From a bacterium (GTDB lineage: Bacteria > Electryoneota > RPQS01), in contig JABWCQ010000001.1 in the NCBI GenBank assembly GCA_013360195.1, positions 210,168 to 274,167 of the forward strand: a stretch of 64,000 nt of DNA. The letters run 5' to 3'. The notes beneath the pieces were generated by a model that worked only from the letters and a program-made list of their open reading frames with translations, was not told where the DNA came from and did not search any database. The number at the start of each line of letters is the position of its first letter. The stretch's first letter is position 1. Below are positions 1 to 64,000 of this stretch, in pieces. Made by a program: the position numbers and the translations under genes.

Positions 1-2
1 AG

Positions 3-155
3 GGAAACGGTGTTTCAAACATCTTACTCAAGCGTTCCGACCTCGTTGTCAAAATCCCACTCTACCGCCAAATTGACAGCCTTAATGTCTCTTCCGCGGC
101 GGCTGTGCTCCTCTTTGAAGCTGCTAAAAGTCGTCAGCTTGAGCCGGAAATTTAA
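3..155 (+). CDS. SpoU-family RNA 2'-O-methyltransferase (RlmB/TrmH-like), C-terminal end only
   Basis: The window opens inside this gene; 50 codons remain before TAA. The visible end reads IPLYRQIDSLNVSSAAAVLL and then LFEAAKSRQ. This matches the last conserved motif of SpoU/TrmH methyltransferases (IPM-x-G-x-x-SLNVSVAAAVLLYE), which forms part of the trefoil-knot SAM-binding site. Family members methylate the 2'-OH of ribose in 23S rRNA (RlmB) or tRNA (TrmH). The specific substrate cannot be told from the fragment. A hairpin with a T-run follows directly, so the gene ends its own transcription unit. Confidence 0.8.
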   Translation, partial: GNGVSNILLKRSDLVVKIPLYRQIDSLNVSSAAAVLLFEAAKSRQLEPEI

Positions 156-156
156 T

Positions 157-193
157 ACTATCAATATTTTAGAAAGCAGATAGTTGTTTTTTT
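157..193 (+). terminator. Intrinsic terminator of the methyltransferase gene
   Basis: ACTATC (157-162) pairs with GATAGT (179-184), followed by TG and seven T residues (187-193). The stem is short and AT-rich with a 16-base loop, so it is weak by itself. It sits right after the stop codon and just before the next promoter. Confidence 0.5.
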
Positions 194-196
194 CAC

Positions 197-225
197 TTGA
201 CACTCCGAGTCTAATTCAGTATATT
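197..225 (+). promoter_or_regulatory. Sigma70-type promoter, TTGACA-17-TATATT
   Basis: A perfect -35 box TTGACA (197-202), a 17-base spacer and TATATT (220-225) precede the M23 peptidase gene at 262. The -35 box begins three bases after the terminator T-run. No terminator is visible downstream until 12192 apart from a weak hairpin after atpE, so this may drive the peptidase, bactofilin and the whole ATP synthase run. Confidence 0.75.
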
Positions 226-261
226 CCGAAATTCCTGATAGGTTTTCAGAACGGTTAAAGG

Positions 262-1104
262 ATGCCAAACCTCCAAAAAGAGTGGACGGTCGTAGTCCTG
301 TCTGAAAATCAAGCTCAAATGCGCCAGTTTCGTGTTAAGCGTCTCTGGTTCTACATCGCTGCAGGTGCTGGAATCGCTGCTCTTTCTTTGCTCTTGGTCT
401 TCAGCTATATGACTTGGTCTCTGTCTTCGCAAGTCCAAGATAACACCGCGTTACAGGCCAAAGTCAAAGAGCTTGAATCCACGAACGAACGGATTCGCGA
501 TATAGCGGAACGGCTTGCTGAACTCAAACAGTTTGAGCAGCAGCTTCGGCGGGGTTTGCAATTGCCGGACGGAAATTTGCCATCGCCCGATGTCTTGAAT
601 CCGTCCCGGACGGAGCCGATTTCCTCGGACGAAATGTTGCCTGAAGATGAACTTGTCCTTGGTGTTTACGGAGAACGTGCCGCCGAGATTAGTTCAGAAA
701 GCGTTCTGCCTGCTGATATTCCTACACATCCCCCCGTTCGCGGCTATGTGACCCGTACCTTCGAAGCTAGGCGTGATCTCAATGACCCCGGACACTACGG
801 TCTCGATGTAGCTGCGCGCGAAGGTACCACGATTCAAGCGAGCGCTAATGGTCTTGTTCTGTTTGCTGGCTGGAGCTACCCTTACGGCAATCTAATCGTC
901 ATCGCTCACAAGTCAGGATACAATACCTTTTACGGCCACAACCAATTGTTGCTGGTCGCGCCCGGAGACCGCGTAATTCAGGGTCAACCTATCGCGCTCC
1001 TCGGGAATTCCGGGCGCAGTTCCGCGCCGCATCTTCACTTCGAAATCTGGAAAGACGGAGTCAGGGTTGATCCCGAGTCCGTCCTGGCGGGCAGTGCTGG
1101 CTGA
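262..1104 (+). CDS. M23 (LytM-type) murein endopeptidase, membrane-anchored
   Basis: 280 residues. A short cytoplasmic N-terminus is followed by one membrane helix (about 30-50), a coiled coil (about 57-98), an acidic linker and a C-terminal M23 domain (about 155-275). The zinc ligands are visible: H178 and D182 in GHYGLDVAA, and H257/H259 in APHLHFEIW. This architecture (helix, coiled coil, LytM) is typical of periplasmic peptidases that cut peptide cross-links in peptidoglycan and help set cell shape. With all ligands present it should be an active enzyme rather than an EnvC-type activator. The bactofilin gene lies 59 bases downstream, a pairing also known from Helicobacter cell-shape genes (csd1/ccmA). 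The ribosome site is poor: AAAGG lies almost against the ATG. Confidence 0.88.
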   Translation: MPNLQKEWTVVVLSENQAQMRQFRVKRLWFYIAAGAGIAALSLLLVFSYMTWSLSSQVQDNTALQAKVKELESTNERIRDIAERLAELKQFEQQLRRGLQLPDGNLPSPDVLNPSRTEPISSDEMLPEDELVLGVYGERAAEISSESVLPADIPTHPPVRGYVTRTFEARRDLNDPGHYGLDVAAREGTTIQASANGLVLFAGWSYPYGNLIVIAHKSGYNTFYGHNQLLLVAPGDRVIQGQPIALLGNSGRSSAPHLHFEIWKDGVRVDPESVLAGSAG

Positions 1105-1163
1105 TTGTTGCCGGCCTGCCGCTGATTCATCTTCAGCCAATTCCCAAAAGGGAGGACGGGCGC

Positions 1164-1622
1164 ATGGCTAAATGGACTCGCTTGACATCTTCGGATAGCT
1201 CGTCCGGAGAGATGTCCACTTTGCTCGCCAAGGATGCCGAGATTATCGGCACACTCAAAACTCAAGGCTCACTGCGAATTGATGGCCGCGTCAAAGGTGA
1301 CGTGGTCTGCGCCAAAATGGTCACCATCGGCACGACCGGACTTGTCGATGGGAACATTAAGGCCGATAGCATTATCGTCGCGGGTCGTGTAAAGGGTTCC
1401 CTCGTCGCTAAGCAAAAGGTTCATCTGGAAGCTTCTGCTGAACTCGAGGGAGATCTCTCCGCGAGCAAGCTCTCGATTCAGGAAGGCGCGAAGGTCCGAG
1501 GTCATACGGCAACAGATGACAGTAAGGTCCCTGTTGCCCTTCCCACGATCACTCTGTCTCCGGAAGTTGATTCCGAAGCCGATCTTGTTCCACGCAACCG
1601 CCCGGTCTCTGCCGCGTCCTGA
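1164..1622 (+). CDS. Bactofilin (polymer-forming cytoskeletal protein)
   Basis: 152 residues. The central region (about 20-115) is a run of short beta-strand repeats of the DUF583/bactofilin type, for example GSLRIDGRVKGDVVCAK and GSLVAKQKVHLEASAELEGD, which build a right-handed beta-helix that polymerises without nucleotide. The flanking tails are polar and disordered, as usual in the family. Bactofilins scaffold peptidoglycan enzymes at the membrane, and the neighbouring M23 peptidase is the natural client. The stop at 1620 almost touches the likely start of atpZ, so the shape genes and the ATP synthase operon probably share a transcript. Confidence 0.88.
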   Translation: MAKWTRLTSSDSSSGEMSTLLAKDAEIIGTLKTQGSLRIDGRVKGDVVCAKMVTIGTTGLVDGNIKADSIIVAGRVKGSLVAKQKVHLEASAELEGDLSASKLSIQEGAKVRGHTATDDSKVPVALPTITLSPEVDSEADLVPRNRPVSAAS

Positions 1623-1623
1623 G

Positions 1624-1854
1624 TTGCTTGAAAGCTTTCAGCCGCCCCGCCAGGACCCTCTGGCCATTGGCCTCACAATTGTCGCAGCAACAGCTTTGTT
1701 TGGAATTATCGGCTGGTGGATTGATTCAAAATTGAAGACCTTTCCGCTGCTGATGACGGTCGGCGCGGTAGTTGGCTTCGCGGCCGCTTTGTATCGCACG
1801 ATCCTGTTGATTCGCAACCTTGACAACTCAGACAAATCCGATCAAAGGGAATGA
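1624..1854 (+). CDS. atpZ: AtpZ/AtpI-family small membrane protein of the ATP synthase operon
   Basis: The frame is open from 1516, but the upstream part overlaps bactofilin and is not hydrophobic. The TTG at 1624, one base after the bactofilin stop, gives a 76-residue protein starting MLESFQPP and is preferred. Two membrane helices follow, the first with GIIGWWIDSKL, which resembles the G-x-x-x-G-x-x-x-D signature of AtpZ/AtpI proteins. These accompany F-type ATP synthases and are linked to c-ring assembly or Mg2+/Ca2+ handling. It overlaps the next gene by ATGA. The exact start is uncertain. Confidence 0.65.
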   Translation: MLESFQPPRQDPLAIGLTIVAATALFGIIGWWIDSKLKTFPLLMTVGAVVGFAAALYRTILLIRNLDNSDKSDQRE

Positions 1855-2120
1855 ATTCGTTCCTCATCGGTATGTCAATCGGAGCTGCTGCCTCCATCCC
1901 CGCCCTGGTCCTTGCCTGGTTCAAAGCCCGGCGCGGCATGACAAACTTCGTCAAACTGTGGGGAATCGGCGTCGCCTTGCGATTCACAATTATCGGTCTT
2001 GGCCTCTTCTGGCAGATGCAGAAGCCCGAAATCGGTAAGATTGCTTTGGTACTCGGTATCGTTCTCGCTTTCTATATCAGTCTTGTCATCGAATTCTTGA
2101 TTTCTAAATCCGCCAAATGA
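1851..2120 (+). CDS. AtpI-like ATP synthase accessory membrane protein
   Basis: 89 residues with three or four predicted membrane helices and few charges (MNSFLIGMSIGAAASIPAL, then LVLGIVLAFYISLVIEFL). Its position between atpZ and atpB matches the ATP synthase I subunit (AtpI), which assists c-ring assembly, but similarity by eye is limited to size, hydrophobicity and place. It is linked to both neighbours by 4-base ATGA overlaps, so translation is probably coupled. Confidence 0.6.
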   Translation: MNSFLIGMSIGAAASIPALVLAWFKARRGMTNFVKLWGIGVALRFTIIGLGLFWQMQKPEIGKIALVLGIVLAFYISLVIEFLISKSAK

Positions 2121-3031
2121 ACTTATCACGGTTACTTATCGTCATTGGTATCGCTGCGGTCTGCGGCCTTGCGCTGGCCAAGGAAAAACCGCGTGTCGCT
2201 GCCGCTGGGCAGCAGCAAGAGCACGCGAATGCTGAGACGCATGGACATGAAGACGGACTTGGAACGACGCTTGTACATATTCTTGAACACCACCTTGTTG
2301 ATTCAGATCACATGGAGCTGTTCGGTCTCGATATTCACCTTCCCACGTTCGAATTCGGAAACTTCAAATTCACCCTTACCAAGCACCGCTTGTGGTGGTT
2401 GATCGCCCTCTCACTGATGGGGTTACTGGTCTGGTCTGCGGCGCGCCAAAAGACTCAGGTTCCGACAGGGCTCCGCAATGCCCTGGAAGGCTTGATCGGA
2501 TTTGTCCGAAATGAAGTTGTAAAACCGAATTTGCATGAGAAGACGGATTTCTTCATGCCCTACTTCATGTCGCTGTTTACCGGCATTCTGTTTTCAAATC
2601 TGCTCGGTCTCCTTCCTTGGGGAAGTTCCGCGACTGGCAATGTTAACGTTACCGCCGGCCTGGCCCTATGCACTCTTAGCTTGATGGTCGGCATGGGAAT
2701 ACGGGTTAACGGCCTCGGCGGATTTCTGCATCACTTCGCGCCTCCCGGCGTTCCCGGATGGCTGATGCCGCTGATGATCATTATCGAAATCGTCAGTTTC
2801 TTGATTCGCCCCTTTGCGCTGACGATTCGTCTCTTTGCAAATATGCTCGCCGGGCACGCTGTGCTCGCCGTGCTGCTCGGACTCATTGTTAGCTTGATGT
2901 TTGCCGCACCTGCTATCGCTGTGGCAGTTGGCGTTTTCCTGCTCGAAATAATCGTGGCCCTGATTCAGAGCTACATCTTCATCATGCTGACGGCAACGTT
3001 CATGGGACTGACCATGCACCCGTCCCATTGA
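2117..3031 (+). CDS. atpB: F1Fo ATP synthase subunit a
   Basis: 304 residues, longer than the E. coli subunit (271) because of an N-terminal extension. The extension has a signal-like hydrophobic segment (1-21) and a His-rich stretch (HANAETHGHEDG), as found in Bacteroidota/Chlorobi-type subunit a. The proton half-channel helices follow. The essential arginine is R238 in ALTIRLFANMLAGH. The subunit passes protons to the c-ring in the inner membrane. It overlaps the AtpI-like gene by 4 bases and lies 98 bases before atpE. Confidence 0.93.
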   Translation: MNLSRLLIVIGIAAVCGLALAKEKPRVAAAGQQQEHANAETHGHEDGLGTTLVHILEHHLVDSDHMELFGLDIHLPTFEFGNFKFTLTKHRLWWLIALSLMGLLVWSAARQKTQVPTGLRNALEGLIGFVRNEVVKPNLHEKTDFFMPYFMSLFTGILFSNLLGLLPWGSSATGNVNVTAGLALCTLSLMVGMGIRVNGLGGFLHHFAPPGVPGWLMPLMIIIEIVSFLIRPFALTIRLFANMLAGHAVLAVLLGLIVSLMFAAPAIAVAVGVFLLEIIVALIQSYIFIMLTATFMGLTMHPSH

Positions 3032-3075
3032 CGTTCGCACGTCTGTCCGGTGTGTCCCCTGCTGCCGGAATCTGA

Positions 3076-3360
<285 letters not shown>

Positions 3361-3408
3361 GATTGTCGATCGGCCGCGGCTGCGGCTGCCGTATGAACAA
3401 TGCACTCG

Positions 3409-3437
3409 CTGCGCTGCGAAAATGCGCGGCAGTTTTT
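3409..3437 (+). terminator. Possible partial terminator or attenuator after atpE
   Basis: CTGCGC (3409-3414) and GC (3416-3417) pair with GCGC (3424-3427) and GCAG (3429-3432), giving about eight pairs with two single-base bulges and a GAAAAT loop, followed by TTTTT (3433-3437). It lies between atpE and atpF inside the operon, so complete termination is unlikely. Confidence 0.4.
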
Positions 3438-3471
3438 CCGCGGAATCTGAAACTGTAGCACTAAAGCACTC

Positions 3472-3966
3472 ATGGGCCTGCAAAATATCCTCAATATCGA
3501 ACCCGGTTCTATTCTATGGACGATCATTACATTCTTGATCGTTGTTTGGATAGTCGGCAAATTCGGCTGGAAGCCAATCATCAAAGGGTTGACGGACCGC
3601 GAAAACTCGATCCGCAACGATCTCGAGACAGCAAAGGCTGAACGTGAAAAAGCCGGTGCCTTATTGGCCGACTATCAGCAGGCCATGGCTAATGCCAAGA
3701 AGGAAGCCGCGGAGATTATTCAAAAGGCTCAGGATCAAGCTGAAAGGCACCGGGCCGAGATGGAGGTCCTTGCCAAAGAGCAGGGGCAAAAACTGCTGGA
3801 AAAGGCTCGTGTCGATATCGAACGCGAATCCGAGTCCGCTAAAGCTGATCTGGCGCGACATGTCGCCGAACTTACTGCCAAGGCAACATCCCGACTCTTG
3901 GGACGCGTTATTGATGACAAAGAGCACGAAAAGCTCATTATGGAAGCATTGAAGGAGGACCGTTGA
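3472..3966 (+). CDS. atpF: F1Fo ATP synthase subunit b
   Basis: 164 residues. One N-terminal membrane helix (about 14-32, IITFLIVVWIVGKFGW) is followed by a long charged helical region (about 40-150) rich in Ala, Glu, Lys and Arg. This is the dimeric coiled-coil peripheral stalk that holds the F1 head to the membrane. Length and layout match the bacterial family. The atpH start overlaps its stop codon, and an AAGGAGGA ribosome site for atpH lies within its last codons. Confidence 0.9.
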   Translation: MGLQNILNIEPGSILWTIITFLIVVWIVGKFGWKPIIKGLTDRENSIRNDLETAKAEREKAGALLADYQQAMANAKKEAAEIIQKAQDQAERHRAEMEVLAKEQGQKLLEKARVDIERESESAKADLARHVAELTAKATSRLLGRVIDDKEHEKLIMEALKEDR

Positions 3967-4514
3967 AAGGTTTTGAAGGCGCGCTTGGCCTACGCTACGC
4001 TCGTTCTCTCTTTCAAGCTTCCTTGAAAGCGGAGTGCGCCGCCGATGTCGAACGTGATCTTGCTGCAATTGCGGCAATCTACAAGGAAAACCGTGAATTG
4101 CCTGTGCTGCTCGCAAGTCCAAGTCTCGGCAACGCCAAGCGTCGTGCCATCCTGATGAGCATCGCTGACAAGGCGGGTTTCTGCGAAATGACTCGCCGGT
4201 TTATCGATCTGCTGCTCGAAAAATCTAGACTCGAAATCCTCGAGTCCATTCCAGACCGTTTTCACAAACTCTTTCGTGATCATCAAGGTGAAGTCGAAGT
4301 CACGGTGTCAACCGCTGTTCCGCTGTCCGATGCAATGAAGCAAAGTGTCACACAGAGTATCGCCGCCAAAAGCGGTAAGAAACCGGTCGTTACCTATCAT
4401 GTGAATCCTGCGCTAATCGGCGGGATTGTCGTTCAATATCCCGATCACATTCTCGACGGTTCGCTCGCGCGAAAAGTTCAAGATCTCGGCAAACGCATGG
4501 CAGCCGCTGTCTGA
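3963..4514 (+). CDS. atpH: F1Fo ATP synthase subunit delta
   Basis: 183 residues, normal for bacterial delta (OSCP homologue). It starts with TTG overlapping the atpF stop, with AAGGAGGA at a suitable distance. The N-terminal helical domain carries GLRYARSLFQAS, and the C-terminal part has the typical end NPALIGGIVVQYPDHILDGS (I-GG-x-x-x-x-x-D-x-x-x-D-x-S). It joins the peripheral stalk to the top of the alpha3beta3 head. Gene order b-delta-alpha is conserved. Confidence 0.92.
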   Translation: MKGFEGALGLRYARSLFQASLKAECAADVERDLAAIAAIYKENRELPVLLASPSLGNAKRRAILMSIADKAGFCEMTRRFIDLLLEKSRLEILESIPDRFHKLFRDHQGEVEVTVSTAVPLSDAMKQSVTQSIAAKSGKKPVVTYHVNPALIGGIVVQYPDHILDGSLARKVQDLGKRMAAAV

Positions 4515-4552
4515 TTTCTACTATCGAATCTATTTTCTAATTTCCCTGCCCC

Positions 4553-6067
4553 ATGTCCACGAAACTAAAACCCGAAGAAATAACTTCCATACTCAAAGAG
4601 CAGATTGCAGACTACAAGTCACTGTCTGCCGTTGATGAAGTAGGCCGAGTCGTCTACGTCGGTGACGGTATCGCCCGCGTCTATGGACTTGACAAGGTCA
4701 TGTATGGTGAACTCGTCGAATTCCCCGGCGATATTCAAGGAATGGCCTTGAACCTCGAAGAGGACAACGTCGGTTGCGTGCTCTTCGGGTCTGATACCAC
4801 GGTGAAAGAAGGCGATATCGTCAAACGCACCGGCAAGGTCGTTCAAGTACCGGTCGGCCCTGAATTGGTGGGACGCGTTGTCAATCCCCTCGGTCAGCCG
4901 CTTGACGGAAAAGGTCCGATTAACGCCAGGATATATAACCCTGTCGAGCGTATCGCGACGGGTGTGGTCAGCCGCCAGCCCGTGAAAGAGCCGCTGCAAA
5001 CTGGAATCAAGGCAATTGACGCCATGATTCCTATTGGACGTGGTCAGCGCGAACTCATCATCGGCGATCGCCAAACCGGCAAAACCGCCATTGCGATTGA
5101 TACTATCATCAATCAAAAGGGGCAGGGCGTTATCTGTATCTATGTCGCTATCGGCCAGAAAGGTTCCACGATTGCCCAGGTGGTGAAGACGCTGGAAGAC
5201 AACGGCGCAATGGAACACACCATCGTCGTGTCATCCACCGCTGTTGAGCCGGCTCCGCTGCAATTCCTTGCGCCGTACGCTGGCGCCGCTATGGGCGAGT
5301 ACTTCCGCGACAATGGCAAGCACGCTGTCTGTATCTATGACGACTTGACCAAGCACGCATGGGCATATCGTCAGATGTCGCTACTGCTTCGCCGTCCGCC
5401 GGGTCGTGAAGCCTATCCGGGTGACGTGTTCTACCTCCACTCCCGTTTGCTTGAACGCGCGGCTAAACTTAGCGATGCGCTGGGCGGAGGTTCGTTGACC
5501 GCACTCCCCATCATTGAAACCCAGGCGGGGGACGTGTCCGCTTACATTCCGACCAACGTGATTTCAATCACTGACGGTCAGATTTTCCTTGAATCGGAAC
5601 TCTTCTATTCCGGCATTCGTCCCGCCATCAACGTCGGTATTTCAGTTTCACGTGTGGGTGGTAATGCGCAGATTAAAGCGATGCGTCAAGTGGCAGGAAA
5701 GCTGCGTCTCGACCTCGCACAGTATCGCGCCCTGGCGGCATTCGCGCAGTTCGCGTCCGACCTGGACAAGGCAACCAAAGCTCAGCTGACTCGTGGCGCC
5801 AAGCTCGTCGAAGTGCTCAAACAAGGTCAATACTCACCATGGCCCGTAGAAGAGCAGGTCGCCATTCTTTGGACTGCCGGCCAAGGCTATCTCGATGACG
5901 TTGAGGACCGCGATATTGCTCGTTTTCAAGCTGAATACATTAAGTATGTCCGCTCCGTCGGTGCACAGATTCTCGAAGGCATCCGCACGAAAAAGGCGCT
6001 TGATGACGATCTCACAGGCAAGCTGAAATCTCTGATTACTGACTTCAAAGCCACTTGGAATAAGTAG
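4553..6067 (+). CDS. atpA: F1Fo ATP synthase subunit alpha
   Basis: 504 residues, full length. The N-terminal beta-barrel domain is followed by the nucleotide-binding domain with P-loop GDRQTGKT (171-178) and the signature [14 protein letters not shown], then the C-terminal helical domain. Alpha binds non-catalytic nucleotide and forms the F1 head with beta. The upstream region is pyrimidine-rich (TTTCTAATTTCCCTGCCCC) with no Shine-Dalgarno match, so initiation is probably helped by ribosomal protein S1 or by lack of structure. A glycosyltransferase gene, not atpG, follows. Confidence 0.96.
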
Positions 6068-6091
6068 TTTCCACATGGGGGCGGCACGCTC

Positions 6092-7330
6092 GTGAAACGC
6101 CCGTCTGATTGGCTGCTCGCAGTAATTCTCGCTGTCGGCGTCTTCCTCTGGCAGCGAAGTTCGTTTGATCTCTGGCATATCGACCTCTTTCACATTCAGC
6201 TTGCATCCTATGCGTGGCATTCTGGTCAACCTGAGAGAATGTACACCGATTACGACGGATATGAACGTTGGATTGAGGATTGGTATCGCCCTCAAGCGGA
6301 CCGACTCGGAGCGTGGGGTGATGAGAATGCCTACTTCTATCCGCCGTTCCTTGCCGGTGTGCTGTCGCCTGTGTCAGATGTCCACGTTTATGTCTGGCGG
6401 AATTCACTGTTCGCCATAAATGTAATTCTGCTCTTTGTCTTTGCGTCGCAAATCGTTCGTGCTGTGGGGACGGCATTCTCGTGGCGTGGTTTTCTGTGGG
6501 CATTCTCGCTCGTACTGCTGTGCTATCCGATGGCGCGAGCGACCAAGCTGGCGCAAATCGTACCTCTGCTCGCAGTGCTTTTTTGGGAAGGCCTTCTTCG
6601 TTTGAAATCCGCCCGTAAAGCGGCGACGGTATTAATTGGCGTTGTGATGGCGGTTAAGATCTTTCCGGCAGGCTGGGTGCTTCTCCCGCTCGTCAAGAGG
6701 CAATGGCGATTCGTTCTGGGTATTGCCGGGACCGTAGCTGCGATCTACATTCTTTCCATAACTCTCATGGGTTGGGACATTCACCTCAGATGGTGGGATG
6801 CCGTGAGGGAGTTTGGCAGCGTGGTCTATACGTACTTCGGTAATCAGTCGCCGGCAGGCTGGTTTACCAGAGCGGTGCTCGGCAAAAGTCTCTTGGGACA
6901 GAACTTCGATCCCTCTCCGCTCATTCAATTTGTCCGGGCTCTTTTTATTCTCGTCTTTCTCGGTGGAACTGTGCTTCTGCTTTGGGTTCATAGAAACTCG
7001 GAGTTGCCTTTTTCGCTGGAAAACGGCCTGATGATTTCCGGCCTGCTGCTTTCGCTGCCGGTGACTTGGGAACACTACTTCCTGTTCGTTTTGCCCGCCC
7101 TTGGTGCCTTGCTGTATTCAGAGTGGCGGCGCGGAAGAGTTGACACTCAGAGTATCCTGTTAATCGCGGCCGCTTTCTTCTTTACTATGAAGCTGACGCG
7201 ATTCTACTCCGATTCTGACGTGGGCAAAATCGTCAGCGGAAGCCAATGTTTTGGCCTGATTCTGTTCTGGGTATATTGCGTCAAACGATTGAAAACCGAA
7301 CAAGGACAAACTCGTATTGCCGGAATCTGA
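6092..7330 (+). CDS. GT87-type (DUF2029) membrane glycosyltransferase inserted in the ATP synthase operon
   Basis: 412 residues from GTG. About ten membrane helices, with an early periplasmic loop containing acidic and aromatic residues (MYTDYDGYERWIEDWYRP, then DENAYFYPPF). The later K-x-x-P motif in VVMAVKIFPAGWVLLPL is typical of GT87 polyprenyl-phosphate-mannose-dependent mannosyltransferases (PimE-like, GT-C fold). Such enzymes add a sugar from a lipid-linked donor on the outer face of the inner membrane. The acceptor cannot be inferred. It sits 24 bases after atpA and 43 before atpG, on the same strand, so it is co-transcribed with the ATP synthase. A functional link is not evident. Confidence 0.7.
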   Translation: MKRPSDWLLAVILAVGVFLWQRSSFDLWHIDLFHIQLASYAWHSGQPERMYTDYDGYERWIEDWYRPQADRLGAWGDENAYFYPPFLAGVLSPVSDVHVYVWRNSLFAINVILLFVFASQIVRAVGTAFSWRGFLWAFSLVLLCYPMARATKLAQIVPLLAVLFWEGLLRLKSARKAATVLIGVVMAVKIFPAGWVLLPLVKRQWRFVLGIAGTVAAIYILSITLMGWDIHLRWWDAVREFGSVVYTYFGNQSPAGWFTRAVLGKSLLGQNFDPSPLIQFVRALFILVFLGGTVLLLWVHRNSELPFSLENGLMISGLLLSLPVTWEHYFLFVLPALGALLYSEWRRGRVDTQSILLIAAAFFFTMKLTRFYSDSDVGKIVSGSQCFGLILFWVYCVKRLKTEQGQTRIAGI

Positions 7331-7373
7331 TTCGTTTCCCATTTTGAATTTCCAATTTCTTATCTTCTGATAT

Positions 7374-8228
7374 ATGGCCGGTCTAAAAACCATTAAACGG
7401 CGCATTTCCAGCGTCAAGTCAACGCAGCAGGTCACGCGCGTCATGAAAATGGTCGCCGCCGCTAAACTGCGGCGTGCGCAGGAAAGTATGATGAATGCGC
7501 GGCCTTATTCATTGACGCTTCGCGAGGCCATACGAGATCTTTCTGCACACGTCGAGCGGTCGGCACACCCGCTTCTGGAAGTCCGTGAAGTGGATCATGT
7601 CGGCATCGTAGTGGTGACGGGAGACCGCGGACTTGCCGGAAGCTTCAATGTCAATATCCTGAAAAAGGCGCAGCAGATTATGCGCGAGAATGCACAGCAT
7701 CATGTGCATCTCGTTACTGTCGGCAAGAAAGGTACGGAGTTCTTCGCGCGCCGGGGAGCCGATGTCACGGGCCGCATGTCGGGTTTCTTCAATCATCTTG
7801 ACTTCAATCACGCCGTTGAACTCGGCGAGACTATTACGGCGCAATACTTGAACAGCACCATGGACCGCGTGTACGTGGTCTATAACGAGTTCAAATCTGT
7901 CATCCAGCAGCAGGTTACCGTTGAGCAGTTGCTGCCTATTGTGCCGGATCATGAACCTGTTAATGCCGGCACCGAGATTATTTTCGAGCCCAATCAACTC
8001 GCGATTCTGAACGCGATTCTTCCCAAGCACGTCAATGTCCAGCTCTGGCGCATTCTGCTTGAGTCTTTCGCGGCTGAAATGGCCGCGCGCATGACCGCTA
8101 TGGAGAACGCAACCAAGAATGCCGGCGAGCTGATTGACAGCTTGACGTTGACCTACAACAAGGCACGTCAGGCCGCAATCACTGGTGAAATCCTTGAAAT
8201 TGTGGCCGGAGCTGAAGGCTTGAAATAG
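7374..8228 (+). CDS. atpG: F1Fo ATP synthase subunit gamma
   Basis: 284 residues, usual length. The N-terminal helix has GLKTIKRRISSVKSTQQVTR and KMVAAAKLRRAQ, followed by a central Rossmann-like part (VVTGDRGLAGSFN). The C-terminal helix carries ERMTAMENATKNA-like residues (ARMTAMENATKNAGELID) and ends in TGEILEIVAGAEGL. Gamma is the central rotating shaft. There is no Shine-Dalgarno sequence: the leader is TTTCTTATCTTCTGATAT before the ATG. It is separated from atpA by the glycosyltransferase gene and from atpD by three unrelated genes, a broken order compared with the usual A-G-D-C. Confidence 0.95.
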   Translation: MAGLKTIKRRISSVKSTQQVTRVMKMVAAAKLRRAQESMMNARPYSLTLREAIRDLSAHVERSAHPLLEVREVDHVGIVVVTGDRGLAGSFNVNILKKAQQIMRENAQHHVHLVTVGKKGTEFFARRGADVTGRMSGFFNHLDFNHAVELGETITAQYLNSTMDRVYVVYNEFKSVIQQQVTVEQLLPIVPDHEPVNAGTEIIFEPNQLAILNAILPKHVNVQLWRILLESFAAEMAARMTAMENATKNAGELIDSLTLTYNKARQAAITGEILEIVAGAEGLK

Positions 8229-8253
8229 GAGCGGCCGGCATTCGACTGCTCCC

Positions 8254-8892
8254 ATGAATTTACCGTTCTTTGATGTAGCCTCCAGCGCCAGGTATCTTTC
8301 AGATCTGTTGGCAAATGCCGACCCGCCGTTTGTTTCCGTTTCGGCGACCGGTACAAACTCTGCTGCGCTTGCTGAAGAGCTGAGCCGCCTGAATCCCTTG
8401 TTATCGCTGGCCTCGAACCCCGCGGAAGTGGCAATAAGCTGCGATGCCGTTCACTTGCTTCCTCATCACGGGCGTGCTTCATATGTCAAAGAGGTAGTGG
8501 CGTCGGCAAAACGGGAAGCGATTATCGTCTGCCCGCTGGGAACAGAGTTACAGAGGACAATCTACCGAAGCCTGCAATCGCTTGCAGCCGAAAAAAATAT
8601 TGTTGTTCCCGAAATCTCCGATGCGCTTCGTCATGGCCTGCCTACGCCAACGGATGCCGCGAGCTGGGCACATGGATATGCTGATATTGATCTCTTCTAT
8701 GCGGGAGATGTGGCCTTCTTTCAAGAGCAAAGCACCCGCTTTCTGTCGCAATTCGGACAACCGTTCCTGCTCAAGTCTTTGCGCAAGCTGATTGGCCAAA
8801 GTGCACCTGCCGCTATCGAAGCCGATTTGCCTCCCGAAACGGTTCCGATGCGGCGCCATAGGCGTTTATATTTATTGATACGCAAAAGGTAA
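8254..8892 (+). CDS. Unknown protein, perhaps a degenerate class I methyltransferase
   Basis: 212 residues. I do not recognise a firm family. The layout resembles the second half of a SAM-dependent methyltransferase: a short acidic strand (VAISCDAVHLLPHHGRASYV), a helix, REAIIVCPLG like the RVPGG-strand region, and a late HGLPTPTDAASW segment of the kind seen in methyltransferases that end with a HFGLPT loop. The glycine-rich SAM loop at the N-terminus is not visible (VSVSATGTNSAALAEEL at best). It lies 25 bases after atpG and 7 before the NYN gene, so it belongs to the inserted block. Catalytic activity is doubtful. Confidence 0.4.
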   Translation: MNLPFFDVASSARYLSDLLANADPPFVSVSATGTNSAALAEELSRLNPLLSLASNPAEVAISCDAVHLLPHHGRASYVKEVVASAKREAIIVCPLGTELQRTIYRSLQSLAAEKNIVVPEISDALRHGLPTPTDAASWAHGYADIDLFYAGDVAFFQEQSTRFLSQFGQPFLLKSLRKLIGQSAPAAIEADLPPETVPMRRHRRLYLLIRKR

Positions 8893-8899
8893 TTTATTA

Positions 8900-9499
8900 A
8901 TGCAGCAATTCTCTCGTCGGCGCGTCTCCATCTTCGTTGATGGGGCAAACATGTTCTACACACAGAAGAAAGGTCTCGGCTGGTTCTTTGACCCTGCCAA
9001 GCTCCTGAAAGTGCTGCGTGGCGATGATGAATTGACGGACGCCTATTGGTATATGGGTCTGAAGCAGCCGCCCGACCCGCGAGACGAAAACTTCGTTCGC
9101 TTTCTCTCCTACGCGGGCTACGTCGTGAGAACCAAAGGTCTGAAAACGATCTATGACAGCGAAACGGGGGAGACCACGCAAAAAGCGAATCTCGACGTCG
9201 AAATTGTCATGGACATGTTTAACACGATCGAGAATTTCGATAAGGCGATTCTGCTGTCAGGTGACGGAGACTTTGAACGCGCGCTTGAACTGCTTCGATC
9301 GCGAGGCCGACAAATCTGTGTTGTTTCCACGCAAAACTGGATTGCCGCTGAATTGCGGCAGGCCATCGGATCTCACTTTATTGACCTGCAGGACCTTCGT
9401 GCGCAGATTGAGCGCTCCGCACCAGAACCGCGTGAACACAAAGCTCTTCCCGAACATCCCGCCGATCCCTTTCGTTCCGGCGGGTTTCCCGCACCGTGA
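8900..9499 (+). CDS. NYN-domain protein of the LabA/DUF88 type (putative RNase)
   Basis: 199 residues. The NYN fold (PIN-like nuclease) spans about 5-160, with three acidic clusters: SIFVDGANMFY, QKANLDVEIVMDMF and ILLSGDGDFERAL. These supply the metal-binding aspartates of NYN nucleases. The tail after residue 165 is Pro/Glu-rich and disordered. LabA/DUF88 proteins are linked to RNA processing or decay, but the substrate here is unknown. It sits between atpG and atpD and its stop overlaps the GTG of the HEAT-repeat gene, so the two products are probably made together and may act together. Confidence 0.8.
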   Translation: MQQFSRRRVSIFVDGANMFYTQKKGLGWFFDPAKLLKVLRGDDELTDAYWYMGLKQPPDPRDENFVRFLSYAGYVVRTKGLKTIYDSETGETTQKANLDVEIVMDMFNTIENFDKAILLSGDGDFERALELLRSRGRQICVVSTQNWIAAELRQAIGSHFIDLQDLRAQIERSAPEPREHKALPEHPADPFRSGGFPAP

Positions 9500-10266
9500 G
9501 TGAGAGCTTTGAAAACCGCGACGCGCTGTCTGCAGCTATCTTGACATGTATCGGAAAGTGGCGAGACAGACCCGGCGAAGCGGACCTGCATGCCGCAGAT
9601 TGCGAACAACTGCTCTCTGAATACTCGGCCGAAGAGTCCTTCCGCATTCTCGAACTTGGAAATTCTGCTGCCGATGCCATCGAGCGGGTTCCCGAATCCG
9701 CCGAAGACATCACCCTGAGGCTCGCCGGTTCTCCGGTTGAAGCCGCCCGCGCAGTCGGATGTGTGCTGATTGCCCGCGTCGGAAAGTTCAATCCGAGGAC
9801 ATGGCTTCCGCTGATTAGGCACCTTGCCGATGACGAATCCGCAGGTGTTCGCGATGCGCTGCCGATGATTTTCGACCAAAGGCCTGAGCTTGCTGGATGG
9901 TCTGAAATGCATACCGACTATGTCTTCTCGATCTTCGAGGAGTGGCGCACCGATAACAACTATCGCATCCGCCGCATTGTTGCTCGCGGTCTCGTTGGAT
10001 TCGCCTCGCAGTCCGCCGGGAATGCTGATCGGGTACTCAAGCTGATTGTCCCGCTCTATGAAGACGCTTCCGAGTTCGTGCGCCGCAATGTCGTTTCGGC
10101 AATCCGCGAAATCGGCAAATCACAGCCTGACACCGTTTTCAGTTTTCTCGAATCTCGGATTGACGCGGGGTCACCCTATGACCGGGAGCTGATTCCCATG
10201 ATTCTCGAAGCGTCGTTCGCTCGCAAACAGCCCGAATGGCGTGACGAGATTCTGGCCAAACTTTAA
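9496..10266 (+). CDS. HEAT-repeat-like helical protein
   Basis: 256 residues, starting with GTG inside the NYN stop. The C-terminal two thirds (about 75-250) are helical repeats of about 37 residues with the HEAT pattern of Asp/Arg at turns: VGKFNPRTWLPLIRHLADD, ESAGVRDALPMIFDQR, YEDASEFVRRNVVSAIREIG. Such solenoids are protein-binding scaffolds, and some (AlkD-like) bind DNA. The W/R arrangement EEWRTDNNYRIRRIVARGLV recalls the DNA alkylation repeat family. No catalytic residue can be assigned. It is translationally coupled to the NYN protein and 26 bases from atpD. Confidence 0.6.
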   Translation: MSESFENRDALSAAILTCIGKWRDRPGEADLHAADCEQLLSEYSAEESFRILELGNSAADAIERVPESAEDITLRLAGSPVEAARAVGCVLIARVGKFNPRTWLPLIRHLADDESAGVRDALPMIFDQRPELAGWSEMHTDYVFSIFEEWRTDNNYRIRRIVARGLVGFASQSAGNADRVLKLIVPLYEDASEFVRRNVVSAIREIGKSQPDTVFSFLESRIDAGSPYDRELIPMILEASFARKQPEWRDEILAKL

Positions 10267-10280
10267 TTTTCTGTTCATAA

Positions 10281-11753
<1,473 letters not shown>

Positions 11754-11756
11754 GTT

Positions 11757-12167
11757 ATGGCCAACACGTTTCATGTTGAGCTGATTACACCCGAAAAACA
11801 TCTGCTGTCCGCCGATGTCGTGCATGTGCGCGCTCCCGGGTCGGCAGGTGAATTCGGTGTTTTGGCCAACCATGCACCCATGGTCGCAGGGCTTGGCCCC
11901 GGTCGTCTGCAGATTGACTTCGCCGACCACAAGGAAGAGTTTGCAATCGGCGGTGGATACTTCACCGTGGACAACAATAAGGCGCTTATCCTTGCAGAAA
12001 CATGCGTCCGCAAGTCCGACATCGATCTTGATACTGCAAAAAAAAACCGGGCTGATGCACTGAAACGCATCGAAACTGCCGCATCTGCTGCAGAACGCGA
12101 AGAAGCACAATCTGCTTTCAAACGCCATAACGCACTCGTTCAAGTCGCTGAGCATAAAGTCGACTAA
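11757..12167 (+). CDS. atpC: F1Fo ATP synthase subunit epsilon
   Basis: 136 residues. The N-terminal beta-sandwich shows FHVELITPEKHLLSADV and the conserved GEFGVLANHAPMV, followed by the two-helix C-terminal domain (about 88-136). Epsilon couples the rotor to the c-ring and can inhibit ATP hydrolysis. The start lies 3 bases after the atpD stop. It closes the operon, and a strong terminator follows 25 bases later. Confidence 0.94.
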   Translation: MANTFHVELITPEKHLLSADVVHVRAPGSAGEFGVLANHAPMVAGLGPGRLQIDFADHKEEFAIGGGYFTVDNNKALILAETCVRKSDIDLDTAKKNRADALKRIETAASAAEREEAQSAFKRHNALVQVAEHKVD

Positions 12168-12191
12168 GTACAAAATTTTACGACCGATTAC

Positions 12192-12220
12192 AAAAGCGGC
12201 AGTCTCTGACTGCCGCTTTT
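12192..12220. terminator. Bidirectional intrinsic terminator between atpC and the converging secreted-protein genes
   Basis: AAAAGCGGCAG (12192-12202) pairs perfectly with CTGCCGCTTTT (12210-12220) around a 7-base loop. The 11-base stem ends in A/T runs on both sides, so it can stop the ATP synthase operon on the plus strand and the two-gene unit on the minus strand. Confidence 0.9.
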
Positions 12221-12243
12221 GCTATACCTTTTTTCACGTTCCT

Positions 12244-13215
12244 TCACTTCCAAAACCCGTCTCTTTGGGCGATGAAGTAGTCAAATTCCATCAATGGCCC
12301 AACCGCTCTCATGTAAAAACGTTCCACGGGTTCAACCGACTCTGTTGTGTCAGGTAACAGTGGATCCGTCAGATTGTTGAAGAACTTGAAAGCAGAATCA
12401 TAGGCTTGGAACGTCAACAAACTGTCGCCATGCCACATGTGGAGGTTCGCTTTCGACCACCACCCTGGAACGGACTTCGGATAGACTGTGATGACTTTCT
12501 CAATCCAGCTAAGTGCTCCGCTGTAATCACGGCATTTTTTCTGCCGTTCTGCAAGTGCCAGCCACGCATTCACGGTGTCTTGCCCGTCTTCTGGAGACCG
12601 ATACTCGAAAACTCCGCCGTCATAGAGCACGTTGAGGTATCCCGGAGTCTTGCTCGTGGTACCCAGAGCCAAAACCCACACTCCTTCCGGCAGACCCCAT
12701 ACATTGTAAGCGATTACGTGGGATTGATTCCCCGGGAGAATTGTATCTTGTGGATTGAACGGGTCCAGAGAGTCAACGCACGCCTGCACGCTGTAGGATA
12801 GTTTTGTCGAATCAATCACTGGCGCATCCGAAACTATATTCATGGTCGTCTTGTAAAGCCGTGGAGCGAACCACTCATGAGGGTTTTCGCCTATCAACAC
12901 AATGCTCGAGTCCGTTCGATTGATGAACTGAACCTTGATTTCTAAGGTGTCACAGATTCCCATCATCAAACTACTTGAACGCGGATATCTGAGCATGCTT
13001 GGAGCGTAGAACTCATTAGCACGAACACAAGCATTCAGTGCAGAATTGTTCAGCCTGACTGGTGGTAGCAAATTCCGCCATACTTTGCGTTGCGGGTATT
13101 GCTCCTCAAAGTACGGATAGACGTCAAACGATGTTGGGAGGACATCAGCAACAATCGTGCAAAAGGAAGTTAGTGTGATAGCAGTAGCTATGCCTGCAAA
13201 AGTTAAATGTTTCAT
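12244..13215 (-). CDS. Secreted protein with TPR-like C-terminus, function unknown
   Basis: 323 residues. The N-terminus is a signal peptide (MKHLTFAGIATAITLTSFC, cleavage near residue 23). A beta-rich middle (about 85-200, VQFINRTDSSIVLIGENP) resembles an Ig-like or NEAT-like fold but I cannot name it. About 220-300 are paired helices with the TPR signature WLALAERQKKCRDYSGALSW and YPKSVPGWWSKANLHMWHGD. AGGAGGA lies 8 bases before the ATG. It follows the metalloprotease by 12 bases in the same unit, so the two secreted products may be partners, for example protease and inhibitor or surface anchor; that is a guess. Confidence 0.6.
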   Translation of the reverse strand: MKHLTFAGIATAITLTSFCTIVADVLPTSFDVYPYFEEQYPQRKVWRNLLPPVRLNNSALNACVRANEFYAPSMLRYPRSSSLMMGICDTLEIKVQFINRTDSSIVLIGENPHEWFAPRLYKTTMNIVSDAPVIDSTKLSYSVQACVDSLDPFNPQDTILPGNQSHVIAYNVWGLPEGVWVLALGTTSKTPGYLNVLYDGGVFEYRSPEDGQDTVNAWLALAERQKKCRDYSGALSWIEKVITVYPKSVPGWWSKANLHMWHGDSLLTFQAYDSAFKFFNNLTDPLLPDTTESVEPVERFYMRAVGPLMEFDYFIAQRDGFWK

Positions 13216-13227
13216 GATACGTTCCTC

Positions 13228-15096
13228 CTACTCGGCTCGAACCGTGAACCGGGATTTATCTTGAGGTGAGAAAGTGGGTGAATTGGGGACCAGACGCCCT
13301 GTGCCTAACTCTCTTCTAACAGGACCCATTATTAGCGTATCTGATTCCACAGCTTGTGGGTGGGTTAAACCAACCGCGTGACCAAATTCGTGAGCTACTA
13401 CAACTCGCAATATATCGAGAGCATCGTCATGCCAATCGAAGTAACTACCAGCCCTGCAATATGGAGAGTCCATGTATTCTCTAAATCTTTCTAGGTTAAC
13501 AACGATGAAATATGTATTACCTGGGTAGGTTCCCGTTCCTGTCGGATCTGGATGAGGAAATGCAGTTCCTTGTGTTTTTCTTATGGTCCATGCAGGGATC
13601 TCACGATAGGAGCCTACGCGCTGAGACCAAGGCCAAAATGATATGACTTGAGCAACGCTCTCGCCGTTGTCATAGAGATTTAGGTTAGAGGTGCTTCCAA
13701 GATAAACAAGGGAGTCGATTGGCACAAACCTTGGTGGGTATAGTGTGTGACAGCCTTTTCGCTGGAAAGACGCAGACTTGTTTTGTTGTCTAATTGGATT
13801 GGTCGGTACAGATGAGGCTTGTATATTGTAATTGTCCGTGATGTGAACTTGCACTTGGCTGTCCAGCGCGAATATGTGACCGGGATATACTTCATCGAAG
13901 AAATCAACTACTTCCGGAAACTCCTCAAGTTCGGGATGAAAGTAAACAAAAACATCCTTGAGTTTTGGATCACATCGAATATGTTCGTAGTTTGTAGTAT
14001 CGTGTGGCTGAGTAGAGTCTGCCGCAACAAGAAAACCACGATACTCTTCAAAGTTTAACAAGTCGTCGCCGTCAAAAGCTCTTCCACGCATGTGATAGTC
14101 ATCATCTTCCCATTTCTGGGCAACGGATCCAACTGAATCCGGATGCCCAAACGGCCAATTCTTGCGCAAGTCTGTTCCTGGAAACACTTTCTCTTCCCAA
14201 GCATCAGCCAGAAAATCCCCTGTATTACCGGAATATTGCTCGAATCCATCTTCATCTCGCGGAACGGATACATATGATATGGTGTCCCCCAACGATGTCG
14301 TCCGTGACATGAAGTTCGATTTCCCCGCCGCGTCCACAAAGGGAGTAACCATGCAATGGGCAGCATAGTCACGGGAAATCAACTCAAGAGTGTGGCTCCC
14401 TGTCACAGGCTGCCGCGTTCTTGCAATGATGCTCTTTCTTGACCTCCTTATGGCTTGACCGGCTAAGTCTCTTGCACGCAGAGTGTCCAATGCGTGTTGC
14501 CAGCCCGTTGCGCTGAACTGATCATACATGTCTATTTGAGTCAGCGTGTCGATTCGGGGGAAACCGAATCCTCCGCAAAACTCTGTTACATTGTGTTCAC
14601 CGTAAATCCTGTCCCATCGCAACTCATCTCCGACCAAGTATATACGCAAATTTCCTATGGGCATCGGAAGAAGGATTGTACCGGAAGAGCTCCAGTGTCT
14701 TTCCTTTATTACAAAGGTGTCTTGGTCTATAATCTGAAAGTTAAGAGTGTCAAGTCCTCTAAAACTGAAACAGGTGCCAAATTCGCATGGCCAGCGATTA
14801 CCGCTCTCGTTCTGCATCCAGATACAATTGACTGGATTTATGTTCCCCACACCAGAACTGTCGCGATATGCCCATGCCAAATGAAGCGGGCTCATGTAGT
14901 CCCAGCAGCACTCCCCGACATGCCACCCACCGGAGTCAATTTCGCTCCATTCCATGGAGTAGCTCACTCGCACTGAACTAATTATTCCGGAACCATTATT
15001 GTGCTCACCGGCAGTGACCGAATAGTCCACAGAGTGTACCGTGACATCCCCGATACCAAAAACCGAACCCGCAAAGACCGTAAGTGCAAAAAACAA
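13228..15096 (-). CDS. Secreted metzincin-type zinc metalloprotease
   Basis: 622 residues in the open frame. The C-terminus has the zinc motif VVAHEFGHAVGLTHPQ (HExxHxxGxxH) followed by SDTLIMGPVRREL, whose Met fits the Met-turn, so it is metzincin-like (matrixin family M10 is the best guess). About 520 residues of beta-rich sequence precede it. The frame opens at TTG 15096 within a signal peptide (FFALTVFAGSVFG) that has no basic N-terminus. An ATG at 15103, 7 bases after GAGGAG, is out of frame by one: dropping one T from the T6 run (15088-15093) would join it to give MRVVFALTVFAGSVFG, a perfect signal peptide. The start is therefore either TTG or a frameshifted ATG. Confidence 0.72.
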   Translation of the reverse strand: MFFALTVFAGSVFGIGDVTVHSVDYSVTAGEHNNGSGIISSVRVSYSMEWSEIDSGGWHVGECCWDYMSPLHLAWAYRDSSGVGNINPVNCIWMQNESGNRWPCEFGTCFSFRGLDTLNFQIIDQDTFVIKERHWSSSGTILLPMPIGNLRIYLVGDELRWDRIYGEHNVTEFCGGFGFPRIDTLTQIDMYDQFSATGWQHALDTLRARDLAGQAIRRSRKSIIARTRQPVTGSHTLELISRDYAAHCMVTPFVDAAGKSNFMSRTTSLGDTISYVSVPRDEDGFEQYSGNTGDFLADAWEEKVFPGTDLRKNWPFGHPDSVGSVAQKWEDDDYHMRGRAFDGDDLLNFEEYRGFLVAADSTQPHDTTNYEHIRCDPKLKDVFVYFHPELEEFPEVVDFFDEVYPGHIFALDSQVQVHITDNYNIQASSVPTNPIRQQNKSASFQRKGCHTLYPPRFVPIDSLVYLGSTSNLNLYDNGESVAQVISFWPWSQRVGSYREIPAWTIRKTQGTAFPHPDPTGTGTYPGNTYFIVVNLERFREYMDSPYCRAGSYFDWHDDALDILRVVVAHEFGHAVGLTHPQAVESDTLIMGPVRRELGTGRLVPNSPTFSPQDKSRFTVRAE

Positions 15097-15242
15097 CTCT
15101 CATTGATTTGCTCCTCGATGATGCATCTACAATGCTATAGAATCTCGAAAAAGTCAATACCTCAACCAGAAAAAGAGAAACCGCCCCAATTCTGGCCCGC
15201 CTCTTGCCAAATACATCGTAGCTAACTCAGGAGTGTTTTCCC

Positions 15243-17249
15243 GTGCGCTACAGAATTACGATGTATTTTTCATGTATTTGCTGGATTTTCTCCGCTACGT
15301 ATGCGGTAGACGCTGTTGATGTGCAGCAGAAATTGCAAACTGCAAGAATCCTGCTTGACCAGCCCACGCCGGACATTGAGCAACTGACTGCATTAAGTGA
15401 CCAGCTTAAAGCGTTTGTGTTGAATGAGTCCGACAACACGTGGCGCGATTCCACCTGCAAAACCGTCGCGCTGATTGCTCGGGCCACCTCGACTGACCCG
15501 CAAAGTCACCGCTGGGCCATTGACCTCTGCACAACCGACCCGCTGGCACCGTGGACAAAATACACACTCGATTACTGCTGGCCTGTCGGTGGTGAAGCCG
15601 CGCATCAGCTTGAAGTTGCTGACATACTGCTCGACATGTGCGGACGCTCTCCCGATGCGCCATGGGTTGGTGATTTCAAAACCGCGCTCTTCCGGGCTTA
15701 TGCCGCCGAAGAGTTCTGGTCGCCCGCCGCTTTCCTCGGAATGCAATTGATTCGAGCCGACTTCCCGCTTGGTGCGCAAGACCAGCTTACTCTGGCAAAC
15801 TGTCTCTTGCGGGCCAATCAAGAGGAGTCTGCGCGAGAGGTACTCTTCGCATTGAGCAACAACACCGCGCCCAATTCCCCGCAAGCTCTGCGCGCAAGTG
15901 TCGAGCTCGGTCTTATCGAACAAGTCCTCGGACGTGACATTCAATCCAAGCAGGAGTTTCAACAGGCTTGGAACATCTGGCAGAAACACAAACGAAAGCC
16001 CGGATTCTCCGACCCGCTTGTGGCAAATGCCGCCGCGAGAGCGCGCTGGGAACTTCTGCAATTTGAATTTGCCGCGCTCGAAAAAACTCTGCATGTGTCG
16101 CTGGAATGGAATGCCAAAGAAGCCACTCGCTGGTGCAACGAGCTCGAACGCAATACCAACGAACTCCTGACGATTGCCCCGTCTTATGAATCCGCTGTCG
16201 CGCTCTTGACTGGAAAACTCCATCGTCTCGAAGGCGACGCGCTGCTTCGTCTGGGGATGTTCTCCAGCAGGCCGGAGGATTTGCTGGCGCGCGACAAACT
16301 GCGTGCACAAGCTTTGACGGCGTTTAACCAAGCCGCGGATATCCTGGTCTTCACGGCTCGCCATGAAGCGAAAGCGCTGCCTCCGCTCGCACCCGGACAT
16401 TGGTCCACGCAAAAACGCGATTTTCAAACTGAAGCGCAGCAGGAAACATACGACCTGTATGTCCATGTCGCCGAACAGCTGGAAGGGTGGGCTGCTTCAT
16501 TATGGCAGCAGACTCCATTGAGGAGCTTCGGGCAAAACGGTTACTCACCGCGATGTGATGCGATTGTGCACGAAGCTTTTCCGGTGCTGCAGGAGTGCGT
16601 CAATTATCGCAAGCTTGCGCTGCGCTTCGCCCGGCAGAATCCCGGCATTGACGGTGTCGAAAACTCCGTGGCAACGTTGTATCAAGACATGCTGAAACCG
16701 GTGATGGAATTGCGAAAGCTGTGCGGCAGTCAGTGGCAGACGACGTCAGCGAACGCGATGCAGATTTCGCGCACGCTGGCCGCAACGTCAAATCCGGATG
16801 CGGTCGAGTCCATGACGGAAGCCTTGTCGGCGCAGCTTGCCGAGGCGACCAAACTGGCGAATGAGTCCAATACGGCTCTTGCCACGGTGTTCGAACAGCT
16901 GTTTACCGCAGTACCTGACAAGGACTCCTTGTCTCTCCTCGCGGAACATAAGCTCGCTCTCGATCGTGAGTATGCCGCGATGAATCGCACAGTGCATGAA
17001 TCGCTCGAGTTCGCGACCCACTCGCTTGATCGTCGCGACACGCGCGCGGCCAGTCTGCGTTCCAAACTATTTAAGTACAGCTCGTCTGCGGCGGACGTTG
17101 AGTTGAGTGTACTTGAAGAGGGTCATGCGTGGGCTCAAGCGAACGGTTATCTGTCATCGGGTGGAAGCCTGCTGTACGCGCGGCTTTCCGAACGCGATCC
17201 GGCCAAGTATCCGCTTCGCGGCGGTGTTTGGCAGGCGGGTCGAAAGTAA
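15243..17249 (+). CDS. Large secreted alpha-helical protein, unknown
   Basis: 668 residues from GTG, with AGGAGTG 7 bases upstream. N-terminal signal peptide (MRYRITMYFSCICWIFSATY, cleaved around residue 21-24). The rest is almost entirely helical and Ala/Leu/Gln/Trp-rich, with TPR-like pairs near 175-240 (LTLANCLLRANQEESAREVL, then SVELGLIEQVLGRDIQSKQE) and long helices after 500. No enzyme motif was found. The gene stands alone: its promoter is not obvious and a terminator lies 30 bases after the stop. Probably a periplasmic or surface scaffold. Confidence 0.55.
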   Translation: MRYRITMYFSCICWIFSATYAVDAVDVQQKLQTARILLDQPTPDIEQLTALSDQLKAFVLNESDNTWRDSTCKTVALIARATSTDPQSHRWAIDLCTTDPLAPWTKYTLDYCWPVGGEAAHQLEVADILLDMCGRSPDAPWVGDFKTALFRAYAAEEFWSPAAFLGMQLIRADFPLGAQDQLTLANCLLRANQEESAREVLFALSNNTAPNSPQALRASVELGLIEQVLGRDIQSKQEFQQAWNIWQKHKRKPGFSDPLVANAAARARWELLQFEFAALEKTLHVSLEWNAKEATRWCNELERNTNELLTIAPSYESAVALLTGKLHRLEGDALLRLGMFSSRPEDLLARDKLRAQALTAFNQAADILVFTARHEAKALPPLAPGHWSTQKRDFQTEAQQETYDLYVHVAEQLEGWAASLWQQTPLRSFGQNGYSPRCDAIVHEAFPVLQECVNYRKLALRFARQNPGIDGVENSVATLYQDMLKPVMELRKLCGSQWQTTSANAMQISRTLAATSNPDAVESMTEALSAQLAEATKLANESNTALATVFEQLFTAVPDKDSLSLLAEHKLALDREYAAMNRTVHESLEFATHSLDRRDTRAASLRSKLFKYSSSAADVELSVLEEGHAWAQANGYLSSGGSLLYARLSERDPAKYPLRGGVWQAGRK

Positions 17250-17278
17250 ACCTCACTTACGCTGGAATCAATGTGATG

Positions 17279-17309
17279 ACGCGGCGGCTTGAAAGAGTCG
17301 CCGCGTTTT
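17279..17309 (+). terminator. Intrinsic terminator whose loop carries the -35 box of the next gene
   Basis: ACGCGGCG (17279-17286) pairs perfectly with CGCCGCGT (17299-17306), followed by T residues to 17309. The 12-base loop contains TTGAAA, the putative -35 element of the crcB promoter. Confidence 0.85.
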
Positions 17310-17317
17310 GCTACTTT
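17289..17317 (+). promoter_or_regulatory. Promoter of crcB, TTGAAA-17-TACTTT
   Basis: -35 TTGAAA (17289-17294), exactly 17 bases, -10 TACTTT (17312-17317). The start point would fall about 17324, right at the crcB ATG (17326), implying a leaderless or nearly leaderless mRNA. No ribosome site is visible, which agrees. Confidence 0.5.
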
Positions 17318-17325
17318 GACTGACC

Positions 17326-17700
17326 ATGAAGAACATTCTTCTCATCTTTGTCGGCGGTGGACTTGGTTCGCTGTTGCGTTATGTGATGTCGGGACTGGTG
17401 TACAGGCTGACCTCCCTCGGTTTTCCTTATGGCACGGTGGTGGTAAATGTCACCGGATGTTTTGCGATCGGTTTCTTGATGACGGCAATGGCGGCGCGAT
17501 TTGACGATTCGCCCGCGCTGAAGGTGTTTCTGACCATCGGATTGCTGGGCGGTTTCACGACCTATTCGTCGTTCAGTTATGAGACCATTGCTTTGATTCA
17601 GGAGGCGAAACCGGCGGCGGCTGTGGTGAATATCGGAATAACCCTGACGGGCTGTTTAGCTGGAACATGGTTGGGATTGGGACTTGGCCGAATGGTTTAG
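17326..17700 (+). CDS. crcB: Fluoride ion channel FluC/CrcB
   Basis: 124 residues, four membrane helices. Family motifs are present: GGGLGSLLRYVMSG in helix 1, GTVVVNVTGCFAIGF in helix 2 (with the pore Asn) and GGFTTYSSFSYET in helix 3 (Phe and Ser/Thr fluoride ladder, central Na+ site). FluC works as an antiparallel dimer in the inner membrane and lets toxic fluoride leak out. A single full-length copy is seen here, as for homodimeric versions. There is no room for a fluoride riboswitch in the 76 bases upstream. Confidence 0.9.
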   Translation: MKNILLIFVGGGLGSLLRYVMSGLVYRLTSLGFPYGTVVVNVTGCFAIGFLMTAMAARFDDSPALKVFLTIGLLGGFTTYSSFSYETIALIQEAKPAAAVVNIGITLTGCLAGTWLGLGLGRMV

Positions 17701-17871
17701 GGAAGACGTGCCAGGCGGAAAGGCTTAGGGGGAGCTTTGTCTGCGATGATTGCACAAGAAAATCTCTGTGGATTCGGTATTCACGCTTGTAAGTCCTTTC
17801 GCCCTGCTGCGGGAAGACAATGCGCTTGGGTTTGGGTTCAGACGCCGCGCTATCCGCCCCTACACCCGGGC

Positions 17872-17890
17872 GTCGGGCAGGAGGCCCGAC
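17872..17890. repeat. REP-like palindrome GTCGGGC-N5-GCCCGAC
   Basis: A 7-base perfect inverted repeat with loop AGGAG, flanked by CCCCTACACCCGGGC on the left and CTAGGG on the right. It resembles dispersed extragenic palindromes that end in CCCTA, like the second element at 18068. Copies elsewhere in the genome cannot be checked here. Confidence 0.45.
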
Positions 17891-17942
17891 CTAGGGATGA
17901 ATGGTTATGCGTCAGCGCAAAGTTGCCTACTTTTCAAGTAGG

Positions 17943-17971
17943 TTGATTTTCCAGCTAAATTGGTGCATATT
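17943..17971 (+). promoter_or_regulatory. Weak promoter candidate for aspS, TTGATT-17-CATATT
   Basis: Four of six bases match TTGACA and five of six match TATATT, with the same 17-base spacing as the strong promoters of this window. A GC-rich hairpin would begin about 13 bases after the start point. Confidence 0.4.
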
Positions 17972-17990
17972 GTCCCTGAACGCATGACCT

Positions 17991-18011
17991 GCGCCGCCTA
18001 TCGGGCGGCGC
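17991..18011 (+). terminator. GC-rich hairpin upstream of aspS
   Basis: GCGCCGCC (17991-17998) pairs perfectly with GGCGGCGC (18004-18011), loop TATCG, followed by TGTTATTTCC. It may be the crcB terminator or, if the promoter at 17943 is used, a stable hairpin at the 5' end of the aspS leader. Confidence 0.5.
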
Positions 18012-18067
18012 TGTTATTTCCAATAATTACATGCTATTGAGTGTAAAGACTCGAACGGCCTCCCAAC

Positions 18068-18087
18068 GGGCACAACATGTTGTGCCC
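18068..18087. repeat. Perfect 20-base palindrome just upstream of aspS
   Basis: GGGCACAACATGTTGTGCCC reads the same on both strands, then CCTACA follows. It ends 16 bases before the aspS start at 18104. It could be a dispersed extragenic palindrome or a dimeric repressor site. Confidence 0.6.
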
Positions 18088-18103
18088 CTACAGTAAGAAG
18101 AAC

Positions 18104-19873
18104 ATGACGACAAGAACACATACCTGCGGGGAACTCCGCAAAACTGATAACGGGAAATCCATCGTCCTGCAAGGCTGGGTGGCGCGGGCGCGCGACCTTG
18201 GCGGGCTGGTGTTTATCGATCTGCGCGACCGCTACGGCAAGACGCAAGTGGTGGTCGAGCCGGAACAGGCCGACGCATCCCGGATTGCGCATGAACTCAA
18301 AAACGAATGGGTCGTTGAGATCCAAGGCACGGTGCGCGCACGGCCGGACGGGATGGTCAATGCCGATATGCCGACGGGTGAGGTGGAGGTGGTGGCAACG
18401 TCAATAGAAGTGCTGAACTGCTGCCCCGAATTGCCGTTCCAAATTGAAGGCGCGGACAAAGCTTCGGATGAACTGCGCTTGAAATACCGCTATCTGGATT
18501 TGCGGCGGAGCGAATTGCAGGACGTGCTGATTCTGAGGCACAAAGTCTCGAATATCGCGCGGAATCATTTCACGGAGTTGGGTTTCATCGAAGTCGAGAC
18601 GCCCTGTCTGGTCAAGAGCACGCCGGAAGGCGCGCGCGACTATCTTGTGCCAAGCCGCGTGTTCCCGCATCAGTTCTACGCGCTTCCGCAATCACCGCAG
18701 ATCTACAAGCAGATTCTGATGGTGGCGGGATTCGATAAGTATTTCCAGATTTGCAAGTGTTTCCGTGACGAAGATTTGAGAAGCGACCGCCAGCCGGAGT
18801 TCACGCAGATTGACGTCGAGATTTCCTTTGCCACACGTGACATCGTATTCAGCACGGTGGAGGGGTTGTGGGTGAAGATTCTAAAGGAAATTTGGAATAC
18901 TTCAGTCGAGATGCCCTTGCCGCGACTGTCGTACAACTATGTAATGGAGAACTATGGTTCGGATAAGCCGGACTTGCGATATGACCTCAAGTTTGAGAAT
19001 GTCACGGGTCACGTGAAGGACACCGAGTTCCGGGTGATTCGCGGAGCATTGGACGCGGGTGGAGTAGTGATTGGTTTGCGCGTGCCCGGACAAGCGGAGA
19101 TTTCGCGCAAGCAGTTTGCTGAAGTGGAAGAGCTGGCCAAGGCGTCAGGGCTTGGCGGAATTCTGCCGATTAAGATCGGAGCCGAGGGCTTGAGCGGTGT
19201 GTTGGTCGGCAAAGTGAGTGACGATGCGATTGCGAACATCGTCAAACAACTCAAAGGTGAGCAAGGCGACTTGCTGCTCCTTGCCGTCGGCAAGAAGAGC
19301 GATGTGCTGAAAGCGCTGGGTGTCATGAGGATCAAGCTTGCCGAACACTTCAAGCTGTTTGATCCGAATGACCACAAGAACGTATCGATGTTTTGGGTAG
19401 TGGACTTTCCGTTATTTGAACGCGATGAAGAAACGGGAGAAGTTTGGCCTGCTCATCATCCGTTCACAGGATTCAATCCCGAAGACTCACATTTGCTGGA
19501 CAGCGAGCCGTGGAACGTGCGCTCGACGTCGTACGATTTGGTGATGAACGGCAACGAATTGCTGTCGGGCTCGATTCGTATCCATGATCCGGAAATACAG
19601 TCAAAAATCTTCAGGATGCTGGGCATCTCGGACGAGGAGGCCAAAATGCGATTCGGGTTCCTGGTGGACGCGCTGAAGTACGGCGCGCCTCCGATGGGCG
19701 GTTTTGCGCTGGGATTCGACCGGATGATCATGGTGCTGACCAATCGGCCAATCCGGGACGTTATTGCCTTCCCGAAGACGACCTTAGCTCAGTCGCTGAT
19801 GGACGGGAGCCCATCGCCGGTTGATCCTAAGTTACTTGATGATTTGAAGATAGGATTGCTTCCGGTGAAGTGA
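18104..19873 (+). CDS. aspS: Aspartyl-tRNA synthetase
   Basis: 589 residues from ATG 18104, which gives the family start MTTRTHTCGELR. The longer frame from 18077 adds nine residues coded by a palindrome and is rejected. Order: OB-fold anticodon-binding domain (about 1-105), class II catalytic core with motif 2 FRDEDLRSDRQPEFTQID, the bacterial GAD insertion (about 285-420) and motif 3 GGFALGFDRMIM near the C-terminus. It charges tRNA-Asp, and some bacterial enzymes also charge tRNA-Asn. Length is normal (about 590). Confidence 0.96.
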   Translation: MTTRTHTCGELRKTDNGKSIVLQGWVARARDLGGLVFIDLRDRYGKTQVVVEPEQADASRIAHELKNEWVVEIQGTVRARPDGMVNADMPTGEVEVVATSIEVLNCCPELPFQIEGADKASDELRLKYRYLDLRRSELQDVLILRHKVSNIARNHFTELGFIEVETPCLVKSTPEGARDYLVPSRVFPHQFYALPQSPQIYKQILMVAGFDKYFQICKCFRDEDLRSDRQPEFTQIDVEISFATRDIVFSTVEGLWVKILKEIWNTSVEMPLPRLSYNYVMENYGSDKPDLRYDLKFENVTGHVKDTEFRVIRGALDAGGVVIGLRVPGQAEISRKQFAEVEELAKASGLGGILPIKIGAEGLSGVLVGKVSDDAIANIVKQLKGEQGDLLLLAVGKKSDVLKALGVMRIKLAEHFKLFDPNDHKNVSMFWVVDFPLFERDEETGEVWPAHHPFTGFNPEDSHLLDSEPWNVRSTSYDLVMNGNELLSGSIRIHDPEIQSKIFRMLGISDEEAKMRFGFLVDALKYGAPPMGGFALGFDRMIMVLTNRPIRDVIAFPKTTLAQSLMDGSPSPVDPKLLDDLKIGLLPVK

Positions 19874-19933
19874 TGGGCCGGTCTCAGGTTAGAGCGAGCG
19901 GAAGTCCCTAATTCACAAAAGTCTAACAGTTTA

Positions 19934-19970
19934 GCCCCGGAGGGAGAAAATTCCTGCCGGGGCGAGTTTT
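19934..19970 (+). terminator. Intrinsic terminator of aspS
   Basis: GCCCCGG (19934-19940) pairs with CCGGGGC (19957-19963), with AGG/CCT extending inward, and GAGTTTT follows. The next promoter begins one base later. Confidence 0.75.
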
Positions 19971-19971
19971 A

Positions 19972-20000
19972 TTGACAAGGGGTCTGTTTTTTGTTACATT
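19972..20000 (+). promoter_or_regulatory. Promoter of the phoH operon, TTGACA-17-TACATT
   Basis: Perfect -35 TTGACA (19972-19977), 17-base spacer, -10 TACATT (19995-20000). The predicted start is about 20006-20007, leaving a leader of about 180 bases before phoH. Confidence 0.75.
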
Positions 20001-20005
20001 TAGAC

Positions 20006-20142
20006 AGGTGGTCCGAAGCAAGAAGGAATAATTGGGCATACCTGCCTCAAACTGAGTGGATAAGTCCCGAAGTAAAACGACAGAATGTATGAGTATTGGG
20101 TACCTCCGCCGGACACCTTTTGTCCTGCGCGAGGTATTTTTT
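20006..20142 (+). ncRNA. Structured leader with terminator, candidate attenuator or riboswitch upstream of phoH
   Basis: An intrinsic terminator lies inside the leader: TACCTC-CGC-C-GGACA (20101-20115) pairs with TGTCC-T-GCG-C-GAGGTA (20121-20136), loop CCTTT, then six T residues (20137-20142). The ribosome site AAAGGAGG (20158-20165) and phoH come after it, so it must be read through. The first bases of the transcript, AGGT-G-GTCCG (20006-20015), can pair with CGGACACCT (20110-20118) in the terminator left arm and loop, which would form an antiterminator. I recognise no known riboswitch class. Confidence 0.55.
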
Positions 20143-20187
20143 GTGTGATGGTAGTTCAAAGGAGGCACTCCACTGACGCAACGCTCT

Positions 20188-21264
20188 ATGGCCGCAGAAC
20201 AGTCGCCGCAAGAGTTTATTGAGATTGTCGAACTTCCCATTGAGGAAGGTGTGTTGCGGCCACTGCTTGGTCCCAACGATGACAATTTGCGTTATCTGCA
20301 GCGACACATTCAATCGAAAGTGACCGCACGCCGCGAGAAGATCCTGATTCGCGGTACGCAGGCGGACAATCTGGAAGCCGTCGAACTTATCATGGATCTC
20401 GTCGGCATCACACGGAAGCAGGGGAATCTGTCGCGCGGCGACATTGACCGGACGCTGCATATCAGCGCGCCGGGACGGGAGTTGCACGCCGATCCTGATG
20501 CTCCGTTTGCGGCGATGTTCCGCGCGGGCGACCGGAGTTACAATCCGCGCACGGCGGGACAAAACGAATATTGGGAAGCGATTCAACGCAGTGACATCAC
20601 GTTCGCATTCGGACCTGCCGGAACCGGCAAAACATTCATCGCCGTCGTCTGCGCGGTGCAGATGTTTCAGCAGGGGAAGTTCGACCGGATTATTCTCGTG
20701 CGTCCGGTAGTGGAAGCGGGTGAGAGTCTGGGTTTCCTGCCGGGTGATGTGCGCGAGAAGGTGGATCCTTATTTCCGACCGCTTTATGATGCGCTGATGA
20801 AGATGATTCCGGGGGACCGTTTGCGCAAATTGCTGGACCGGCAGATTATCGAGATTGCTCCGCTTGCGTACATGCGCGGCAGAACGCTCGATAATGCGTT
20901 TCTCATTATGGATGAGGCGCAAAACACGACGGCAGGGCAGATGAAAATGTTTCTGACTCGCATGGGCGAGAATTCGAAGGCGGTTATCACCGGTGATTTG
21001 ACGCAGATAGACCTGCCGCGGCGCAGCGACTCGGGATTGCTCGGCATCGAGTACATCCTCGAAGGCATCAAGGGAATTGAATTTGTGAAATTGAAAAACT
21101 CCGACGTCGTCCGCCATCCGCTCGTGGCGAGAATCGTCGGCGCCTACGACCGACTATTGAAGAATACTGCGGACGCGAGCGGCGACGCAGCTCAAGAAAC
21201 AGGCGAAGCTCTCGGCAAGCTGCCCGAACACCGCGGTAAGCCGTCCTCCACCTCCAATGACTGA
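20188..21264 (+). CDS. phoH: PhoH-family ATPase
   Basis: 358 residues from ATG 20188. An N-terminal KH-like region (about 15-75, GPNDDNLRYLQRH and KILIRGTQADNLEAVELI) precedes the PhoH P-loop NTPase (about 120-325) with Walker A GPAGTGKTF and Walker B FLIMDEAQNT. PhoH-like proteins are linked to RNA metabolism, and the PhoH/YbeY neighbourhood is widely conserved. AAAGGAGG is 22 bases from this ATG but only 7 from an in-frame CTG at 20173, so the real start may be CTG, adding five residues. It overlaps ybeY by 8 bases. Confidence 0.92.
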   Translation: MAAEQSPQEFIEIVELPIEEGVLRPLLGPNDDNLRYLQRHIQSKVTARREKILIRGTQADNLEAVELIMDLVGITRKQGNLSRGDIDRTLHISAPGRELHADPDAPFAAMFRAGDRSYNPRTAGQNEYWEAIQRSDITFAFGPAGTGKTFIAVVCAVQMFQQGKFDRIILVRPVVEAGESLGFLPGDVREKVDPYFRPLYDALMKMIPGDRLRKLLDRQIIEIAPLAYMRGRTLDNAFLIMDEAQNTTAGQMKMFLTRMGENSKAVITGDLTQIDLPRRSDSGLLGIEYILEGIKGIEFVKLKNSDVVRHPLVARIVGAYDRLLKNTADASGDAAQETGEALGKLPEHRGKPSSTSND

Positions 21265-21715
21265 CCAACCTCCCCCGCGCAGGCGCGCTCGAGGCAAGCT
21301 CGAATTCTATTCGGAGATTCCCCGTGCGCGCGTGCGCAAAGACTATGCACTGGCTTGCGCAAGCGCGGCCATGCGCAGAATACCCGCACCTGTCAACGCG
21401 ATTCGCTTTGTGCTTGTGAATGACCGCAAGATGGCGAAGCTGCACCGGGAATTCATGAACATTCGCGGCACGACGGACGTGATTACCTTCGATCTCACCG
21501 ACCCGGGCAAGGGAATCGAGGGCGAGATTTACATTTGTCTCGATCAGGCTCGCAGGCAGGCGCGCGACTATCGCGTGCCGCTCTATCAGGAAGTCGCGCG
21601 TCTGGCCGCGCACGGTGTCCTGCATCTGGCAGGGTATGATGACCGTACCGAAACGGGGCGTAAGCAGATGAGCCGGTATGAGGACATTGCCTTGAAAGCG
21701 GGAGGTGCGTTATGA
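21257..21715 (+). CDS. ybeY: Endoribonuclease YbeY (16S rRNA maturation)
   Basis: 152 residues. YbeY fold with NIRGTTDVITFDLTDP and the metal site AAHGVLHLAGYDDRTE. The usual third histidine (GYDH) is Asp here (GYDD), as in Bacteroidota-type YbeY (GYKD), so the zinc site is H-H-D. YbeY trims the 16S rRNA 3' end and takes part in ribosome quality control. It overlaps phoH upstream (8 bases) and the CorC/HlyC gene downstream (ATGA). Confidence 0.92.
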   Translation: MTDQPPPRRRARGKLEFYSEIPRARVRKDYALACASAAMRRIPAPVNAIRFVLVNDRKMAKLHREFMNIRGTTDVITFDLTDPGKGIEGEIYICLDQARRQARDYRVPLYQEVARLAAHGVLHLAGYDDRTETGRKQMSRYEDIALKAGGAL

Positions 21716-23010
21716 TTGACACGTATTTCCTGTGGAGCTTTGTCGCATTTTTCGGCTTGCAGCTCATGGCAGCCATGTTTTCACTGGCGGAAACGGCGCT
21801 GCTGTCACTCACGCGGTCGCAAATCAGCGATCTTAAAGAGCAGGCGGCCGAGAACATAAACGCGCAGCGGCTAACCAAGTTGCTGGAAGACCCGCGGCGG
21901 TTTCTTATATTCATTCTTGCGGGCAACACAGTCGTCAATGTCCTGTCGGCGACCGTTGCAGCACTTGCAGCATCACGGATACTCTCGCATGATGCCGAGC
22001 TGGAGTGGATTGTTTACTTGATACAGGGAGTGTTTGTGACCGGAGTGCTGCTCATCATGGGTGAGATCATTCCGAAGTTCACGGCCGTGCGCAATCCGTA
22101 CAAATGGTCGCTCCGGCTGGCTACTCCTTTGGCGTTCCTGAATGTTCTTTTGTGGCCGGTAACTGCGGTGATGGCACCTCTCGCCGAATGGATTTCGCGC
22201 ACGCTCGGAGTCGAGAAGAAGAAGCTTTGGATTTCCGAAGAGGAGGTCAAGACCCTGCTCGAAGTAGGTGAAGAGCATGGCGCGCTTGAGAAGACAGAGC
22301 GCGACATGATTCACTCGATTTTCGAGCTGGGTGAAATCTCCGTCCGGGAAATCATGGTGCCGCGAACCGATATGGTGGCTATCGAAGTACGGACACCGAC
22401 TGCAAAGGTGCTGGAGACATTGAAGAAGTGCGGGCATTCGCGACTGCCCGTGTTTGACGAGAAGATAGACAATATCATCGGGATACTTCATGTCAAGGAT
22501 CTGCTGACTTACTTCCCGTTCAAGGATGAGGTGGATCTGAAGCGAATTATTCGCGCGGCGCACTTTGTTCCGGAAGCCAAAACGATTGACGAGCTGCTTA
22601 AGCAGTTTCAGGAACAGCGGGTGCACATGTCCATCGCGGTGGACGAATACGGCGGAACGGCAGGGCTTGTGACTCTCGAAGATGTCATTGAAGAGATCGT
22701 CGGCGAGATTCAGGACGAGCATGACGCCGAACGCACCTTGTGGACTCGAGTGGACGAGCAGACCGTACTGGTCGATGCCAAGCTTGACGTGGAAACCGTC
22801 AATGAAGTGTTGGGCGAGGATGTCATCCCGATTGACGACGACTTTGACACTCTCGGAGGTTTTCTGCTTTCTGAACTCGGTGACTTCCCCGAATTACAAA
22901 CCCGCGTCGAATACCATAACTACGAATTTGTGGTGGAAGAGGTGCGGCGGCACAGACTTGGCCGTATCCGCATCATCCGGCGCGAAGCAATCGCGGCAAA
23001 GGACGAATGA
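21712..23010 (+). CDS. CNNM/CorC/HlyC-family transporter with CBS domains
   Basis: 432 residues. The N-terminal DUF21/CNNM membrane domain (about 1-180; AETALLSLTRSQISDLKE and EIIPKFTAVRNP) is followed by two CBS domains (about 205-330; VPRTDMVAIEVRTP, HSRLPVFDEKIDNIIGILHV) and a C-terminal CorC_HlyC domain (about 345-425; DDFDTLGGFLLSELGDFP). Members export Mg2+/Co2+ or are annotated as hemolysin C. Mg2+ transport regulated by nucleotide binding to the CBS pair is the likely role. Coupled by ATGA overlaps to both neighbours. Confidence 0.9.
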   Translation: MIDTYFLWSFVAFFGLQLMAAMFSLAETALLSLTRSQISDLKEQAAENINAQRLTKLLEDPRRFLIFILAGNTVVNVLSATVAALAASRILSHDAELEWIVYLIQGVFVTGVLLIMGEIIPKFTAVRNPYKWSLRLATPLAFLNVLLWPVTAVMAPLAEWISRTLGVEKKKLWISEEEVKTLLEVGEEHGALEKTERDMIHSIFELGEISVREIMVPRTDMVAIEVRTPTAKVLETLKKCGHSRLPVFDEKIDNIIGILHVKDLLTYFPFKDEVDLKRIIRAAHFVPEAKTIDELLKQFQEQRVHMSIAVDEYGGTAGLVTLEDVIEEIVGEIQDEHDAERTLWTRVDEQTVLVDAKLDVETVNEVLGEDVIPIDDDFDTLGGFLLSELGDFPELQTRVEYHNYEFVVEEVRRHRLGRIRIIRREAIAAKDE

Positions 23011-23528
23011 GCATAAAGGAACGAATCGGCTGGAAATTTTTGTCGTGGCGCAAGGGGGAGCATGCCGGAGGACGCATCACACTTCCCGGCGCGGCACGGC
23101 ATGCGCGCAAAGTGTGTGTGCTGCTGCCATCGAATTTCGACGATTTCGATATCGTGCGTGTAATTCTTCCCGAAATTTTCAGCCGGCTGGAAAATGCGCA
23201 ACTCACGATTTGGGTGCGCGACAATTACCGCAGCTGGCTCATCATTAATGAGTCTTGCAGCATCATGAGTTATGATCCGGTGCAATGCACAAAGCTTGGA
23301 TTGCCGGACAACGCGATACTCAAGCAAATCCGGTCAACTGAGTATGACCTGCTGCTGGACCTTTCACTGAATCCGGAGTTGTACGTGGCGGCGTTGGCCA
23401 AGGAGGTGCGAGCTGAGATGAAGGTCGCACTTGCACACCCGCAGACGGAAGAATTTTACAATCTGCTGGTTGAAAGCGACTCTGAAGACCGGGGTCGGAA
23501 ATTACTTGCGCTCCTTAATTATCTCTGA
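23007..23528 (+). CDS. Small GT9-like (heptosyltransferase-like) half domain, unknown role
   Basis: 173 residues. A basic N-terminus (IGWKFLSWRKGEHAGG) is followed by Rossmann-like strands: KVCVLLPSNFDDFDIVRVILPEI, shortened here to KVCVLLPSNFDDFD, then TEYDLLLDLSLNPELYVAAL and VKVALAHP-like ARAEMKVALAHPQTEEFYN. The second motif resembles the YDLVIDLQ segment of family 9 heptosyltransferases, but only the N-terminal half of such an enzyme is present and the sugar-nucleotide half is missing. The stop is followed 5 bases later by mazG. Similar small proteins occur in Bacteroidota next to housekeeping genes. Function unknown. Confidence 0.4.
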   Translation: MSIKERIGWKFLSWRKGEHAGGRITLPGAARHARKVCVLLPSNFDDFDIVRVILPEIFSRLENAQLTIWVRDNYRSWLIINESCSIMSYDPVQCTKLGLPDNAILKQIRSTEYDLLLDLSLNPELYVAALAKEVRAEMKVALAHPQTEEFYNLLVESDSEDRGRKLLALLNYL

Positions 23529-23533
23529 CGACA

Positions 23534-24352
23534 TTGAAACCCCTTTTCGAAAATACCGCCTTGACTGAGCAAGCCGCCGCCGAGTTCGCGCGGCTTGTGC
23601 ACATTATGGCAGCGCTGCGGTCGCCCGGCGGCTGTCCGTGGGACTGCGACCAGACGCACGAGTCACTCCGGCCCTATTTGATCGAGGAAACCTATGAGGT
23701 CCTTGATTCAATTGACCGCAAAGCCTACGGCGAACTTAAGAAGGAACTCGGCGACCTCCTGCTGCACATCATTTTTCACTCGCGGATGGCCGAAGAGGAG
23801 CAGTTATTCAACATCGCCGATGTCTTGCACGAAATCAATGAAAAGCTGATTCGCCGGCATCCGCATGTGTTCGGCGACGCGGTTGTTCATTCGGCGGATG
23901 ATGTCAATAAACAATGGGAGAAGATCAAACTAAAGGAAGACCACCGGCCGCAGCTGCTTTCGGGTGTGCCCAAGAACCAACCGGCACTCAACCGGGCTTA
24001 TCGCGTGCAGGAGAAAGCGGCGGCTGTCGGATTTGACTGGCCGTCGGACGAACCGGTGTGGGCAAAGCTCTCCGAAGAGATAGCTGAACTCCAGCACGAG
24101 TTGCGAGTTGGTAACAGGGAAAAAATTGAGGCCGAGTTCGGAGACCTCCTGTTCACGATGGTGAATCTGGGACGTAAACTGGACGTTCACCCCGAGGAGG
24201 CGCTTCGAGGCGCCATCCAGAAATTCACGGATCGGTTCGGCCAAATCGAACTCGCACTCATGGAGGAGGGGATTCCGCTCCATGAGGCAGGATTGGAGAA
24301 AATGGACAAGCTATGGGACAAAGTGAAAGCGGATGAGAGAGTGCAATCATGA
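23534..24352 (+). CDS. mazG: Nucleoside triphosphate pyrophosphohydrolase MazG
   Basis: 272 residues from TTG. Two MazG domains: the first with SPGGCPWDCDQTHESLRPYL and EETYEVLDSI, then KELGDLLLHIIFHSRMAEE; the second with KLSEEIAELQHEL and EAEFGDLLFTMVNLGRKL. EExxE and ExxD metal ligands are intact in both halves. The enzyme converts (d)NTPs to NMP and pyrophosphate and is associated with clearing non-canonical nucleotides and with starvation. Slightly longer than E. coli MazG (263). Its stop overlaps hflX by ATGA. Confidence 0.94.
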   Translation: MKPLFENTALTEQAAAEFARLVHIMAALRSPGGCPWDCDQTHESLRPYLIEETYEVLDSIDRKAYGELKKELGDLLLHIIFHSRMAEEEQLFNIADVLHEINEKLIRRHPHVFGDAVVHSADDVNKQWEKIKLKEDHRPQLLSGVPKNQPALNRAYRVQEKAAAVGFDWPSDEPVWAKLSEEIAELQHELRVGNREKIEAEFGDLLFTMVNLGRKLDVHPEEALRGAIQKFTDRFGQIELALMEEGIPLHEAGLEKMDKLWDKVKADERVQS

Positions 24353-25773
24353 GTCCACCGCGGAGCAAAATCGGCGATGACCGGGCACGGTCACTGGGGT
24401 TTGACCGGCTGAAGATAGAAGATGCCTCTCAAGGTGACGCTGAGAATACGCTGGTCCCGAAAAGGGAGCGAGCTCTCCTCATAGGTATTTGTAAACCGGG
24501 TGAGCATTTGACGGCGGCGCAGGAGCACTTGGACGAACTGGCCATGCTTGCTGAAACCGCCGGAGCTGAGATTGCCGACCGCGAGCTGGTCAAGCTCCGG
24601 CAAATTGACTCCGCTCTATATGTAGGAAAAGGAAAAGCAACGGAGCTTTCTGCACTGGCCGCCGAAGTAAGAGCGGATCTCGTGGTAATTGACGAGGATC
24701 CAGCTCCTGCTCAGTGCCGCAATCTTGAGCGCGAACTTAAAACTCGTCTCATTGACCGCTCTGGACTGATTCTGGACATTTTTGCCAAACGTGCCCAAAC
24801 GCGTGAGGCTCGGACGCAAGTGGAATTGGCTCAGCTGAAGTATATGCTTCCCAGACTGACGGGTGCGTGGACTCACCTTGAACGGCAGCGAGGTGGTATC
24901 GGTATGAGAGGACCGGGTGAAACTCAGATTGAGACCGACCGGCGCATCATCCGGTCGCGCATTCGCAAGCTGGAGGAGGATTTGGTGCTGATTGAGAAGC
25001 AGCATCGAACGCAGCGTGCCAAACGGCAGGACGTGTTCAGATTCTCGCTTGCCGGTTACACGAATGTGGGTAAATCCACTCTAATGAATGTTCTGACATC
25101 CGCCGGCGTCTATGAAGAGAACCTGCTATTTGCCACTCTGGATTCAACGACCAGAGCGTTGCCGCTTGGGCAGGGAATTCGGGCTGTCCTCTCAGACACA
25201 GTTGGGTTCATACGCAAACTCCCGCATGGACTCGTGGCCAGTTTCCGTTCAACTCTTGCCGAGATTTCCGAAGCTGACTGTATCGTGCACTTGATTGACG
25301 CGGCATCACCGACTTACAGGGAGCAAATGGAAACAGTTGAAAACATACTGAACGAGATGGGACTTTCTGATGTGCCAGTCATTGAAGTTTTCAACAAAAT
25401 CGACGTGCTCGACGATCCGTCGGTCACGAAATGGGTGAAGGAGCACAAGCCGGAAGCCGTGCTAATCAGTGCAGTCAAGGGTATCGGAATCGACACTCTT
25501 CGTGAGCGAATGCGGCATGTCATGGAGCAGGGGAAAGTGGTTCTGGACATCCAACTCGATGCGGCCAACGGTAAACTATGGCAAGAGATCTACCGGGTGG
25601 GCGAAGTCCAGAGCACCGAAGCGATCGGCGATGTAATCCACATGAAAGTGCAGCTCGACCGTGTCGACGCCGGGCGGCTTGGATTGCTTGAACAGAAGCG
25701 ACCCAATCCGTGGCGACGGGGACAGGTTCCGGAAGAGTCAGGGGAGGCCGAAAATGGCGAAAAAGAGGCGTAA
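24349..25773 (+). CDS. hflX: Ribosome-associated GTPase HflX
   Basis: 474 residues, somewhat longer than usual (about 430) through an N-terminal extension. The HflX N-terminal domain (about 40-215; DSALYVGKGKATELSALA and the GIGMRGPGETQIETDRR loop) is followed by the G domain with G1 AGYTNVGKSTLMN, G3 SDTVGFI and G4 FNKIDVL. The C-terminal piece is short, with a polar tail. HflX splits stalled or heat-damaged 70S ribosomes. It closes the phoH operon; with YbeY the operon has a ribosome-maintenance flavour. Confidence 0.94.
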   Translation: MSPPRSKIGDDRARSLGFDRLKIEDASQGDAENTLVPKRERALLIGICKPGEHLTAAQEHLDELAMLAETAGAEIADRELVKLRQIDSALYVGKGKATELSALAAEVRADLVVIDEDPAPAQCRNLERELKTRLIDRSGLILDIFAKRAQTREARTQVELAQLKYMLPRLTGAWTHLERQRGGIGMRGPGETQIETDRRIIRSRIRKLEEDLVLIEKQHRTQRAKRQDVFRFSLAGYTNVGKSTLMNVLTSAGVYEENLLFATLDSTTRALPLGQGIRAVLSDTVGFIRKLPHGLVASFRSTLAEISEADCIVHLIDAASPTYREQMETVENILNEMGLSDVPVIEVFNKIDVLDDPSVTKWVKEHKPEAVLISAVKGIGIDTLRERMRHVMEQGKVVLDIQLDAANGKLWQEIYRVGEVQSTEAIGDVIHMKVQLDRVDAGRLGLLEQKRPNPWRRGQVPEESGEAENGEKEA

Positions 25774-25946
25774 GTACCGAAAAATTTTTGTCCCGGCAAG
25801 TTGTTTGCCTGACCCAAAGCTACGCTTCGAAGGCGAAATTGATTCTCGTTAATTGTCCTAAGAGTGCCAATTTATTAAACTTTCGAAAAGCGGCGTGACG
25901 CGATTAGGCGCTTGAAAGCCAAAGGCTTAAGGGGGAATCCCGTCAG

Positions 25947-25974
25947 AAGGGGGCTTGACAAGACCCCCTTTTCT
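25947..25974 (+). terminator. Intrinsic terminator of the hflX operon with a -35 box in its loop
   Basis: AAGGGGG (25947-25953) pairs with CCCCCTT (25964-25970), followed by TTTT C. The 10-base loop CTTGACAAGA contains a perfect TTGACA, the -35 of the next promoter. The 170 bases before it (25774-25946) hold no gene that I can support. Confidence 0.8.
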
Positions 25975-25983
25975 CTGTATATT
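25955..25983 (+). promoter_or_regulatory. Promoter of the XRE-cupin regulator, TTGACA-17-TATATT
   Basis: TTGACA (25955-25960) lies in the terminator loop; the spacer is 17 bases and runs through the terminator right arm and T-run; -10 is TATATT (25978-25983). An imperfect inverted repeat AAGT-N7-ACTT (26006-26020) overlaps the TTG start and could be an operator for self-regulation. Confidence 0.75.
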
Positions 25984-26018
25984 TCGCCTTCATTTATTGA
26001 ACAAGAAGTTTAATATAC

Positions 26019-26570
26019 TTGGAATACAGACCGGTGGATATCGGAGCACGCTTACGAAACCTCCGACTGGCCCGGAATCTGACCCAAGAAGAATTGGCAG
26101 AGCGCGCCGATCTGACAAAGGGTTTCATCTCTCAGCTTGAGCGCGATCAGACCAGCATCTCAGTGGACAGTCTCCTCGGAATCCTCAAGGTTCTGGATGT
26201 AACTGCTGCCGATTTTTTCAAGGAGACGCAGCCTGATCAGGTAGTGTTCTCCAAGCTTGAAAGAATTTCCCTGACGGAAACTGGTGCTGAGAAGTTTGAA
26301 TTGCTGATTCCCGGCGGGGCGGACCGCGAAATGGAAGCCGCGCTGGTTACTTTGGAAGCCGACCAGCAAACCTATCCAATAAAGCCCTATCAAGGGGAAG
26401 CATTTGGATTTGTCTTGTCGGGGACCATTACTCTGGTTTTTGGGAACGACAGTTTCAGCGCCACGGCGGGGTCGAGCTTTTATTTCTCGGGTGAACGCGA
26501 ACATTTCATTCGCAACAACGGCAAACGAACAGCCGAGTTTCTTTGGGTAACAACGCCGCCCACATTCTAA
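26019..26570 (+). CDS. XRE-cupin transcriptional regulator of the polyamine genes (PuuR-like)
   Basis: 183 residues from TTG. The N-terminal XRE helix-turn-helix spans about 9-63 (LRNLRLARNLTQEELAERAD, LTKGFISQLERDQTSISVDS); a cupin_2 domain spans about 105-180 (GEAFGFVLSGTITLVFG, SSFYFSGEREHFIRNNG). This two-domain plan is that of PuuR and related regulators that sense small molecules, often polyamines. It lies 52 bases before speD in the same direction and with no terminator between, so it probably senses a polyamine and controls the block that follows. Ligand inferred from context only. Confidence 0.82.
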   Translation: MEYRPVDIGARLRNLRLARNLTQEELAERADLTKGFISQLERDQTSISVDSLLGILKVLDVTAADFFKETQPDQVVFSKLERISLTETGAEKFELLIPGGADREMEAALVTLEADQQTYPIKPYQGEAFGFVLSGTITLVFGNDSFSATAGSSFYFSGEREHFIRNNGKRTAEFLWVTTPPTF

Positions 26571-26622
26571 GTCGCGTTGGTTTTTCTCACCTTTCACCTT
26601 CTTTTGGGTAGGAGAACCTAAA

Positions 26623-27033
26623 TTGAAGTCTTTGGGACAGCAAATTGTGGTTGATTACCACAAGTGTAATCCTGAAATCCTCAACGACGTCGCCGCAGTC
26701 AAGCGCGCCATGCGTGAGGCTGCATTAAAGGCGGGCGCGACCATCGTGACCGAGGCCTTTCATTTGTTCAATCCGTACGGAGTGTCCGGCGCAATCATCA
26801 TTGCCGAGTCACATCTGGCCATTCATACGTGGCCGGAGTTCGGCTACGCGGCCGTTGACCTGTTCACGTGCGGCGATGAAGTCGATCCGGCGGTGGCCTT
26901 CGAGCATCTGAAGCAGGCGCTCGAAGCCGATGAATTCACTGCGATGGAGATGAAGCGAGGTATCATGAACTCGCACGGCCTGAGATTTGACTCGCACAAG
27001 GCCGCGCAGAACGTGACCGCTGCGGTAGCGTAG
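26623..27033 (+). CDS. speD: S-adenosylmethionine decarboxylase proenzyme
   Basis: 136 residues from TTG, after GTAGGAGAAC. Class 1B prokaryotic enzyme: self-cleavage at S63 in IIAESHLAIHTWPE makes the pyruvoyl cofactor. H68 and C83 (FTCGDE) match the Thermotoga catalytic residues in number and spacing. It makes decarboxylated SAM, the aminopropyl donor for SpeE. The stop touches the ATG of the arginine decarboxylase gene (TAG then ATG), so the two are co-translated. Confidence 0.95.
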   Translation: MKSLGQQIVVDYHKCNPEILNDVAAVKRAMREAALKAGATIVTEAFHLFNPYGVSGAIIIAESHLAIHTWPEFGYAAVDLFTCGDEVDPAVAFEHLKQALEADEFTAMEMKRGIMNSHGLRFDSHKAAQNVTAAVA

Positions 27034-27501
27034 ATGATCATTAAGACCCCCGACAAGTATTTTCTTGTCAAAGGATTTGCCGAGGGTGAAACGGAACTGA
27101 ACGCGTTCGACAACGCGCTGCTCGCCGCGGGTGTGGGCAACACGAACCTTGTCCGGATGAGTTCCATACTGCCGCCGTCGGCAAAAGAAGTGGAGCCGAT
27201 GAAGCTTCCCTACGGAGCTTTGGTGCCCATTGCCTATGCAGATGAGTCCAGCTCCCTGCCCGGTGAAACGGTCAGCGCGGGGGTCGCAGTCGGTATTACC
27301 GATGATCCGTCGCTGCCCGGGGTCATCATGGAGCACCACATGCATGGTTCCGAAGAAGAGTGCCGGAAGATAGTCATTATGAAAGTCGAGTCCGCATTCA
27401 AGGTTCGAGGGTGGAAATTAGCTGACATGAAAGTGGCGGTTATCTCCGGAAAAGTGGAGAGAATTGGAGCTGCGTTTGCCGGCGTTGTCCTGTGGACGTA
27501 G
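27034..27501 (+). CDS. Pyruvoyl-dependent arginine decarboxylase
   Basis: 155 residues. Self-processing site is the Ser pair S43-S44 in LVRMSSILPP, which gives a small beta and a large alpha chain with a pyruvoyl group, as in the Methanocaldococcus enzyme (PdaD). E at GVIMEHHMHGSEEECRKIV fits the conserved catalytic glutamate region. Product is agmatine. No PLP-type arginine decarboxylase or ornithine decarboxylase is present in the window, so polyamines start from arginine here. A strong terminator follows 19 bases after the stop. Confidence 0.92.
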   Translation: MIIKTPDKYFLVKGFAEGETELNAFDNALLAAGVGNTNLVRMSSILPPSAKEVEPMKLPYGALVPIAYADESSSLPGETVSAGVAVGITDDPSLPGVIMEHHMHGSEEECRKIVIMKVESAFKVRGWKLADMKVAVISGKVERIGAAFAGVVLWT

Positions 27502-27520
27502 ATTAATTTGATGTTAAATT

Positions 27521-27556
27521 ATCGGCCTCCTGCATGTTAGGAGGCCGATTTCTTTT
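27521..27556 (+). terminator. Intrinsic terminator between arginine decarboxylase and speE
   Basis: ATCGGCCTCC (27521-27530) pairs perfectly with GGAGGCCGAT (27540-27549), 9-base loop, then TTCTTTT. It splits the polyamine block into two transcription units. Confidence 0.92.
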
Positions 27557-27605
27557 GAATTTTCGTAAGTCCTGTAATTTGAACACCCGTCAGGCTTGAT
27601 GAGTG

Positions 27606-27634
27606 TTGAGTTTCTGAGAGCCGTTCATTATCTT
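27606..27634 (+). promoter_or_regulatory. Promoter candidate for speE, TTGAGT-17-TATCTT
   Basis: TTGAGT (27606-27611), 17-base spacer, TATCTT (27629-27634), one mismatch from the local TATATT consensus. The start point would be about 27641, giving a leader of about 14 bases. No Shine-Dalgarno match precedes the speE ATG. Confidence 0.5.
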
Positions 27635-27654
27635 CTTGTTCTCTTAAGTGATTT

Positions 27655-28494
27655 ATGGAACTCTGGTTAACTGAAACATACGGCCCGATTCGCGGCGGCT
27701 GGAAGGCTGGGGGAGTCCTGTATTCCAAACAGTCGAAATACCAGCTGGTCGAGATTGTTGAGACCGAGCGCTGGGGGAAGACGCTTGTGCTCGACGGCTG
27801 CATGATGACCACCGAAAAGGATGAGTTCGTTTATCACGAAATGTTGACTCATCCGGCGATGGTAACACATTCTGCACCTAAGAGCGTATGTGTTATTGGT
27901 GGAGGAGACGGCGGCACAGTCCGGGAGGTCTTGAATCATCCGGGTGTCGAACGGGTTGTGCTGGCGGAAATAGACGGGGATGTCATTGACGTTTGCCGCA
28001 AATTCTTTCCCTATCATACGTCGAAACTTGACGATCCTCGAGTGGACATTCAGGTGGGTGACGGATTCGAATATTTGAAGAATCACGAAGGAGAATTCGA
28101 TGTGATTCTCTCGGATTCAACGGATCCGATCGGCCCCGGTGAAGTGCTGTTCACACAGGAGTATTTCGCTTTAACGAAACGCGCGCTCAGGCCGGGCGGT
28201 GTGCTCGTCACACAGTCGCACAGCCCGTGGGATCCTGATTCCCGGTTGAAGAGCATTCGCGACGTTTTGCTGCGAAATTTTGCGCAGGCTCACTGGTACG
28301 GGGCGGTCATCCCGACCTACCCGTATGGCTGGTGGAGCTTCTTTTTTGCCTCGGATTCCGTGCATCCTCTTGAGTCCGCTCGCATTGAGCGGATGCAGGA
28401 GATCACGCAAAACGCCAAGTATTATACGCCGGCAGTTCACGAAGCTGCATTCGCTGTACCCGCATTTTTGGCCCGTGAATTAGGTCTCTCTTGA
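27655..28494 (+). CDS. speE: Spermidine synthase (aminopropyltransferase)
   Basis: 279 residues, usual length. The N-terminal beta-domain (LVEIVETERWGKTLVLDGCM) is followed by the Rossmann-like domain with SAM loop VIGGGDGGTVREVL, EIDGDVIDVCRKFFP, and the catalytic loop ILSDSTDPIGPGEVLF. D in LSDSTDP is the general base for the amine substrate. It transfers aminopropyl from decarboxylated SAM to putrescine or, in some thermophiles, to agmatine. Own promoter, separated from speD and the arginine decarboxylase by a terminator. Probably co-transcribed with speB (69-base gap). Confidence 0.93.
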   Translation: MELWLTETYGPIRGGWKAGGVLYSKQSKYQLVEIVETERWGKTLVLDGCMMTTEKDEFVYHEMLTHPAMVTHSAPKSVCVIGGGDGGTVREVLNHPGVERVVLAEIDGDVIDVCRKFFPYHTSKLDDPRVDIQVGDGFEYLKNHEGEFDVILSDSTDPIGPGEVLFTQEYFALTKRALRPGGVLVTQSHSPWDPDSRLKSIRDVLLRNFAQAHWYGAVIPTYPYGWWSFFFASDSVHPLESARIERMQEITQNAKYYTPAVHEAAFAVPAFLARELGLS

Positions 28495-28563
28495 CGCTGC
28501 CGACTTGCTGAATTCATAGGACGCTCCCCCTTCAATATCCCGACGACCAGAACACAAGTTTAC

Positions 28564-29394
28564 ATGGGTGCCAGCGAGTCTCTTGAAGGCGCCCGTTTGG
28601 CGTTGTTCGGAATGCCCTATGACGGAACCTGTTCATTCAGGCCAGGTACGAGATTCGGTCCTGCGGCAATTAGAAACATATCCGACGGCATTGAAACGTA
28701 CTGTCCGGTTGCGGACAGGGACCTGGAAGACGTGCAATTTGCAGACTTGGGTGACCTGATTCTGCCCCCCGGCGATAAGTTAGAAAGCCTCCAAATCATT
28801 GAAAAAGCCGCTGGCGAACTCTATAACAGGGGGGTCCTTCCGGCCGGACTCGGGGGCGAGCATCTGGTCAGCCTTCCGCTGGTAAAGGCGGCTTTCGAGC
28901 GCTTTCCTGACGCAGTTTTGGTGCAATTTGATGCACATCTTGACCTGCGTGATGACTACCTTGGGACGAAGCTCTCGCATGCGACGGTCATGCGAAGAAT
29001 CATGGAGTTTGTGAATCCGTCACAGATATTGCAGATTGGGCCAAGGTCTGGGCCGAGGGAGGAGTTCGAAGTTGCTAAGAAATTTGGAACTTACCGTCCA
29101 GATTCGTTTACAGCAGCCGAACTGAGTGCATGGATCGCAAATCGGCCTGTTTATGTCACATTAGATTTGGATGTGCTTGATCCCTCTATACTTCCGGGAA
29201 CCGGCACTCCTGAGCCCGGGGGGGTCAGTTTTACCACCCTGCAGAGCTGGATTGTGGCGCTTACAGGTGTGAAGTGGGTTGGGTGGGATGTCGTCGAATT
29301 GTCCCCAGACTACGACCCAAGTCATGTATCCTCAGTGGTTTCCTCCAAAGTTGTTCGCTCAATGATCCTGGCCTCCACCGCAACGCTTTGCTAA
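28564..29394 (+). CDS. speB: Agmatinase / ureohydrolase family
   Basis: 276 residues. All binuclear manganese motifs are present: GGEHLVS, VQFDAHLDLRDDY (DAHxDxxD) and VTLDLDVLDPSILPGTGTP (DxDxxDP). In the arginase/agmatinase superfamily this enzyme releases urea from agmatine to give putrescine. With SpeE next to it, it could instead hydrolyse aminopropylagmatine to spermidine as in Thermus; sequence alone does not decide. The short N-terminus (starts ASESLEGARLALFGMPYDG) lacks the extension of E. coli SpeB. Confidence 0.9.
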   Translation: MGASESLEGARLALFGMPYDGTCSFRPGTRFGPAAIRNISDGIETYCPVADRDLEDVQFADLGDLILPPGDKLESLQIIEKAAGELYNRGVLPAGLGGEHLVSLPLVKAAFERFPDAVLVQFDAHLDLRDDYLGTKLSHATVMRRIMEFVNPSQILQIGPRSGPREEFEVAKKFGTYRPDSFTAAELSAWIANRPVYVTLDLDVLDPSILPGTGTPEPGGVSFTTLQSWIVALTGVKWVGWDVVELSPDYDPSHVSSVVSSKVVRSMILASTATLC

Positions 29395-29961
29395 TTGGCT
29401 TGCATTTTGCCACGGCTTGAGCCATAAGCTCGCCCTTGCAGTTGCTATAAGCTCTATAAGAAACATTGAGATAGACTCCTTGTAGCCCCTGAGGGTCTCT
29501 GACAATAGCGAACCCCCTGAGGATTATAGACTTTCGTTTTGCCGGGGGTTGAGAATGTTAAAAATAGACAAAACATTTTCCTTGACAAGTTGATTCCGAT
29601 TGACTATATTTGGGGAACTTTGACCAGTATAGAACTTTTTTGAACTTAGGTCAGACCCTTTTTAGTAAGTTCTTGTATTCCAGCATACCATTAAAAATCT
29701 GAACTTCCCCGATCGGACTCAAAAAGGAGCCGTGAAACGGAAGCTTGTGTTTTTTTCCTCAAGCTGGGTTGATTAAATACGGATGCGTTCATGCCAGATT
29801 CAAGTAACCCTACAGAATTGAACAGTCAGTACATGACAACGCAAGTTATCCACAGTGCCCACAGGGTGAACAGCCCGTCGAGTGGGCATTCGGCATGCGT
29901 ATCCGACGCTGCCTTTCCATCTCGGACTATGATGATTTCCCATATTCAGGAGAACCACAGA
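29395..29961. other. 567-base non-coding region: end of speB unit, promoter and long leader of the giant gene
   Basis: AACCCCC (29511-29517) and GGGGGTT (29544-29550) can pair as a weak terminator without a T-run. A perfect promoter is at 29582-29610. The leader from about 29617 to 29961 is about 345 bases and A/T-rich, with small hairpins: AGCTTG/CAAGCT around a T7 run (29742-29765) and TGCCCAC/GTGGGCA (29856-29888). An open frame from 29791 continues into the giant gene, but its first 57 codons are not like a secreted protein. A single DnaA-box-like TTATCCACA (29846-29854) is present. Confidence 0.6.
29582..29610 (+). promoter_or_regulatory. Promoter of the giant gene, TTGACA-17-TATATT
   Basis: Perfect -35 TTGACA (29582-29587), 17 bases, TATATT (29605-29610). 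It lies 345 bases or so before the signal-peptide ATG at 29962, so the mRNA has a long 5' leader. Confidence 0.75.
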
Positions 29962-32900
29962 ATGAGGTCCAAGACTCTTTTTGTGTGGCTGTTGACATCG
30001 ATCAGCCTTCTGGCGGCACTGGTGCTCCCGCAGCAAGCCAATGCCCAGATTAACGTTGATCCGCTTGTCAATGCCGTATGTGTTGAAGACCCCGCAACGA
30101 CGCCGAATAACATCATCGACGAACTCGGTGACGTTCTTACGCTCACTGCGCGGGCGGCTTATTTTAGCCCCTATTGCGATTCGGTAGACGTCGGTCTTGA
30201 CCCGAATCCGGATCTCGGTGTGCTGATACCGGCACTTTACCCGACGATCATCATCAACTGCCCGTCCGGTTTGACAAACTCGCTCTACGAGATGTCATAC
30301 ACACTGACGGACAATACGGGTTTGGACGGCGCTCCGGGCACTGATCCCGACAGCTGCTTGATCGTGGCAACGCTGACCTTCCATCCGGAAGGTGTGGCTG
30401 TGGCCGCGGGTACGCCGCTGCAATTCGGTATCACGTGGTTCGGTTTTGCGAACACGCCGCCGCCGGGTGGCCAGGCGACGCACTGCGCGGACGCCGGTTA
30501 CACGATTGCGGCACCGTGCTCCATCAACTCGGGCTGCGCTTTCATCCAGTACGCCGAATACGGCGGTTTTGCGTTTGACGGCATCGCCGCCATTCGTGAC
30601 TCGATCTGGCTGGACAGCGCGCTGGCTGTCACCATGGACTCTCTGGCCGGCGGTGACACGCTGGTGTGGGATGCTTCCGGCGTGACTTGCAACGGCGCGG
30701 TTGACTGGCGCGGAACGCAAGATACCGTTGAAATCGTTCCCTGCTCGATGGAAAACGAATTCGACGGCTGTGCCGCCGATACGATTTTCCTGATTCGCTT
30801 CGAATGGGATGCGGCAGGCGGTGATGTCTTCCCTGATGACGCTACACCGGTTGATACGTTCTACTGTATTCGCCAGATTGATAACCTGCCGCCGGTCATC
30901 GACATTTACTGTGTCGACTCCTGTCAGGTCATCAACGGCAACTACATGGACAACGACACCCTGGTGGGTTGCGGTGACAGATTGCGCGTCTTTATGAGTA
31001 CCACGCAGGCAGCCCAAGGTAAGTTCCCGGCCAACTGCGACGGTGATTCGGTTTCCATGACGTACAGCTATGAACCGAATCGCGTGGATTGCGATCAAAC
31101 GTCGCCGAATTTCGACGTTCTGTATCTCGCCGTTGATTTGAGCGAATTGGTTCCTGACGGCTTCCTGTTCCCGATGAACGAGGACAGTATTAACCTGTTG
31201 TCCAAGGACAGCGTCTGGGTATCGGACAATTTCGGTACCGGCCCTGATCCTGCGGGTGCCAACGACATCATCTGGGTTGACATTCCCATCTGCGTGCCGG
31301 ATCCAACCTGCGCCCTGTGGGATTCCATCCAGCTGTGCCTGTTTGATGCCTTTGCCGCCGGTGACTCGATTCGCGTTTGCTCGATCGACGACGCCGGTAA
31401 CACGTCAAATGAAATCGCCGCCGGCTATGAAGCTCCGGATCCGGATCCAGTCGTCGCGATCGAAGGTTGGGACGTTTGTCTTGACAACCAGCCGCCGGAC
31501 CTGCCGGGCCAGGAAATCTACTGGTCGGCTGACGGCGTGGACAACTATTGCAACCAGCGTTTCTCGCCTTATGACAGCGCATTGGCGACCTACTACACGA
31601 ACCTGTCGCCGGATTCCATCCGCTGGTACCTCGACGGTGTTGAGGTCGACTCGATTTATGATACGACGAGCACCTTTGACATTTTGACCCGCGTTTACTT
31701 GATCGGTTTCGACGTGCGGACAATTCCGGATGACGATCCGGACACCCCGAGTGGCAACATTATTACAGCGCTCGATTACTATCACCCGATGGCCGAGCCT
31801 GACTCGTCCGTTTGGGAGTGGCGCAACTATCTCGGAACGACCGGTGCCTGCTTTGTGTGGTATGGCAAGGATGGTCCTGACAGCTTGGATGCGGACCTTG
31901 ATATTCTTGCCGACTACTGCCCGTGGGGTATGCTGGTTGGTATTACCGAAGCCCGCTACATGGACGCCGGTGGCTGTAACGCCATTCTGGGTTCCGACCA
32001 TGACGGTATTACAGACATTCTCGACGGCTACACGCAGTTGAACGCGCTGTATGCTGTGGTTGACTCGTGCTTCCCGACCACGACGATTGCTTTGGATATT
32101 GACACCACGAACGGTCCTGCACTGCCCATCGGTCCGGATTACGGTTCCGTGATTGATCCGTATCTCTGGGTTGACGGCGATGATAATCCGTGGCTGCAGT
32201 TCAAGGCTCGCCGCTGGTACACGCAAGGTCTGTTGGATACCTGTCTGGCTGAAGACCTGTGCTACACGATTCGTCTTGACTCCATTTACACTCAGGGTCC
32301 GTGGCCGTTCGGCGCAGACTCTGTCATCTATTATGATCATACGGACGGCATCACGGGCGACTTCACCCGCCAGTGCCAGCCGTTGCAGTTCTTCTTCAAC
32401 GACATCAATACAGACACTATCTCGTTTGAATGGGGTATGCAAGGTCCGGGCGGTTCTCCGCTGCCTGACGGTTTGTATTGCTTGACGCTGGAACTGCAGG
32501 ATAATGCAGGTAATGTCTATCGCGGCGATCAGGTCTGTATGTGGATTAACGGTCTTGGACCGGAAATCGACTCGGTGGCCATCGTCAATGACAACCTCGA
32601 CTGCAATCTGAACTTCTTTGCCGGTGAATCACTCTGCGTCTGGATTCAGACCGATACGAGCGCACAAAGCGTTCTGTTCGACTTCTCCTGCATCCTTAAT
32701 ATAGAGGCGGTTGCCCCGGATCAGGATTCCATCTGGGTTGATACCCCCTACAGCACGGATGGCGCAACGTTCAAGCGTTGGTACGCCTGTCTGCTGGTTG
32801 ACCTCGCAATGATTGATACTGCGGACATCTCGAACAATGACTATCGCATTGGCGAGTATGATCCGGACTGCATCGATCCGAGCGACTATGGTATCATTAA

Positions 32901-35900
32901 TGTTCAAGCGTTCGATGCGGATAGCAATTATTCGCAGGCCGATACGCTTGACGGAACGTGCATCATCGCGCTGCTTGGCGAGAGCCGCTGCCCGCGCATC
33001 GTCGGACCGATTGAGTTCTGGTTCTTTGATCCGGACTCAGTGTTCCCACTCGGTGTGGTGGACAGCATCAACAGCCTGTTTGCCGGCTTCGATGAATTCG
33101 GCCCGATGCCGATGTGGAATGCGATGTCGCCGGGTTCAGTGGACTCGAGCGGCGCCTATGACGCTATTACGAATCCCGCGCACGATCAGCGACACGACTC
33201 AATCTTTGTCCGCATTCTGATTGACACGCTGTCAATCACGCAGATGGACAACTATGGCGTGCCGTTCGACGATGACGTGGCGCACGATACGCTCGTGCTG
33301 GAATTCCGTAACCCGAACACGGTTGAGAACCGCAGCCGCATTATTCGCAAGCCGCTGTTCATTCCGCCATGTACAAACCTTGATGGAACCCCGGGCTGCG
33401 AAGATCCTGACAACAACACTATATATGATGGCCGTCTCGAACTTGACGAGCACATCAACGCGTTGGCTGAGTTCCGCTATCAGTGGAATGGAACGTGGTT
33501 CCAGAATGCCGGTACCGACAGCCAGATGCTTGTGCCCATCACCGGTCAGGATACCATCATCGTGTCCGCCTGGACAATCGACGGCGATTCGTCCATCCAA
33601 ATCATCGGACCGGACACGATCTTCCTGATTTGTGACACGACGGTTGCCTACCTCGATGTCGATAACGACAATCCGGAATTCCTCGAGTGGACGGGCATTG
33701 CCCCCGGAGCGCGTGATCCTGCGACCCACAGTACCGCGACCGTGAACAATGACGGATGGGATGGTGACTGCGGCTTCCGTTATGCTGAAGGTGATACCTT
33801 CCAGTTGACGGTTCGCGCAAGTGAGCAGGTTCACTTTGATCCGGCGGCTTATCCGAACGAAGACGGTTCCTCCTATGGCCCGAACGGTACTGGCGACTGG
33901 ATTGAGACTGGAAACTGGCAGATTTCGCTGGTGGATAGCACGGCCGGTCTCTTGATTCCGAACGGCCTTGGTTATGTCACGGTCGAGTTGATTTCGGTCA
34001 CGCCGGAAAGCCTCGATTGGGACGAGTGGGAATATACGTTGGTTGGCCGTATCTACAATATGCCGGCTGATACCTTCATATATAATGCATGCTTCGTAAT
34101 TCGCGGTGCGTGGGACCAGGGTGCCAACCCGGGTCGCTACAACGAGCCCGCCTTCAGCGATGCTTATGAAGAAGACAGCTTCGAAGATACGACTTTCTGT
34201 CTGCACTTGATTCCGTGCGACCCGTGGGCCGATGGCTGCCCGGACGTCTTTGGTCCGGATAGTCTGCTGGGCTGGATTGCACCGGAAGATACCAATATCA
34301 CCGTTTGCGCGACGATTATCGAAACCTGCGAGATCACGGACTGCGTTCCGGGTGTTCATGCAGACTCGATCCGCGTCGTCGAAGGTGACTTCCAGCGCAT
34401 TACGGACGACCCGAATCCGTGGGTGGTTCCGGACAGTGTTGGTGACTGGTTCCTCTATGACAATGGCTTAGGTGATACTCTGGGTTGGGCTCGTAACTAC
34501 TACTGGTGGCTGCGTGCAGACTCGTCAGACCTCGCGACCATCTGGTGTGACGGAGACTACCTTGACTTCGAAATCCGCTTCGTGACGTGGGAAGGCCACG
34601 CCGATTCAATGACGTTCGACAGCTGTGTGCAGGTTGACGTCAATGAGCCGCGTTGGACGGATTGGTTCCTCCGCGACAGCACGGGTGTCGTGGTTGACCA
34701 GATGGACTTCGACGGTGATTGCTACGATCCGGAAGACACATTCACTCTTATTGGTTGTGTGACCGATAACGGTATCGATTGTCCGGATGGAGTGGGTATC
34801 GGCATTGATACTTCGATGATCTGGGCCGACCTGTCGCAGCTTCTGCAAGATGCGGCTATGGACAGCGTGGAACCTGACAGTGTAGTCATCGTTGGTCAGG
34901 TTACAACGGTCTATCCGTACGCCGGCGCGCCTGTGCAGATCAATGACCTTGACACGGCCTACGTGTTTATCAATGATCCTGACGCCGGTCTTGTTGCGGA
35001 TGTCAACGTAACCATCATCGACCTCGAACATACGTTTGACGGTGATCTGGAAATCGCACTTGTCTCGCCGAGCGGAACGGAAGTTGTCCTGAGTAACAAC
35101 AATGGCGGTGCTGGTAATGACTTCGTCAACACAGTTTTCGATGATGAAGCAGTTACGCCGATTTCCGCTGGTGCAGCTCCGTTTACCGGCTCCTTCCGTC
35201 CAGACGTGCCTTTGTCGGCCTTTAACGGCGAAGACCCGAATGGTACGTGGACACTTGTTGTTCGCGACCAGCTCGGTCTTGACGAAGGTTGGGTAAACGA
35301 TTGGTCCATTGAAATTACCTACTACACCGGCGCTCCGGAAGAAGTCAAGGTGTTGGCCTACTGGACCTTCCAGCCTGATTCCTTGTTCTTCTGCTTGAGC
35401 AGCCAGGAGCCGTGGTTCGTCTTCCATGCTGCGCATGATATGATTGGACACCACGACCGCGAGCTCTACTTGCAGGATACGCTCGAATTCTGCAGCGACT
35501 GCGTGCCGCCGGCGATCGTCGGTTCCTGGGCCAGCTGCGAATGCGATACGACCATTGAGGAAGTCGAAGACCTTTACAACGGTTTCGTGTTCCCGACGGA
35601 GCTGCCGTACTTGAGTCTTGGATCGCTTGTTTCATTCAACATCGGTGTCGTTGACGCTAACCACGATTCAAGTCTTGGTTTGGTTGAATGGCAGTGGGCT
35701 GATCTTTCGACCATTGACACCACGCAATCCTGGACTGAAAGCTTCTGGTCGTTCGATCCGAATACCGATGCTGTCGTTGACTCGGCGGTCTATTTCTGGG
35801 GCTACGAAGAATGTGTTCCAGATGATTTTGCGGTCGCTTCGCAACTGATCGAGCTGAATATTCCGTATCATAACGGTGACACCATCTTTGTCAACTTCGC

Positions 35901-38900
35901 CATTTCGGATTACGCCGGCAATGTTGACACCGTGCTGTGGCCGATTGCTATCTACGACTCGCTGCCGCCGATTGTTGACTTCATCTACACGATTGGTGAT
36001 GACTCGATTCGCGGTTATGTTTCACCGGGTGACGACCACATTCATGTCTATGCCGACATCAACGGCTATGTGAATGACCTGGTCAGCGCTCCGGAACAAG
36101 TCTGGGCAGACTTCTCGCAGTTCCAGTGCGATTCCGCGATGAAGGCCGCCTATGACACGGTATACGCCAACTACATTGAACACCTTGGAGGAGACAACTA
36201 CCGCGCATGGTGGGGATGGTATCCGGGTTCGTGGGTCGGCAATCCGTTCGATGTGAACTACCTGATTCCGGGCGACACGACCTCGCTGCCGTGGGATACC
36301 CTGTCGGCTTGCGAATCCTGCTCGACCTGGTTGACCGGTGCCGAAGGAACCTATGACTCGATCTGGGTCTATGTGACCGATCCGGCCTGCAACTTCGGTC
36401 AGCATTTCAACGTGTTTGAACTTTCGGGCTGCGACTCAACGACTCCGGGTCTGGACAGTGTCTGGGTTTGGGGTAACAACTGCGAAGTCGGCTGGATTTC
36501 CTCCACGCCGCTGGACAGTGGTCACATCGAAGTCTGGGCCTGGATGGATACCACCTTTGATGAGCTTGCAGACACCTTGATGATCGATTCGCTGCAAGTG
36601 AATCTGATTCAACTTGGTTCACCGCGCTGGGATCACACCAACTGGTCCACGCCGGACTTCTTCGGCGGCTGGCCGGTCTATGGTACGGATCCGACGCCTG
36701 ATTCGACCAAGTGGGAAATTATTAATGTCGATGGCCGCGACCGACTCGTCGGCAAGTGGCTGTGGCTGACAGCTGACGGCCTTGGAAACTGTGAGCAGGT
36801 TGTCGTGCCTGTGAAGTCCATCCGTCAAACGGGTCTGGGCGGATCGCATGGATACTACATGGATGTCGAATACGGCTACGCCCGTGTTGACACCACGCGT
36901 CCGGTCATCTACGACATGCGCGTTCACAGCATCACGACGTCCATCGCGGAAACCACTTGGGTGACCCCGAACTATCCGCTCGTGATTGATTTCTGGGCCT
37001 ATGACACTTCCTGTGATCCGGAAGAAACCGACCATGTCGGATTCGACTTGACCCATGACGAAGGCGGCCCCGGACCGTACATCTCGTTCCTCTGCGGCGG
37101 TATTCTGGATTCGCTCTGGACGTGGGACACCACCGCGTTCACGGTGACCTGGTACAGTGGCTGGGACACGATCGCTGACCCGGCTCCCGCCGATCCGGAA
37201 ATTGCGGCGCACGCCGACAGTATCTGCATCCAGTTCGTCGGTCAGCCAATTTATGATGACTCCTGTAACGTGATCGACCTCGACGACCTCGAAGGCTGTG
37301 TCACCGCTTACATCGAAGACTGCTTGTCGAACCCGGCCGTGCCGGTGACCAAGACGGTTACCACGGACGATCGTCCTCCGCAATACGTGAACAGCATCCC
37401 GTGGGGTGACTACACCATTGCGACGGGATTCCCGGGTGACCCGGACATTGACGGTATTGACTCCGTCCTTGTTCTGCAGAATTCAAACTACAACCTCGAC
37501 TGGGACAGCACGCTGTTCGTGTACGTGATCGTTGATAACGCGCCTGGCGACACCCTGTTGTCGTGGGAGAAGACCTACATCGACTTCACGGGCTTCATGA
37601 ACGATCCGCTGCAGTACCCGGATTCGATCTACTACAACATCGACGGTAACCACCGCGACTCGATTCTGTGGGTCATCCCGCTGTATGACGAGTTCGGCGG
37701 CGGCGCGCTGTTCAACACGAACATCGTCTCCAACCGCTACTGGTGGCACCTGTACCTGAGCGACTCGCTCTGCAACCGTGCGTCCTTCTACTGTGTGGAC
37801 CTCGACAGCGCGATTTCGTTCACGATTCAGAACTGGACTTCGCCGGTTACCGGTATGCAGCTGCTGTGCGATTCGAACACGGTGGCTGGCTCGGACAGCG
37901 ACTTCGTTGACCAGTTCAATATGGACCTGTGGAACAACGAGAAGGTGTCTCCGGACGATGCGATGGAGAACCTCTATAAGATCTGGCCGTATGACCAGGG
38001 CGGTTGGAGCTGGTATTCGCATGAAGATGTGAACCAGACTCGCTTCTTCGTCTTTGTCGAGGATACGGTGCTGCAGGCTGACGGCATTGACAATGACAAC
38101 GACGGTCTGTTTGATGAAACGGGCGAAGGTGTGGACTTCTACACCGCCGACCTGCGCATCAATGCATTCCCGCAAGTTGGTCATGTTGATTCGATGAACG
38201 TTGACGGCGTCTGGATTAACTACCTCTGGTTTGCCGATAACTTCAGCGAAGGCCGTTACAACGTCGAATTGTACATCAGTGACATCTACGGCCACCGCGA
38301 CACGCTGGCTTGCGGTGACTTCGCGCTGACGTTCTTTGAAGACGAGACCTGTCCGACTGGTTCCGCCTTCCGCGCCTTTGATGTCGAACCTGTTGACACA
38401 CAGGAAATGGAATGGTGCTGGAACGGCGAGTTTGTCGGCACGATTTATCCGCCCAGCTTCACCGCGGATGACAGCCTGTTCCTCGGTGCAAACTTTGATT
38501 CATTGATCGTGTTCCTGAACGATCCGGCAATCTTCGATGACACGCAGCCCGGCTCAGGTGTTGACTACGACACAAGTACGGCTGTTGACAGCACCAATTG
38601 GAACAACGGCGCCGCCTCAAGCGTCCGCCTGTTGGATCCGAACGGCGTCGAAGTGGCCTTCGTGCAGCAGTATGATACGTCAGACGGCTATGCCTATGGC
38701 GAGCGTCCGCTGTACCTCGTGGATCCGACCGGAACAGCCCTCGAAGGTCATCCGGACGGTGTGTACACGATCGAAGTTGTGGCCCTTGACAACATGGGCA
38801 ACAGCTGCACCTACAACTGGAACTTCACCCTTGACCGCACCTGTCCTGACATTCAGCAATTCTTCGTGGCGCATCCGGGACAGCACGATGCACAGGAAGA

Positions 38901-41900
38901 CCTGTTCACGTCGTGGGACTATGTTGAGCTTCGTGCTATCATTGACGACTCGCTCGACGGTATCGAGCACGTTGCCTTTGACTACGCGTTCGACGCCAAC
39001 CGTGACGGTGAAGTTGATGCTTACAGCTACTGGCAGACCCGCAACATCTGGGTAGAAGGCCTGGATGACGGAGACCAAACCTGGCCGTTCGCTGCCTACT
39101 GGAATATCCGTAACCTGACATGGAACAACGAAGACACGCTCGGCCTGCCGCCGGTCAATCCGGATAGCTGTCTGAACACGTGGTTTGTCCGCGTCCATGC
39201 GTGGGATAAGTTCGGTAACTACTGCGTTGACACGATCGAAGTCGAAATCACGGACGATATCGCACCGTTGGCTTACATTTCCAACGTTGACGGTGACACC
39301 ACGCCGCAAGGCTACTTGGTGCCGTGCTTCGAACCGAACGTGGACACCGATTCACTGATTGAAATCCGTGCCTTCGACTTCCAGGGCGGCATCTATGATC
39401 CGCTGCCCGGCGACACGACCTTCGCGGTCTTCAGCTATGCGGACGAAGAAACCGATCAGCTGTTCTCTTCGGGCACCATGGAAGCCTATATCAACGTAAC
39501 GGACGACTTCTCGATCCTTGACGTCAATATTATCGTCAATGACCTCCGTCATTCTTATGTAGGCTGTCTGGCGATCGAACTCGAAAGCCCGACTGGCACG
39601 ATTGTCGAATTGACCAACTACAATTGGCAAGGCTACAACGACATGATCGGTCTGACCTTCGACGATGAAGCGTTCCGCCCGATTAATGACGGTAATGCCT
39701 ATGCACCGTATAACGGCGCCTTCCGTCCGGAAGAGCTGCTGTCGGCCTTCGACGGCGAATCCACACTGGGCACCTGGACGCTTCGTATTACCGAAACGTG
39801 CGGTTATGAAGGTGAATTGAATTCGTGGTCGCTGGTCATTACTGAGCGTCCGATTGGCGGTCTGGCCACCTATCAGTGGTTCGACCTCGCCAAGGGTATG
39901 TTCCAGTATAAGTTCTTCGAAGCTCCGGGCACCTACGTGCCGGGCAACACCGATCCGGCCGCCGGCTGGGTGACCATGGTCACGCCGGGACAGGATTCGG
40001 TCAGCTACCGTCAACCGGGCACCGAAGACTTCGCGGTTCAGTGGAACATCGCCGGCTTGCCGAGCCATCAGTATAACCTGCGCTTCCTGTCCATGGACGT
40101 CTGCGACAACGTGGATGCCCTGAACACGCCGGTTATCACGGTGCGTATCGAGTGCGACACGACCGCGCCGATGGCCCTCATCTGCTTCCCGACTGAAGAC
40201 CTGTGCGTGACCAACCTGCGTTGCGACACGACTCAGTGGGTGCCGGTGCAGTCAACGGCTCCGATCATGTCCGATGTTGATTCGATTGCTTACTTCTTTG
40301 TTGACTCGCTGTCCGTTCCGGGTCTTGGTATCCACACCTTCATTGGTGGCGCCAGCTCCGCTGACAGCATTGTGAATGGCTGGGCCTACTACCACTCAAC
40401 GGCTTGGAACACCGACAACCTGTTGTCCGGTTACTACTGGCTGTATGCAGTCGCGTATGACGATGCCGGCCTGTTTGATACCGATCCGATCTGGACCCGC
40501 GTGTTCGTGGACAACACGGCCCCACAGGTCACCGAATGCTGGATTGGCAATTGGAGTGGTGATTACTTCGCGCCGATTTACACAATCGGTGAAGGACAGT
40601 CATTTGCACTGCGTGCCAATGCTTCAGACAATATTGGTCTGGCGCAGGATTGCGGAATCTCCGGTGTTCAATTCCAGTTCCTCGATCGCTACGGCAACTG
40701 GCGTAACCTCGAAGAAGCCACGGATTGGAACGAAGCTTGGGGCGCGGATGTCTACATTTATCCGTACTACACTCATGGCTTCGTGACAGACCAGGATGCC
40801 AACGGCTATTATGAACTTCAAGTCACTTTCTACGAGTTCGGCAATAGCCCGCTTGACAGCGTTCGCTTCCGCGCCATTGCGGTGGATAACGTGCATGCCG
40901 AAGGCTGGGGCGACAACAACTGGCAGGGCGATGCAAATCGTGACTGCCGTATTGACCGCGACCTTGCCTGCGGAGTTGACGTCTGCTGCAGCGCTATCGA
41001 AATCCGCGACGCGTTGCCCGAAGGTACCCACCTGTGGTGCTTCAACCACGCGTGGTTCCAGTGGGGTCTGCCGCAGTACTCTGCGCCGACCGAGCCGATC
41101 TTTGACGGTGACAAGTTCTCTACTTGCAACTATCAGAACCCGATTGACACCTTGCTGCTCGTCGCCAACGTCGCCGACTACGTCGAAGACGAATGGCTGA
41201 TGTACTTCAAGTTCTGGCGTGCCGACGGCACCACTGACACGTTCGATGTTCCGAACGACTACACGCTGAACCCGGCCCTGCCGCGTAATGCCGATAGCGC
41301 CGTTGTTCTCGAAAGCACGTGGGACAGTGTATATGTCGTCTGGACCGGTGTCCGCGCCTTCCTTGATTCGGCCGACGCCGCCGATGGTCTGGTTTACTCG
41401 CGTTGGGACTTCGCCGCAATCGTCGAAGACCTCACGGGCAACCAGGAGGAAATGTCCTACGGCGAGAATGCCTGCTTCATCTACACCTTCTGCCCGCCGA
41501 ACACGCCGATTACCGAAGTCAGCTACGTCACCAATGACGTGAATGAACCGGATAACCGTGTGCGCGTCGAAGAAGCTGTCGCATGGCAGGATACCGAAAC
41601 CGACACGATCGAAGTTCTTTACAACCGCACGACCGACCCGGGTTCAAATGATCCGGAAGCGCTGGTCCTCTTCCGTGTTGACGAAAACACGATCCGTAAC
41701 TGCCACGATGACGAAGTTGACGTGTTCAACCTCGAACTCTGGAGACTGGATGATGAAGGTGAACTGGAAAGCCTGTGCGACGAAAGTCCGCTGGTTGACT
41801 TCGACTACTTCAATGAGTTCCAGGCATGGGATCAGTATCCGCCGGACAACGGAACGGATTACGAACTCGGTCTGTACTTCGACAATAGCTATGCTCCGGG

Positions 41901-44900
41901 CGTGTACAACTTCGCAGTAATCGTGAACTACCTCGTCAGTGCGCCGTTCTCCAACGACACGCTGACCGAAGGTGACACCGATTGCGACGGTTATGTGGAA
42001 AGCAACGACTTCACGAAGATTGACATCGTCGTGAGAATCGTCAACGTCAACGAACCGCAGGTTGTCTTCTGTTACCCGAACTACGGCGATGTCTGCGGCG
42101 CACACAACACCGTGCCGCTGTCGGCCAACGACGTCAGCGACCCGAACTACTTCACCGGTGAAATCACGCAGGTGGCGTTCGAGCGCTGGGATGGTACCGC
42201 ATGGGTGCCTGTCATTGACCCGGTAACCGGAGTCAACTATGATACGAACCCGGGCAACGCGACCGTTCGCTTCCAGCTCGATGAGAAGGAAGTGCCCGGT
42301 ATGGCCGGCTGGTACTACGAGCGTCACAGCAACCCGGTCTATTCCTGGTATGCTGAACGTGACTTGTTCCCGGATGTGGCCGTGTACGTTTGGGATCTGG
42401 ACGAATTCTTCCCGATGACCGATGACGGCAACGGCTTCTGGACTGCCGACATCTATCTGAACCATGGTGACGAAGATTGCTATGAATACTCGTTCGTCAT
42501 CGATGCGAATGATAACAACCTCTGGGAAGGCCCGAATACTGACCGCTGGATCGATGATCCGCGCAATATCGATTGGGACAACCAGGACCCGGTCGCGTAC
42601 GACCGCTGCGACACCGACGAATTTGACGAAGTCTTTGACGGCGGTGCAGCTTTCTCGACCCTCTGTCTGTGCGAATACGTGGTCAACTTCAACAGCCTCA
42701 CGGTTGGCGATGGTCACCACGAGTTCCGTACGGTTGTCACCTGGTACGACGGCGTTGCCTATCATGTGATCGAGAACCCGGCACCGGGCGACTCCATCCA
42801 CGTCTTCTTCGTGGATAACGATGAGCCGGTGGCCACGCACGACATCGAATTCGACAACTACTGGCTTAACGGCGGTCGTTGCGATGTGGCCGATGACGTG
42901 TACTTCGTCACCGATATTCAACCTGTCGACGGAAACTATAACCTCGTCGTGGAAGACATCTGCGCGGTTATCTACCAAGTCTCGCTGACCAGTAATCCGT
43001 TTGCGGATTCCAGCTGGGTCAACGTCGACACGATCTACTCTAACGATGATATGGGTTGGACTGAAGCGTGGCCGGGTATCTGGGGCGCGATCAACCCGAT
43101 TACCGATAACATCGACAATGACGGCGACGGCCTTGTTGACGAAACCTATGACGTTCAGGCGGGCGACGGACGCGGTGAAGAGAACACGTTGTTCTGGAGC
43201 CGTTCCATTGTCACCGACCACTGCGGTAACACCTACTGCACGCCGGCCGAAAGCATCTGGGTTGATGTCAGCGAACCGCGCGCCTGCATTACCTTGGTCG
43301 GCGATGTTGAACCGGGCGTCAACGGCAACGATGTCGTTGTGGTTCCGGCCAGCCGCGACCTTGAAATCGTTGCGACCAACCAGGATTACGCCGGTTTCGA
43401 CCAGTCAATCCTCGGTGTCTTCCAGTATCGTACGCTGAACCCGATCGGTCCGTGGACAAACATTCAGGCCGATACGCTGAGCAACGATACGGTGCGCCAC
43501 ATCGGCAATACGATCACCGCGACATGGGATCTCCTGAGCTACTTCCAGGAAACCGGAAATGATCCGGAAGGCTGGTACCAGCTCCGTGTGATCGCCATCG
43601 ACACGGTGAACAATACCGACCTGTGCGACAACGATGTATGCTACATTACCGTTCGCCTGAACGATATCGAGCCCGCCGCCCGCATCGCAATCTACCAGAT
43701 TATGAGCGACGGCGAAGAAGTTGCCTCGTCCTGCACCGTGGATTCGTCCTACTACATTCAGACTGCTGACGACCCGTACTGCATCACGGCCATCTTCGCT
43801 CCGACGAACATCGATACCGGTTTGGCTTCCATTACCTTCCAGTATGCGGAAGTCAACGGCGGTGTCCCGTCCAACTGGCGCAACATCGAAACCATCTGGG
43901 ATCCGATTAACAACGGTCTGAACGGCGATACCACGCAGTGCGTGTACTTCCAGCCGCAGCCCGAAGACGTCGGCGACCAGGAAATCTTCTGGATCCGTGC
44001 AATCGTCGAAGACTACAACGGCAACGACACCTCGGACGCAGTGGTGCTCTATATTGACGCCCTGCCGCCGACCGGTGAGGGTGAAGCCGAGACGACGGCC
44101 GAAGTGGCCACCGCCTGCGGTGACCGCTGCTGGCTGACGATTGACCCGGGTCAGGCGATTATCTGGATGGACTTCGATGCCGATATCCTGTCCGGTGAGT
44201 TCAATATCGATCAAGTGTGGCTGACTGCCGTCCGCGAAGACAGTCTCTATTCGTTCAACTTCGGCGAAATGACTCGCAGTGATGATGACGAATGGTACTT
44301 CGACTTCGAAGGCGACCTGTGCGATTACTGGGCTGAACACCGTTATGAATCCGGTGAAGGCGGCCAGTATCCGGTCCTTGACTATGGCTGCTACACCTTT
44401 ACGGTGCACTTTACGGATTGCCAGGGTAACGAAGACAGCGTCGTCGTGACGACTGACTGCGGCAACGGCGCAACCGATCTGGTTTGCATCGATTGCTTCC
44501 CGGCTGTTCCGGAGCACACCGACATTCTTGGTCTGGATTATTCCGGCCTCGACTGCACGCTCGACAGCGGTTACGTTGAATTGACCGATCAAATCCTTGA
44601 CGGAACGACGGAAATCGGCGGTGACCAGACTGTTACGGTGTGGGGCGTCATTCCGACCTACGAACAGTCCATCTGGTACATGGTTCTGTATGTCGAATCG
44701 CAGGAAGCCGGTGTGACCGAAACTGCGGTGGATACCTTCTGGTGGAACCCGACGTTCAATTCACACAACGATCCGTCCTGGAACATCGGTTGGTGGCTGG
44801 CTGATACGCTCGACGACGGCACGGCCAAGTACCCGAGTGGTTACTACCGTGTCTGGGCGCGCGCTCACGACGCTATCTGCCAGATCGAGCCGACTGAAAT

Positions 44901-47900
44901 GCTTGACGAATTCTGGGTGCACGTTGATCACGGCGAACCTGTTGGTGACATCATCCAGGTGAACGGTGAGCCCGTCACTCCGGAAAATACGTGGATTGAA
45001 ATCAATGCCGGTGAAGATAATCCCGCGACCCTCTGGGTTGAGTGGACTGATGGCTTGACGCCGGATGATTCCACGCAGACCAATAACGTCGTCACCGTCT
45101 GGTGCAAGAATATCTGGCACCCGAACCAGGCCGACGCATGGACGCAGTGTGGTTACATCCCCAGCCCGTGCAATCCGCATTACGTTGAACTTGACTTGAC
45201 CAACATCACCTGCGGCGATTCGTTGCACGTCATCGCAATCGTTCAGGATCGTTGGGGCAACGGTGACCTTGACGTCGAACGCGTCATGGAAGCCTTTGAC
45301 GACGGTCACGCCATCAATATCTACATCTTCGATACGACCCCGCCGTCCTCAATGGTCTGGTCGGTTGGTACGAGCGAAGAGCCGTGGTGTGAAGTTGAAG
45401 GTGACATCGAAGGTCTCTGGATTGTCGATCAGCAGACGAACACCGTCAGCGTCGGCGCCCTGGGTGACATCCATGACATCTGGCTGCATGCCTTTACGAC
45501 AATCGGCGACGATTGGCCGACCATCAACGGCGACGTCGAACGCGTGTACTTCGAGTACAGCTTTGACGGCACCACCTGGTACGAAATCGGAGTCGACGAA
45601 GAAGATCAAGCACCCTGCGCATGGGACGGCGGCGAGCCTGCCCCGTGGTGGGACGGTGTCGATCACGAAATCTTCTGGTCTGTGATCTGGGATGTGTCCG
45701 GTCTTGCCGGCGACGTCTGGGTCCGCAGCTGGGCGCAAGATGAATGCGGCAACTCGGAAGAAATGGAAACCTACATCGTCTCCTTCGACGTGCAGGCTCC
45801 GATGGCCCAAGTCTTCGTCTGGGAAGATGGTGTCAACATCGACAACCTTGAAACCTGTAACGATTGGACCGAACCGCAGGTTGGTGACAGCGTCGAACGC
45901 TTCACATGGCTGACGGTCGGTGCCTGTGCTGACGAAACCGAAGGCGACGCGTACGGTGCGCACTGGTTCATCAAGCGCGCTGAAGACCACCCGCTCGAAA
46001 TGTGGAGCTGGTGCTTCATCGGTGATGATTCAACCGGTCCGTTCTCCGTGAACGACGTTGACCTGTGGCACAATGACTGCCCGGCTCCGCAGCCTGGTCT
46101 GTGGTACGACATCGCTGTCCTCACCACCGATCAAGCCGGCAACGAGCTGACTTGGACCCAGTTCCTGAACTACGGTGAAGGTACGACGGTCGAAGAAAAG
46201 TGGTCGTGGTTGATGGCCAACGGCTATGTCAAGCGCATCTACATTTCCGATACGCAAGCTCCTGTGGCACACGACCTCGTGACCGCCCCGGATTGCACGC
46301 CTGATTCGTCTGTAATCTTCCTGCACGGTGACATTCAACTGTACGCCGAAGTGGATGATGAAGACGTCGTCGCAGTGACCTTCGCCTTCCTCGAAGTCGG
46401 TTCGAACGGCCCGTGGACGGTGATTGAGCGCGTCGAAGGCGAACCGGGTGACTTCGCACCGGTCGAAGGCCACTGGAATACCGAATTGCTGAACGGCACC
46501 TACTGGGTCGGCGCGTTCGCAGAAGACGACTTCGGCAACATGAATGGTAACCTGACTCTTGGTGAAGCAGGTGCCCCGAATGCGCTGCTGCAAGTCAATG
46601 TTGACAACGAAGCTCCTGTCGCGACCATCGTTTCTGTCTGGCGCACGGATGACCCGGCTCAGACTCCGGTGACGCAGCTCGAGCGCGGCGCAGAAGTCAC
46701 CTTCCACATTGAAGCACAAGACAACTTCACGGTGCGCAAGGTCCGCTTCTACTACCGCCACACCAACGGCGAACCGTCCGCTTGGACGCAGGTCGGTGGT
46801 GACCGCACGTGGCCGTTCAGCTTCAACTGGACTGTCCCGACGGATCTGGTGGTCGGCTGGACCTACGACTTCGCGGCTGTCGCTGTTGACTACTGTGAAC
46901 AGACCGATCAGTATGACGATCAGGGCAACTACATCATCGACTGGACCGCTCCGGTGGTTGATGAAGAAGCCAACATCTCGATCGTTTCGCTGAACGACTA
47001 CTTCTTCGATGTTGAAGGTACGCCGCACATTCACGGCACCGACATCTGCATCTACGCCAACTCTGAACCGACTCTGGATCACGTCCGCTTCATCTTCGTG
47101 ACCGCCGCAGGCGACACGCATGAAATCCGCACTGTCCAGGGTAACATCGGTGACACAGAGTGGTCGAACTGTCAGGGTTCGGGTTCGTACTGGGATGTCA
47201 CTGTCCTGCCGGAAGGCCCGGGCCAGATCTGCGCAATCGGATCTGCCGACCTCGGCGGTGAATTGGTCACCCTCGCTACGGATTGCCGCAACATCGTGAT
47301 TGACCACAGCCTGCCGTGGACACTGACGGATGAAATGCCGTCTTCCCACGGTCTGCTGGGCGGCTATTGCGCACTGACGGGTCCGATCACGATTGACGGT
47401 CAGCCGGATGACATCTGGGTGCACTTCAACGACGAACTCACCGATGCCGGTCTTGACACCGTGTGGTTCGAGTGGAAGTGGGCAGCTGACCCGAACGATG
47501 ATAACTACTGGAATGCCATCGGTTATGCATATCAGGATAACGGCCTGACCGGTAACTGGGTCTACTCGTGGGATGTGTACAACTACTTCGAGCAGTGCGG
47601 TACCATCAGCCTCCGTGCAGTCCTGAGTGACAATTCCGTGCCTGAGTCTAACTTGGCGTACGTCCTGTTCGCTGATACGGTCCGCGTGGATAACTGCCCG
47701 CCGACGGTTCTGTTCACCAACGTGAACGGCGACCTGACACCGGACAACACCGTTATCCCGTGGGGTGAAATCATCAACATGGTCGCTACGGCTGAAGATG
47801 TCTTCGGTAACGGCGGCAATAGCGATGTGGACAGCGTCTGCTTCTACGGTGGTAACACCCCGGACGAAGTTGACCTGATCTCCTGTGATACACAAGGTCC

Positions 47901-50900
47901 GCTGTGGTCGGCGCAACTCGCTACGACCGACATCGGTCCGGATAACAACTACTACCTGCGTGTCGTGGCCTGGGACGAGGCCGGCAACTGCAGCGAACAT
48001 GCGATCACGATTTACGTCGAGGATTCGCAATACCAGCGTGCCTGCATCGTCGGCTATGACGATGACAACGAGTTCGCCTGCAACGACTACCTGTATGCGG
48101 TGACCGACGACTGCGACACCAACTGGACTGCCCAGGTGCAGTTCCAGGTGTCCACCAACCAGGGTCAATCGTGGATTCCGCTGGCCGACGCCGTCAACAC
48201 GCGCGAAGACCAGTGCAACGACTGGCTTGGATGGCACCTCTGGCAGGTTACGCTTGAATTCGATCTCTACCCGGCCAACGCATGGTTCCGTGCCGTTGCC
48301 TGGGATGAAAACGGCAACGTCGATCCGAACCCGGCAATCTGGCGCCGTGCAGACGTCACCACCACTGACCAAGTCCAAATCTGGGCTCCGGACTGGGTGC
48401 GTGTACCGAGCAACGGTGAACAGCAGCCGTGGGTATTGACGACCTTGGAAGACTACACCGAAAACTGCTTGATCGAAGCCGGTGTGGTCTGCATCGAGCC
48501 GGAAGCCGGTTCCACCTTCTATGCTGGCGAACTGCCGTCCAATACCAGACCGTGCGAACTGGAAGACGAAGATGGACGCATCACTGTCTTCACCTCCAAC
48601 AAGGTGCAGCAGGGTGACAACACCTTCATCCAGATCGTTACCTATGCAATGGACATCCACGAAGCCAACTATCAGGGCGGTTCCAACGGTACGCTGGTCA
48701 GTGAAGACGGCGTGCTCGAAGTCACCATTCCTGCTTGGGGCACCGGATGGCGCGGATCCCTGTGGTTCCAGCCCTACCTGATGTCACAGTCGCATAGCAT
48801 GGTTCCGGCCTACCAGTACTACTACACGTTGATCTCGAACGTCGAGGAAATCCAGTCCGATGACCTCGATGAACTTGACATCGTTCAGCCTGCATCGTCC
48901 TTCCGTATGCGCTTCGACAACAGCTTGCTTCCGGAAAACGCGGAAGAATGGCAAGTGGTCGTCGCATACTGGAACTGGGATGCCTCGGATGAGTCCGGAA
49001 TGTACAACGGTATGTGGCAGGAGTGGGGTATCACCTACAACGACCGCGACCTTGAAAACGGTATCGTTGACTTCCAGTGGACTCCGGATTGGGATATCTC
49101 AGACCTGACGTCCATCTGTCCGGATCGCGTTCGCTTCGGTGTGTTCCTCACGAGCATCCGTCCGATCGACGAATTCGTCCGCATGAACAATGGTGGCGAT
49201 TGCGATGTGTTCTATGAAGACCTGACGTACTACAACGGCATGCCGGTCGTCGATTGCAACCCGCTGTGGTGGGTGGTCCTCGGCGAAGGCGAGTATCCGC
49301 CGACTCCGGACCGTGTGGACGTCTGGCTTGACGGTATCCGCATCGTCAATGACGGTGAAGTTGCCGAAATGGATGACATCGAAGGCTACGAAGACTGCTA
49401 CTATGACGAACTGTTCACGACCCACTATGACGAAGTAAGCGGTATGTATTCGGTTCAGCTGAATCCGCAATACTACAGCTGCCCGCCGTGGTTCGGTTGC
49501 TTGCCGCAGGGCGTCCATACCATCCAGTTCTTCGTGGATGACCGTCCGACTAATGTGACGCCGTTCTACGTTGACAACACCCCGCCGACCGCGCATGCCG
49601 AGCCGACCTATATCGGTGACGTCAGCGTGACCCTGTGGGCTGACCTGATCGACCGCGAATCCGGCATTGACACCATCAGTGTGTACCTCGACCTCGCCAA
49701 CTGCGGCGTCGAAAACAGCGACTACGTGCACGAAATCACGGCGGAAGCCATGACCTTCGAGCCCATCTACGAAGACCAAGTCCTCATCGGTTACCGCGCC
49801 TCTGTCACCGTACAGTGGGACGGCCTGATCGAGAACATCTTCTACGATTGGTACGATGATGAGTACCCGTACTACAGCGGCGCGCTGGAATGTCCGCTGA
49901 CGCTGTGCGCACACTGGCACGTGTACAACAACGTCTGTAACTACAACGAAGAAACCGAAGATTATCGCTACACGGTGGATATCCTTCCGCCGGTCATCAC
50001 CCCGGTCTCGCCGATCGGTGCTGCAATCGATGACGACGGTGACGGCGTTGCGAACGAAGACGGAGTTGATTGCGAAAATAACGACGGCGACTTCTTCTGG
50101 ACCCATGATTGGGGCTGGGAGCCGCGCTATGACGAAGATCCGATCAACTTCGCGATTGACACGTTCAATTGCGGAGAGCGCATCGCGATCCAGGGTTCTA
50201 TCAGTGATTGGGCGCGCTGCTGCTACGGAGCCGCGGGCGTCAATCTGGACGGTGTGCAGTGGGTCATTGACGGCACGATGTACACCATCGGAGATACCGC
50301 TAATGCTGGCTTGAACTTCTTCGTCAACCAGCCCGGCCAGAACGACTTCGTGTTCAACTTCGGTGGTGACGCCTCCGGCGAAGCTGCTGATGTCTTCTAC
50401 ACGCCTGGCATCCACACCATTACCATGTTCGTTCCGGATAACGCCGGAAACATCGGTACGACGGATGCGCAGATGTTGAGCTGGTCGTGGTATGTGGCTT
50501 GCCCGGGTCCGTCTGTTGAATTCAACGGCGGTGAGTGCGGCCCGTGGTTCAATCCTGAGTACAATCAGCAGAACCCGCAGGAATTCAGCTTCGTGGTTCG
50601 TACTGTTGCAACCGCCCCGATCGCCCCGAACGGTATCTCCTATACCGTGACCACGGTGCCGAGTGGCGAAATTGTCAGCGGCCCGACCACCATTGACCCG
50701 CAAGGTCAGGACGAAGTTGAAGTCGAATTCAGCCTCGATGGCTCGTTCCCGGATGGCCAGACCGGTCTGGCAGTCACCGTTGAAACCCGCAACATCTACT
50801 ATGTCGCAGGTGGAAACGACGGCTACAACCTGTCCAGCTTCACCTACACGGCCGACGGCTGCGCGCCGACCGATCTGGCTCACTTCCCGGCTTCGGATGA

Positions 50901-53190
50901 CAGTGTCCAGAACGAAGGTAACGTCGTGGTTGAAATCCATTACACTGATGACTGCGAAGACGGCCTCTTCCGTGCCGGCAGCGACGTCACCCTGACAAAG
51001 GGCATGGCGACCGTGAACAGCACCGGCAGCAAGTCCGGTAACGCAGCTAAGTCCGAGACGCGTGTTGACCGCGATGGTGATGGTATCCTTGACGACAACG
51101 GCTCCGGTATTATTACCGACCGTGTCTGGTTCGTCGTGGTGCCGCCGCGTGGCGAAGTCCTCCGCTTCGAAGATGAAGAAGACTTCATTGAACGCACAAT
51201 CTCCAGCGCCAAGATTGTCCTGACTGATCCGCAAGCCGGACGTTGGACGGTCAACGCTTACGCCGAAGACTGTGTCGGCAACCTGATGACCAGTACGTGG
51301 ACCTTCTGGGTTCGCAGCACCGGACCGGTTGCATCCTTCACTGATGCTGAAGAAGCTACCTGCCAGTACAACGGCTTCTGGAACCCGGATCGCCCGCTGT
51401 ACTTCGCAGCTACGGTACAAGAAAATGACGGCGCCAACGTCAACAACAACGGTATCGCGGTTCGCTTCGTCGGTCTTTATGACGGCGACAACGGTATTGA
51501 AGAAGTTGACCTGACCGCCAATGTGACGCTGAATGTTACGCCGGCCTACAACAGCGGCAACACCGAACAGACGTTCGAAGTCACAGGCAACGCGACCTTC
51601 GGCGACTTCGGTGGCCACGGCACCCCGACCGATGTTCGCATCGTCCTGACCGCTACCGACCAGTACGGTACGACGACCGAAATCGTTCAAACCTGGGTGG
51701 TTGACGACGCCGCGCCTGTGGTTCAGGTCCTGAGCCCGCTGCCCAACAGTGTGGTCAACGGAGACCTCATGGTGACCATCAGCGCTCACTTCTACGATGA
51801 CGAAGATGCCGGTGCCGCCGGTATGCCGGGTGACGATCAATCCATCATGATGGATAAGAACCTGACCCCGACGACCGGTCTGATTGGTGGCAGCATGAAG
51901 GGCGGAAAGAGCGACGCGACCATGAACGTCACGACCACAACCCGTATTGATATGGGTGAATGGCGCGATGCGTTGATGCGCGGCTTCTCGAGCCTCGACG
52001 GCAACAGCGGTGTGGATCCGAGCTGTATCGAGTTCCGCCTGTTGAACCATGTCAACGGTCAGTACACCGACCTGATGGAAGGCGCTGTTATCAATGGCGG
52101 CGTGATTACCTGGACGGGCAACCTCGAAGATGGTGACTACACCGTGGTCCTGACTGTCTGTGACTACGTGTGCAACACCACAAGCGAGATCTGGTCGTTC
52201 GCGGTGGTCAGCTTCGATGACTGCCTTGCCAACATCTACTTCTTGCCGCCGTTCCATGTGTCCGCAATGCCGCACTGCTTCGAAGCCTTGGTCGATTGCG
52301 ACCAGGTTGACCGCAGCACGGTCACGATGACGCTGGAAGGTGCAATGCTGGTTGACGGTCAGCTGGTCTTCGCCCCGATCGTGGTCGATGCACCGGTGGC
52401 CTTCAATGGCGACACCGCCACCTACTGTGCCAACTTTGATCTGACCGGTCTGAATAGCATCCGTGCGACGCTGAACGGTAACTTCAATGGCGGCTCACCG
52501 ATGGCGCCGATCTCGCAACTGTACACGGTCGACACTGGCGCGCCGATCTTCACGAACGTGCAGCCGCTGTCCGACGACGAGAATCCGCTCGCAGTTCTTG
52601 AACCGATCACCTTCCGTGTGGACTTCGCTGAAGTCGGTACGGTCGGCCTTGATCCCGCCAGCGTCCGCATCTGGCTGACAGCCGCGGACGGTACGACGGT
52701 TCCGGGTGAATCCAATGTCAGCATCGCTGGCAACGGCCTCACCGGCTACGCGACTCTCGCCTTCACGGGTCTTGAGTCAGGCGCCTACACCCTCCATGCG
52801 GAAGTCAGCGATCTCGCCGGCAACCGTGCAACGGGTGAATGGGGTCAGCGTGTCGGATACCCGGATATTCTGGTCGGTGGCGATACGTACAACTACCCGA
52901 ATCCCTTCACGCCGGAAGATGGTTACACAACCTTCGTCCTGCCGATCGAAGAAGGCTCCGGCAATGGTGCGTACGTTTCCATCAAGATCTACGACTTCTC
53001 GGGTCGCTTCGTAGCTACGGTGTTCGAAGGCAGCCTCGCCGATAACAACCGGGCAATCACTTGGGCTGGTACCAACGACCAGGGCGAAGAAGTCGCCAAC
53101 GGTGTGTACCTCGCCAATGTGACTGTCACCGGCACCGGTAAGACCGTCAACAACATCGTCAAGGTCGCGTACAAGAAGGCGAGCAACTAA
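29962..53190 (+). CDS. Giant secreted multi-Ig surface protein with T9SS-type C-terminal sorting domain
   Basis: 7,742 residues from ATG 29962, chosen because AGGAGA lies 8 bases upstream and the protein then starts with a clean signal peptide (MRSKTLFVWLLTSISLL, cleaved after QQANA). The open frame from 29791 adds 57 unlikely residues. The body is about forty Ig-like modules of about 190 residues, joined by linkers such as VDNTAPQV, VDNEAPVAT and DTTPPSSM, and often ending in A-x-D-x-x-GN. It is very acidic, rich in Asp, Trp, Tyr and Cys, and poor in Lys. Embedded are two P-domains (about 1660-1788, 3171-3296), a CBM48-like module (about 4136-4213) and DxDxDG loops (about 2708, 4383, 6690, 7034). 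The last 100 residues (NYPNPFTPEDGYTTF, KIYDFSGR, GVYLANV) are a FlgD-like sorting domain. Likely a cell-surface fibre or adhesin; ligand unknown. Confidence 0.85.
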   Translation: MRSKTLFVWLLTSISLLAALVLPQQANAQINVDPLVNAVCVEDPATTPNNIIDELGDVLTLTARAAYFSPYCDSVDVGLDPNPDLGVLIPALYPTIIINCPSGLTNSLYEMSYTLTDNTGLDGAPGTDPDSCLIVATLTFHPEGVAVAAGTPLQFGITWFGFANTPPPGGQATHCADAGYTIAAPCSINSGCAFIQYAEYGGFAFDGIAAIRDSIWLDSALAVTMDSLAGGDTLVWDASGVTCNGAVDWRGTQDTVEIVPCSMENEFDGCAADTIFLIRFEWDAAGGDVFPDDATPVDTFYCIRQIDNLPPVIDIYCVDSCQVINGNYMDNDTLVGCGDRLRVFMSTTQAAQGKFPANCDGDSVSMTYSYEPNRVDCDQTSPNFDVLYLAVDLSELVPDGFLFPMNEDSINLLSKDSVWVSDNFGTGPDPAGANDIIWVDIPICVPDPTCALWDSIQLCLFDAFAAGDSIRVCSIDDAGNTSNEIAAGYEAPDPDPVVAIEGWDVCLDNQPPDLPGQEIYWSADGVDNYCNQRFSPYDSALATYYTNLSPDSIRWYLDGVEVDSIYDTTSTFDILTRVYLIGFDVRTIPDDDPDTPSGNIITALDYYHPMAEPDSSVWEWRNYLGTTGACFVWYGKDGPDSLDADLDILADYCPWGMLVGITEARYMDAGGCNAILGSDHDGITDILDGYTQLNALYAVVDSCFPTTTIALDIDTTNGPALPIGPDYGSVIDPYLWVDGDDNPWLQFKARRWYTQGLLDTCLAEDLCYTIRLDSIYTQGPWPFGADSVIYYDHTDGITGDFTRQCQPLQFFFNDINTDTISFEWGMQGPGGSPLPDGLYCLTLELQDNAGNVYRGDQVCMWINGLGPEIDSVAIVNDNLDCNLNFFAGESLCVWIQTDTSAQSVLFDFSCILNIEAVAPDQDSIWVDTPYSTDGATFKRWYACLLVDLAMIDTADISNNDYRIGEYDPDCIDPSDYGIINVQAFDADSNYSQADTLDGTCIIALLGESRCPRIVGPIEFWFFDPDSVFPLGVVDSINSLFAGFDEFGPMPMWNAMSPGSVDSSGAYDAITNPAHDQRHDSIFVRILIDTLSITQMDNYGVPFDDDVAHDTLVLEFRNPNTVENRSRIIRKPLFIPPCTNLDGTPGCEDPDNNTIYDGRLELDEHINALAEFRYQWNGTWFQNAGTDSQMLVPITGQDTIIVSAWTIDGDSSIQIIGPDTIFLICDTTVAYLDVDNDNPEFLEWTGIAPGARDPATHSTATVNNDGWDGDCGFRYAEGDTFQLTVRASEQVHFDPAAYPNEDGSSYGPNGTGDWIETGNWQISLVDSTAGLLIPNGLGYVTVELISVTPESLDWDEWEYTLVGRIYNMPADTFIYNACFVIRGAWDQGANPGRYNEPAFSDAYEEDSFEDTTFCLHLIPCDPWADGCPDVFGPDSLLGWIAPEDTNITVCATIIETCEITDCVPGVHADSIRVVEGDFQRITDDPNPWVVPDSVGDWFLYDNGLGDTLGWARNYYWWLRADSSDLATIWCDGDYLDFEIRFVTWEGHADSMTFDSCVQVDVNEPRWTDWFLRDSTGVVVDQMDFDGDCYDPEDTFTLIGCVTDNGIDCPDGVGIGIDTSMIWADLSQLLQDAAMDSVEPDSVVIVGQVTTVYPYAGAPVQINDLDTAYVFINDPDAGLVADVNVTIIDLEHTFDGDLEIALVSPSGTEVVLSNNNGGAGNDFVNTVFDDEAVTPISAGAAPFTGSFRPDVPLSAFNGEDPNGTWTLVVRDQLGLDEGWVNDWSIEITYYTGAPEEVKVLAYWTFQPDSLFFCLSSQEPWFVFHAAHDMIGHHDRELYLQDTLEFCSDCVPPAIVGSWASCECDTTIEEVEDLYNGFVFPTELPYLSLGSLVSFNIGVVDANHDSSLGLVEWQWADLSTIDTTQSWTESFWSFDPNTDAVVDSAVYFWGYEECVPDDFAVASQLIELNIPYHNGDTIFVNFAISDYAGNVDTVLWPIAIYDSLPPIVDFIYTIGDDSIRGYVSPGDDHIHVYADINGYVNDLVSAPEQVWADFSQFQCDSAMKAAYDTVYANYIEHLGGDNYRAWWGWYPGSWVGNPFDVNYLIPGDTTSLPWDTLSACESCSTWLTGAEGTYDSIWVYVTDPACNFGQHFNVFELSGCDSTTPGLDSVWVWGNNCEVGWISSTPLDSGHIEVWAWMDTTFDELADTLMIDSLQVNLIQLGSPRWDHTNWSTPDFFGGWPVYGTDPTPDSTKWEIINVDGRDRLVGKWLWLTADGLGNCEQVVVPVKSIRQTGLGGSHGYYMDVEYGYARVDTTRPVIYDMRVHSITTSIAETTWVTPNYPLVIDFWAYDTSCDPEETDHVGFDLTHDEGGPGPYISFLCGGILDSLWTWDTTAFTVTWYSGWDTIADPAPADPEIAAHADSICIQFVGQPIYDDSCNVIDLDDLEGCVTAYIEDCLSNPAVPVTKTVTTDDRPPQYVNSIPWGDYTIATGFPGDPDIDGIDSVLVLQNSNYNLDWDSTLFVYVIVDNAPGDTLLSWEKTYIDFTGFMNDPLQYPDSIYYNIDGNHRDSILWVIPLYDEFGGGALFNTNIVSNRYWWHLYLSDSLCNRASFYCVDLDSAISFTIQNWTSPVTGMQLLCDSNTVAGSDSDFVDQFNMDLWNNEKVSPDDAMENLYKIWPYDQGGWSWYSHEDVNQTRFFVFVEDTVLQADGIDNDNDGLFDETGEGVDFYTADLRINAFPQVGHVDSMNVDGVWINYLWFADNFSEGRYNVELYISDIYGHRDTLACGDFALTFFEDETCPTGSAFRAFDVEPVDTQEMEWCWNGEFVGTIYPPSFTADDSLFLGANFDSLIVFLNDPAIFDDTQPGSGVDYDTSTAVDSTNWNNGAASSVRLLDPNGVEVAFVQQYDTSDGYAYGERPLYLVDPTGTALEGHPDGVYTIEVVALDNMGNSCTYNWNFTLDRTCPDIQQFFVAHPGQHDAQEDLFTSWDYVELRAIIDDSLDGIEHVAFDYAFDANRDGEVDAYSYWQTRNIWVEGLDDGDQTWPFAAYWNIRNLTWNNEDTLGLPPVNPDSCLNTWFVRVHAWDKFGNYCVDTIEVEITDDIAPLAYISNVDGDTTPQGYLVPCFEPNVDTDSLIEIRAFDFQGGIYDPLPGDTTFAVFSYADEETDQLFSSGTMEAYINVTDDFSILDVNIIVNDLRHSYVGCLAIELESPTGTIVELTNYNWQGYNDMIGLTFDDEAFRPINDGNAYAPYNGAFRPEELLSAFDGESTLGTWTLRITETCGYEGELNSWSLVITERPIGGLATYQWFDLAKGMFQYKFFEAPGTYVPGNTDPAAGWVTMVTPGQDSVSYRQPGTEDFAVQWNIAGLPSHQYNLRFLSMDVCDNVDALNTPVITVRIECDTTAPMALICFPTEDLCVTNLRCDTTQWVPVQSTAPIMSDVDSIAYFFVDSLSVPGLGIHTFIGGASSADSIVNGWAYYHSTAWNTDNLLSGYYWLYAVAYDDAGLFDTDPIWTRVFVDNTAPQVTECWIGNWSGDYFAPIYTIGEGQSFALRANASDNIGLAQDCGISGVQFQFLDRYGNWRNLEEATDWNEAWGADVYIYPYYTHGFVTDQDANGYYELQVTFYEFGNSPLDSVRFRAIAVDNVHAEGWGDNNWQGDANRDCRIDRDLACGVDVCCSAIEIRDALPEGTHLWCFNHAWFQWGLPQYSAPTEPIFDGDKFSTCNYQNPIDTLLLVANVADYVEDEWLMYFKFWRADGTTDTFDVPNDYTLNPALPRNADSAVVLESTWDSVYVVWTGVRAFLDSADAADGLVYSRWDFAAIVEDLTGNQEEMSYGENACFIYTFCPPNTPITEVSYVTNDVNEPDNRVRVEEAVAWQDTETDTIEVLYNRTTDPGSNDPEALVLFRVDENTIRNCHDDEVDVFNLELWRLDDEGELESLCDESPLVDFDYFNEFQAWDQYPPDNGTDYELGLYFDNSYAPGVYNFAVIVNYLVSAPFSNDTLTEGDTDCDGYVESNDFTKIDIVVRIVNVNEPQVVFCYPNYGDVCGAHNTVPLSANDVSDPNYFTGEITQVAFERWDGTAWVPVIDPVTGVNYDTNPGNATVRFQLDEKEVPGMAGWYYERHSNPVYSWYAERDLFPDVAVYVWDLDEFFPMTDDGNGFWTADIYLNHGDEDCYEYSFVIDANDNNLWEGPNTDRWIDDPRNIDWDNQDPVAYDRCDTDEFDEVFDGGAAFSTLCLCEYVVNFNSLTVGDGHHEFRTVVTWYDGVAYHVIENPAPGDSIHVFFVDNDEPVATHDIEFDNYWLNGGRCDVADDVYFVTDIQPVDGNYNLVVEDICAVIYQVSLTSNPFADSSWVNVDTIYSNDDMGWTEAWPGIWGAINPITDNIDNDGDGLVDETYDVQAGDGRGEENTLFWSRSIVTDHCGNTYCTPAESIWVDVSEPRACITLVGDVEPGVNGNDVVVVPASRDLEIVATNQDYAGFDQSILGVFQYRTLNPIGPWTNIQADTLSNDTVRHIGNTITATWDLLSYFQETGNDPEGWYQLRVIAIDTVNNTDLCDNDVCYITVRLNDIEPAARIAIYQIMSDGEEVASSCTVDSSYYIQTADDPYCITAIFAPTNIDTGLASITFQYAEVNGGVPSNWRNIETIWDPINNGLNGDTTQCVYFQPQPEDVGDQEIFWIRAIVEDYNGNDTSDAVVLYIDALPPTGEGEAETTAEVATACGDRCWLTIDPGQAIIWMDFDADILSGEFNIDQVWLTAVREDSLYSFNFGEMTRSDDDEWYFDFEGDLCDYWAEHRYESGEGGQYPVLDYGCYTFTVHFTDCQGNEDSVVVTTDCGNGATDLVCIDCFPAVPEHTDILGLDYSGLDCTLDSGYVELTDQILDGTTEIGGDQTVTVWGVIPTYEQSIWYMVLYVESQEAGVTETAVDTFWWNPTFNSHNDPSWNIGWWLADTLDDGTAKYPSGYYRVWARAHDAICQIEPTEMLDEFWVHVDHGEPVGDIIQVNGEPVTPENTWIEINAGEDNPATLWVEWTDGLTPDDSTQTNNVVTVWCKNIWHPNQADAWTQCGYIPSPCNPHYVELDLTNITCGDSLHVIAIVQDRWGNGDLDVERVMEAFDDGHAINIYIFDTTPPSSMVWSVGTSEEPWCEVEGDIEGLWIVDQQTNTVSVGALGDIHDIWLHAFTTIGDDWPTINGDVERVYFEYSFDGTTWYEIGVDEEDQAPCAWDGGEPAPWWDGVDHEIFWSVIWDVSGLAGDVWVRSWAQDECGNSEEMETYIVSFDVQAPMAQVFVWEDGVNIDNLETCNDWTEPQVGDSVERFTWLTVGACADETEGDAYGAHWFIKRAEDHPLEMWSWCFIGDDSTGPFSVNDVDLWHNDCPAPQPGLWYDIAVLTTDQAGNELTWTQFLNYGEGTTVEEKWSWLMANGYVKRIYISDTQAPVAHDLVTAPDCTPDSSVIFLHGDIQLYAEVDDEDVVAVTFAFLEVGSNGPWTVIERVEGEPGDFAPVEGHWNTELLNGTYWVGAFAEDDFGNMNGNLTLGEAGAPNALLQVNVDNEAPVATIVSVWRTDDPAQTPVTQLERGAEVTFHIEAQDNFTVRKVRFYYRHTNGEPSAWTQVGGDRTWPFSFNWTVPTDLVVGWTYDFAAVAVDYCEQTDQYDDQGNYIIDWTAPVVDEEANISIVSLNDYFFDVEGTPHIHGTDICIYANSEPTLDHVRFIFVTAAGDTHEIRTVQGNIGDTEWSNCQGSGSYWDVTVLPEGPGQICAIGSADLGGELVTLATDCRNIVIDHSLPWTLTDEMPSSHGLLGGYCALTGPITIDGQPDDIWVHFNDELTDAGLDTVWFEWKWAADPNDDNYWNAIGYAYQDNGLTGNWVYSWDVYNYFEQCGTISLRAVLSDNSVPESNLAYVLFADTVRVDNCPPTVLFTNVNGDLTPDNTVIPWGEIINMVATAEDVFGNGGNSDVDSVCFYGGNTPDEVDLISCDTQGPLWSAQLATTDIGPDNNYYLRVVAWDEAGNCSEHAITIYVEDSQYQRACIVGYDDDNEFACNDYLYAVTDDCDTNWTAQVQFQVSTNQGQSWIPLADAVNTREDQCNDWLGWHLWQVTLEFDLYPANAWFRAVAWDENGNVDPNPAIWRRADVTTTDQVQIWAPDWVRVPSNGEQQPWVLTTLEDYTENCLIEAGVVCIEPEAGSTFYAGELPSNTRPCELEDEDGRITVFTSNKVQQGDNTFIQIVTYAMDIHEANYQGGSNGTLVSEDGVLEVTIPAWGTGWRGSLWFQPYLMSQSHSMVPAYQYYYTLISNVEEIQSDDLDELDIVQPASSFRMRFDNSLLPENAEEWQVVVAYWNWDASDESGMYNGMWQEWGITYNDRDLENGIVDFQWTPDWDISDLTSICPDRVRFGVFLTSIRPIDEFVRMNNGGDCDVFYEDLTYYNGMPVVDCNPLWWVVLGEGEYPPTPDRVDVWLDGIRIVNDGEVAEMDDIEGYEDCYYDELFTTHYDEVSGMYSVQLNPQYYSCPPWFGCLPQGVHTIQFFVDDRPTNVTPFYVDNTPPTAHAEPTYIGDVSVTLWADLIDRESGIDTISVYLDLANCGVENSDYVHEITAEAMTFEPIYEDQVLIGYRASVTVQWDGLIENIFYDWYDDEYPYYSGALECPLTLCAHWHVYNNVCNYNEETEDYRYTVDILPPVITPVSPIGAAIDDDGDGVANEDGVDCENNDGDFFWTHDWGWEPRYDEDPINFAIDTFNCGERIAIQGSISDWARCCYGAAGVNLDGVQWVIDGTMYTIGDTANAGLNFFVNQPGQNDFVFNFGGDASGEAADVFYTPGIHTITMFVPDNAGNIGTTDAQMLSWSWYVACPGPSVEFNGGECGPWFNPEYNQQNPQEFSFVVRTVATAPIAPNGISYTVTTVPSGEIVSGPTTIDPQGQDEVEVEFSLDGSFPDGQTGLAVTVETRNIYYVAGGNDGYNLSSFTYTADGCAPTDLAHFPASDDSVQNEGNVVVEIHYTDDCEDGLFRAGSDVTLTKGMATVNSTGSKSGNAAKSETRVDRDGDGILDDNGSGIITDRVWFVVVPPRGEVLRFEDEEDFIERTISSAKIVLTDPQAGRWTVNAYAEDCVGNLMTSTWTFWVRSTGPVASFTDAEEATCQYNGFWNPDRPLYFAATVQENDGANVNNNGIAVRFVGLYDGDNGIEEVDLTANVTLNVTPAYNSGNTEQTFEVTGNATFGDFGGHGTPTDVRIVLTATDQYGTTTEIVQTWVVDDAAPVVQVLSPLPNSVVNGDLMVTISAHFYDDEDAGAAGMPGDDQSIMMDKNLTPTTGLIGGSMKGGKSDATMNVTTTTRIDMGEWRDALMRGFSSLDGNSGVDPSCIEFRLLNHVNGQYTDLMEGAVINGGVITWTGNLEDGDYTVVLTVCDYVCNTTSEIWSFAVVSFDDCLANIYFLPPFHVSAMPHCFEALVDCDQVDRSTVTMTLEGAMLVDGQLVFAPIVVDAPVAFNGDTATYCANFDLTGLNSIRATLNGNFNGGSPMAPISQLYTVDTGAPIFTNVQPLSDDENPLAVLEPITFRVDFAEVGTVGLDPASVRIWLTAADGTTVPGESNVSIAGNGLTGYATLAFTGLESGAYTLHAEVSDLAGNRATGEWGQRVGYPDILVGGDTYNYPNPFTPEDGYTTFVLPIEEGSGNGAYVSIKIYDFSGRFVATVFEGSLADNNRAITWAGTNDQGEEVANGVYLANVTVTGTGKTVNNIVKVAYKKASN
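34939..35325 (+). other. First P-domain (proprotein convertase type) inside the giant protein
   Basis: Residues about 1660-1788. Typical motifs: VTIIDLEHTFDGDLEIAL, SPSGTEVVLSNNNGG, FDDEAVTPIS and NGTWTLVVRDQLGLDEGWVN. In subtilisin-like convertases this domain stabilises a protease; in surface proteins it appears alone as a beta-sandwich, often binding calcium. Confidence 0.85.
39472..39849 (+). other. Second P-domain inside the giant protein
   Basis: Residues about 3171-3296. Same order of motifs as the first: NIIVNDLRHSYVGCLAIEL, SPTGTIVELTNYNWQG, FDDEAFRPIND, LGTWTLRITETCGYEGELN. It is clearly a diverged copy of the first, about 1,500 residues further along. Confidence 0.85.
42367..42600 (+). 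other. CBM48/E-set-like module inside the giant protein
   Basis: Residues about 4136-4213. The pattern V-x-V-W-x-L-x-x-F-x-P-M-T-D-D-G-N-G-F-W, then DIYLNHGDEDCYEYSFVID and DRWIDDP, matches glycogen-binding (AMPK/CBM48) modules with their conserved W, L-x-x-G-x-Y-x-Y-x-F-x-V-D core and terminal DP. Carbohydrate binding is possible but not shown. Confidence 0.6.
52880..53187 (+). other. C-terminal FlgD-like / type A sorting domain of the giant protein
   Basis: Residues about 7641-7742. NYPNPFTPEDGYTTFVLPIE, then VSIKIYDFSGRFVATVFEG, WAGTNDQGEEVANGVYLANV and VKVAYKK. This is the standard layout of domains that direct export through T9SS-like systems or attach proteins at the surface in FCB-group bacteria. 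Confidence 0.85.
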
Positions 53191-53197
53191 ACGACAA

Positions 53198-53236
53198 CTT
53201 GCAGGGTGGGGAAGGAGCGCTTTCCCCACCCGCAAG
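53198..53236 (+). terminator. Strong hairpin between the giant gene and the PorV/OmpA gene
   Basis: CTTGC (53198-53202), one bulged A, then GGGTGGGGAA (53204-53213) pair with TTCCCCACCC (53222-53231) and GCAAG (53232-53236); ATTCTTTATT follows. Fifteen pairs with one bulge, loop GGAGCGCT. It may stop most transcripts of the giant gene and let some through to the next gene, or protect the 3' end of the giant mRNA. Confidence 0.75.
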
Positions 53237-53294
53237 ATTCTTTATTCCAGAGATGATTTACTTGAGAATAGCCGATAGGACAGGAGGAAGGGAT

Positions 53295-54740
53295 ATGACA
53301 TCCCGAATTCGCAATACGGCGCTGGGACTTGGCATTATTATGATGTTCTGTGTTTCAGCCGCCAACGCGCAAAACTACGCCGCACCATTCCTGCGGATGG
53401 GTGTGGGTGCGCGGGCGATGGCGATGGGTACCGCCCAGACTGCCGTTGCCAACGATGCGACTGCGGCCTACTGGAACCCCGCTGCTTTGCATTGGCTGCA
53501 CAAATTTGAAGTGTCGCTGATGTACACGGGCGGACTGGAAGCAGATCGCAATTACAACTACATCGGTGCGTCGTTGTGCGCCGAGAAGCTCGGAACCTTC
53601 GGCCTGTCTTGGCTCAACTCCGGAATTACCGGAATCGGGCAGTATGACGACGGCGGCAACAAGACTGGTGACTTCGACGTCGCCAACAATGCCTTCCAGC
53701 TGAACTATGCACGCGGACTCGGCGGCGGTTTCGCCCTCGGAATCGGTGCAAAGTATCTGCAGGAAAATCTCGCCGATAATGACGGCTGGGGCGTTGATGC
53801 AGGTCTGTTGTTCCGTCCGTACGACGAGCTGACCTTTGGTTTCATGATGCGTGATCTCGCCGGTGAGTACGGCGAGGATAACGTGCCCTACGAGGCCCGC
53901 TTCGGCGTCGGCGTCAATCCGTGGAAGGGTGTTACCCTGACCGGTGACCTGAACGCGGTCGAAGATGAAGAAGCCACGTTGGACATTGGAGCCGCTTATG
54001 ACTTCCATGTCAGCGACAATGTCAGCTTCTATCTCGCTGGCGGCGTTAACGACATGGTTGAAACCGATCAGACCAATCGCGGCTTCACTGCCGGATTCGG
54101 TTTCGGTTTCAAAAGCTTCGCTCTGCAGTATGCCTTTGTGGAAGAACCGCAGGCCTTCCTCAATGAGAACCATCGCTTGTCGGTCAACTTCTACTTCCAG
54201 GAGTGCAACGATTTCAAGAGCGCGATGGGTAGTCTGAAGCGTAAACCGCGCGAAGAAGCAATGGTTGCCAAGACCGACGGTCCGAAGGAATTCATCCATC
54301 GCTACATTTTTGAAGGTAATCCGTCCCTTAAGCTCAGCCTCGAATTGCTGCGCCCCGAAGTGAAGGATTCCATCGAGTCCGTGTGGATGGAAACCGGTGG
54401 TGTTGTCAGCTTCCCGGGCATCAACTTCGCCACGGGTTCGGCTGAAATCACTGATGAATTTGCACGCGTTCTGGACGGCGCGGCCAAGCTGATCAACGAG
54501 CATCCGGAAATCCAGCTGCTTGAAGTTCAAGGCCACACCGACAACACCGGTTCGGACGCCATCAACAACCCGCTCTCACAGGCACGTGCGGACGCCGTTC
54601 GCAACTACCTGATCTCACGTGGTGTTGATCCCAGCCGCTTGGTTGCCAAGGGCTACGGCTCTTCCAAGCCCGTTGCCAGCAATGCCAACGAGCAGGGCCG
54701 TTATCAGAATCGCCGTATCGACCTCGTTCGCATCCGGTAA
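53295..54740 (+). CDS. PorV/PorQ-like outer-membrane barrel fused to an OmpA domain
   Basis: 481 residues from ATG 53295 (AGGAGGAAGG just upstream; the longer frame from 53199 precedes the signal peptide and is rejected). Signal peptide MTSRIRNTALGLGIIMMFC, cleaved after ANA. Residues about 25-300 are the PorV/UPF0164-type barrel, with the start motif GARAMAMGTAQTAVAND and AAYWNPAAL, then alternating strands. After a linker, residues about 365-481 are OmpA-like with FATGSAEITDEFARVLDGAA, VQGHTDNTG, LSQARADAVRNYL and NRRIDLVRI, including the Asp and Arg that hold diaminopimelate. PorV shuttles cargo in T9SS; here it would also be tied to the cell wall. It directly follows the giant cargo-like gene. 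Confidence 0.8.
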   Translation: MTSRIRNTALGLGIIMMFCVSAANAQNYAAPFLRMGVGARAMAMGTAQTAVANDATAAYWNPAALHWLHKFEVSLMYTGGLEADRNYNYIGASLCAEKLGTFGLSWLNSGITGIGQYDDGGNKTGDFDVANNAFQLNYARGLGGGFALGIGAKYLQENLADNDGWGVDAGLLFRPYDELTFGFMMRDLAGEYGEDNVPYEARFGVGVNPWKGVTLTGDLNAVEDEEATLDIGAAYDFHVSDNVSFYLAGGVNDMVETDQTNRGFTAGFGFGFKSFALQYAFVEEPQAFLNENHRLSVNFYFQECNDFKSAMGSLKRKPREEAMVAKTDGPKEFIHRYIFEGNPSLKLSLELLRPEVKDSIESVWMETGGVVSFPGINFATGSAEITDEFARVLDGAAKLINEHPEIQLLEVQGHTDNTGSDAINNPLSQARADAVRNYLISRGVDPSRLVAKGYGSSKPVASNANEQGRYQNRRIDLVRIR

Positions 54741-54765
54741 CGAGGGTTAGTGTATTTGACCAGTA

Positions 54766-54793
54766 GACGAGCACGGCTAAGGCCGTGCTCGTC
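54766..54793 (+). terminator. Perfect hairpin after the PorV/OmpA gene
   Basis: GACGAGCACGGC (54766-54777) pairs perfectly with GCCGTGCTCGTC (54782-54793), loop TAAG. There is no T-run, so it may rely on Rho or act as an RNA 3' end stabiliser. Confidence 0.7.
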
Positions 54794-54861
54794 ACTCAAA
54801 CTCTATAAAACTTCCCAAATTTGTTGAAGGCGGGTCAGATTTCTTCAACAATTACAGGAAC

Positions 54862-54890
54862 TTGACATGCCAGTTTTTCGTTCCTATATT
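54862..54890 (+). promoter_or_regulatory. Promoter of the small cassette, TTGACA-17-TATATT
   Basis: Perfect -35 TTGACA (54862-54867), 17 bases, TATATT (54885-54890). Gene start is 54939 with AAGGAG about 6 bases before it. Confidence 0.75.
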
Positions 54891-54938
54891 GAACGAATGG
54901 GTATGTTGGTACCGTATGAAATTGAGAAGGAGTATTAG

Positions 54939-55241
54939 ATGCCAAGAGTAAAGAGAATTCGAACTGCGCTGTTCAAGCCCTCTCCCAAGAGCAAAGCAGT
55001 TGACAGTAGAATTGTCCTGTATCAGAATTTCAAGGCGAATGCTTCTCGTCTAGCCTCAAGAAAACCACCAATTCGTGAGTTCATTGTTTGGGGACAATCA
55101 GGACTTGTTGGGGACTTCGATTCTTTGGAAGAGGCCTTCATGGCCGGCCATCGGTCGTGCAATGGTGCGAGTTTCATTGTTCAGGAAAAATCTGATGTTG
55201 ATTATCTTGTCCGAAGCAAAAGAAAATTCGTGAGCGCTTGA
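54939..55241 (+). CDS. Small basic protein of unknown function
   Basis: 100 residues. The N-terminal third is strongly basic and looks disordered (PRVKRIRTALFKPSPKSKA). The rest has a compact predicted fold with REFIVWGQSGLVGDFDSLEE and EAFMAGHRSCNGASFIVQEK. No family recognised. It has its own strong promoter and a good ribosome site, and precedes the next small gene by 28 bases, so both form a two-gene unit. It could be the partner that binds the second protein or nucleic acid; neither is shown. Confidence 0.55.
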   Translation: MPRVKRIRTALFKPSPKSKAVDSRIVLYQNFKANASRLASRKPPIREFIVWGQSGLVGDFDSLEEAFMAGHRSCNGASFIVQEKSDVDYLVRSKRKFVSA

Positions 55242-55269
55242 CGCAAGCACCTAAGGAGTTCGCTCTGGC

Positions 55270-55650
55270 ATGGCGGACGGTTTTTCCGGTAACAACTCGT
55301 TTGTCAGAGTCCATATAGACATTCCGCGTAATCAAGGACGGGATTTTTCCGACGTTGAAACTGTTAGTGATTGTACAGCACGTTTGAGTGAAAGTGAACA
55401 CGATTCATTTGCTTCCGCAGGTTTGACGGCACTCTTGTTGGAACACTTTGGCGAAAGTTTGACCATCAGCCCAAGAAATAAGTTCGGTCTTCCAGATGTG
55501 CGTTCCATGCGTTGGCCGATTAGAGTTCGCTTTGTTAGCTTGGATGTGCCTTCGCAAGTCATCAGCGTACATGGATCGTTGGAGCATTTCAAGGGTTTTG
55601 ATCTTCTAATTGGATCGCGACATCTGCATAGATTTGCCCGCGAGTTTTGA
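55270..55650 (+). CDS. Unknown small protein, retropepsin-like layout with degenerate active site
   Basis: 126 residues from ATG 55270 (AAGGAG 11 bases upstream). The order of features recalls small bacterial clan AA aspartic proteases: a strand (FVRVHIDIP), then VSDCTARLSESEHDSFASAG where an active enzyme has DTGA-x-x-x-x-L, later strands, and GFDLLIGSRHLHRFAREF, which resembles the D-x-L-I-G-x-x-x-L near the C-terminus. The catalytic motif would read DCT instead of DTG, so activity is unlikely unless the family tolerates it. This match is by eye and weak. Second gene of the small cassette. Confidence 0.4.
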   Translation: MADGFSGNNSFVRVHIDIPRNQGRDFSDVETVSDCTARLSESEHDSFASAGLTALLLEHFGESLTISPRNKFGLPDVRSMRWPIRVRFVSLDVPSQVISVHGSLEHFKGFDLLIGSRHLHRFAREF

Positions 55651-55675
55651 CAGAGACAATCATTCCGTGTTTGTT
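55647..55675 (+). promoter_or_regulatory. Promoter candidate of the FG-GAP gene, TTGACA-17-TTTGTT
   Basis: A perfect TTGACA (55647-55652) overlaps the stop codon of the preceding gene. After 17 bases, TTTGTT (55670-55675) matches four of six bases of TATATT. The -10 is weak. Confidence 0.4.
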
Positions 55676-55700
55676 TGAGAGCACGGAATATTAGAATCTT

Positions 55701-55735
55701 TCGAGGAGTGCCGCGGATTTCCTGCCACTCCTCGA
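55701..55735 (+). terminator. Hairpin in the leader of the FG-GAP gene
   Basis: TCGAGGAGTG (55701-55710) pairs perfectly with CACTCCTCGA (55726-55735) around a 15-base loop. A smaller inverted repeat ATTCCGTG/CACGGAAT lies at 55662-55689. There is no T-run, so the role is unclear: terminator of the small cassette or leader structure. Confidence 0.5.
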
Positions 55736-55775
55736 CTCACTCAAAGAGCTTCCGCTCAGAAACTTTGAGAGCGTC

Positions 55776-57125
55776 ATGAAGAGAATTGGATACATTTTAG
55801 TCTCCGCGGTAATGATACTGGTGGTCTACGCCTTGTCTTTGGCTCAGCTCGAGTCCAAGAACGCGGCTTCAAAGTATCTCCTGCGTGTTATGGACGGACC
55901 GGAAGTAAGAGCCTATTTCGGTTCCGCCGTCGAAGGCGCATTTGCCTGGACAGGAGCCGGTCCTCTCTATGCAATTTCATACACGGGCGAAAATGCCGGT
56001 CCGATCGCTCGCGGCGCCGTTCACTTCTACGATGGTTTGCTTGCGACCTCACCTGTCTTAACCATCAAAGGTTCGGACGACGGTGAGTTGTTCGGCAGTT
56101 CAATGTCCACCGGTGACTTCAACGGCGACGGCACTCCCGATCTAGCGATTGCCGCTGAAGGCGGTCAGGGCACGGGAGCAAAGCCCGCTGGAAAAGTCTA
56201 TCTCTACATGGGTGGCTCGGGCTTCGGAGGCTCGCCGCAGGTCGTCACGGCTGGTGAAAGCAAGGACTCTTTCGGCCGCTCCATCAGCATGTCACACGAC
56301 ATCAACGGCGACAATTTCGCCGACCTGGTTGTGGGTGCTCCGCACTCAGCGAAGGCCGGTGCCACTTCAGGCCGCGTGTACGTCTATTTCGGAAACTCAG
56401 GCGGAGTGGCCAAAACCCCCGACCTTGAGTTCAAACAAGGCACTCTGAATGACTTGTTCGGTTCCTCTGTCGCCACCGGAGACTTGACCGGAGATGGACA
56501 GGCCGATCTTGCCATTGGAGCGCCGCACTTTGGCACAGAAGCCACGTATTCAGGCGCTGTGTACGTTTTTCAGGGCGGCAAGGAATTGAGTGCCACAAAG
56601 CACCAGAAGCTTTACAAGGGCGAGTTAACCAGCTTTCAAGACCAATTTGGTTGGTCAGTTGCGATTGTCCCCGATGTGAACGGTGACAGTGTTGCAGAAC
56701 TGGTCGTTGGGGCGCCGCAATGGACGAGCGGCGGCCGTCAATTGGGTAAGGTTTACCTCTATCACGGGGCCACCGCGTTGCCCGATGCGCCGGCAGCGAC
56801 CTTCACAGGCTCAACTGAAGCCGGTCGCTTTGGCGAACGGGTATTTACGCTGGGAGATTTGAACAAAGACGGCAAAGGCGATTGGGCTGCACAGGCCTCA
56901 AATGCCAACCAAAGCCGCGGTGTAGTGCATTTCTTCTATGGCGGCTGGGAGAACGACTTCTATCAGTTCTCCGGCGAGAACATCGCCGATGCGGCCGGAA
57001 ACAGCGTTGCGTCGCTAGGCGATTTGGACGGCAACGGGGCAATGGACTTGGCCGTAGGTGCCCGTTGGTGGGACCAGGAGACTGCCGAGAACATGGGTCG
57101 GGTTTATTTGCTAAGTGTTCAATAG
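55776..57125 (+). CDS. Secreted FG-GAP (integrin-alpha-like) beta-propeller protein
   Basis: 449 residues. N-terminal signal or anchor (MKRIGYILVSAVMILVVYAL). The rest is six or seven FG-GAP blades of about 60 residues with calcium loops: GDFNGDGTPDLAIAA, HDINGDNFADLVVGAPH, GDLTGDGQADLAIGAPH, PDVNGDSVAELVVGAPQ, GDLNKDGKGDWAAQA and GDLDGNGAMDLAVGARWW. Each is preceded by an FG-S/A-V turn such as LFGSSVATGD. The fold is the integrin-type propeller, binding calcium and probably protein or glycan. No C-terminal sorting domain is seen. Its place between the giant protein and the polysaccharide cluster fits a surface role. Confidence 0.85.
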   Translation: MKRIGYILVSAVMILVVYALSLAQLESKNAASKYLLRVMDGPEVRAYFGSAVEGAFAWTGAGPLYAISYTGENAGPIARGAVHFYDGLLATSPVLTIKGSDDGELFGSSMSTGDFNGDGTPDLAIAAEGGQGTGAKPAGKVYLYMGGSGFGGSPQVVTAGESKDSFGRSISMSHDINGDNFADLVVGAPHSAKAGATSGRVYVYFGNSGGVAKTPDLEFKQGTLNDLFGSSVATGDLTGDGQADLAIGAPHFGTEATYSGAVYVFQGGKELSATKHQKLYKGELTSFQDQFGWSVAIVPDVNGDSVAELVVGAPQWTSGGRQLGKVYLYHGATALPDAPAATFTGSTEAGRFGERVFTLGDLNKDGKGDWAAQASNANQSRGVVHFFYGGWENDFYQFSGENIADAAGNSVASLGDLDGNGAMDLAVGARWWDQETAENMGRVYLLSVQ

Positions 57126-57151
57126 AGGCAGTTTGATTTTCTTCAAATGAT

Positions 57152-57170
57152 GGGCGGCTTCAGGCCGCCC
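57152..57170 (+). terminator. Hairpin after the FG-GAP gene
   Basis: GGGCGGC (57152-57158) pairs with GCCGCCC (57164-57170), loop TTCAG, followed by GTCTGATTTCT. Likely terminator of the FG-GAP gene; a second hairpin follows about 90 bases later. Confidence 0.65.
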
Positions 57171-57256
57171 GTCTGATTTCTGGGAACATTTTTTCGCACT
57201 AAATCTTAGAGTCATCTGACGTAAATAACGGTATAACAATTGCAAAGCATCTTTCG

Positions 57257-57280
57257 GGGGTCCTAATTAGACCCCTTTTT
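57257..57280 (+). terminator. Second intrinsic terminator before the polysaccharide cluster
   Basis: GGGGTC (57257-57262) pairs with GACCCC (57270-57275), loop CTAATTA, then TTTTT. The next -35 box begins three bases after the T-run. Confidence 0.8.
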
Positions 57281-57282
57281 CA

Positions 57283-57311
57283 TTGCATTTTTGCCTGGTC
57301 GTTAGTATATT
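57283..57311 (+). promoter_or_regulatory. Promoter of the polysaccharide cluster, TTGCAT-17-TATATT
   Basis: TTGCAT (57283-57288), 17 bases, TATATT (57306-57311). The gene begins at 57350. This is probably the main promoter for the six or more genes to the window end, which are all on the plus strand with gaps of 0-4 bases or overlaps. Confidence 0.65.
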
Positions 57312-57349
57312 TAGAGTCACCGATTTTCGGGAAAGGTAACAAGAACTTT

Positions 57350-58657
57350 ATGATTCTGAACGAGTTAAAAAAGAAGGCTCAGGACGGCACACTCCGTGTC
57401 GGTGTTGTCGGCTTGGGTTATGTCGGTCTCCCGTTGGCTGTCCAGTTTGCCGCCAAGGGCTATCACGTGACCGGTATAGACATTACACAAGACAAAGTTG
57501 ACCGTATCAATCGCGGAGAAAACTATATTCTTGATGTTAACGACGAAGAACTGGCTTCGCTGGTTAAGGCAGGAAAACTTGATGCGACGAGTGATTACTC
57601 TGTCATTCGAAATCTGGACACGATTTCAATCTGTGTTCCGACACCATTGCGCAAAACAGGCGACCCCGATATCTCCTACATTCTCGCCGCACGTGATGAA
57701 ATTCTGAAGTACGCACACCCCGGTCTTTTGCTCGTGCTCGAAAGCACGACCTATCCCGGCACAACGGACGAATTGCTTGTGCCTGCGTTTGAAGAGCGAG
57801 GACTGAAAGTTGGTCAGGATGTCTTTGTTGCGTTTTCGCCGGAACGTGTGGACCCGGGTAACGAAAAATTCGGCACATTCAACACGCCGAAAGTCATGGG
57901 CGGCGCCACTCCCGCATGTATGGATGCCGCGCAGACCATCTACGGCAAAGTCATTGAGACAATCGTTCCCGTATCCAGCACGCAAGCAGCCGAGCTCGTC
58001 AAGCTGCTCGAAAACACTTTCCGTTCAATCAACATCGGGTTGGTCAATGAGCTCGCCATTATGTGCGAAATTCTCGGCGTGGACGTCTGGGAAGTGATTC
58101 GCGCCGCATCCACCAAGCCATTCGGCTTCATGCCTTTCTACCCCGGACCAGGGCTGGGCGGTCATTGCATTCCCATTGACCCCATTTACCTGTCGTGGAA
58201 ACTTAAAACGCTGAAGTACCGCGCACGGTTTATTGAGCTCGCCGATGACATCAACACCAAAATGCCGGACTACGTCACTCAGCGCGTTGCCGATGCATTA
58301 AACGAGCGCGGAAAGGCGGTCAAAGGCTGCAAAGCTCTCGTGATGGGCGTGGCTTACAAACGGGACATTGACGATTCGCGGGAATCCCCGTCACTTGATA
58401 TCATCGAATTGCTGATGAAGCGCGGTGCGACCGTGGATTATCACGACCCCTTCATTGCTGAAGTTGACACCGCTCATCATCGCATGAAGTCTGTGCCCTT
58501 TGACGCGGCTTCAGTCAAGAAGTATGACGTCGCGGTAATTTGCACGGACCACAAAGCGGTTGACTACAAGTTGCTGGTGGAGAATTGCCCGCTTGTGTTT
58601 GACGCGCGCAATGCCACAGCGGCACTCGGCAACCGGGACAACGTCGTAAGGCTTTAA
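57350..58657 (+). CDS. UDP-N-acetyl-hexosamine 6-dehydrogenase (WbpA/WecC type)
   Basis: 435 residues. N-terminal NAD fold with GVVGLGYVGLPLAVQFA, a central helix bundle and a C-terminal UDP-binding domain (MGVAYKRDIDDSRESPSLDI). The catalytic cysteine is C273 in PGLGGHCIPIDP. The HCIPIDP form and the length are those of the UDP-GlcNAc/ManNAc dehydrogenases rather than UDP-glucose dehydrogenase (usually GGxCFPKD). It oxidises C6 to a uronic acid for a surface polysaccharide. With the DegT aminotransferase at the end of the cluster this recalls the start of the WbpA-WbpB-WbpE pathway to 2,3-diamino uronic acids; WbpB and WbpD are not seen. Confidence 0.9.
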   Translation: MILNELKKKAQDGTLRVGVVGLGYVGLPLAVQFAAKGYHVTGIDITQDKVDRINRGENYILDVNDEELASLVKAGKLDATSDYSVIRNLDTISICVPTPLRKTGDPDISYILAARDEILKYAHPGLLLVLESTTYPGTTDELLVPAFEERGLKVGQDVFVAFSPERVDPGNEKFGTFNTPKVMGGATPACMDAAQTIYGKVIETIVPVSSTQAAELVKLLENTFRSINIGLVNELAIMCEILGVDVWEVIRAASTKPFGFMPFYPGPGLGGHCIPIDPIYLSWKLKTLKYRARFIELADDINTKMPDYVTQRVADALNERGKAVKGCKALVMGVAYKRDIDDSRESPSLDIIELLMKRGATVDYHDPFIAEVDTAHHRMKSVPFDAASVKKYDVAVICTDHKAVDYKLLVENCPLVFDARNATAALGNRDNVVRL

Positions 58658-58661
58658 GACC

Positions 58662-59564
58662 TTGAATTCACTCGCCGCAATCATTGAACTTCTGCGACCC
58701 GCGCAGTGGTCCAAAAACATGATTATTTTCGCGGCGGTGCTGTTTTCACCCGCGCGTGTCGTGCTCGACACTCCGCAAGTCATCGTGCAGGCGCTGCAAG
58801 GGTTCTTCGCTTTCTGCCTGCTGTCTTCCGCTGTCTATGCCCTGAACGACCTGCTTGACCTGAAGGCCGACCGCGAACATCCGAAGAAGAAGTCGCGGCC
58901 GCTGCCGTCAGGCAGAGTCTCAGCGGGGACTGCTGCTCTGCTTGCGGTTCTGCTCGGCGGCATTGGCATTGGCTGGGCGTTTCTGCTTGATGTCTATTTC
59001 GGCGCTGTGGCCGCTGCCTACCTGACCGTCAACCTTGCCTACTCCCTCGGCATGAAGCGCGCCGTTATTCTGGATGTGCTTCTGCTGTCAATGGGCTTTG
59101 TCCTGCGTGCAGTCGGTGGAGTCGCCGTGATTCGCTCCATGCTCCCGGATGTCTATCTCTCGTACTGGCTAATCCTGTGCGCATTCCTGCTGTCATTGTT
59201 TCTTGCGCTGGCGAAACGCAGACACGAGATTGCCTTGCTGGGTGAAGCCGCTGCCTCTCACCGGGCAAGCCTCGCAGCTTACAGTCTCACGTTTATAGAC
59301 CAAATGCTTGCGGCATTATGTGCGGCAACGATGGTCGCATATAGTCTGTATACAATTTCGGACGACACTTTCAGACACTATGGAACACGGGCGCTCTTCT
59401 GGACGCTGCCTTTCGTCGTCTACGGACTGTTCCGGTATCTGTACCTGATCTACAACAGGGGAGAGGGCGGTGACCCGACAAAACTCCTTGTTAAGGATCG
59501 CGCCACCTTGGTCAATGTTGCTCTATGGGCATGTGTCACTGCGGGAATCGTGTATTTAAGATGA
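58662..59564 (+). CDS. UbiA-family polyprenyl-phosphate phosphoribosyltransferase (DPPR synthase-like)
   Basis: 300 residues from TTG. About nine membrane helices. The first Asp motif is ALNDLLDLKADREHPKKKSR (NDxxDxxxDxxHPxK), characteristic of decaprenyl-phosphate phosphoribosyltransferases; R at RPAQWSKNMIIFAA and KRRHEIALLGE fit the same subfamily. Such enzymes attach phosphoribose to a polyprenyl phosphate; later oxidation and reduction give decaprenyl-phosphoryl arabinose in actinobacteria. Here it suggests a ribose- or arabinofuranose-containing glycan. The other two steps are not in the window. Stop overlaps the next ATG. Confidence 0.82.
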   Translation: MNSLAAIIELLRPAQWSKNMIIFAAVLFSPARVVLDTPQVIVQALQGFFAFCLLSSAVYALNDLLDLKADREHPKKKSRPLPSGRVSAGTAALLAVLLGGIGIGWAFLLDVYFGAVAAAYLTVNLAYSLGMKRAVILDVLLLSMGFVLRAVGGVAVIRSMLPDVYLSYWLILCAFLLSLFLALAKRRHEIALLGEAAASHRASLAAYSLTFIDQMLAALCAATMVAYSLYTISDDTFRHYGTRALFWTLPFVVYGLFRYLYLIYNRGEGGDPTKLLVKDRATLVNVALWACVTAGIVYLR

Positions 59565-61066
59565 TCCGCTTCTTCAAATTTGACTGGCGCGGGCTGTTGC
59601 TCGCTGCCCAATTCACCGCCGCGCTCCTTCTTGTGTCATGCAAAAATGAGGAGGGGCAAAACGGTGTGATTGGACGTGTGACCGCTGAAGAAGGAAGCCC
59701 GGCCAATGCCATTGTCAAAATCTACAACAGGCCCGTTTCCTTTGATGTCAACGACGATGCCTCGGTTTGGTCGGTTACCGGCGATGAAGATGCCGTCGGA
59801 TTTCCGCTTGACCTCGCGGCAACCTTCGACCATCGGCTCTTCAATCCGGCCTTCGTCGACACGGCGGACGGCGATGGTAATTTTCAATTCGAAAGCATTG
59901 TCGGCGGAAACTACATCATCGTTGCCGAAAAACTTGGACAGGGTTGGTCTGTTCCGCGTGAACTCAATACGACGGGTTCAGACATGGACATCGGGGAGCT
60001 TCGTCTTCCTAAAGTGATTCGCTTTCCCGACAACCTCTTCCGCTTCCCAACCGATACCACGTTCAGGTCCGGCGTTCACTACATCGTTCCTAACAACATG
60101 ACCGTTAGTGCCGGAAGAAGTTTGACCATTGAACCCGGGGCGGTCGTGTTGATGCAGGGGAATAAGTCCCTCAATATCGAAGGCACGCTCATCTGCAGGG
60201 GAACGCCGCAGAACTACATTCGCTTCATGCCTGCGGATGTTATCGCGCGCGACCCGGACGAATGGCAGCAACTTACGTTCGAAGACGGCGCATCACCTCC
60301 TGATTTGGCTTATGTCTCATTCCGGAACGGCGATGTCGCTATCGACACTGAGGCAGGCGGCGGTTTGATTGAGAACTGCTATTTCTTTCGCTTCGCGTAC
60401 GGTATCCTGGCCGAAGGTGAACCGCCGGTTCTCCGCAGATGTGTCTTTGAACGGGTGGATACCGGCTGCCGCACAACCTCGACTTCGGGATTTGTTTGCG
60501 AGCATAATATCTTTCAGACTAGCGACCCGTTTGCGCTCGTGCTCTACAACATGGATGACTGTGAGATCTTCTGCAATTGGTTTCGCGACTGCGGCGGATC
60601 GGACACCAGCGGAAGCGGTACCCGCGGTGTTATCCGGCTCGATCTCGTCAGCGAAACCGAAATTCACGGAAATCATTTCGAGACTTCCTGGTTCGCGCTT
60701 GCCGTCGGGTCCCACGTGGATTCAACGGTGCAGATTCATCACAATGAATTCACGCGCATGAATACCGTGATGAACATCGGTGTCACCGAGGATCAACGCG
60801 GTCCCTCGAACCCGAGGTTCAATTACAACTGCCTGTCCACTATCGACCGGTTCGTAATCAACGTGAACTGCAATCAGCACAATACGCAAAACGTGGACGC
60901 GACCAACAACTCCTGGGGCACGATTAGTCTGGCACAAATCAAAGACCGCTATATTCATGATCGTGACGACGACGGTACTTGTCCGGTCGTATTCCTCACT
61001 CCGCTACTAAACTCCAGCAACGACGTCCTGATGCAGACCGGAACGCGTTGTGGTATTTGCCCATAA
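59561..61066 (+). CDS. Lipoprotein with carboxypeptidase-like and right-handed beta-helix domains
   Basis: 501 residues from ATG 59561, which overlaps the UbiA stop as ATGA. The N-terminus is a lipoprotein signal with lipobox LLLVSCKN (Cys at about 26). Then a small beta domain (about 35-150, GVIGRVTAEEGSPANAIVKI; carboxypeptidase regulatory-like, SIVGGNYIIVAEKLGQGWSV), and a right-handed beta-helix (about 180-470) of the NosD/pectate-lyase type: AGRSLTIEPGAVVLMQGNKS, VENCYFFRFAYGILAEGE-like GLIENCYFFRFAYGI, CEIFCNWFRDCGGSD and QIHHNEFTRMNT. Such helices bind or cut polysaccharide. No catalytic residues can be named with confidence. Probably acts on or anchors the glycan made by the cluster. 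Confidence 0.75.
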   Translation: MIRFFKFDWRGLLLAAQFTAALLLVSCKNEEGQNGVIGRVTAEEGSPANAIVKIYNRPVSFDVNDDASVWSVTGDEDAVGFPLDLAATFDHRLFNPAFVDTADGDGNFQFESIVGGNYIIVAEKLGQGWSVPRELNTTGSDMDIGELRLPKVIRFPDNLFRFPTDTTFRSGVHYIVPNNMTVSAGRSLTIEPGAVVLMQGNKSLNIEGTLICRGTPQNYIRFMPADVIARDPDEWQQLTFEDGASPPDLAYVSFRNGDVAIDTEAGGGLIENCYFFRFAYGILAEGEPPVLRRCVFERVDTGCRTTSTSGFVCEHNIFQTSDPFALVLYNMDDCEIFCNWFRDCGGSDTSGSGTRGVIRLDLVSETEIHGNHFETSWFALAVGSHVDSTVQIHHNEFTRMNTVMNIGVTEDQRGPSNPRFNYNCLSTIDRFVINVNCNQHNTQNVDATNNSWGTISLAQIKDRYIHDRDDDGTCPVVFLTPLLNSSNDVLMQTGTRCGICP

Positions 61067-61069
61067 CCA

Positions 61070-62476
61070 TTGCAATACGTCGGTAAAGACATTGTCACGC
61101 GCGGTGCGCTGCTGCATTTGAATCGCGACATCGCTTGGAAAGAGCTCCGCTCGCGTGCCAAGCAAGGCATCCGTAAGGCGCAGAATGCCGGTATTCGGGT
61201 CATCGAAAGCCGTGATTTGTCGCTCATGGCAAAACTTTGGTACGACCCGGAAACGTTGACACCCGCGCTCGAGCCGGATCAAAAACTCTATCTTGCCTAT
61301 GTGGGCGCTGAGCTTGTCGGCGGAATCATCGTCACACCGGTTACTCCTAACACGCTCTTTTATCACTACGGCGGCACCAACGATAAAGGACGTGAGATTG
61401 AAGCGAATGCCTACCTCTTCTGGCACGTGGTGACGGAATTCGAAAACTCGGACTTTGAATATCTCGATGTCGGAGTAAGTTTTCGTCACGATTTGCAGCA
61501 CTACTTCCAGAAGTACTGCACGAAGCCGTATCCCATCCTGTTTCGTCCCCCGCCCGACGAAGCTAAACCGTGCATCCGCATTGAGCCGTTTTCGGCGGAC
61601 GATCTCGATGCACCGGAAGAACAGGTTATCGCAATCAACACGGCGCTTACGGAGTTCTTCGAGGCCGAGTTCACCTACATGCCGTCCTATCCCTTCGCGC
61701 TGCAATCGGCGATTCGTGCTGCCGGCGTGCCGCGAGGATCGACGATCGGAGTATGGTCTTCGGTGGGAGAGCGCTCTTACGTGGATTGGCTGAATTCGGC
61801 GTATGGCGACCAATGGAGATTCGAAGAGCGTCCGGTTGTGTGCAGTGCCCGAATCGTCTGTCATCGCTGGGGTTATGTTTGTCCCGAGGCGGAATCGCTG
61901 TCGCTCCTGAATGAGCCGTTGATAGAAGATTGTCGCGATGCCCTGCTTGTTCCGAATGGTGTTTCCCGCTGCGGCAGCTTCGGGAAGTTCTCTGTTTTCG
62001 ATTTCGCGCGCTGGCTGCCGCTGCCGTTCGGCGCCGTGCTCGTGGGTGAGTACTTCCCTGACAAAGTTGTGTGGGACAATTTCCATTGCCTTGACGTGAC
62101 CAAGCGGAATCGCGTTCGTGAAGGACTGCAGATTCATTGGCGCCGCCGCGAAACTGAACTCGATCGAAGAATGAGCAATTTGCGCGCGGCATCCAAACTC
62201 TTTGCGCTGACGGGCATGCACTCGCCCCTGCCTGACCAAACTGCTCCGGCCTGCTATCTGTTTTCATCGGCGGAACCGTATTCGGTTCGTGCTATTCACG
62301 AGCGACTCGCCAGCTTCGGGGTGCACGCTGAATTCGACGAGAACGAGTCGCTGCTCGCGCTTCCATGTCACGCCCGTCTTGGTCAGGGACAGCTTGAGTA
62401 CATGTTCGCGGCCATTCGCGGCATGATTAATCCCTGTTACACCTATGTCCGGCCCGACCCGGAGAAATCGAAATAG
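61070..62476 (+). CDS. GNAT/FemAB-like acyltransferase fused to a degenerate DegT-like domain
   Basis: 468 residues from TTG, three bases after the previous stop. Residues about 1-165 are GNAT-like in the FemAB/peptidoglycan-transferase manner: KELRSRAKQGIRKAQNAGIR, KLYLAYVGAELVGGIIVTP, FYHYGGTNDKGREIEANAYL and YLDVGVSFRHD. Residues about 180-465 follow a PLP aminotransferase of the DegT type, with IEDCRDALLVPNGVSRCGSF and SVFDFARWLPLPFGAVLVG. In that last motif the position of the catalytic PLP lysine (S-F-Y-P-T-K-N-L in the neighbour gene) is Leu, so this half cannot form the Schiff base. It probably serves as a sugar-binding or partner domain for the acyltransferase. The real DegT enzyme lies two genes downstream. 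Confidence 0.6.
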   Translation: MQYVGKDIVTRGALLHLNRDIAWKELRSRAKQGIRKAQNAGIRVIESRDLSLMAKLWYDPETLTPALEPDQKLYLAYVGAELVGGIIVTPVTPNTLFYHYGGTNDKGREIEANAYLFWHVVTEFENSDFEYLDVGVSFRHDLQHYFQKYCTKPYPILFRPPPDEAKPCIRIEPFSADDLDAPEEQVIAINTALTEFFEAEFTYMPSYPFALQSAIRAAGVPRGSTIGVWSSVGERSYVDWLNSAYGDQWRFEERPVVCSARIVCHRWGYVCPEAESLSLLNEPLIEDCRDALLVPNGVSRCGSFGKFSVFDFARWLPLPFGAVLVGEYFPDKVVWDNFHCLDVTKRNRVREGLQIHWRRRETELDRRMSNLRAASKLFALTGMHSPLPDQTAPACYLFSSAEPYSVRAIHERLASFGVHAEFDENESLLALPCHARLGQGQLEYMFAAIRGMINPCYTYVRPDPEKSK

Positions 62477-63424
62477 ATGCCATCTCGTTATCTCGTTACC
62501 GGCGGCGCCGGATTCATCGGATCTAATATCGTTGAGAAACTCCTGACTCGCGGCGATTCCGTTCGGGTATTTGACAATCTTTCCACAGGCAAACGGGAAA
62601 ATCTCGCTCCGTTTCTGAATGACATTGAGTTCATTGAAGGGGATCTGCGCGACGAGGCAGCCGTCCGGAATGCGACTGCAGGCTGTGATTACGTGCTTCA
62701 CCAAGGCGCGCTCGGAAGCGTTCCGAGGTCAATCGCCGATCCCGTCACCACCAACGAAGTGAATATCAGAGGCACGTTGAACGCGCTGATGGCCGCACGT
62801 GATGCGGGTGTCAAACGCTTTGTGGCCGCTTCGAGTTCATCCGTGTATGGCAATACGCCTACGCTTCCTAAGGTCGAAAGTATGACCATGCTCCCGCGGT
62901 CGCCTTATGCAGTGAGCAAACTCGCCACCGAGAAGTATTGTCAGGCGTTTCACGCCGTATACGGGCTGGAGACGATTGCGCTGCGCTATTTCAATATCTT
63001 CGGCCCGAAGCAGGATCCGGCTTCGCAGTATGCTGCCGTCATTCCGTTGTTCATCACAAAAGCTATGCGCGGTGAAGCTCCTGTCGTGCACGGTGACGGC
63101 CTGCAGTCGCGTGACTTTACGTTCGTGGAAAATGCGGTGAGTGCCAATCTGCTCGCCTGTGATGCGCCATCTTCAAATGTTGCCGGTGAATTCTTCAATG
63201 TGGCGTGCGGTGCGCGCTACTCATTGATCGATATTCTCAATGGCATCGGTGACGCGCTGGGCAAAACGGTTACTCCGGTGCACGAACCCGCGCGTGCCGG
63301 CGATGTGCGCGATTCACTTGCCGACATCTCGAAAATTCAAGACGCTATGGGCTACAAGGTGCTGGTTCCCATGCAGGAAGGTCTTCGCCGCACCATGGAT
63401 TACTATTTAAAGGTGAATAAATGA
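62477..63424 (+). CDS. NAD-dependent nucleotide-sugar epimerase (GalE/WbpP-like SDR)
   Basis: 315 residues. Extended SDR with NAD loop LVTGGAGFIGSNI, catalytic Tyr-Lys in SPYAVSKLATEKY and Ser in AASSSSVYG; the substrate region has ALRYFNIFGPKQDP and SRDFTFVENAV. The sequence is close to UDP-GlcNAc 4-epimerases such as WbpP, though 4,6-dehydratases and epimerases of other sugars share these motifs; the TxxYxxxK site with SSSS and no acidic dehydratase pair favours an epimerase. It starts one base after the previous stop and overlaps the DegT gene by ATGA. Confidence 0.88.
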   Translation: MPSRYLVTGGAGFIGSNIVEKLLTRGDSVRVFDNLSTGKRENLAPFLNDIEFIEGDLRDEAAVRNATAGCDYVLHQGALGSVPRSIADPVTTNEVNIRGTLNALMAARDAGVKRFVAASSSSVYGNTPTLPKVESMTMLPRSPYAVSKLATEKYCQAFHAVYGLETIALRYFNIFGPKQDPASQYAAVIPLFITKAMRGEAPVVHGDGLQSRDFTFVENAVSANLLACDAPSSNVAGEFFNVACGARYSLIDILNGIGDALGKTVTPVHEPARAGDVRDSLADISKIQDAMGYKVLVPMQEGLRRTMDYYLKVNK

Positions 63425-64000
63425 GCGTAGGTATGCTCAATCTGCAGGCGCAATTTCGGACGATCCGTGACGAAGTCATGGCCGAAGTCACGCAGATATT
63501 CGAAACTCAAAGTTTTATTCTTGGAAGCAGAGTCAAAGGGCTCGAGGAGAGTATGGCAAAACTCTCCGGTATGAAACACGGAATCGGAGTCTCCTCCGGA
63601 ACAGACGCGCTTCTGTTGTCCGTTATGGCTTTGAAACCGAAACCCGGCGATGAAGTCATAACTACTCCCTACACATTTTTCGCGACAGCAAGCTCAATTG
63701 TGCGGGGCGGCGCGAAGCCTGTTTTCGTGGATATCGACGAGCATACGTTTAATGCCCGTGGTGACATGCTCGAATCCGTGATTACACCGCGAACACGTGC
63801 GCTGATGCCGGTGCATCTCTTCGGTCAAATGGTGGATCCGGCTGTTTGGAGTTCAGTTGCCAGGAAACACAATCTGCTCATCATCGAGGATGCCGCCCAG
63901 GCGGTCGGCGCGAAGTTCAATAATGTCGTTGCCGGAGGCTTTGGCGACCTGAACTGTTTCTCCTTCTATCCGACCAAGAATCTCGGCGGAGCAGGCGATG
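63421..64000 (+). CDS. DegT/DnrJ/EryC1 aminotransferase, N-terminal half (cut by window end)
   Basis: 193 codons are visible from ATG 63421, overlapping the epimerase stop. Family motifs: GVSSGTDALLLSVMALKPKP, EVITTPYTFFATASSIVRGG, FVDIDEHTFN, LMPVHLFGQMVD and IIEDAAQAVGA. The PLP lysine K186 is present in FSFYPTKNLGGAG. DegT enzymes transfer an amino group to a keto nucleotide sugar. In this cluster the likely substrate is a 3-keto uronic acid derived from the WbpA-like product, as in WbpE, but a 4-keto sugar is equally possible. About half the gene lies outside the window. Confidence 0.9.
   Translation, partial: MSVGMLNLQAQFRTIRDEVMAEVTQIFETQSFILGSRVKGLEESMAKLSGMKHGIGVSSGTDALLLSVMALKPKPGDEVITTPYTFFATASSIVRGGAKPVFVDIDEHTFNARGDMLESVITPRTRALMPVHLFGQMVDPAVWSSVARKHNLLIIEDAAQAVGAKFNNVVAGGFGDLNCFSFYPTKNLGGAGD

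Follow-up and report, generated by a model that had tools for sequence, protein, structure and literature searches.

A giant predicted T9SS cargo and its PorV-OmpA neighbour, a conserved candidate for carriage and wall anchoring

The closest described counterparts of the locus are surface proteins held by outer-membrane barrels of the T9SS. In Flavobacterium johnsoniae, the 669 kDa SprB forms a cargo-carrier pair with SprF (PMC9143113), a barrel that is required for both the secretion and the surface retention of SprB (PMC9143113, PMC12618676, PMC12635249). Type B cargo needs a cognate barrel encoded directly downstream (PMC12618676), and the Cys-x-Cys tail of SprF binds GldK, the moving track (PMC12635249). 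In Porphyromonas gingivalis, PorP-PorE holds PG1035 and links it to peptidoglycan, and this type of wall anchoring has been proposed for non-mobile cargo (PMC9143113). The C-terminal domain (CTD) of PorU is uncleavable and PorU is held by PorV, while PorZ is held by PorQ, the CTDs being kept (PMC5562754); according to a proposal made in a review, PorV-like barrels shield their cognate CTDs from cleavage (PMC10202324). The presence of a T9SS in Cloacimonadota has already been noted (PMC11285876).

The locus lies in a window of 64,000 nt, the whole stretch of DNA that was analysed, from an uncultured bacterium. It resembles SprB-SprF in that the gene for a giant predicted T9SS surface protein is immediately followed by the one for its own 14-strand, FadL-type barrel (PMC9143113, PMC12618676, PMC12635249), but SprB-SprF combines a type B CTD with a PorP/SprF-family barrel, whereas here the CTD is PorU-type and the barrel is of the PorV family. 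The periplasmic tail of SprF leads to the moving GldK track, and in its place the barrel here is fused to an OmpA wall anchor. With PG1035-PorP-PorE it would share a barrel-held surface CTD protein and an OmpA-type tie to peptidoglycan (PMC9143113), although those are three separate proteins with a PorP-family barrel and a type B CTD. PorU-PorV and PorZ-PorQ offer the precedent of a retained CTD docked on a PorV/PorQ barrel, the giant's own CTD being PorU-type (PMC5562754, PMC10202324), but PorU and PorZ themselves serve the T9SS as enzymes or in LPS handling and are not giant beta-arrays. By analogy, the best reading is that giant and barrel would work like SprB-SprF or PG1035-PorP-PorE, using a PorV-family barrel and a PorU-like CTD.

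What is new is the fusion of barrel and OmpA domain, the PorV-family barrel in a carrier-anchor role, and the conserved giant partner; no PorV-OmpA fusion was found in the open-access literature. A downstream barrel beside CTD cargo (SprB-SprF) and an unfused barrel with a peptidoglycan anchor (PorP-PorE) are already known. A preliminary description of this DNA had seen the novelty in the fused partner next to so large a cargo: the fusion stands as new, but the downstream barrel itself is published and the giant size is not strictly required.

The giant gene, its CTD and the PorV-OmpA gene

The coding frame of the giant is unbroken over 7,742 codons, beginning at ATG 29962 and ending with a stop at 53190. 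The frame extends 5′ to ATG 29791, and the start at 29962 yields a clean signal peptide. The protein is very acidic (computed net charge about -1025), and the features mapped on it are:

29962..53190, plus strand: secreted giant built of beta modules, 7,742 aa with a pI of about 4, predicted to be T9SS cargo (reading frame; colinear orthologues)
29962..30045, plus strand: Sec signal peptide, MRSKTLFVWLLTSISLLAALVLPQQANA followed by Q, ending ANA/Q (read by eye)
35002..35313, plus strand: P-domain 1, PF01483 (profile match)
39541..39837, plus strand: P-domain 2, PF01483 (profile match, 42 bits)
43234..46641, plus strand: AlphaFold2 model of a slice, with about 8 all-beta modules of Ig/FN3-like type (low confidence)
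48028..48861, plus strand: 280-residue block kept between the giants of the order and of Cloacimonadota (profile comparison)
52738..53163, plus strand: PorU/FlgD-type C-terminal domain, predicted to serve T9SS sorting or docking (NF033707, 69.7 bits; PorU 6za2, E 0.004)

The signal peptide, the two P-domains (91 bits to PF01483 over both stretches) and the sorting-type CTD agree with the preliminary description. Its count of about forty Ig-like modules holds as an order of magnitude but not as an exact number, since few modules are named by Pfam (Big_3_3, Big_7, Big_13 and FlgD_ig). The modelled slice, 1,136 residues long, consists almost wholly of beta structure (mean pLDDT 56.5), and extrapolation from its roughly 8 modules would give, at low confidence, some 50 beta modules for the whole protein; it was used as a rough guide instead of an iterated self-HMM count, which returned 13 repeats, an undercount. 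Ig-type linker motifs (13, vs 2.3 in shuffled sequence) and F-strand motifs (16, vs 1.0) are found at 6 to 16 times the shuffled level. Foldseek searches with the slice led to Ig/FN3 arrays and to the grappling hook protein GhpA (9flu, E 5e-6) of the FCB bacterium Aureispira, a very long Ig-type surface protein, a likeness that rests on the low-confidence model and is a lead only. No PorU protease domain was found in the giant.

The CTD matches the C-terminus of PorU (NF033707 positions 950-1091) at 69.7 bits and FlgD_ig at 32 bits (cut-off 27), and by these profiles it is PorU-type. Its scores against the type A model PF18962 (15.6 bits) and the type B model CHU_C (PF13585, 17.8 bits) fall under their cut-offs of 27. 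Judged by analogy with PorU, the CTD is probably uncleaved. It does pass the type A model TIGR04183 marginally (24.2 bits, cut-off 23), so that cleavage by PorU is possible.

The downstream gene probably starts at ATG 53295, which is preceded by a good Shine-Dalgarno sequence, and not at TTG 53199. It encodes a signal peptide, a PorV-family barrel, a linker and an OmpA domain, in that order:

53295..54740, plus strand: PorV-family barrel fused to an OmpA domain, 481 aa, with signal peptide MTSRIRNTALGLGIIMMFCVSAANA followed by Q (profiles, sequence)
53367..54197, plus strand: 14-strand PorV-like outer-membrane barrel (profile; predicted model; best PDB matches PorV)
54279..54410, plus strand: conserved periplasmic linker, GPKEFIHRYIFEGNPSLKLSLELLRP... 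(alignment in the order)
54426..54713, plus strand: OmpA peptidoglycan-binding domain (PF00691; binding Asp and Arg)

With 128.8 bits against the PorV/PorQ family NF033709 (cut-off 90; 130.2 bits in the genome search) and 79.3 bits against PF00691, the gene is the joined PorV-like barrel and OmpA domain that had been proposed. The barrel scores far under the equivalog cut-offs for PorV (NF033710, 53 vs 250 bits) and PorQ (NF033711, 69.5 vs 220), and on profile evidence it is a member of the PorV family but not a canonical PorV. Its model has 14 strands (FadL-type) at a mean pLDDT of only 53.7, and the best PDB matches are 6h3i_F and 8gl6_F (PorV of the T9SS translocon, E 6e-11), followed by FadL. 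Within the order the linker shows higher identity than the barrel does (86% vs 76%). The binding residues D416 and R431 (481-aa numbering) are invariant in 10 of 10 orthologues, suggesting that the fused OmpA domain binds peptidoglycan.

A search of the plus strand revealed no promoter-like site or terminator between the giant and fusion genes. Two further features flank the pair:

29582..29610, plus strand: TTGACA-17-TATATT, a promoter-like site ahead of the giant gene (consensus match only)
55776..57125, plus strand: FG-GAP (integrin-alpha-like) beta-propeller protein with signal peptide (profile match; third cluster gene in relatives)

The FG-GAP gene comes third in the clusters of nearly all members of the order, is absent from that of genome G008, and may encode an accessory of the cluster. 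In the window it is separated from the PorV-OmpA gene by about 1 kb (54741-55775) that carries its own promoter-like site (54862-54890), whereas in relatives it directly follows the fusion. Further downstream, at 57350-58657 in the window, comes a nucleotide-sugar dehydrogenase gene; in most members of the order, this and other genes that seem to belong to surface-polysaccharide synthesis lie behind the cluster.

Conservation in the order and in other lineages

A PorV-OmpA orthologue is present in 12 of the 13 order genomes searched (two families); the remaining genome is 56% complete and has the giant. Wherever contigs of the order reach far enough, a large CTD-bearing protein is encoded immediately upstream of the fusion, with open frames of 7,525, 7,319 and 7,841 codons, 2,324 codons in G008, and truncated frames of at least 4,091, 3,248, 2,152 and 685 codons. 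The giant is colinear over its full length with relatives at 71, 51 and 46% identity, while the 2,324 aa orthologue of G008 lacks the first ~5,245 residues. The giant of another member (G011, L067-L068) has an insertion at the block matching residue ~5800 of the window protein; it appears von Willebrand A-like, with a D-x-S-x-S motif (by eye), and is a hint of adhesion.

In a scan of 84,980 genomes, the nearest barrels outside the order were those of Cloacimonadota. There, a giant of 5,650 to 7,763 codons is followed by an unfused PorV-like barrel and then by an OmpA protein of the PorE/CHU_0125 family, and full-length PorE-like proteins occur in these cassettes. The layout is that of PG1035-PorP-PorE, including a PorE-family protein, but with a barrel of the PorV family. 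That barrel and OmpA domain stand as separate genes behind homologous giants provides Rosetta-stone evidence for a joint function of the parts united in the fusion. Homology between the giants was detected with 300-residue profiles, which matched in largely the same order and with up to 126 bits, while control proteins (109,000 residues) reached no more than 19 bits except at the shared CTD. Much of this homology between phyla had been masked by the default bias filters of HMMER and was revealed with --max and the 109 kaa of control ORFs.

Another lineage (G280) emerged from a search of 386 genomes in which a single internal block of the giant served as the query and the barrel played no part. 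Its giant of 3,415 + 1,556 codons is split by one in-frame TAA and is followed by a PorV-TSP3-OmpA fusion. The single TAA after codon 3,415 (G280:C34, L191) is an assembly error or a real split. All seven genomes of this family carry the PorV-TSP3-OmpA fusion, preceded by a giant of ~4,950 residues in the members with upstream sequence (G280, G396, G397, G398 and G400), the frame being broken in two in G398. Giant and fusion are co-conserved in at least two unrelated lineages, the kind of co-occurrence that the preliminary description had proposed to look for. In G178, a 3,452-aa CTD protein is paired with an unfused barrel, and in G200 the gene upstream of the barrel ends in a CTD.

A tree of 100 PorV-family barrels groups the sequences from the order with those from Cloacimonadota, the G280 family, G178 and G200 in a single clade (support 0.996). 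Two fusions of G122 and one of G075 fall outside it, so the PorV-OmpA fusion probably arose several times. Branching inside the clade has support of 0.26-0.70, which is no proof of independent fusions there, but differing linkers (a 44-residue conserved linker vs TSP3 repeats) favour them.

The two fusions of G122, a genome with about 17 PorV-family genes, lie next to CTD proteins of 1.1-1.2 kaa (L175, L176), and the idea that PorV-OmpA is exclusive to giants was rejected; the partner of the G075 fusion lies off the contig. A giant partner is usual for fusions but not required, as is also seen in G008 (2,324 aa).

Barrel-cargo pairing and the T9SS of the host

Of 73 PorV-family genes taken from outside the training loci, 43 are immediately preceded on their own strand by a CTD gene, compared with 29 of 522 other ORFs (5.6%), a contrast that is somewhat inflated because the background consists of ORFs of at least 150 residues, some of which are not genes. 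None of the 76 barrels of this general sample is fused to OmpA. A barrel paired with a CTD protein is thus nothing unusual in itself, whereas a fused wall anchor and a giant partner are. Chance proximity of giant and fusion was rejected, given their conservation and the background rate. Barrels of the PorV family lie directly downstream of CTD genes in many phyla (L076-L086, L097-L166), often in tandem, and this looks like a general cargo-carrier rule. Some barrels next to CTD proteins have other C-terminal extensions (TPR-like tails of 100-400 residues; L190, L149, L157, L128), and other kinds of periplasmic coupling may exist.

The host genome encodes one SprA (730 bits in a single frame), PorU (633 bits) and a canonical PorV (284 bits). 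SprA lies on another contig than the giant, as do porU and porV, which adjoin. A profile search gave about a dozen PorV-family genes in this genome, and there are at least 150 Por_Secre_tail CTDs besides that of the giant. A second PorU-like protein, of 1,842 aa, is encoded together with a PorV-like barrel of its own at G000:C5:95415-101998 (L078), and similar pairs of a 1.6-1.75-kaa CTD protein and a barrel occur at five other loci (L114, L116, L118, L160, L164). No match to PorP/SprF (TIGR03519) was found at E<=0.001 in the whole host genome, in a search run without a positive control genome. Matches to the PorE family (NF052230, TPR-propeller-OmpA) involve the OmpA part only, and PorM/GldM was not detected in the host or in other non-Bacteroidota genomes, with two Bacteroidota control genomes positive.

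The preliminary description had named three outcomes that would speak against it. Instead, the barrel matches the PorV/PorQ family, fusions are not equally common without giants, and T9SS genes (SprA, PorU and PorV) are present. Its suggestion of a dedicated export system is nonetheless not supported: no T9SS translocon gene is linked to the pair, the sole SprA is on another contig, and the giant's export is presumably by a T9SS, and an SprA, shared with at least 150 other CTD proteins.

Export, anchoring and wider meaning

The likely reading is that of a giant with its own carrier and wall anchor, in which export is shared and the CTD is kept. The giant, which carries a signal peptide, would cross the inner membrane by Sec and the outer membrane via the cell's single shared SprA translocon. 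Its PorU-type CTD would remain attached and dock on the PorV-family barrel of the neighbouring gene, in the way that PorU and PorZ stay bound to PorV and PorQ by their CTDs, while the fused OmpA domain, with its conserved residues, would grip peptidoglycan on the periplasmic side. The product would be a static fibre, built from some 50 beta modules and measuring about 200 nm when fully extended, that is tied through the outer membrane to the wall and probably serves in adhesion, capture or cell-cell contact. A specific carrier-anchor role is argued for by the pairing in the order, the homologous cassettes of Cloacimonadota, the third lineage found without a barrel query, and the single barrel clade.

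Export of the giant as ordinary type A cargo, with the general PorV carrying it, PorU cutting off its CTD and PorV-OmpA acting as a structural tether without a specific display role, is unlikely. The canonical PorU-PorV, the at least 150 cargo CTDs of the genome and the score just above the TIGR04183 cut-off would suit such a route, but the CTD resembles the C-terminus of PorU (69.7 bits) much more closely than it does the type A models (15.6 for PF18962), and adjacency has been kept in four lineages, with a dedicated barrel clade. Translocation of the giant by the barrel itself, independently of SprA, is very improbable: an operon-like pair kept over long distances would fit a self-contained system, but 14-strand barrels of the FadL/PorV type are carriers that collect cargo at the lateral opening of SprA (PMC9143113, PMC12618676), SprA is present, and in published cases cargo of type A as well as type B depends on it. 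Least probable is a mobile adhesin of the gliding kind, its fibre linked through the barrel to a moving track, for although SprB-SprF has the same gene order, a similar size (669 kDa) and a cargo-carrier pair (PMC9143113), the PorP/SprF family and GldM were not detected in the host genome, and an OmpA wall anchor, which implies a static fibre, takes the place of the SprF Cys-x-Cys tail (PMC12635249).

With carriage and wall anchoring of the giant as the preferred reading, the pair looks like a real, conserved anchoring module within the known scheme of cargo, carrier and wall anchor, and not a new export system. More tentatively, with somewhat less than even confidence, it may represent an ancient class of T9SS cargo and carrier in several uncultured FCB-type lineages. 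In this class, one conserved lineage of giant fibres would have its PorU-type CTD retained by a PorV-family barrel of its own, which would add a third solution to general PorV and PorP/SprF. The wall anchor would have been fused repeatedly and independently, giving a static fibre without a recognisable GldM motor.

The locus bears on how the T9SS sorts cargo that is cut off from cargo that is kept, and on what keeps very long surface proteins from being torn from the outer membrane. It is a natural carrier and wall anchor in a single polypeptide, with an unfused counterpart in another phylum, so that two genes suffice to test the idea of CTD protection (PMC10202324). The locus further suggests that specialised carriers extend beyond PorP/SprF and are common outside Bacteroidota.
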